DNA of 22,303 nucleotides from a virus (IMGVR_UViG_3300042384_000134:1-22303); one strand, 5' to 3'. Shown: positions 1 through 22,303, counted from the first letter of the stretch. Made by a program: numbers and translations. The notes: generated from the sequence alone by a model not told the origin.

Positions 1-291
1 ATTGACTCAGGAGATATGCTTGAGTCATGTATGGATTTACCTCAAGGAGTTAATCCTCAAAACATGGGTAGTGCTATCACTTACTACAGACGTTACACTC
101 TTCAAAGTGCTCTCTCATTGCAGGCAGTCGATGATGATGGTGCATCTGCAAGTAAGTCAACACCAACCAAGCCACCTATCTCTGATGAGCGACTTACAGA
201 TGCACTTGCTGCTATGGAGAAAGGCACTTACTCAATTAAGAAGTTGAGAGAGCAGTTCTCACTTACTAAAGAACAGGAGGCAAGACTATGA
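1..291 (+). CDS. ERF-family single-strand annealing protein, C-terminal part (5' truncated)
   Basis: The reading frame is open from the first base, so the N-terminus lies outside the window and 96 residues are visible. The segment GSAITYYRRY (visible residues 23-32), followed by an acidic VDDDG (43-47), matches the conserved core of ERF proteins, the P22 Erf-like annealing proteins that pair complementary single strands during phage recombination. After it comes a low-complexity Ser/Thr/Pro linker (about 49-60) and a short charged helical tail, also usual for the family. The next gene, a YqaJ-like exonuclease, starts inside its stop codon region (ATGA, 4-nt overlap), and an SSB-like gene follows, so this is a two-component recombination module. 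Family is fairly sure; the catalytic core itself is not visible. Confidence 0.85.
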   Translation: MDSGDMLESCMDLPQGVNPQNMGSAITYYRRYTLQSALSLQAVDDDGASASKSTPTKPPISDERLTDALAAMEKGTYSIKKLREQFSLTKEQEARL

Positions 292-908
292 AGTGGAGAG
301 CATCACAATTAGGCAACCTAATGACCAACTCAAGGAGTAAGTCAGAGGTACTATCTGAGACTACTAAGTCAGAGATACGTAAGATAGCTAAGCAGGACTT
401 CTATGGATACCACACAGAGATCAAGACTAAGCCAATGATGAAGGGTACTGACTGGGAGCAGAACGGCATTGACCTGCTGAACTCAGTTAGGTTTGCTCTG
501 TACACTAAGAACGAAGAGAGAGTATCTAATGAGTACATGACAGGGTGCTGTGACATCATAACAGAGGACAGTATCATTGACATCAAGAGCTCATGGTCCT
601 TAGAGACTTTCCCTGCTACACCATCAGAAGGTGATGCAAGTGGATATGAGTGGCAAGGTAGAGCTTATATGTGGCTGTATAATAAGCCATCCTTTGAACT
701 AATCTACACCATGTACACAACACCCGATGAGCTACTGACTGAGTGGGATAACCTATCCATCCATAGAGTTGACCACATTGACCCAGCTAAGCGTATCACA
801 GTGGTGAGATATGAGAGAGACCAGGCACTTGAGGAGCAGATTAAGGAACGGCTGGTTCACTGCTCAGAATACTATTCACAATATATAAATCTTTTAAACA
901 ATAAGTAA
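288..908 (+). CDS. YqaJ / lambda-exonuclease-like phage nuclease
   Basis: 206 residues with the layout of a PD-(D/E)XK phage exonuclease. An early Glu stands in DWEQNGIDLL (E57). The core is GCCDII...IIDIK, with D89, D98 and K100 as likely catalytic residues, and the helix YEWQGRAYMWL (120-130) carries the Gln/Tyr pattern typical of YqaJ proteins. These enzymes resect a duplex end so that an annealing protein can load on the single strand, which fits the ERF gene directly upstream. All 14 lysine codons are AAG. The last residues (INLLNNK) are coded by an A-rich 26-bp sequence repeated at the end of the next gene. Stop and next start overlap as TAATG. Confidence 0.85.
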   Translation: MKWRASQLGNLMTNSRSKSEVLSETTKSEIRKIAKQDFYGYHTEIKTKPMMKGTDWEQNGIDLLNSVRFALYTKNEERVSNEYMTGCCDIITEDSIIDIKSSWSLETFPATPSEGDASGYEWQGRAYMWLYNKPSFELIYTMYTTPDELLTEWDNLSIHRVDHIDPAKRITVVRYERDQALEEQIKERLVHCSEYYSQYINLLNNK

Positions 909-910
909 TG
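885..910 (+). repeat. 26-bp direct repeat, copy 1 (gene junction)
   Basis: This sequence runs over the end of the exonuclease gene and the ATG of the next gene: ATAAATCTTTTAAACAATAA, then GTAATG. It recurs at 1178-1203 with a single difference (G to A at repeat position 21). It encodes INLLNNK-stop and ends with TAATG in both places. It brackets the gene 908-1201. Confidence 0.9.
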
Positions 911-1201
911 ACACCAAAAGAAAAAGCAAAAGAGTTAGTAGATAGATTCTACAATCTACAGTCAAGTATTGCATGGACTACAAATGATGAGTTAAAACGT
1001 CAAGCCTCTATATTCAATGATGAGTTAGGAGAAGATGTTGAAATCTATTGGGATAAATTAGCTAAGCAAACAGCAGTGATTGCAGTTGATGAAATACTTG
1101 ATATTGCTTATTGGCAATACATGGAAAGCATGGGGGAACAAGAAGAAAAATATTGGAACGAAGTCAAACAAGAAATAATAAATCTTTTAAACAATAAATA
1201 A
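908..1201 (+). CDS. hypothetical phage protein on a repeat-flanked cassette
   Basis: 97 residues with no recognised domain. The protein is helical and charged, with Trp- and Tyr-rich stretches (IEIYWDKLAKQ-type middle, WNEVKQEI near the end), and resembles small proteins found in flavobacterial phage early regions. The start is set by a TAATG overlap with the exonuclease gene, and its own stop overlaps the next ATG in the same way. Codon use differs from its neighbour: 8 of 9 lysines are AAA and 10 of 13 glutamates are GAA, whereas the exonuclease gene uses only AAG for lysine. With the direct repeats at both ends this suggests a later insertion. Function unknown. Confidence 0.75.
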   Translation: MTPKEKAKELVDRFYNLQSSIAWTTNDELKRQASIFNDELGEDVEIYWDKLAKQTAVIAVDEILDIAYWQYMESMGEQEEKYWNEVKQEIINLLNNK

Positions 1202-1203
1202 TG
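1178..1203 (+). repeat. 26-bp direct repeat, copy 2 (gene junction)
   Basis: Second copy of the junction repeat seen at 885-910, 25 of 26 bases identical. It codes for the last residues (INLLNNK) of the cassette gene and ends with the ATG of the DUF3127 gene. Confidence 0.9.
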
Positions 1204-1509
1204 TCAGAGTTAACAATGAAAGGAGCTATCAAGCTCATCAATCCAGTAAAAGTCATCAGTGATAAGTTCTCAGTGAGAGAGTTTGTTATCACAACAGCAG
1301 ACAAGTACCCTCAAGAGGTAATATTCCAGACAGTCAATGACAAGATGGATATCATAGCACCATATGGCCAAGGTCAAGAGGTCACAGTATCATTCAATGT
1401 CAGAGGCAGAGAGTATAACGGTAAGTGGTACAACACACTTGATGCATGGAAGGTGCAAGGTGAGGCCACAGTACAACCAATAGAGGAGACAGATGACCTC
1501 CCGTTCTAA
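1201..1509 (+). CDS. DUF3127 protein, single-strand-DNA-binding-like
   Basis: 102 residues. The blocks SDKFSVREFVI (20-30), YPQEVIFQ (36-43) and VSFNVRGREYNGKWYNTLDAW (63-83) match the DUF3127 family, small OB-fold-like proteins widespread in Bacteroidota and their phages. The C-terminus ends in ETDDLPF, an acidic tip with terminal Pro-Phe like that of bacterial SSB, where it recruits partner proteins. It sits right after the exonuclease and ERF genes, so the likely role is covering single strands during phage replication and recombination. The start is fixed by a TAATG overlap; the end overlaps the next gene by 17 nt. Family is confident; DNA binding is inferred. Confidence 0.85.
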   Translation: MSELTMKGAIKLINPVKVISDKFSVREFVITTADKYPQEVIFQTVNDKMDIIAPYGQGQEVTVSFNVRGREYNGKWYNTLDAWKVQGEATVQPIEETDDLPF

Positions 1510-1708
1510 GACCGTTTATCTCCAAGTAGGTCAAACACTAACCGACTGGATGAGAAGTGAGCTTAAAGACAAGCTAAACAGCAGAAATAGGGCTGTACAC
1601 ATGGCAGAGGATATCGGTGTAGTCAACGCAACACTGCACCGCTTCCTTCAAGGTGGTGAGGCACGAGGTAAGTTCTATGATAAGGTGTTCAACTATCTAA
1701 TAAAGTGA
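1493..1708 (+). CDS. small helix-turn-helix protein, possible regulator
   Basis: 71 residues. The C-terminal half (about 36-69) reads as a short helix, a turn and a recognition-like helix (AEDIGVVNATLHRFLQGG, 38-55), reminiscent of Cro/CI-type DNA-binding domains. The N-terminal part (TVYLQVGQTLTDWMRSEL) is a probable additional helix. No catalytic residues are seen. It starts inside the end of the DUF3127 gene (17-nt overlap) and is followed by a hairpin that may end the early transcript. It could be a transcription regulator of the early/late switch, but the similarity is weak and seen by eye only. Confidence 0.6.
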   Translation: MTSRSKTVYLQVGQTLTDWMRSELKDKLNSRNRAVHMAEDIGVVNATLHRFLQGGEARGKFYDKVFNYLIK

Positions 1709-1714
1709 CCAAAC

Positions 1715-1736
1715 AGGGGAGTGTAACAGCTCCTCT
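1715..1736 (+). terminator. hairpin, possible weak terminator
   Basis: AGGGGAG (1715-1721) pairs with CTCCTCT (1730-1736) around an 8-nt loop: a 7-bp stem with one G-U pair, followed only by TTGT. It lies just after the early gene block. The short T-run makes it a weak intrinsic terminator at best, or a processing or attenuation site. Confidence 0.5.
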
Positions 1737-1766
1737 TTGTCATGTACAAAACTTTGATTATATTTA
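1736..1766 (+). promoter_or_regulatory. candidate host-type (Bacteroidota) promoter
   Basis: TTTG at 1736-1739 and TATATTTA at 1759-1766 are separated by 19 nt, matching the Bacteroidota -33/-7 pattern TTTG-N19-TAnnTTTG except for the last base. It lies directly after the hairpin and ahead of the block holding the sigma-like gene. Transcription would begin close to the ATG at 1771. Confidence 0.45.
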
Positions 1767-1770
1767 CGCC

Positions 1771-2004
1771 ATGATAATCACATACCTAACTCCCTTAGTA
1801 GTCTCATGGTGGTTCACTCACTTCGAGCCTATCCAGGACTACATCGATAATACACTGATACTACCAGACTGGCTGCACACTGCACTTGGTTGCTGGAAGT
1901 GTCTATCATTCTGGTCTACATTAGCCTACTCACAATCATTCACTGTGGCCTGTGCCACATCACTCACAGCAGTATGCTTGAACAAACTGATATACAACTC
2001 ATAG
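1771..2004 (+). CDS. small putative membrane protein with CxxC motif
   Basis: 77 residues. A hydrophobic N-terminus (MIITYLTPLVVSWWF) and a second apolar stretch near the C-terminus (about 51-70) flank a loop with GCWKCLSFW, a CxxC pair. It resembles small membrane proteins of flavobacterial phages of unknown role. I chose ATG 1771. An in-frame GTG at 1705 would add 22 residues coded across the hairpin and the candidate promoter, which makes it less likely, although it overlaps the previous stop as GTGA. The 3' end overlaps the next gene by 31 nt. Confidence 0.6.
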   Translation: MIITYLTPLVVSWWFTHFEPIQDYIDNTLILPDWLHTALGCWKCLSFWSTLAYSQSFTVACATSLTAVCLNKLIYNS

Positions 2005-2177
2005 AGACCATCCTCAACCTACCAGAGGAGCAGACAATGAAGAAGAGCTCACTGGTTAAGCTCAGAGCAGTCAAGCAACAAGTGACAGGCATACGTGACA
2101 AGGAGTGCTTCTGCTCTGGTGTACGTAGGAAGGTGTGGTATAAAGACTTCTTAACATGGTATGAAGCTAATACTTGA
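1974..2177 (+). CDS. hypothetical small phage protein
   Basis: 67 residues. No known domain is recognised, but the C-terminal half has a distinctive ECFCSGVRRKVWYKDFLTWYE (44-64), rich in Cys, Trp and Tyr with basic residues, of a kind found in other Bacteroidota phages. An upstream in-frame ATG at 1890 would extend it, but the extension would lie wholly within the preceding membrane-protein gene, so 1974 is preferred. The gene overlaps both neighbours (31 nt upstream, 17 nt into the sigma-like gene), suggesting translational coupling with that regulator. Function unknown. Confidence 0.65.
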   Translation: MLEQTDIQLIETILNLPEEQTMKKSSLVKLRAVKQQVTGIRDKECFCSGVRRKVWYKDFLTWYEANT

Positions 2178-2703
2178 CCAATATATCAGCCGTAACTATG
2201 AAGAGGTGCTCAAATATACTAAGCACTTCCTCAAGCGACTCAATATACCAAGCTCAATAGATGCAGATGCAGTCATCAACAACGCATATCTACACTGTGT
2301 GAAGGTCAACATACCAGATATGACTCAAGACAAGGCTAAGAGCTACCTACTGAACACTATCAAGTATGAGTTGATATGGACTCAAGGCTCCAGGACTAAG
2401 AAAGATGACATCTACAGATCACAAGAGTACCTAACAGATTGCATTGATGACCCAACAGAGATAGAACACAAGATAAGACTTGAAAATGACCACAACTTTA
2501 AGAAGGCAATGGTTGAGATATACAGGAACTCATTGGATGATAGGATAAAAAGAATTATATTTGAGGCATACTATGACAAAGGTCACTCAACTCAGACGGC
2601 ACTGGCTCAGTACTTTGACATCAACAGTACATCGGCATACTTTCTGATTAGAGAAATAAAACAAAATATAAAAGAAATACAATATAGGTATGAAGAGTGT
2701 TGA
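2161..2703 (+). CDS. sigma-70-like transcription factor (putative late sigma)
   Basis: 180 residues arranged like a small two-domain sigma factor. Residues 34-80 (DADAVINNAYLHC... KSYLLNTIKYELIW ... RTKKDD) resemble sigma region 2. Residues 126-172 form a region-4-like helix-turn-helix (RIIFEAYYDKG, then TALAQYFDINSTSAYFLIREIK). An acidic linker joins the halves. Such a protein would direct host RNA polymerase to phage promoters. It lies after the recombination block and directly before the packaging and structural genes, and the first copy of the repeated late-type promoter sits inside its last codons. That makes it the natural candidate to recognise this promoter. Sigma likeness is judged by eye and could instead be a related activator. 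Confidence 0.6.
   Translation: MKLILDQYISRNYEEVLKYTKHFLKRLNIPSSIDADAVINNAYLHCVKVNIPDMTQDKAKSYLLNTIKYELIWTQGSRTKKDDIYRSQEYLTDCIDDPTEIEHKIRLENDHNFKKAMVEIYRNSLDDRIKRIIFEAYYDKGHSTQTALAQYFDINSTSAYFLIREIKQNIKEIQYRYEEC
2658..2692 (+). promoter_or_regulatory. repeated phage promoter element, copy 1
   Basis: AAAACA (2658-2663), a 14-nt spacer, then TACAATATAGGTATG (2678-2692), the last three bases being the start codon of the small gene at 2690. It overlaps the 3' end of the sigma-like gene. The 15-base core is identical in copies 2, 3 and 5; the upstream box is the weakest of the five. Confidence 0.7.
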
Positions 2704-2854
2704 CATCATAGGCTTAATCACTTACATCCTGGCATGGGGTGTGGTGCTCGCACTAATCAATGAGAATATGTACCTGCTGTTTAAATTTGCAGGTGCTACA
2801 TTAGGAGCTTATTTAATATTTATTATAATACAACAGAATGAATTACAAAATTAA
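2690..2854 (+). CDS. tiny putative membrane protein
   Basis: 54 residues, mostly apolar: a first hydrophobic stretch (about 5-23, IIGLITYILAWGVVLALI) and a second (about 29-47, ending LIFIII) are separated by a short NEN turn, so a two-helix hairpin in the membrane is likely. Its ATG is the one at the end of the repeated promoter core, which supports it as a real gene despite its size. It overlaps the sigma-like gene by 14 nt and the next gene by 17 nt. No function can be assigned; a role at the membrane early in the late phase is possible. Confidence 0.65.
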   Translation: MKSVDIIGLITYILAWGVVLALINENMYLLFKFAGATLGAYLIFIIIQQNELQN

Positions 2855-3110
2855 AGAAGAGTGGGAGAACAAGACTATCAAAGTCTATAGTAAGCACACA
2901 GGAACAAGAGCAATGTCAACATCTAAGATAGACTTGACAAAGATAGAGTACTATTTCAGCATCGGTCTTAAGCATATCTTTGAAGAGGTGGTCACTACCA
3001 CTGCACCAGAGGTTGTTGTCATAGAGTACAAGGCTATTGAGGGACCAATACCAGAGTCAACTCCTAAGCCTAAAAAGAAACGCAAACCTAAAGGTGATGC
3101 CCAAGCATAA
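2838..3110 (+). CDS. hypothetical protein with Lys/Pro-rich tail
   Basis: 90 residues. The first two thirds form a small mixed fold (KTIKVYSKHTG..., SKIDLTKIEYYFSIGLKHIFEEV), and the last 20 residues are a Pro/Lys tail (PKPKKKRKPKG) likely to bind nucleic acid or be disordered. No domain is recognised. It lies between the tiny membrane gene (17-nt overlap) and the small terminase gene (14-nt overlap), so it is probably expressed with the packaging genes. Confidence 0.65.
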   Translation: MNYKIKEEWENKTIKVYSKHTGTRAMSTSKIDLTKIEYYFSIGLKHIFEEVVTTTAPEVVVIEYKAIEGPIPESTPKPKKKRKPKGDAQA

Positions 3111-3510
3111 ACACATAGAGACTCCAGAGGCAATGTGGGAGCTATTCGAGAAGTACAAAGAATGGACCAAGAACAACCCACGATATCAATACTCACTGTC
3201 AAACAAGACAGGTGAGGCTACTGCTGTACCTTTGGAGAGACCAATGACTCAAGTAGGTTTTAGATGCTTTGCTGCTGATATGAATAGTTCAGTGCAGGAT
3301 TACTTTGCTAATACGGATGGGAGATATTCAGCGTATACGACAATCTGTACACGCATAGAGGAAGCAATCAGACAAGACCAAATTGAAGGAGGGATGACAG
3401 GGCAGTACAATGCCTCCATCACTCAGCGACTAAACAACCTAACTGAGAGAGTTGATACAACTACTCAAGGTCAGGCAATAAATGATATTAAGGTTACTAT
3501 TATTAAATAG
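3097..3510 (+). CDS. putative terminase small subunit
   Basis: 137 residues. The pattern AMWELFEKYKEWTKNNP (12-28), LERPMTQVGF (46-55), then a helical part ending in EGGMTGQYNASITQRLNNL (97-115) is what I recall of small terminases of Bacteroidota phages, which bind the packaging site and load the large terminase. The large terminase gene follows after one small gene. Start: ATG 3097 (MPKHKHIETP) is preferred over the in-frame 3037, whose extra 20 residues would lie inside the preceding gene. DNA-binding residues cannot be pinpointed. Role inferred from pattern and position. Confidence 0.65.
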   Translation: MPKHKHIETPEAMWELFEKYKEWTKNNPRYQYSLSNKTGEATAVPLERPMTQVGFRCFAADMNSSVQDYFANTDGRYSAYTTICTRIEEAIRQDQIEGGMTGQYNASITQRLNNLTERVDTTTQGQAINDIKVTIIK

Positions 3511-3512
3511 TG

Positions 3513-3520
3513 TATCTTTG
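3513..3520 (+). promoter_or_regulatory. possible host-type -7 box in the pre-terminase gap
   Basis: TATCTTTG fits the Bacteroidota -7 pattern TAnnTTTG and lies in the 75-nt gap 3511-3585, but no TTG/TTTG stands 19-21 nt upstream. Apart from this box I see nothing clear in the gap. Confidence 0.25.
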
Positions 3521-3585
3521 ACATAAATCTTACTATACTACTAATTAAGTGGTATAGGTCAACTATTGCACACAAACTAACATCT

Positions 3586-3759
3586 ATGGCAAAGACAAAG
3601 ACAAAAATAAAGGAGGAAAATGATTTCTTGAAAGGAGTAAAAATTGCTTTCATGCACTTTGACTCAGATGGTAAACTTACTGAATTAGATAGTTTAGAAA
3701 ATATAAGCTGGATAGAATATGGAGATAAAGAGCACAGTGATATTCGAGAGGAACTTTGA
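3586..3759 (+). CDS. small hypothetical protein overlapping terL start
   Basis: 57 residues, highly charged: a Lys-rich N-terminus (MAKTKTKIKEEN) followed by FLKGVKIAFMHFDSDGKLTELDSLENISW, with acidic residues later. No family recognised. It begins after the only real gap in this area and runs 41 nt into the large-terminase gene in another frame. That overlap, plus the well-supported terminase start, leaves some doubt about the last residues or the gene itself. Its sensible composition and position suggest it is real. Confidence 0.5.
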   Translation: MAKTKTKIKEENDFLKGVKIAFMHFDSDGKLTELDSLENISWIEYGDKEHSDIREEL

Positions 3760-4870
3760 AGCCCTCAACAGTCCAGACCATAGATTCATTATCAATGAGG
3801 GCGGCTCAAGGTCATCTAAGACCTACAGCCTATGCCAGCTGATTATAGTCTACTGCTTGCAGAACAGAGGCAAGGTAGTGAGCATCATACGAAAGACCTT
3901 CCCTGCACTCAGAGCTACAGTGATGCGTGACTTCTTAGAGATCATGAAGGACTTAGATATCTATGAGGTGAGCAAGCACAATAAGTCTGAGCACATCTAC
4001 ACCTTTGACAATGGCAGCATAGTGGAGTTCTTCTCAGTAGATGATGAGCAAAAGATAAGAGGTAGGAAGAGAGACCTGGCATGGTGCAATGAGGCTAATG
4101 AGCTGTACTACGATGACTTCACTCAGCTCAACATGAGGACAGAGGGTAAGCTGATCTTTGACTACAACCCATCTGAGAGCAACTCATGGCTGTATGAACT
4201 ACCAGTTGAGGAGAGCATCCTCATCAAGTCAACGTACAAGGACAACCCCTTCCTACCAGATAGCATCAAAAGACAGATAGAGGACTTGAAGAGAACAGAT
4301 GAGGCACAATACCAGATATATGCCTTGGGTGAGAAAGCCATCAGCAAGAGCAACATCTACTCTAATTGGTCCTTTGTCAAGCATAGGCCTGCTAAGTTCA
4401 CATCCTTCGTATATGGCCTTGACTTCGGATACAACCACCCTACTGCACTGATACGTGTGTACTGGAGAGATAAGGACATCTACATTGAGCCAGTCATCTA
4501 TGAGAGCTACTTGACCACAACTGACCTCATCGCAAGGATGGATCAGTTAGGCATTGATAAGAGTGTGAACATACTGGCTGACTACTCAAGGCCAGAGACC
4601 ATAGCAGAGATAGATAGGGCAGGGTATTACATTGAGAATGCCAACAAGGTAGTGAAGAAAGGGATAGATAACATCAAGACCTTTGGTGTGATCTGTGAGG
4701 AGCACCCTGCACTCAAGAAGGAGTATGAGAACTATAAGTGGAAAAAGATAGGTGATCAGATAACAGATGAGCCAGTCAAGTTGTGGGATGATGCCATGGA
4801 TGCCATTCGATATGCAGCGACATACATCAAGCAGGAGTACTACACTGATGACAGTTACTTAGCCTTCTAA
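3719..4870 (+). CDS. terL: terminase large subunit (packaging ATPase-nuclease)
   Basis: 383 residues with both domains of a PBSX-type large terminase. ATPase: Walker A GGSRSSKT (28-35) and Walker B with catalytic Glu in LAWCNEAN (120-127, E125). Nuclease: D235 in GLDFGYNHP, D288 in ADYSRPE, and the acidic end WDDAMDAIRYA (356-366). It cuts concatemeric phage DNA and drives it into the prohead. The start at 3719 is needed because Walker A follows after 27 residues, which forces the 41-nt overlap with the upstream small gene. Unlike most phages the next genes are tail genes, not portal. A promoter element follows 4867-4902. Confidence 0.95.
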   Translation: MEIKSTVIFERNFEALNSPDHRFIINEGGSRSSKTYSLCQLIIVYCLQNRGKVVSIIRKTFPALRATVMRDFLEIMKDLDIYEVSKHNKSEHIYTFDNGSIVEFFSVDDEQKIRGRKRDLAWCNEANELYYDDFTQLNMRTEGKLIFDYNPSESNSWLYELPVEESILIKSTYKDNPFLPDSIKRQIEDLKRTDEAQYQIYALGEKAISKSNIYSNWSFVKHRPAKFTSFVYGLDFGYNHPTALIRVYWRDKDIYIEPVIYESYLTTTDLIARMDQLGIDKSVNILADYSRPETIAEIDRAGYYIENANKVVKKGIDNIKTFGVICEEHPALKKEYENYKWKKIGDQITDEPVKLWDDAMDAIRYAATYIKQEYYTDDSYLAF

Positions 4871-4902
4871 CAGGATTCTCTTCAAGATACAATATAGGTA
4901 TG
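4867..4902 (+). promoter_or_regulatory. repeated phage promoter element, copy 2
   Basis: CTAACA (4867-4872) overlaps the terL stop codon; a 15-nt spacer follows, then TACAATATAGGTATG (4888-4902), whose ATG starts the next gene. Unlike copy 1, the core lies in a non-coding gap, so its conservation cannot be due to protein coding. Confidence 0.75.
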
Positions 4903-6396
4903 GCAACAACAATCATAGCACAGCCTCAAGACTTCACACCTGCATACAATGAGTGCAAGTTCATAGTGAACTCAACCAATGTGAACAAGGCAGGCTTCAG
5001 ATATATCTTTGAGGTATACGAGTCAGGAACGGCAACAAGGATAGGATACTACAAGGCACTGCCAACATTCGGCACTGGCTATGGTGAGCAGGACTTAAGC
5101 AAGCTACTAAGTAACATGGTGAGCTTTGACTTCAACCCATATATCACTACCTTCTATGATGCTGCCAACTCATACTATAACTACGACATCAAGATAGGTG
5201 AAGAGTATATCTTTGACCTAAGCTACACAGCCTCATTGGTTAACAATGCGGGTAACGTTCGCATCACAGCAACTCATCCCTTCCAGGTAGGTGACCAGGT
5301 GAACATCACACAGGCTGACTTAGGTGTGGCCAACCCAGGAGTAGAAGGACTGCATACAGTGATTGCCATTACAGGCACAACTAACTTCACCATCAACGCT
5401 CTATGGGCTGATGTGACTGATGCAACCATTAACGGCTCAGTTGAGTATGCTGATAAGAGAAAGACAATATCCTTAGACATAGTGAGCACACTTGATAAAT
5501 ATGTGTTCAACGGTGTGCAGCCTTGGATTGATATGCCGTACTGGGATGAGACTAACTATGAGCTTGACAACGTACTTGGCCAATGGCTCACTGACCAGCC
5601 TACAACATTCAGCTGTACACTTGGTCAGGACTTATGGCTTAACATTAAAGACCCAGGCATAGCACCTACCAACAAGAGGGTGTACTTTGAGAATGACAAC
5701 GGTGATCTGTTCTACAAGGCTGTGAGTGGAGCTGACTACATCAAGGGTGTGGCAGTTGGTCCTAACAACTACGGTTCGCTTACAGTGGTAAGTGGCACTG
5801 CTCCATTGGTCAAGCCTACAACCAAAGTATATCAGATGTGGTACAGTGATGGTATATTCAACCCTGTGAAGTCATTAGCATACACCATCAACATAGATAG
5901 AAGGATACTAATCTCTGAGAGTCACATCCTGTTCCTTGACCGTATGGGCTCATGGAGTAGCTTTGCCTTCCAGCTCAAGAGCTATGAGAAGCTAAACATC
6001 AAGAGAGAGACATACAACAAGGATGTACCTGGCAGCGTGGTTGACTCACAATGGCAGTATAAAAGTTATGAACAAGGCATTGTTAATTTCAACACCCAAG
6101 TAAGTAAGACTATTGACCTCAACACCAACTGGATGACTGAGAGTGCAGGTGTATACTTCCAGCAGTTGGTAACATCACCACAGACTTACATCAAGAATGT
6201 AGTGTATCACATCACAGAGGAGGGAGAACCACTCTATGATGAGGATGGCTGCATCATACATATCCCTGAGAGCACTGAGTATATCAGTTGCAACGTTGTG
6301 AACAACACCTTTGACATACAGAGAGAGAGGAACAAGCACTTGATTAGGCAACAGCTACAGGTTAGGTTATCTAATAACGACATGATCAATGGTTAA
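4900..6396 (+). CDS. putative tail structural protein
   Basis: 498 residues, beta-rich and low in charge, with many Asn, Thr and Tyr, as in phage tail and baseplate proteins. Residues about 100-180 include FQVGDQVNITQADLG and a following Thr/Asn-rich strand pattern like a small Ig-like or adhesion insert. The C-terminal part ends in a short charged helix (RERNKHLIRQQLQVRL). No precise family is recognised. It is the first gene after a promoter element and overlaps by 8 nt the gene for the next large tail protein, with which it probably assembles at the tail tip. Confidence 0.6.
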   Translation: MATTIIAQPQDFTPAYNECKFIVNSTNVNKAGFRYIFEVYESGTATRIGYYKALPTFGTGYGEQDLSKLLSNMVSFDFNPYITTFYDAANSYYNYDIKIGEEYIFDLSYTASLVNNAGNVRITATHPFQVGDQVNITQADLGVANPGVEGLHTVIAITGTTNFTINALWADVTDATINGSVEYADKRKTISLDIVSTLDKYVFNGVQPWIDMPYWDETNYELDNVLGQWLTDQPTTFSCTLGQDLWLNIKDPGIAPTNKRVYFENDNGDLFYKAVSGADYIKGVAVGPNNYGSLTVVSGTAPLVKPTTKVYQMWYSDGIFNPVKSLAYTINIDRRILISESHILFLDRMGSWSSFAFQLKSYEKLNIKRETYNKDVPGSVVDSQWQYKSYEQGIVNFNTQVSKTIDLNTNWMTESAGVYFQQLVTSPQTYIKNVVYHITEEGEPLYDEDGCIIHIPESTEYISCNVVNNTFDIQRERNKHLIRQQLQVRLSNNDMING

Positions 6397-9154
6397 GATA
6401 GTACTATCAACAGGGTTGCTGGATGTTGCTGACAACGTATCTTTACCTATAACATTTAACATCGGTGACATTAGAGATCTATCATCTCGCAAGGGTACGT
6501 TCTCTAAAACCATTGTGCTTGAGGGAACTAAGAACAACAATGAGCTGTTAGGCCATTACTACGATGTGAACATCCAAGCAGGCACATTCAACATCAACAC
6601 CTTGACTAAGTGCCAGGTGATACAGAACGGTGTGCCAATCTTAGATGAGGCATTGCTACAGTTGGTGAGCGTGAACAAGGTGCAGAGTAACAACAGCTAT
6701 GAGGATGAGGTAACATACAGCGTATTGATTAAGGATAGCAGAGCTGAGTTCTTCACTGCCATCACTAATGCCTATCTCACTGACTTAGACTTTAGTGATC
6801 TAAACCATGCCTTTGACTCTGCTGCTATAGCTGGCACATTCAACAACACTGTGGCTGATGGATATAAGTATCTGATGCCATACAATGATACTAATGTGTT
6901 CCAAGCTAATGACTTCAAGCCTGCCATCTATGCCAAGACATACTGGGATAGAATATTCGCTGTGGCTGGCTTCACATACACATGGAGTGAGATAGCGGCT
7001 GCACACTTTGATAAGTTGCTGATACCATACAACGGAGATGTCAACAACCAAGACTATGAGGACTACAGAGTTGAGGCGACCAACACATGGACTACAACTA
7101 ATGTGCAGGCCGTTGGTCAGAACGTAACTTTCCAAGAGGCTATAGACTCAGGATGGAGTGAGCTGATAGACACACAATCTTTGTTTGACCCAACCACTGG
7201 AGAGTACACTTCACCAATCAGCACCAGTGCTGTAGCAGGTGAGCACTATGTGTACAGCTTGACAATAGGTGGTACTATATCACTTGACAATACAAGTGGT
7301 GGTACGGCTACCTTGTTGCAACCAACATTCATAGGTAACTCATTCAACAGATATAGACCTTATGCTGTAGTCAATGTAGCAGGTCAACAGAATGCTGTTG
7401 TATTTGGTCAATCTCAAACAGTTTACGCTGGCACAGTGCCAACTGGCAGCACTACAATACTAACATTCTCAGAGACTTTACCTATACCTGCTGTTACCAA
7501 TGACCCATTTAACTTAGCTATAGATGTAGCAGATATACAAGTACTATATGTAGGTGTTCAAATCACAACATTTGGAGATGCAGTATTGTCATATCAAGCA
7601 CAGAATCAAGGTGTGTGGAGGCTTGTAAGTAGCTTACTTACACCAGCAGCAGTCAACGTAGTCCTTGACCTGAACTTCATCAACATGGTGATATTGCCAA
7701 GCAACAACATACAGATCACTGGAGGCACGTTGACAATGAACCAATATGTGCCTGTTGAGATTAAGCAGTCAGACTTCGTGAAGGGCATCCTACAGATGTA
7801 CAACCTTTATGTTGAGCAGGACATTGACAACCCAAACAACCTTGTACTAAGGCATCGTGATGAGTACTATGACTCAGGAGCTGAGAAGGACTGGAGCGAG
7901 AAACTTGCTAAGGATAGAGGGCAGGACTTAATGTTCCTTCCTGACTTGACTAAGAAGAGGCTTAAGCTAACCTATGAAGCTGATGAGGATACTGCTAATA
8001 AATTATACACACAAGCGACTGGTGAGATATACGGTCAGATAGAATACACTTTTGACAATGAATATGTTAAGGATGTTGAGACTCAGGCTCTACTGTTCTC
8101 ACCTACTCCAGTTTACTCTACGAGTTTTGGTGCATACCTTCCAGCCATAAACGGTGCAGCACCCAACACCAACATACGCATCTTGTATGATGGAGGAGAG
8201 CAGGTATGCCAGCCGTTTGACATAGTTGATTTTGGCACAACTGGTCAATATGGCTTGACTGACTATCCTATGATTGGTCACTTCAACAATGCGTTAACAC
8301 CTACCTTTGATATTAACTTTGGCACGAATGACTTTTACTTCTATGAGACAATATCACTGACAGCAAACAACCTGTACAACTTATACTGGAGGCGTACTGT
8401 CAACCAGATAAACGTAGGTAAGATGTTGACAGCTATGTTTGACCTTAATGAGGTAGACATACAGTCACTCAAGCTCAATGATAAGATATACATAGACAAC
8501 TCATGGTGGAACATTAACAAGATTGCTGACTACAACGCTAACAACAACCAGCTCACTAAGGTAGAGCTGATAAGCATAGATACAGAGATTGACCTGGCAC
8601 CGTTCAAGACTGGTGCAGGCAGACCTATTGGTGATACTATCACTGCTATAGGTACTGATGCTATCTTAAGAACGAGGTCAATGACCAGCAACGTGATCAT
8701 GCCTGGTGCAGATGCTATGGTGTTTGGTAAAGGTAACACTGTGACTGCTGGCACGAGGGGTGTTGTGATTGGTGACGGTCAGACCTTGAGTGATGATGGT
8801 ATGGTTGTGAGTAACTTGACTGTGACTGGCAGCATCAATGGTGATGTTGTGGTCAACAGTGCTAAGTACATTGCAACCATCAGCCAGTCAGGAACATCAG
8901 ACCCTACAGTGACTGTACTTGAGAATACAATAGGAGATATTGTGTGGACACGTACTACTAATGGTGACTACAGAGGCACACTGACTGGAGCGTTTCCTAT
9001 AGATAAAACTTACTTAATGCTGAGCAACACTAATACAGGTCAAGTGTTAATAAAATGGCTAAGTGCAAATGAGATAAGAATAAGGACATTTGATCCATTG
9101 CCAGGTGAAGACTCAAGACTTGATTATAACACAATAGAAATAAGAACATACTAA
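6389..9154 (+). CDS. large tail tip / fibre protein
   Basis: 921 residues. The N-terminal segment (LPITFNIGDIRDLSSRKGTFSKTIVLEGTKNNNELL, about 19-54) is of a type I recall from Bacteroidota phage tail proteins. The long middle is beta-rich. Around 505-690 there are charged and Tyr-rich stretches. Near 775-805, VFGKGNTVTAG and VVIGDGQTLSDDG form a short repeat like the head repeats of trimeric adhesins (YadA-type), followed by NLTVTGSINGDVVV, and a compact C-terminal domain. It is likely part of the tail tip or a fibre. The start overlaps the upstream gene by 8 nt; the tape measure gene starts 1 nt after its stop. Confidence 0.65.
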   Translation: MVKIVLSTGLLDVADNVSLPITFNIGDIRDLSSRKGTFSKTIVLEGTKNNNELLGHYYDVNIQAGTFNINTLTKCQVIQNGVPILDEALLQLVSVNKVQSNNSYEDEVTYSVLIKDSRAEFFTAITNAYLTDLDFSDLNHAFDSAAIAGTFNNTVADGYKYLMPYNDTNVFQANDFKPAIYAKTYWDRIFAVAGFTYTWSEIAAAHFDKLLIPYNGDVNNQDYEDYRVEATNTWTTTNVQAVGQNVTFQEAIDSGWSELIDTQSLFDPTTGEYTSPISTSAVAGEHYVYSLTIGGTISLDNTSGGTATLLQPTFIGNSFNRYRPYAVVNVAGQQNAVVFGQSQTVYAGTVPTGSTTILTFSETLPIPAVTNDPFNLAIDVADIQVLYVGVQITTFGDAVLSYQAQNQGVWRLVSSLLTPAAVNVVLDLNFINMVILPSNNIQITGGTLTMNQYVPVEIKQSDFVKGILQMYNLYVEQDIDNPNNLVLRHRDEYYDSGAEKDWSEKLAKDRGQDLMFLPDLTKKRLKLTYEADEDTANKLYTQATGEIYGQIEYTFDNEYVKDVETQALLFSPTPVYSTSFGAYLPAINGAAPNTNIRILYDGGEQVCQPFDIVDFGTTGQYGLTDYPMIGHFNNALTPTFDINFGTNDFYFYETISLTANNLYNLYWRRTVNQINVGKMLTAMFDLNEVDIQSLKLNDKIYIDNSWWNINKIADYNANNNQLTKVELISIDTEIDLAPFKTGAGRPIGDTITAIGTDAILRTRSMTSNVIMPGADAMVFGKGNTVTAGTRGVVIGDGQTLSDDGMVVSNLTVTGSINGDVVVNSAKYIATISQSGTSDPTVTVLENTIGDIVWTRTTNGDYRGTLTGAFPIDKTYLMLSNTNTGQVLIKWLSANEIRIRTFDPLPGEDSRLDYNTIEIRTY

Positions 9155-9155
9155 C

Positions 9156-11723
9156 ATGAATGAAGTAGAGATACCTTTAAAGATAACGGGCATAGGTGCT
9201 ATCAAGGCTGAGCTTAGAGACCTCAAAGGACAGATAGCTGATGCTACAGACCCAGCGGTCATGACTGCCTTGGCTCAAAGGGCAGGGGAGCTAAAGGATA
9301 GGCTTAAGGATGCCAATGAACAGATTGCAGTCTTCACCACTGGCTCCAAGTTTGAAGCGGTAAGCACATCATTTGGTCAGATAGGAAGTGACCTTGCATC
9401 TTTGGACTTTGAGGGAGCGAGTGAGAAGGCATCAGTATTCGCTAAGAATTTAGGCAACTTAAATCCTGCTGATTTGACAAAGGGCTTCAAGTCATTTACA
9501 AGTATGATCACAACTGTAGGTGGTGCATTCGTAAAGTTAGGTATGACCATCTTAGCTAATCCTATATTTTTACTTATAGCTGTGATCACTGCCATAGTAG
9601 TTGCCATTGGTTTCTTCCTTAAAAAGATAGGAGTACTTGATGCAGTGTTCAAGGCTATCATGGGACCAATCAACGCTGTGATACAAGGCTTCAAGGACTT
9701 AACTGACTGGATGGGATTGACTGACAATGCAGCAGAAGAGAATGCTGAGAAGGTTAAAGAGACCAGTGAGGCTAACATCAAGAACATACAGGAACAAGGT
9801 AAGGCAAGAGAGGACTTGTACAACCTAACTAAGGACATGAGTAATGCTGAGATAGAGGCATTGGAGAAGCAGTTAGGTATAGAGATTAACCAGAATGAGT
9901 CTATCTATGACATCAAGCAACAGACCATGGAGCAGACCTATGCTCAGAACCAGGCTGAGATGGATGCTTTGTCACTTAAAAAGGAGCTGACAGAAGAGGA
10001 TAAGAAGAGGATGGATGAGTTATTCGCTAAACAAGTACAGCTCAACAGGGATATGCTTGCTAATGATATAGCCAGGATACAGGCTAAACAGAAGTTAGAG
10101 GCTGACCTTGACAAACAGATTGAGATGCTACAGGCTAAGCAAATCAAGGGTGAGTCTGAGCGTGCTAAGGCTATGCTTGACATCCAAAAGAAAGAGGCAT
10201 TGTCTAAGGTTGAGCAACAGATTAAAGATGCTGAGCTTACAGGTGATACTGCTTTACTTGCTAAGGCTCTAAAATTAAAAGGGCTTATCATTGAGGACTT
10301 CAAGAGGCAGGAGCTTGATATCACTAACAAGGGTAATGCTGGTATTGCTAAGGCTAATACATCTGCTATTACTAAAAGCACTCAAGAGACTAAGACTGCT
10401 GAGGCTAAGAAGTTAGAAAAAATGCGTAAGGATGGTGCAAATGTGATAGCTCAAATGGAGCTGGACAGAGCATCAGAGGAAGAGATAGAGGCAGAAAGAC
10501 TTAAGCAACTTGATGCTGAATTAGCATATGTCAAAACTCATAGAGCTAAATTATACAAGGATGCAGCAGATCAGGATGCAGCCATCCTAAAATTAGGAAA
10601 TGATAGAAAGAAAATTGTTGATAAAAACTTAGCAGAGCAAGAGAAAGAAGACAATGCCAATGCTCTTGCAAGACTTGAGCGTGCTGTATTGAATGCAAAG
10701 GAGGAAGGTAATGCTGTACTGTTAGCTCAAAAGGATTTATTAACTGAGCAGAGCAGACAAAAGATGCTGTCATTAGAGGTAGGGTCTGATGCGGCTTTAC
10801 TCCTTGCAGATGAAACTGCCAAAGGACTGGATGCTATTGACAAGCAGATTGTCATTAGTGATAATGAGAAGACCCTTAAGATACTTGCAGCGGCACAATT
10901 AGTACAAGAGACTAAGCTATCTAATGCGGCCTTTGAACTGGAGAGGTTTAAGGGTACATCAGACCAACAGATAGCACAACAGGAAGCCTTTCTCACAACT
11001 ACATTAGCTACATTAGATACTCAAAGGATAGCTGAGCTGGCAGCACTTAACCTATCAGAGGAAGAGAAGGCAGCCATCAAGCAGAAGTATGATCAAGCTG
11101 AGATAGTTGCTACAGAGGCTAAGACAGCCAAGATAGAAGAGATTGAGAAAGCCGCAAATGATAAGTTAATAGCATCAATTAATCAGGGCTTTGAGACTGC
11201 AAAAGAGGCAGGTGCAGCTATTAGTTCATTGCAACAAATCAACACAGATAGAAAGCTCAAGAACGTAGAGAAAGGTAGTAAGGAAGAGGAGAAGATACTT
11301 AAGCAACAATTTGCTCAACAGAAAGCAATGCAGTTAGCAATGGCCGCAATCAATGGTGCTCAAGCCATCCTTGCAATCTTGACTGTGCCTGACTTCACAC
11401 TTGGCATTGCATCTGGTATAAGGATAGCGGCATCAGTGGCGGCAACAGCAGCAAGTATCTCAGCTATTGCAAGTACATCCTTTGAAGGAGGAGGTCAAGC
11501 ACCTGGTGACCCAGGCCTTCCAGATGTATCAGGTATAACAGCAACCAGTATGGCCACACCATCAGCCTCATTGTTTGGTAGTAACAACAACTTAAACAAC
11601 GTAGGTGCACCACAGGATGGCCAAGGAGGTCAGAGTATCACAGTCAATGCTATAGTTAGTGAGACTCAAGTAACAGATGTACAGAATAGAATAAACAGAA
11701 TACAACGTAACGCAGAATTATGA
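9156..11723 (+). CDS. tail tape measure protein
   Basis: 855 residues. After an N-terminal helical part comes a hydrophobic segment (about 127-160, TILANPIFLLIAVITAIVVA) and then a very long charged, Ala/Glu/Lys/Gln-rich coiled-coil region (about 185-720). A second apolar Ala-rich region follows (about 724-775, ending in AASISAIAST), then a Gly/Pro linker and a short tail. This is the classic layout of tape measure proteins, which set tail length and enter the cell envelope during DNA ejection. At roughly 1.5 angstrom per residue it would span about 130 nm, so a long-tailed siphovirus-like particle is expected (inference). The next gene overlaps as ATGA. Confidence 0.9.
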   Translation: MNEVEIPLKITGIGAIKAELRDLKGQIADATDPAVMTALAQRAGELKDRLKDANEQIAVFTTGSKFEAVSTSFGQIGSDLASLDFEGASEKASVFAKNLGNLNPADLTKGFKSFTSMITTVGGAFVKLGMTILANPIFLLIAVITAIVVAIGFFLKKIGVLDAVFKAIMGPINAVIQGFKDLTDWMGLTDNAAEENAEKVKETSEANIKNIQEQGKAREDLYNLTKDMSNAEIEALEKQLGIEINQNESIYDIKQQTMEQTYAQNQAEMDALSLKKELTEEDKKRMDELFAKQVQLNRDMLANDIARIQAKQKLEADLDKQIEMLQAKQIKGESERAKAMLDIQKKEALSKVEQQIKDAELTGDTALLAKALKLKGLIIEDFKRQELDITNKGNAGIAKANTSAITKSTQETKTAEAKKLEKMRKDGANVIAQMELDRASEEEIEAERLKQLDAELAYVKTHRAKLYKDAADQDAAILKLGNDRKKIVDKNLAEQEKEDNANALARLERAVLNAKEEGNAVLLAQKDLLTEQSRQKMLSLEVGSDAALLLADETAKGLDAIDKQIVISDNEKTLKILAAAQLVQETKLSNAAFELERFKGTSDQQIAQQEAFLTTTLATLDTQRIAELAALNLSEEEKAAIKQKYDQAEIVATEAKTAKIEEIEKAANDKLIASINQGFETAKEAGAAISSLQQINTDRKLKNVEKGSKEEEKILKQQFAQQKAMQLAMAAINGAQAILAILTVPDFTLGIASGIRIAASVAATAASISAIASTSFEGGGQAPGDPGLPDVSGITATSMATPSASLFGSNNNLNNVGAPQDGQGGQSITVNAIVSETQVTDVQNRINRIQRNAEL

Positions 11724-12172
11724 CAAGTTATCAAGCACTAATCAACCACATTGAGGCCTTCTACAACAACCATCTACAGGTTAAGAAGGTAGGCTCAGAC
11801 TTCACAGAGCAACTACCTAACTTTGCTACCAAGGATGAGAGGTATCCTTTGGTGTTCATAGCTCCAGTCTTTGCATCTCCGACCACAAACACCAACACGA
11901 TCAGCTTAGAGATATACTGCTTTGATATCATCCAAAAGGATAGAGCTAACATCACAGTAATACTCTCTGACTGCCATCAGATATTGGTTGACCTGGTTAA
12001 TCAGTTCACATTCAGTGATGACTACTCCTTTGATATCATAGGCTTACCATCCCTCACACCTATGAACAACCAACTACTTGACTATGCTGCTGGATGGATG
12101 ATGAGTTTAGATGTTGACATGAGCAACTGGACTGATTGCCAGGTTCCACTTCTAACAAATTTGCCAACGTAG
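11720..12172 (+). CDS. putative tail completion / terminator-like protein
   Basis: 150 residues. The order helix (YQALINHIEAFYNNH), strand block (RYPLVFIAPVF, SLEIYCFDIIQKDRANI), helix (ILSDCHQILVDLVNQF) and a final strand pair resembles tail-terminator or neck proteins of siphoviruses. The stretch FDIIQKDRANITVILSDCHQI recurs in Bacteroidota phages as I remember them. The start overlaps the tape measure stop (ATGA). It is the last gene of its unit, since a promoter element starts just before its stop codon. Function is a low-confidence inference. Confidence 0.55.
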   Translation: MTSYQALINHIEAFYNNHLQVKKVGSDFTEQLPNFATKDERYPLVFIAPVFASPTTNTNTISLEIYCFDIIQKDRANITVILSDCHQILVDLVNQFTFSDDYSFDIIGLPSLTPMNNQLLDYAAGWMMSLDVDMSNWTDCQVPLLTNLPT

Positions 12173-12187
12173 TACAATATAGGTATG
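12152..12187 (+). promoter_or_regulatory. repeated phage promoter element, copy 3
   Basis: CTAACA (12152-12157), a 15-nt spacer, then TACAATATAGGTATG (12173-12187) ending with the ATG of the fibre gene at 12185. The upstream box and most of the spacer lie inside the end of the previous gene; the core is in the gap. Confidence 0.75.
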
Positions 12188-12841
12188 GCAAGCAGACAAA
12201 AGATATCACAGATGACTCCGAAAGGGGCTAATCTTGAAGCTACTGACTTACTTGAGGTGAGTGTATTGACTGGCACTGGATATGGTACTTACTCTATCAC
12301 AGGACTTGAAGTGATGAGTGGCTCTGCATCATTGAGTAACTTGTACACTCAGACAGCATCAAGCACACCTGTCACCAACACAACTACTGAGACCTCCCTC
12401 CTTGATGGCGGCTTAGGTAGTTTGAGTATCCCTGCTGATGGGTTCAATGTAGGTGATAGCTTCCATGCTATACTTACAGGCCATATCTCAGCTGTCAACA
12501 ACCATACCTTAACTATAAGGATAAAGGCTGGCAGTGTTGTATTGGCAACAACAGGAGCAATCACAATGGCAGGAACAACTGGCAAGCATTGGAAGCTGGA
12601 AATGTTTTTTACTGTGAGGACTATAGGAGCAGCGGGTGTAGCATCCATAGCTACAGGAGGTGCTTTCATGTACACTAAGAATGCATCTACTAACTTTGAA
12701 GGGATTAACTTTAGTACTGAGAACACTACTACCTTTGATACTACTGTATCTAATACATTAGTTATCACTGCTCAGTGGAATACTGCCAACGCTGGAGACT
12801 CTATATATTCAGAAATATTTACACTTAATAAAACTTATTAA
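12185..12841 (+). CDS. putative tail fibre/adhesin with viral jelly-roll-like C-terminus
   Basis: 218 residues. The N-terminus (KISQMTPKGANLEATDLLEVSV, about 6-27) looks like an attachment module shared by Bacteroidota phage fibre proteins. The remainder from about 70 to the end (LLDGGLGSLSIPADGFNVGDSFHA, GKHWKLEMFFTVRTIG, NTLVITAQWNTANAGDSIYSEIF) matches a compact beta domain I recall at the C-termini of fibres and collagen-like proteins in diverse viruses. Probable role: surface recognition. Expressed from its own promoter element, followed by three small genes that may also belong to the tail tip. Confidence 0.6.
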   Translation: MASRQKISQMTPKGANLEATDLLEVSVLTGTGYGTYSITGLEVMSGSASLSNLYTQTASSTPVTNTTTETSLLDGGLGSLSIPADGFNVGDSFHAILTGHISAVNNHTLTIRIKAGSVVLATTGAITMAGTTGKHWKLEMFFTVRTIGAAGVASIATGGAFMYTKNASTNFEGINFSTENTTTFDTTVSNTLVITAQWNTANAGDSIYSEIFTLNKTY

Positions 12842-12843
12842 CA

Positions 12844-13110
12844 ATGAACACAGATAACGACATACTAATTGCAAATCAAGGAACATTTATCCTTAATAAC
12901 ACAGTTGCAAAAACAGTAACTATCAATGCTATAGTAGCACTTGAGGATACTGTATTCAGTGCTATCAGAATAGCAGGAACAGATGTGAAAGCAACTTACA
13001 TTGCTGCACCATCAACAGCTGTGAAAGCAGGTACTATCATACGTGCTACTAATGCTCAACAGTTTAGTGGTGTTACTTTAACAAGTGGATCAGTAATTTT
13101 AGTACTATGA
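12844..13110 (+). CDS. small beta-rich hypothetical structural protein
   Basis: 88 residues, rich in Ala, Thr, Val and Ile with few charges: a probable all-beta fold (GTFILNNTVAKTVTINAIVA and SGVTLTSGSVILVL). No family recognised. It starts 2 nt after the fibre stop and overlaps the next gene by ATGA, so it belongs to the same unit. It could be a small fibre or tail-decorating protein. Base composition begins to shift here to AAA/GAA-type codons. Confidence 0.6.
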   Translation: MNTDNDILIANQGTFILNNTVAKTVTINAIVALEDTVFSAIRIAGTDVKATYIAAPSTAVKAGTIIRATNAQQFSGVTLTSGSVILVL

Positions 13111-13721
13111 TAAGTGCATTAAACTTCAAGATTGGTGGTGGTGCGGCTCCCACACCTGCACCAGTTGGTGCTACGTTAATGAAAACAGGACAAACTACTT
13201 CTTACCGTACAGGTGATGATGGTGATATTGAGGCTGGTAGAGCGACATCATTCACAGTACTTGCAAGTAATAATCCTTTTGGAAATACGAATAGATTTAC
13301 AGATGAGGTTGGTGGTCAAACATACACAAACAGGATAAGGATAGATTGGAGTACTTATGATGGCTCAACTGTTTTAGGTTACTATCAATTAGCAACGGCA
13401 ATATCATATACTTGGAATCAAGCTATAGATTGGGCTTTGGCTCTTTCAATAAGTACTTTTACAAGTGGCTGGAGATTACCTAATGTTAAAGAGTTTATGA
13501 ACATTATGAATTGGGGAATTGCTCAAAATTTAAATTATGCTCCTTTTTCTTTTTTGAGTTTAAGTCACTTTTCAAGTACTACTTCACAAAGAAGCACAAC
13601 TACTGCTTTTTTAATTAATTCAAATTCAGATGGCCCAATAGGAGAATTTGCCAAAACAACAGCAAGAAACACTGTTTTTGCAGTACGAACATTCACAGTA
13701 ACAGGAACAACATTATCTTAA
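13107..13721 (+). CDS. DUF1566-like (C-type-lectin-fold) receptor-binding protein
   Basis: 204 residues. The C-terminal half has the signature of DUF1566/Lcl-type domains: WNQAIDWALAL (103-113), GWRLPNVKEFMNI (121-133), YAPF (144-147), FSSTTS (155-160) and VFAVRTF (190-196). These adopt a C-type-lectin-like fold and are often found in phage or surface adhesins. The first 30 residues look like an attachment peptide with an Ala/Pro linker. It sits in the fibre cluster, so it may bind the receptor. The DNA is noticeably more AT-rich than in the tail genes before it. Fold is moderately sure; function inferred. Confidence 0.65.
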   Translation: MISALNFKIGGGAAPTPAPVGATLMKTGQTTSYRTGDDGDIEAGRATSFTVLASNNPFGNTNRFTDEVGGQTYTNRIRIDWSTYDGSTVLGYYQLATAISYTWNQAIDWALALSISTFTSGWRLPNVKEFMNIMNWGIAQNLNYAPFSFLSLSHFSSTTSQRSTTTAFLINSNSDGPIGEFAKTTARNTVFAVRTFTVTGTTLS

Positions 13722-13732
13722 TATAAAAAAAA

Positions 13733-13969
13733 ATGGCAACTTACAAATTTCCACAGTTCAACGTTGAAATAACAAACCCAACGGTAACTGTAACAACGGT
13801 AACAGATAACATAATTGAAAGAGTATGTTCAGCGAGTGTAATTCTTTCAACCCCATCAACCAATTTTGGTGTTGAATTTAGCGGTTACATTTATACAACA
13901 GATTGGAACGACCAAGAAATAATTGATTGGGTAAACAACGTAGAGCTTCCAAAATACGAAGTGAAGTAA
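13733..13969 (+). CDS. small conserved-type hypothetical phage protein
   Basis: 78 residues, starting MATYKFPQFNVEITNP and ending WNDQEIIDWVNNVELPKYEVK. This pattern of a beta-rich body closed by a short Trp-containing helix is familiar from flavobacterial phages, but no function is known to me. An A-rich stretch (TATAAAAAAAAA) precedes the ATG, as favoured for translation initiation in Bacteroidota. It has AT-rich codon use like the preceding adhesin gene. Confidence 0.65.
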   Translation: MATYKFPQFNVEITNPTVTVTTVTDNIIERVCSASVILSTPSTNFGVEFSGYIYTTDWNDQEIIDWVNNVELPKYEVK

Positions 13970-13972
13970 TCA

Positions 13973-14425
13973 ATGGCAAGATACGCTAACACTGGAGAGT
14001 TTAATGTCCTTTATCCTACAAGGAGAAGGATGGCTACGATATTGAAACGTATTATAAGGAATGATGTTGTTGATGGTGAAGGCACATTGGTTGAGTCTAT
14101 CAGAATCAATGCTAAGATTACAGGCTTTGAGAAACTTGAGATACAAATCATTGCTATGTACTACTTCATATTTCTTAACAACGGTGCATACTTATGGAAC
14201 AATGGTATAATTACACCACGTGACTACGTTGCACAGTTCACAGATGAGCTGAATGCAGCAGGCATCACAGCTGAGATATACTCACAGTACACTGAGTGGT
14301 TAACAAAAAGATTTCCTATCCTACAAGTAGCAGAAGTACTTGAGAAAAATCAAAGAATCACTTATACTTTCTACGCTATAGACCCACCTGCTGGCTTCCA
14401 ACCAGGCGTTGCATTAGACGTTTAG
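13973..14425 (+). CDS. hypothetical phage protein, possible tail/neck component
   Basis: 150 residues. A basic N-terminus (RRRMATILKRIIRN) is followed by a helical-strand body with MYYFIFLNNGAYLWNNGIITPRDYV (142-base region around residues 62-86), then EYSQYTEWLTKRFPI-type helices. The segment vaguely recalls HK97-gp10-like neck proteins, but I cannot assign it. It starts 3 nt after the preceding stop. Its 3' end overlaps by 12 nt the end of the convergent minus-strand gene. Confidence 0.6.
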   Translation: MARYANTGEFNVLYPTRRRMATILKRIIRNDVVDGEGTLVESIRINAKITGFEKLEIQIIAMYYFIFLNNGAYLWNNGIITPRDYVAQFTDELNAAGITAEIYSQYTEWLTKRFPILQVAEVLEKNQRITYTFYAIDPPAGFQPGVALDV

Positions 14426-15148
14426 TTCCTTCTTCATACCTAACATATTAAAGGTCATGATTAGTGATAGATTAGTCACTTCATTGAACTTAGTTAAGTC
14501 CTCATTGCATAGGCTGTAGATTAGTCTTTCCCAGCCCCACTTTTTCTCACTCTTTTTCAGAGCTACTGCCTTGGCCTCATCAGATGTAACTGGCACATCA
14601 TCCTCATCCTCATCACTTCCATCCTCATCTGTGAACAGATTAGCATAGGTGGTCATGAATGACTCTCTGTATGCAAGATACTCAGGCAGGATACCGTAAA
14701 CATCATTGATACACACCTCATCAAAGATACTGCATCTTAGACTTGGCTTGAACTCATACGGCTCATACACTGTCTCTCCCCATTCATTGGTCATCACCTT
14801 CCGATATATGATAGATGCAATGTGGCCAACGTGCTGATTATAGTCTTTGGAGAAGTAGTGCTCAAGGTCAATGAACTCACCTACAGTCAAGGTGTTCAAT
14901 GGCTTATAGTGATACTCACCAATCACGTGCTTGTAGTTCTTGGATGGCTCAGAGTTTATGAAGGTAATCTTAGCCAGCATCTCACTGACTTCACTTATGT
15001 CAAGGTCTTCTAAGTCATCGGATGGTATGTCAGCCAGGGCAGAAAGTATCTCTATCTCCCTGGTGAACACCTCTTGTATAGAATACAGCTCTCTAATCTC
15101 TTTGAACTGTAATACATCTATCTCACTCCACGACTTCGGAAGGTACAT
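14414..15148 (-). CDS. paralogue B of a divergent pair, possible tail-assembly chaperone
   Basis: 244 residues. The N-terminus LPKSWSEIDVLQFKEI (3-18) has the pattern of short phage proteins that I associate with tail-assembly chaperones. The first 120 residues align by eye with the adjacent minus-strand gene. A Glu/Asp run (about 172-184) separates a C-terminal helical domain with WGWERLIYSLCNEDLTKFNEV that the paralogue lacks. It starts inside the end of that gene (26-nt overlap in another frame). It is one of only two genes transcribed against the phage late strand. The chaperone role is a guess; the paralogy is clearer. Confidence 0.65.
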   Translation of the reverse strand: MYLPKSWSEIDVLQFKEIRELYSIQEVFTREIEILSALADIPSDDLEDLDISEVSEMLAKITFINSEPSKNYKHVIGEYHYKPLNTLTVGEFIDLEHYFSKDYNQHVGHIASIIYRKVMTNEWGETVYEPYEFKPSLRCSIFDEVCINDVYGILPEYLAYRESFMTTYANLFTDEDGSDEDEDDVPVTSDEAKAVALKKSEKKWGWERLIYSLCNEDLTKFNEVTNLSLIMTFNMLGMKKELNV

Positions 15149-15668
15149 CCTTAGGCATTTGTTTAGCTAACTTCTGACCTACCTCAACTAAGTAAGGAAC
15201 GGCAATCTCTGCCTTGAGCTCTCTGATTATCTTTGCTTTGAGCTTGATGTGTGCATCTGCATAGTGCTCAGCCTTTGTCAAGTCAGTACGTTTGAACAGG
15301 ATGGCCAGCATCTCTGAGATGTATCCCTTATGTCTTGAGTGCATAGCCTTATCGATGTGCTTTGTATCCCTAACAGATAGCTTGAAGGTATCCTCAAAGG
15401 CGGTGTAAGTGTAGTTCATGTGCTCAAAGGACGGTTGTAGCTCTGGCTTACCACTAAGATTGTTAAACTGCTTAACACATTCCTTGAACTCCTCAATAGA
15501 TACATCATCCCAGTCTGCTTCCGGCACTCCTAACAGAGTGAACACGTCAATGTGTTTCTCAATAGAATCCAGCTCTTGATTTGCATGGATTGTTGTGATG
15601 TCCTCGAACTGTTGCACCGTCAACTCATTCAATTGGTTGGGTACTTCTTTACCTAAAATTGTTACCAT
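15123..15668 (-). CDS. paralogue A of a divergent pair, possible tail-assembly chaperone
   Basis: 181 residues. VPNQLNELTVQQFEDI (9-24) aligns with LPKSWSEIDVLQFKEI of the next gene, and similarity continues through a helical region to about residue 120 (MLAILFKR versus ASIIYRK). Start: the ATG at 15668 (MVTILGKEV) is preferred; an upstream in-frame ATG would add six apolar residues (MLKIIF). It diverges from the protease gene across a 43-nt gap. Size and N-terminal pattern fit a tail-assembly chaperone, but such genes normally precede the tape measure on the same strand, so this is uncertain. Confidence 0.65.
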   Translation of the reverse strand: MVTILGKEVPNQLNELTVQQFEDITTIHANQELDSIEKHIDVFTLLGVPEADWDDVSIEEFKECVKQFNNLSGKPELQPSFEHMNYTYTAFEDTFKLSVRDTKHIDKAMHSRHKGYISEMLAILFKRTDLTKAEHYADAHIKLKAKIIRELKAEIAVPYLVEVGQKLAKQMPKDVPSEVVE

Positions 15669-15679
15669 AAATATAATTT

Positions 15680-15714
15680 TTAACAAATATAATACTTTTT
15701 ACAATATAGGCATG
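15680..15714 (+). promoter_or_regulatory. repeated phage promoter element, copy 4
   Basis: TTAACA (15680-15685), 14-nt spacer, then TACAATATAGGCATG (15700-15714), one base different from the other copies (C for T just before ATG). All of it lies in the non-coding gap between divergent genes, so the match is not a coding effect. Confidence 0.75.
15684..15691 (-). promoter_or_regulatory. possible host-type -7 box for the minus-strand pair
   Basis: Read on the minus strand this is TATATTTG, a perfect match to the -7 pattern TAnnTTTG, 15 nt before the ATG at 15668. No TTTG is seen at the expected distance upstream. It overlaps the TTAACA box of the opposing phage promoter. Confidence 0.35.
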
Positions 15715-16689
15715 GACAGACCAGTATACAAAATTACTATTGATGAGGCTTACTCTGATGGACAGGACCTGGGTGTGGAAATGATTGCCTTCACAAACAA
15801 GCCTGCAATTAAGGTCAAAGGGCTGGCATTCAATTCTCATGTTGCTCCTATGACATTCAGTGACTCAGTTAAGATGCGTATTGTTGCTCCTGCCATGATA
15901 CCTATGAACATCTATAGACAAGATGAGGATGGTGAAGAGTATGATGTGCAGTTCAGTTCAGAAGTGATTGAGCAGATACACGCTAAGTTTATGCTGAACC
16001 TACAGAACAAAGATATCTTTAACCTTGAGCATGATCAAGATGAGAAAGTTCCTGCATACATCCTTGAGGCCTGGATAGTAGACAGTCCAGAGACTGACAA
16101 AGCATTCACAACATACGGCATTGAGGTACCTAAGGGCACATTGATGTTGACAAGCCAAGTAACTGATAGAGAATACTATGATGCACTGGTTGAGTCTGGT
16201 CAGGTAGGTTACTCTATTGAGGGATTCTTAGGCATGAAATTATCGGAACAATTAAAATTAAATACAATGAAGTTACCAGATGGAGAACACATGATTGAGG
16301 ATAAGATCTACGTTGTTAAAGACGGAGAGATTATCGAGATCAAAGAAATGCCTACAGAGATGGAAGCAGAAATGGCTGCTGACCCAGTAGCAGAAGAGGA
16401 AGCTGAAGTTGCAGCAGAGAACCCAGAGGCTGAGGCTGAGGATGCTGAGGCTGATGCACCAGTACAAGAGGAAATGGCTATTGACCCTGCAGTTGATACA
16501 GAGGCTATCCTTGCTATCGTAGCACCAATGCTTGAGGAGCACATGAATGCAGTTATCAGAATGATTGCTGACTTAAAGAACCAACTTGAGGAGAGTCTTG
16601 CTGTTGAGACAGAAACAGAAACAGAGAGTGTGGAGTTGACTTCACATGAGAAATTTAAAGAATTTGTAAAATTTTCAAAAACCAAATAA
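15712..16689 (+). CDS. XkdF-like prohead protease fused to scaffold-like tail
   Basis: 325 residues. Residues 1-175 match the XkdF-type phage serine protease: NLEHDQ (104-109, H107), VPAYILEAWIVDSPETDKA (113-131) and QVGYSIEGFLG (164-174, S168) carry the likely catalytic His and Ser. Residues about 212-310 are an acidic Ala/Glu-rich segment with a predicted helix (IVAPMLEEHMNAVIRMIADLKNQLEE region), typical of a capsid scaffold. The fused protein would shape the prohead and then cleave itself and the capsid protein. The start at 15712 is fixed by the promoter element; an in-frame ATG at 15595 would run through the opposing gene. The capsid gene follows 1 nt after its stop. Confidence 0.8.
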   Translation: MDRPVYKITIDEAYSDGQDLGVEMIAFTNKPAIKVKGLAFNSHVAPMTFSDSVKMRIVAPAMIPMNIYRQDEDGEEYDVQFSSEVIEQIHAKFMLNLQNKDIFNLEHDQDEKVPAYILEAWIVDSPETDKAFTTYGIEVPKGTLMLTSQVTDREYYDALVESGQVGYSIEGFLGMKLSEQLKLNTMKLPDGEHMIEDKIYVVKDGEIIEIKEMPTEMEAEMAADPVAEEEAEVAAENPEAEAEDAEADAPVQEEMAIDPAVDTEAILAIVAPMLEEHMNAVIRMIADLKNQLEESLAVETETETESVELTSHEKFKEFVKFSKTK

Positions 16690-16690
16690 C

Positions 16691-17623
16691 ATGAACCGTA
16701 ATCTTAAATTCAATTTAGATATTGAAACAAACGCATTATTAGCTGCGAACCCAGAGGAGTTTTATTCAAAGGCTTATTTATCAAGCCCTGATATTCCTAA
16801 CAACTTTAGAACTTTACCAGGTGTGAAGTCAAAAACAAAATTAGCCAATGTAGTATTTGGTCAAGTGTTGCAAGCCTACAACTGTGCTTTCTTACCAAGT
16901 ACTGACCAATTAGATGCTATTGACATTGATGTATGTTCATTGTCTGCAATGGCTGAACTTTGTCAGTTCGATTTAGAGCAGTCTTTCTTAGCTTTGCAAA
17001 TGACAAAAGGATCTAATGGTGACTTCACTGTTGCATCTTTCATGGCATACTACTGGAATGAGATGGCTTTGACTATTGGTCAAGACATTGAGGTGTTGAG
17101 ATGGCAAGGTAATGATGCATCTCTTGATCCATTATTGTCTTTGTGTACTGGATACTTATTCAAGATGTTCTATGATACAGATGTTATAGGTTTATATGAT
17201 GGAGCTATCACTACATCTAATGTATTGACTCAATTAGAGGCTATGCTTAACGCTGCACCTGCATCTATAGTAAGACGTAAAGCTGACTTAAGATTCTACG
17301 TTTCAACAAACGTAGCTAACGCATATGAGTTGAAAGCTGCATCTGGTAACACTCAGACTTTCGTTACATTACCATTAGGATTAACTTTCTTAGGTATCAA
17401 TGTAGTGACTTGTGAAGGTATGCCAGATAACACTATGGTGTTGACTTTGAAAAATAATCTTATATACAGTTTCGATGCTGAAGGAGACTCTAAAGCATTG
17501 AAAGCCATCAACTTAACTGACACAGTTGCTGAGCCTGTATTGAGAACACGTGCCAACATGAAGGTAGGTTTCCATTATACCAACCCTACTGAGATTGTTT
17601 TGTATAACGCATTCTATATCTAA
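16691..17623 (+). CDS. major capsid protein (putative HK97 fold)
   Basis: 310 residues directly after the protease-scaffold gene and closed by a strong terminator. Helix/strand order fits a compact HK97-fold capsid protein: an N-terminal arm, a helix-rich middle (CSLSAMAELCQFDLEQSFLALQ; FMAYYWNEMALTIGQDIEVLRWQG), a domain with RRKADLRFYVSTNVANAYELK, and a strand-rich end (TRANMKVGFHYTNPTEIVLYN). No cleavage site can be placed with confidence. Lysine codons are mainly AAA (9 of 13), unlike the AAG-rich tail genes, which may reflect selection for strong expression. Assignment rests on position and fold-like features. Confidence 0.75.
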   Translation: MNRNLKFNLDIETNALLAANPEEFYSKAYLSSPDIPNNFRTLPGVKSKTKLANVVFGQVLQAYNCAFLPSTDQLDAIDIDVCSLSAMAELCQFDLEQSFLALQMTKGSNGDFTVASFMAYYWNEMALTIGQDIEVLRWQGNDASLDPLLSLCTGYLFKMFYDTDVIGLYDGAITTSNVLTQLEAMLNAAPASIVRRKADLRFYVSTNVANAYELKAASGNTQTFVTLPLGLTFLGINVVTCEGMPDNTMVLTLKNNLIYSFDAEGDSKALKAINLTDTVAEPVLRTRANMKVGFHYTNPTEIVLYNAFYI

Positions 17624-17627
17624 ATAT

Positions 17628-17658
17628 AAAGGGAGGTAGTAAGTGCCTCCCTATTTTT
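17628..17658 (+). terminator. intrinsic terminator after the capsid gene
   Basis: AGGGAGG (17630-17636) pairs perfectly with CCTCCCT (17646-17652) around a 9-nt loop, followed by ATTTTT. It lies between the capsid and putative major tail genes. Confidence 0.9.
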
Positions 17659-17678
17659 AACTTTTAAAAAATATACCT

Positions 17679-18218
17679 ATGAGCTGTGAAGCATTAATTG
17701 CCATCGAAAAAAGCTGTGATAACAACAGTGGTGGTATCAAAAGAATTTATATCAATCTACAGGATAACGTAGACATGGATACATTATCAACAATTAGCCC
17801 TGTTGTTAATCCTGGTGATGCCTATACTATTGACGCACTTGACTTAGTAGTTGCAGCAGATCCATTCACTGAGTTTGAGTTCAGACGTAACACATCTGGA
17901 TACACAGAGGAGAGCAATATTGACTTAATCAATGGCTCAAGTTTTGTAACTCAAACTATCAACCTAATGTTCCACAGAAGAGAGGCAGCTAAGTCAAATG
18001 CTATTAAAGTATTAGGCTCTGGACAGCAGTACTTATCTGCTGTAGTTGAGGACCAGAACGGCATCCTTTGGTTCTTCCCTTACTTGCAGTTGACTGCATC
18101 TGGTGAAGGCTCAGGAACAGCTCGTGCAGATGGCTCAAAATATTCCGTTACACTTCTTGCGGAGAATGACCAGTTGGCTTATACAATGACTACTGGTGTG
18201 TTGACTGGTTTACTATAA
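17679..18218 (+). CDS. putative major tail (tube) protein
   Basis: 179 residues, beta-rich, with a block FVTQTINLMFHRREAAKSNAIKVLG (about 88-112) and then LSAVVEDQNGILWFFPYLQLTASGEGSGTA. The size and a single domain fit a siphovirus tail tube protein, made in many copies. It is enclosed by two intrinsic terminators (before at 17628, after at 18235). AATATACCTATG at its start is a loose relative of the promoter core (11 of 15), but no upstream box is present. Gene call is sure; the tail-tube role is inferred from size, fold and neighbours. Confidence 0.65.
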   Translation: MSCEALIAIEKSCDNNSGGIKRIYINLQDNVDMDTLSTISPVVNPGDAYTIDALDLVVAADPFTEFEFRRNTSGYTEESNIDLINGSSFVTQTINLMFHRREAAKSNAIKVLGSGQQYLSAVVEDQNGILWFFPYLQLTASGEGSGTARADGSKYSVTLLAENDQLAYTMTTGVLTGLL

Positions 18219-18234
18219 CCCTATCATATCTATG

Positions 18235-18267
18235 AAGAGCCTCACTACTTAGTGGGGCTTTTTTTTA
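18235..18267 (+). terminator. strong intrinsic terminator
   Basis: AGCCTCAC (18238-18245) pairs with GTGGGGCT (18252-18259), 8 bp with one G-U pair, loop TACTTA, followed by a run of eight T (18259-18266). The -35-like box of the next promoter element overlaps the T-run. Confidence 0.93.
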
Positions 18268-18300
18268 ACAATTATTTTTTAGTAGTACAATATAGGTATG
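18265..18300 (+). promoter_or_regulatory. repeated phage promoter element, copy 5
   Basis: TTAACA (18265-18270), 15-nt spacer, TACAATATAGGTATG (18286-18300), ending with the ATG at 18298. It stands immediately after a strong terminator in non-coding DNA, where a promoter is required for the portal block, and so gives the best argument for promoter function. Confidence 0.8.
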
Positions 18301-18633
18301 ATATATCTTGAGAAAGACACAGTCAACTTGTTTGTTCTGACCTTAACAGAGGTTACAACCATCCCAGACGCATACTATTTATTTGAGTTTGAGGATGAGT
18401 TCAACACTGCACCCGACCCTATATACTGGGAAGGCACAGATACTTCTGTATATCCCTCAAGATTCAACCTATTCACACTTGATGAGCCCACAGATATTGA
18501 CTTCGTAAAGGGTCAGTATAGATACAAGGTGTATCAAAGCTCAGTCCCTACTATTGACCCTACTGGCTTGACCATGATAGAAGAGGGTAGGATGGTAGTG
18601 GCAGGTGTAACACTTAACTCAATATATGACTAA
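18298..18633 (+). CDS. hypothetical phage protein before portal
   Basis: 111 residues, beta-rich: YYLFEFEDEF, YPSRFNLFTLDEP, KGQYRYKVYQSS and a final MIEEGRMVVAG. The order of short strands suggests a single small beta-sandwich, as in head or tail decoration proteins, and similar proteins sit near structural genes in flavobacterial phages. It is the first gene of the unit after the fifth promoter element; its stop overlaps the portal ATG (TAATG). No function assigned. Confidence 0.65.
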   Translation: MIYLEKDTVNLFVLTLTEVTTIPDAYYLFEFEDEFNTAPDPIYWEGTDTSVYPSRFNLFTLDEPTDIDFVKGQYRYKVYQSSVPTIDPTGLTMIEEGRMVVAGVTLNSIYD

Positions 18634-19919
18634 TGGCATGGTATAGTAGATTCGTAGGCTCTAAGCCTAAAGCAACAGAAGTAGTGGAAGGATATCAATC
18701 TTTCAGCACTCCATTTGGTAACGTAGGCAATGCCAACTTATCACTGCCTTATGTCAATGGTAGATATCAGATAGCTGGCTATATACCATTTGGCCAGGAT
18801 AATATGTTCCCTGAGCTACTTAATCAGCTATACTATACATCACCATTGCACGGTGCCATTGTGGACTTCAAGACCAATGCAATAGTCGGAGGAGGGTATA
18901 CTCTTGAGACTGCTAAGATGTCCAATGAGGATAAGTTGAAGCTGTATACCTTTGAGAAAAAGATGAAGCTCAACAAGACCAGCAAGGCTATAGCTCAGCA
19001 GTTGATAGTACACCACAGAGTTTACTTCAAGTTATGCTATAATAAGAAAGGTGAGCTGTACAAGATAGAGAATGTATCACCTGAGAAGGTGAGAGTGGCC
19101 AGAGATAAGATAACATACTTCATGTGTGATGACTGGTCAGCTCGTATTGATATAGTACCTATCAAGAAAGCACATCCTGCCAACACTGACCTTGAGCAGT
19201 TATATGTATATGAGATAATGACCCTGGGCCAGGAGTGGTATTCACTACCTCAGTACACATCTGCTTTGAACTTTGCCTTCCTATCTGGTGAGCTTAGCTA
19301 CTTCGCTAAGAGTAACATACAAAACTCAGTGTTCCCTTCCTTTGCTATGATGTTCCCTAAGCGACCACAGAGTGAAGAGGAGAAGCACATGATCAAGCAC
19401 ACCATTGACAGGTTGAAAGGTGCAGCTAATGCAGGTAAGGCTGTAGCATTCTTTGCTAACAGTCAAGATGCATTACCAAAGATAGAGCCATTGCCTACCA
19501 ACAGCAATGATAAGCTGTTCCATGAAGCCTCTGCACTCAATACTGAGCAGATATGTTTCTCGCATACCATTGACCCTATCTTGATGGGAGTACGTACTAC
19601 AGGTTCTCTTGGCGGTGGGGCTGATATTAAGCAGGCTTACGTTGTGTTTGAGAAAAATGTAGTAATGCCATTGAGAGACCAGGTGGAGGAGATAGTGAAC
19701 GAGCTATTAGCACTGGCTAAGATACCAGGTGTGTACATGATTAACAACTTCCAGATTATCAATGAGACTATTGTAGAGATAGATGACAATGTATCTAAGA
19801 TATCTGATATTATTAATTCTGTTAATCCTGTACTGGCTGCTAAAATAATTGAATCTATGACTCAAAATGAGTTAAGGGAGTTGATACACTTACAACCTAT
19901 TGAAACACCTGCACCATGA
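18633..19919 (+). CDS. phage portal protein
   Basis: 428 residues. The sequence follows the portal pattern: an N-terminal region ending in YYTSPLHGAIVDFKTNAIVGGGY (about 67-90), a core with LIVHHRVYFKLCYNKKGELYKIENVSPEKVRV, and a C-terminal helical domain with FEKNVVMPLRDQVEEIVNELLA. The dodecameric portal forms the DNA entry vertex and docks terminase and connector. It overlaps the preceding stop by 1 nt and the connector gene by 4 nt (ATGA). Its place downstream of capsid, far from terminase, is unusual. Portal identity is fairly secure from architecture and neighbours. Confidence 0.8.
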   Translation: MAWYSRFVGSKPKATEVVEGYQSFSTPFGNVGNANLSLPYVNGRYQIAGYIPFGQDNMFPELLNQLYYTSPLHGAIVDFKTNAIVGGGYTLETAKMSNEDKLKLYTFEKKMKLNKTSKAIAQQLIVHHRVYFKLCYNKKGELYKIENVSPEKVRVARDKITYFMCDDWSARIDIVPIKKAHPANTDLEQLYVYEIMTLGQEWYSLPQYTSALNFAFLSGELSYFAKSNIQNSVFPSFAMMFPKRPQSEEEKHMIKHTIDRLKGAANAGKAVAFFANSQDALPKIEPLPTNSNDKLFHEASALNTEQICFSHTIDPILMGVRTTGSLGGGADIKQAYVVFEKNVVMPLRDQVEEIVNELLALAKIPGVYMINNFQIINETIVEIDDNVSKISDIINSVNPVLAAKIIESMTQNELRELIHLQPIETPAP

Positions 19920-20482
19920 ACTACTTTATAACAGAGACCTACCTTAAGACCAACACTCCTATCACAGCCAATGTGGATGTAACAGATGTTACTCCATACA
20001 TAGCTACACAGGCTCAGCTTAGAGTGATGCCTATCTTAGGAACAACCTACTATAACTATCTACTGGCAGCATACAACGGTCAGACGTTGACAAATGATGA
20101 GGAGGCACTTGTTGCCTTTATACAGCCAGTGATTGCATGGAGGTCAGCAGAGGATGCTGTCTTTGGCTTGACATACCAACTTAAGAACAAAGGACTACAG
20201 ACTCAATTCGGAGATTTCTCTGCATCTGTTAGCCGTAGTGAGGTTGCATTTGGTATGGAGCACTATGCACAGAAGGCTTCGTTCTTTGAGCAACGTTTGA
20301 TTAGGTACTTGATAGCTAATAAGGACTTATATCCTGGCTTCACTTCCCCTACCAACAGAGATACTGACCTTAGACCTATGATTGACAGATGCGATTGTGA
20401 CTGTGTAGGCCAATGCCATAGTGGATGCCCATGTGGAGGGATGAGAGAGAACGGATACAACAACTCAATACTGATATTATAA
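19916..20482 (+). CDS. DUF6712-like head-tail connector with Cys-rich tail
   Basis: 188 residues. The helical N-terminal two thirds (FITETYLKTNTPI, ATQAQLRVMPILGTTYYNYLLAA, FIQPVIAWRSAEDAVF, FFEQRLIRYLIANKD) resemble DUF6712, a Bacteroidota phage family I associate with head-tail connectors, and the position right after portal fits. The C-terminal tail is unusual: CDCDCVGQCHSGCPC (159-173) holds six Cys and a His within 15 residues, suggesting metal binding or disulfides. Its stop overlaps the next ATG (TAATG). Connector role inferred. Confidence 0.65.
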   Translation: MNYFITETYLKTNTPITANVDVTDVTPYIATQAQLRVMPILGTTYYNYLLAAYNGQTLTNDEEALVAFIQPVIAWRSAEDAVFGLTYQLKNKGLQTQFGDFSASVSRSEVAFGMEHYAQKASFFEQRLIRYLIANKDLYPGFTSPTNRDTDLRPMIDRCDCDCVGQCHSGCPCGGMRENGYNNSILIL

Positions 20483-20772
20483 TGCACTTTAACGAAATAG
20501 CCTTCACGATTATAACAATACTTATTTCAGGTGTAGCATACTTCCTGAAAGGGGTGCACTCAGATATCAAAGCATTAGCAGAAGAGCAGAAGAGAATTAT
20601 TGAGACTCAAGGAAGGCTCAAAGGTAAGATTGAACTGGTTGACAATGAGTCCAGGTTCAAGTATGAAGCCATTGAGAAGATGACTCAGCTTGAGATTAAG
20701 CACCTGGCAGAGCAAATCAGTGAGCTAACTCAGTCAGTGAAGAAACTAATAGAAGTACAATTAACAAGATGA
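20482..20772 (+). CDS. putative holin/anti-holin-like protein (TM plus coiled coil)
   Basis: 96 residues. One N-terminal membrane helix (about 5-22, IAFTIITILISGVAYFLK) is followed by a long charged coiled coil (GVHSDIKALAEEQKRI ... LEIKHLAEQISELTQSVKKLIEV), the layout of XhlA-type lysis-associated proteins. ATG 20482 overlaps the connector stop (TAATG); the in-frame ATG at 20425 would add 19 residues from within the connector gene. It sits with a second holin-like gene and a wall-active enzyme, so a role in lysis is likely but not proven. Confidence 0.6.
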   Translation: MHFNEIAFTIITILISGVAYFLKGVHSDIKALAEEQKRIIETQGRLKGKIELVDNESRFKYEAIEKMTQLEIKHLAEQISELTQSVKKLIEVQLTR

Positions 20773-20984
20773 GCATGAGAGAAAGATGGTCAGCTCCCAC
20801 TCCTAAGTTCTGGAAGAGAGTACAAAAAATAGCTATCACAGTAGGTGCTGTAGCAGGTGTTATCATTGCTGCACCTATCACATTGCCAGCAGCAGTAGTA
20901 ACTGTGGCAACATACGCTATCACAGCAGGTACTGTAGCGGCAACCTTATCACAATTAACAATAGAAAGCAATGAGCAACGTTAA
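20769..20984 (+). CDS. putative holin
   Basis: 71 residues. A charged N-terminus (MSMRERWSAPTPKFWKRVQK) leads to two apolar stretches (about 22-38, and 41-60) separated by LP, then a short polar tail. Size and topology suit a small two-helix holin, which would open the membrane at lysis. It overlaps the previous gene by ATGA and the enzyme gene by 14 nt, so the three are translated as one lysis cassette. Prediction only; no known holin family motif was recognised. Confidence 0.6.
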   Translation: MSMRERWSAPTPKFWKRVQKIAITVGAVAGVIIAAPITLPAAVVTVATYAITAGTVAATLSQLTIESNEQR

Positions 20985-21519
20985 GAGCTACACTGATAAG
21001 CAACTACTTGATAGAGTCAAGTCACTACCTACCTATAAGAACATACCAGCTGATATGTGGCTGTTGTTTGTTAGGTCAAATGAGGACGGTAACAACATCT
21101 TTGATGACAAATGCTACATTTTCAAGGGCTCATCCTTCCAATTTGTAACAAGTTGCACCACAAACAAAGGCAACAAAGGTACTGCTGTCATGGAAGCAGA
21201 CCAATGGAACTATGAATCGTATGCATACGGCAAGCACAGAGGCAAAATGGAGGCTCTTAGACAGGTTAAAGGCGTTCCATACAGGCGTGACTATACCAAT
21301 GATGGTAAAACGAACCCCACAACGGCTGTAATGACTGATTTAATATTCCTTAATATCCATGGAGCGACATATAACAAGGGTAGTCAACAAGTGGCAACAC
21401 AAATAGGTGGCTGGTCAGAGGGATGTTTGGTCCTTAACAACAACCCAGAGTATGAACGCATGGTAAAAATGGCAAAGGATCAACCCAAAGTATCAATAGT
21501 TTTATTAAATGAGTTCTAA
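20971..21519 (+). CDS. putative lysis enzyme, L,D-transpeptidase (YkuD)-like motif
   Basis: 182 residues. The C-terminal half contains FLNIHGATYNKG (126-137, H130) and GGWSEGCLVLN (146-156, S149, G151, C152), which together recall the His...SxGC catalytic signature of YkuD-type L,D-transpeptidase folds and of related phage lysis enzymes. The gene directly follows two holin-like genes. The N-terminal part (YTDKQLLDRVKSLPTYKNIPADMWLLFVRS) is helical. No signal peptide, so release through a holin would be needed. Enzyme family uncertain; a role in cell-wall cleavage at lysis is the best guess. Confidence 0.6.
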   Translation: MSNVKSYTDKQLLDRVKSLPTYKNIPADMWLLFVRSNEDGNNIFDDKCYIFKGSSFQFVTSCTTNKGNKGTAVMEADQWNYESYAYGKHRGKMEALRQVKGVPYRRDYTNDGKTNPTTAVMTDLIFLNIHGATYNKGSQQVATQIGGWSEGCLVLNNNPEYERMVKMAKDQPKVSIVLLNEF

Positions 21520-21520
21520 T

Positions 21521-21766
21521 ATGGCAAAGAAAGTAGGCAGACCTAAGAAAGTGGATCTAATCATAGAGACCAACAAGGCAGAGATTGAGTATCACAAAGA
21601 TGGCACTAATCATGACCTAAAGTATGACGGCAAGAAGGTAGATGTGCACATCACAAAGGATGAGACTGGCACTAAAGTAGAGGTAGTATCTGAGAATAAG
21701 TTTATGAAAGCTCTTGCAACCTTAGCCTCTAAATTCATAGTCAAAAGATTCAAGAAATCTAAGTAA
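21521..21766 (+). CDS. small basic protein with GRPKK motif
   Basis: 81 residues. The N-terminus MAKKVGRPKKVD carries a basic GRP motif like an AT-hook, suggesting DNA binding. The middle is a run of short strands (EIEYHKDG, KKVDVHITKDETGTKVEVVSE), and the end is Lys-rich. ATG 21521 directly follows the lysis enzyme stop; an in-frame ATG at 21509 overlaps that gene and adds four residues. No family was recognised. Last gene before a promoter region, so probably the end of the late unit. Confidence 0.55.
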   Translation: MAKKVGRPKKVDLIIETNKAEIEYHKDGTNHDLKYDGKKVDVHITKDETGTKVEVVSENKFMKALATLASKFIVKRFKKSK

Positions 21767-21772
21767 ATTTAA

Positions 21773-21792
21773 ATTAACATTCTATTGTTAAT
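21773..21792 (+). repeat. perfect inverted repeat, possible operator or weak terminator
   Basis: ATTAACA (21773-21779) and TGTTAAT (21786-21792) are exact reverse complements around TTCTAT. A 7-bp AT-only stem without a clean T-run is a poor terminator, but it lies 18 nt before the -33 box of the next promoter and could bind a dimeric regulator. Confidence 0.4.
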
Positions 21793-21810
21793 AACTTTTA
21801 TTGCTAATTA

Positions 21811-21842
21811 TTTGCGTAAATGAAAAAACTTATCTACATTTG
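21811..21842 (+). promoter_or_regulatory. host-type Bacteroidota promoter
   Basis: TTTG (21811-21814), 20-nt spacer, TACATTTG (21835-21842): both boxes match the Bacteroidota -33/-7 consensus (TTTG, TAnnTTTG) with near-ideal spacing. It faces the zinc-finger gene at 21868. This is the strongest sequence clue to the host phylum. Confidence 0.85.
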
Positions 21843-21867
21843 TAAGGTAATCAAAACATAAAAGCAA

Positions 21868-22209
21868 ATGAAAAAGTTTATTAAAGAATGTACCACCTGC
21901 TACGGCACTGGTAAAATGGGCAGCAACAACTCATGGGATAACCACCCATCAAGAGATGAGTCTTGGCCTTGTGACTATTGTGAGGAAGGTCAAGTACATG
22001 ATCAAGAGGCACTCAATGAAGCCATTGAGGATGCAGAGTATATGATTGAGGGTATGATTGACCGTATCAGATTGACATCAGATAACATCAAGCTATCTGC
22101 TAAATTAGACTGTACTAATCTTGTTGCCAGATACAAGAATACACTGCACACACAAGCTCGTGCACTTGCAAGACTTGAGATGTACAAAGCTAACCTTCAA
22201 AACTTATAA
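21868..22209 (+). CDS. DnaJ-type zinc-finger protein of unknown role
   Basis: 113 residues. CTTCYGTG (8-15) and CDYCEEGQV (35-43) form two half-sites (C8, C11, C35, C38) like the CxxCxGxG repeats of the DnaJ zinc finger, with a Trp- and Asn-rich insert between. The rest (44-113) is helical and charged (EDAEYMIEGMIDRIRL..., ARLEMYKANL). There is no J domain, so it is not a full chaperone; such small proteins in phages are of unknown function. It has its own host-type promoter and starts a new unit, suggesting expression soon after infection. Confidence 0.75.
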   Translation: MKKFIKECTTCYGTGKMGSNNSWDNHPSRDESWPCDYCEEGQVHDQEALNEAIEDAEYMIEGMIDRIRLTSDNIKLSAKLDCTNLVARYKNTLHTQARALARLEMYKANLQNL

Positions 22210-22211
22210 TC

Positions 22212-22303
22212 ATGACAGAGAATCAGAAAGCAATACGTGATATCCTTATAATGGGGTCACTGTTAATGGTAGTTACTATAGTACTAACTATCATAGGAGT
22301 TAT
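22212..22303 (+). CDS. small membrane protein, N-terminal part (3' truncated)
   Basis: The frame opens with ATG 22212, 2 nt after the previous stop, and stays open to the window end. About 30 residues are visible: a polar N-terminus (MTENQKAIRD) then a long apolar stretch from residue 11 (ILIMGSLLMVVTIVLTIIGV), a probable membrane helix. It shares the host-type promoter unit of the zinc-finger gene. Family cannot be told. Confidence 0.6.
   Translation, partial: MTENQKAIRDILIMGSLLMVVTIVLTIIGV

Follow-up and report, generated by a model that had tools for sequence, protein, structure and literature searches.

Putative late promoters fused to start codons and a candidate ECF-like sigma factor in a small uncultured phage

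Five copies of a two-box element were found at the borders of structural gene blocks in the window, which is one whole IMG/VR record of 22 kb that covers part of a phage genome. The five elements are most probably late promoters, at which host RNA polymerase directed by a phage ECF-like sigma factor would produce leaderless or near-leaderless mRNAs. The candidate sigma factor is encoded by the gene at 2161-2703 and, judged from its modelled fold, very probably directs bacterial RNA polymerase to the five sites late in infection. The original prediction had proposed a phage-specific late promoter family, and after comparison with ~200 related loci this is still the best reading of a function deduced from sequence.

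The element at the structural block borders

The core TACAATATAGG(T/C)ATG occurs as five exact copies in the window, all on the + strand, at 2678, 4888, 12173, 15700 and 18286 (Table 1). With up to 3 mismatches allowed, the only other match in the window was a single minus-strand site with 3 mismatches. Each core closes with the start codon of a block-opening gene (ATGs at 2690, 4900, 12185, 15712 and 18298), and four of the five cores are identical while copy 4, at 15700, carries the C variant, exactly as had been described. The blocks opened are the small membrane gene with terS and terL, the tail genes, the fibre-like genes, the protease and capsid genes, and gene 18298 with the portal gene. 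The 11-mer core appeared only twice in total over 200 dinucleotide shuffles of the window, and 12-mers reached at most 3 occurrences in 200 shuffles compared with four in the real window.

The description of the upstream half needed correction. A yTAACA box at a spacing of 14-15 nt is present at copies 2-5, whereas copy 1 has AAAACA at 2658-2663, which has only AACA in common with yTAACA. Copies 2-5 have non-coding cores as claimed, whereas the core of copy 1 is coding and lies within the 3' end of the 2161-2703 gene. The upstream box of copy 3 is coding as well, and the terL stop codon falls inside the upstream box of copy 2. The reading as two boxes was retained, and the pair first given as TTAACA/TACAAT is better written as AA(C/T)-N18-AATATA after cross-lineage comparison. 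The TAnnTTTG -7 box of the host primary-sigma type is absent from all five elements, in agreement with the claim that the boxes are unlike the host pattern.

Table 1. Putative promoters, genes and signals of the window discussed in the text.
Feature	Position	Strand	Detail
Promoter copy 1 (putative)	2658..2692	+	AAAACA-N14-TACAATATAGGTATG; AAC at 2660-2662; before small membrane gene 2690, terS, terL
Promoter copy 2 (putative)	4867..4902	+	CTAACA-N15-TACAATATAGGTATG; before tail block
Promoter copy 3 (putative)	12152..12187	+	CTAACA-N15-TACAATATAGGTATG; before fibre-like block
Promoter copy 4 (putative)	15680..15714	+	TTAACA-N14-TACAATATAGGCATG; before protease and capsid genes
Promoter copy 5 (putative)	18265..18300	+	TTAACA-N15-TACAATATAGGTATG; before 18298 and portal
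Putative ECF-like sigma factor gene (proposed late sigma), 180 aa	2161..2703	+	Fold matches; 3' end holds copy 1
Small membrane gene, 54 aa	2690..2854	+	Served by copy 1 (putative); absent in L027/G003 subgroup
Terminase large subunit (terL)	3719..4870	+	PF04466, E 3.4e-31
Head maturation protease	15712..16689	+	PF14550, E 1.3e-07 (ORF read from 15709)
Probable major capsid protein	16691..17623	+	phrog_1623 virion structural protein, E 2.2e-16
Portal protein	18633..19919	+	phrog_11226, E 8.8e-27
Intrinsic terminator (predicted)	18234..18266	+	-17.2 kcal/mol, z -4.6; T run merges into copy 5 -35 box
Host-type promoter (predicted)	21811..21842	+	TTTG-N20-TACATTTG; early-region start, ahead of gene 21868
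Host-type -7 box (predicted)	15684..15691	-	TATATTTG; overlaps copy 4 -35 box

The gene over copy 1 as a candidate sigma factor

The likely cause of the element set, as far as the protein model goes, is the sigma-like gene that lies over copy 1, which was absent from the original prediction. The AlphaFold model of its product was built from 33 family members, replacing an earlier 15-sequence model (pLDDT 66), and reached a mean pLDDT of 80 and a pTM of 0.42, with helices that match sigma2 and sigma4. A Foldseek search of this model against the PDB returned almost exclusively sigma factors as top matches, the best three being 9n9q chain C (prob 1.00), M. tuberculosis SigL (0.99) and E. coli sigma-E (0.98), and isolated sigma4 domains (3hug) gave TMt values of 0.55-0.62. 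Whole-chain TM-scores were ~0.25-0.40, low because the orientation of the domains in the model is uncertain. The best matches among the BFVD viral models include phage proteins annotated as sigma-70/ECF. The model is consistent with a sigma-70 fold made of sigma2 and sigma4 alone, as in ECF sigma factors.

Recognition by sequence profiles of sigma-70 regions 2/4 was not obtained. No Sigma70 Pfam match was found among the 33 family members, PF08281 did not match the protein, the PHROG profiles did not recognize it, and a PDB sequence search with the family profile gave no match of note. Weak profile matches such as C5-epim_C were judged to be due to chance. Among annotated phages, neither a DNA relative nor a relative of the sigma-like protein was found. 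The identity of the protein as a sigma factor is well supported by its modelled fold, although not proved.

Relatives were collected by an IMG/VR protein scan with the gene ending over copy 1 (140 relatives) and by a pattern scan for the element (at least 118 stretches). At 72% linkage the sigma family forms four groups, and identity to clade 0, the group of the window, is ~53% for clade 2, ~47% for clade 1 and 42% for the outlier L294/G037. Among the matches listed for the motif-scan contigs that were tested, the sigma gene was present in 5/5 contigs of at least 29 kb belonging to the phage group, and the other contigs that lacked the gene were fragments. Single pattern matches in unrelated contigs of 61-252 kb without a sigma gene, again among the matches listed, were treated as chance. 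Element and sigma gene co-occur down to 42% sigma identity. The sigma gene of one relative (L055, 8784-9323) looks recombinant, with an N-terminal half like that of the L078 group joined to a C-terminal half like that of the window group.

No core is found upstream of the window's own sigma-like gene, the first copy being at the 3' end of the gene, and the autoregulation that goes with ECF-type promoters is therefore not seen here. Autoregulation of the sigma gene is common for ECF sigma factors but not obligatory.

A different reader of the same promoters is conceivable, though unlikely: a host alternative sigma factor or a phage activator could bring the host polymerase to the elements while the sigma-like protein acts elsewhere. 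A candidate activator is the 71-aa ORF at 1493-1708, which has weak HTH DNA-binding matches (phrog_11420, E 0.008), and the sigma function of the 2161-2703 protein is itself assigned by fold alone. Against this stand the -35-like and -10-like boxes, which keep a fixed distance and differ from the host consensus, and the sigma-fold protein is the simplest reader of such boxes and was kept together with the element in each lineage examined.

Conservation of the element among relatives

The full sequences of eight near-complete clade-0 relatives (27.5-34 kb) were examined. In these genomes TACAATATAG was found at block borders only and on the structural (+) strand only, with five sites per genome in 6/8, six in G023 and four in G009, where copy 4 reads TTCAATATAG with a one-base shift. 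Since the copies in near-complete relatives are confined to borders, the part of the genome outside the 22 kb record probably holds no more of them. Equal frequency of the motif inside the coding sequences of relatives had been named beforehand as evidence against a promoter, and this was not observed, the core being restricted to block borders in the near-complete genomes. In G023 (L224-L225), copy 3 with its surroundings is found close to each end of the 34 kb contig, as would fit a circular map that was assembled redundantly.

Across the relatives the element is conserved as a bipartite AA(C/T)-N18(±1)-AATATA. At the clade-0 sites 2-5, AA(C/T) was present at N18-19 in 154/154 distinct sequences (copy 2, AA(C/T) at N19 in 49/49 distinct relatives; copy 3, AAC at N19 in 30/30; copy 4, AAC at N18 in 40/40; copy 5, AA(C/T) at N19 in 35/35). 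The -35 box of copy 1 is weak, with AAC at N18 in 36 of 56 distinct sequences and missing from 20. When the five clade-0 sites were given equal weight, the A located 18 nt upstream of the core was invariant, with the upstream box at its usual distance. An AAC -35 box at fixed spacing to the -10 box is the arrangement of ECF-type promoters, and repetition on the late strand ahead of structural blocks only is that of phage late promoters; both were found.

Equivalent block borders in the distant groups carried AAC-N17/18-AATAT(AG) at 31/35 sites, with few at other distances, and the core of the outlier is AATATATA instead of AATATAG. The start codon in distant lineages is usually located 2-6 nt beyond AATATAG, and it is GTG at some clade-1 sites. 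A de novo search for hexamers enriched ahead of start codons worked for clade 0 and failed for clades 1 and 2; the sites of the latter two were located by synteny instead. In clade 1 the fibre-gene N-terminus has been relocated directly behind terL (G031, 27368; G035, 9358); the promoter remains behind terL, and the tail gene 4900 is without one.

Some clade 1/2 promoters have AAACACGAA nearby, but this sequence is frequent genome-wide and was for that reason not counted as part of the promoter. AACACGA, often as AAACACGAA, is ~2.5-7 fold over-represented on the sigma strand of clade 1/2 relatives and not in the window's clade, with 10-25 copies per genome against ~4-5 expected (counted in G026, G028, G031, G033, G035, G036 and G029; loci L300-L313). 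A Chi-like role or one in packaging is possible for this motif, as is codon bias.

Copy 1, which overlaps a coding sequence, allowed conservation of the DNA to be separated from that of the protein. Its codons ATA CAA TAT AGG TAT were invariant in 79/79 distinct CDS of the upstream gene, whereas a frozen codon was found at only 5/85 of the other positions with an invariant degenerate residue in the same 79 CDS. By our own arithmetic, with positions taken as independent, the chance that all five codons are frozen is ~6e-6. The start codon is less constant than the core. In 26/56 distinct sequences, those of the L027/G003 subgroup, the ATG of copy 1 is changed to ATA with the core intact, the small membrane gene is absent, and the next gene begins ~15 nt downstream of copy 1. 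The gene at copy 3 (12185) is likewise absent from G002, where the core is retained and the next gene follows ~12-15 nt downstream. The conservation is strand-specific and at the DNA level, does not depend on the start codon and is limited to the borders of structural blocks.

Retention of the core without a start codon or first gene is expected of a promoter and not of a translation-initiation context that boosts the start codons of structural genes. The latter is very improbable, even though the core abuts the ATG at every window copy and in Flavobacterium the bases directly 5' of a start codon modulate initiation (PMC6847099). It is largely refuted by the ATA variants. The core is still present where no start codon is left and the next ATG is ~12-15 nt off, and a translation context does not account for a second box at a fixed spacing 18-19 nt upstream, the limitation to block-opening genes or the terminator directly before copy 5. 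Slightly less probable still is that the repeats are boundary sequences retained for inter-module recombination, as their location at module borders and the clade-1 fibre gene now directly behind terL, with the element at its border, might suggest, since such sequences require neither strand polarity nor a two-box geometry nor a near-fixed start-codon distance, and the geometry is held while the bases drift between lineages (TACAATATAGG, TTTAATATAGT, AATATATA).

Proposed late transcription and its relation to known systems

With the elements taken as sigma-directed late promoters, the early genes would be transcribed by host RNA polymerase from the host-type promoter at 21811-21842, and the early phase would yield the ECF-like sigma factor, whose gene closes the early region. 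This factor would then join the host RNA polymerase core and bring it to the AA(C/T)-N18-AATATA sites, so that the five structural blocks would be switched on in parallel. If TACAAT occupies -12 to -7, transcription is predicted to start at the A of the ATG, and late mRNAs would be leaderless or carry few leader bases. Strict leaderlessness everywhere is argued against by some distant-lineage sites, at which a few more bases separate the core from the start codon. Leaders longer than 10 nt were present on 87% of the transcripts analysed in F. johnsoniae (PMC6847099); late mRNAs that are leaderless throughout would thus be out of the ordinary for a host of this type and would set the late phage messages apart.

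The host-type consensus TTTG/TAnnTTTG used here is that of Flavobacterium johnsoniae (PMC6847099). The phages that carry the element are uncultured and from freshwater, a GTDB genome scan found no relative, and the terminase shows ~33% similarity to Bacteroidota phages. A Bacteroidota host is suggested by this similarity together with the promoter type. The Bacteroidota primary-sigma pattern is matched at the start of the early region, where the promoter would leave a leader of ~20 nt, and as the minus-strand -7 box at copy 4. Sites similar to the early promoter were found in G003, G022, G010 and G035.

At copy 4, TAnnTTTG was present on the reverse strand in 17/17 genomes of four lineages, and the TTTGTT of this box corresponds to the late box AACAAA read on the other strand. 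The box is proposed to serve the minus-strand genes 15668-15123 and 15148-14414. This suggests that copy 4 combines overlapping divergent promoters, one read by the host and the other by the phage, and this may have a regulatory consequence. An early/late switch, in which a dedicated ECF-like sigma factor and leaderless structural messages are joined by a shut-off of the divergent host-read genes through the overlap at copy 4, is offered tentatively, as possible rather than probable. The two minus-strand genes (14414-15148 and 15123-15668) overlap and are inverted within the structural region in every lineage, and neither has a PHROG match. Before copy 5, a hairpin-like sequence with a T run was present in every clade-0 genome inspected there.

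T4 late promoters consist of a -10-like TATAAATA only, and gp33 and gp45 are required. T4 gp55 and SPO1 gp28 with gp33/gp34 likewise are sigma-like phage proteins that redirect host polymerase to phage-specific late promoters, but the window phage is small (~30 kb), its protein is a compact two-domain ECF-like one, and its promoters have an AAC -35 box and are joined directly to start codons. ECF sigma factors (group 4 of the sigma-70 family) resemble the candidate in having ~180 aa, sigma2 and sigma4 alone, an AAC -35 box and fixed spacing, while the window protein differs in being phage-carried, with no sequence-profile match and no recognized anti-sigma factor. RinA, ArpU and Xpf of Gram-positive phages are sigma-like late regulators encoded close upstream of terminase genes. 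By their description they are alike in this position, but both sigma domains are present in the window protein, which would act at five separate promoters. Its best structural match, 9n9q chain C (15% identity), belongs to an RNA-guided transcription complex, whereas a DNA motif marks the sites in the window phage.

Phage-encoded late sigma factors are known already from T4 gp55 and SPO1 gp28/gp34, which are essential for infection (PMC9429907). The new part would be an ECF-like sigma factor with start-codon-fused promoters, of which no example was found in annotated phages; the open-access literature searched contained no description of such a system or of how comparable small phages control their late genes. 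Under the tentative switch reading above, a single element would let a lineage of small Bacteroidota-type phages take over both transcription and translation, and every structural block would be expressed from leaderless mRNA although the host relies mostly on leadered ones. The analysis offers a concrete candidate sigma factor, five defined promoters and a series of natural variants across phage lineages, which makes the specificity of the factor for its promoters and leaderless translation directly testable in a Bacteroidota-like host, and the element can serve as a motif in the annotation of many environmental phage contigs.

Some neighbouring genes may be mentioned. The 54-aa membrane protein encoded directly downstream of the sigma gene is limited to part of clade 0, and it may have an anti-sigma or holin role. 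A DUF3127 protein (1201-1509; PF11325, E 1.9e-26), which may act as a single-strand binding protein, is encoded in the replication region, and the gene at 20971-21519 has a weak Tlde1-like match (L,D-transpeptidase fold, E 0.014) and possibly encodes a cell-wall lysis protein.
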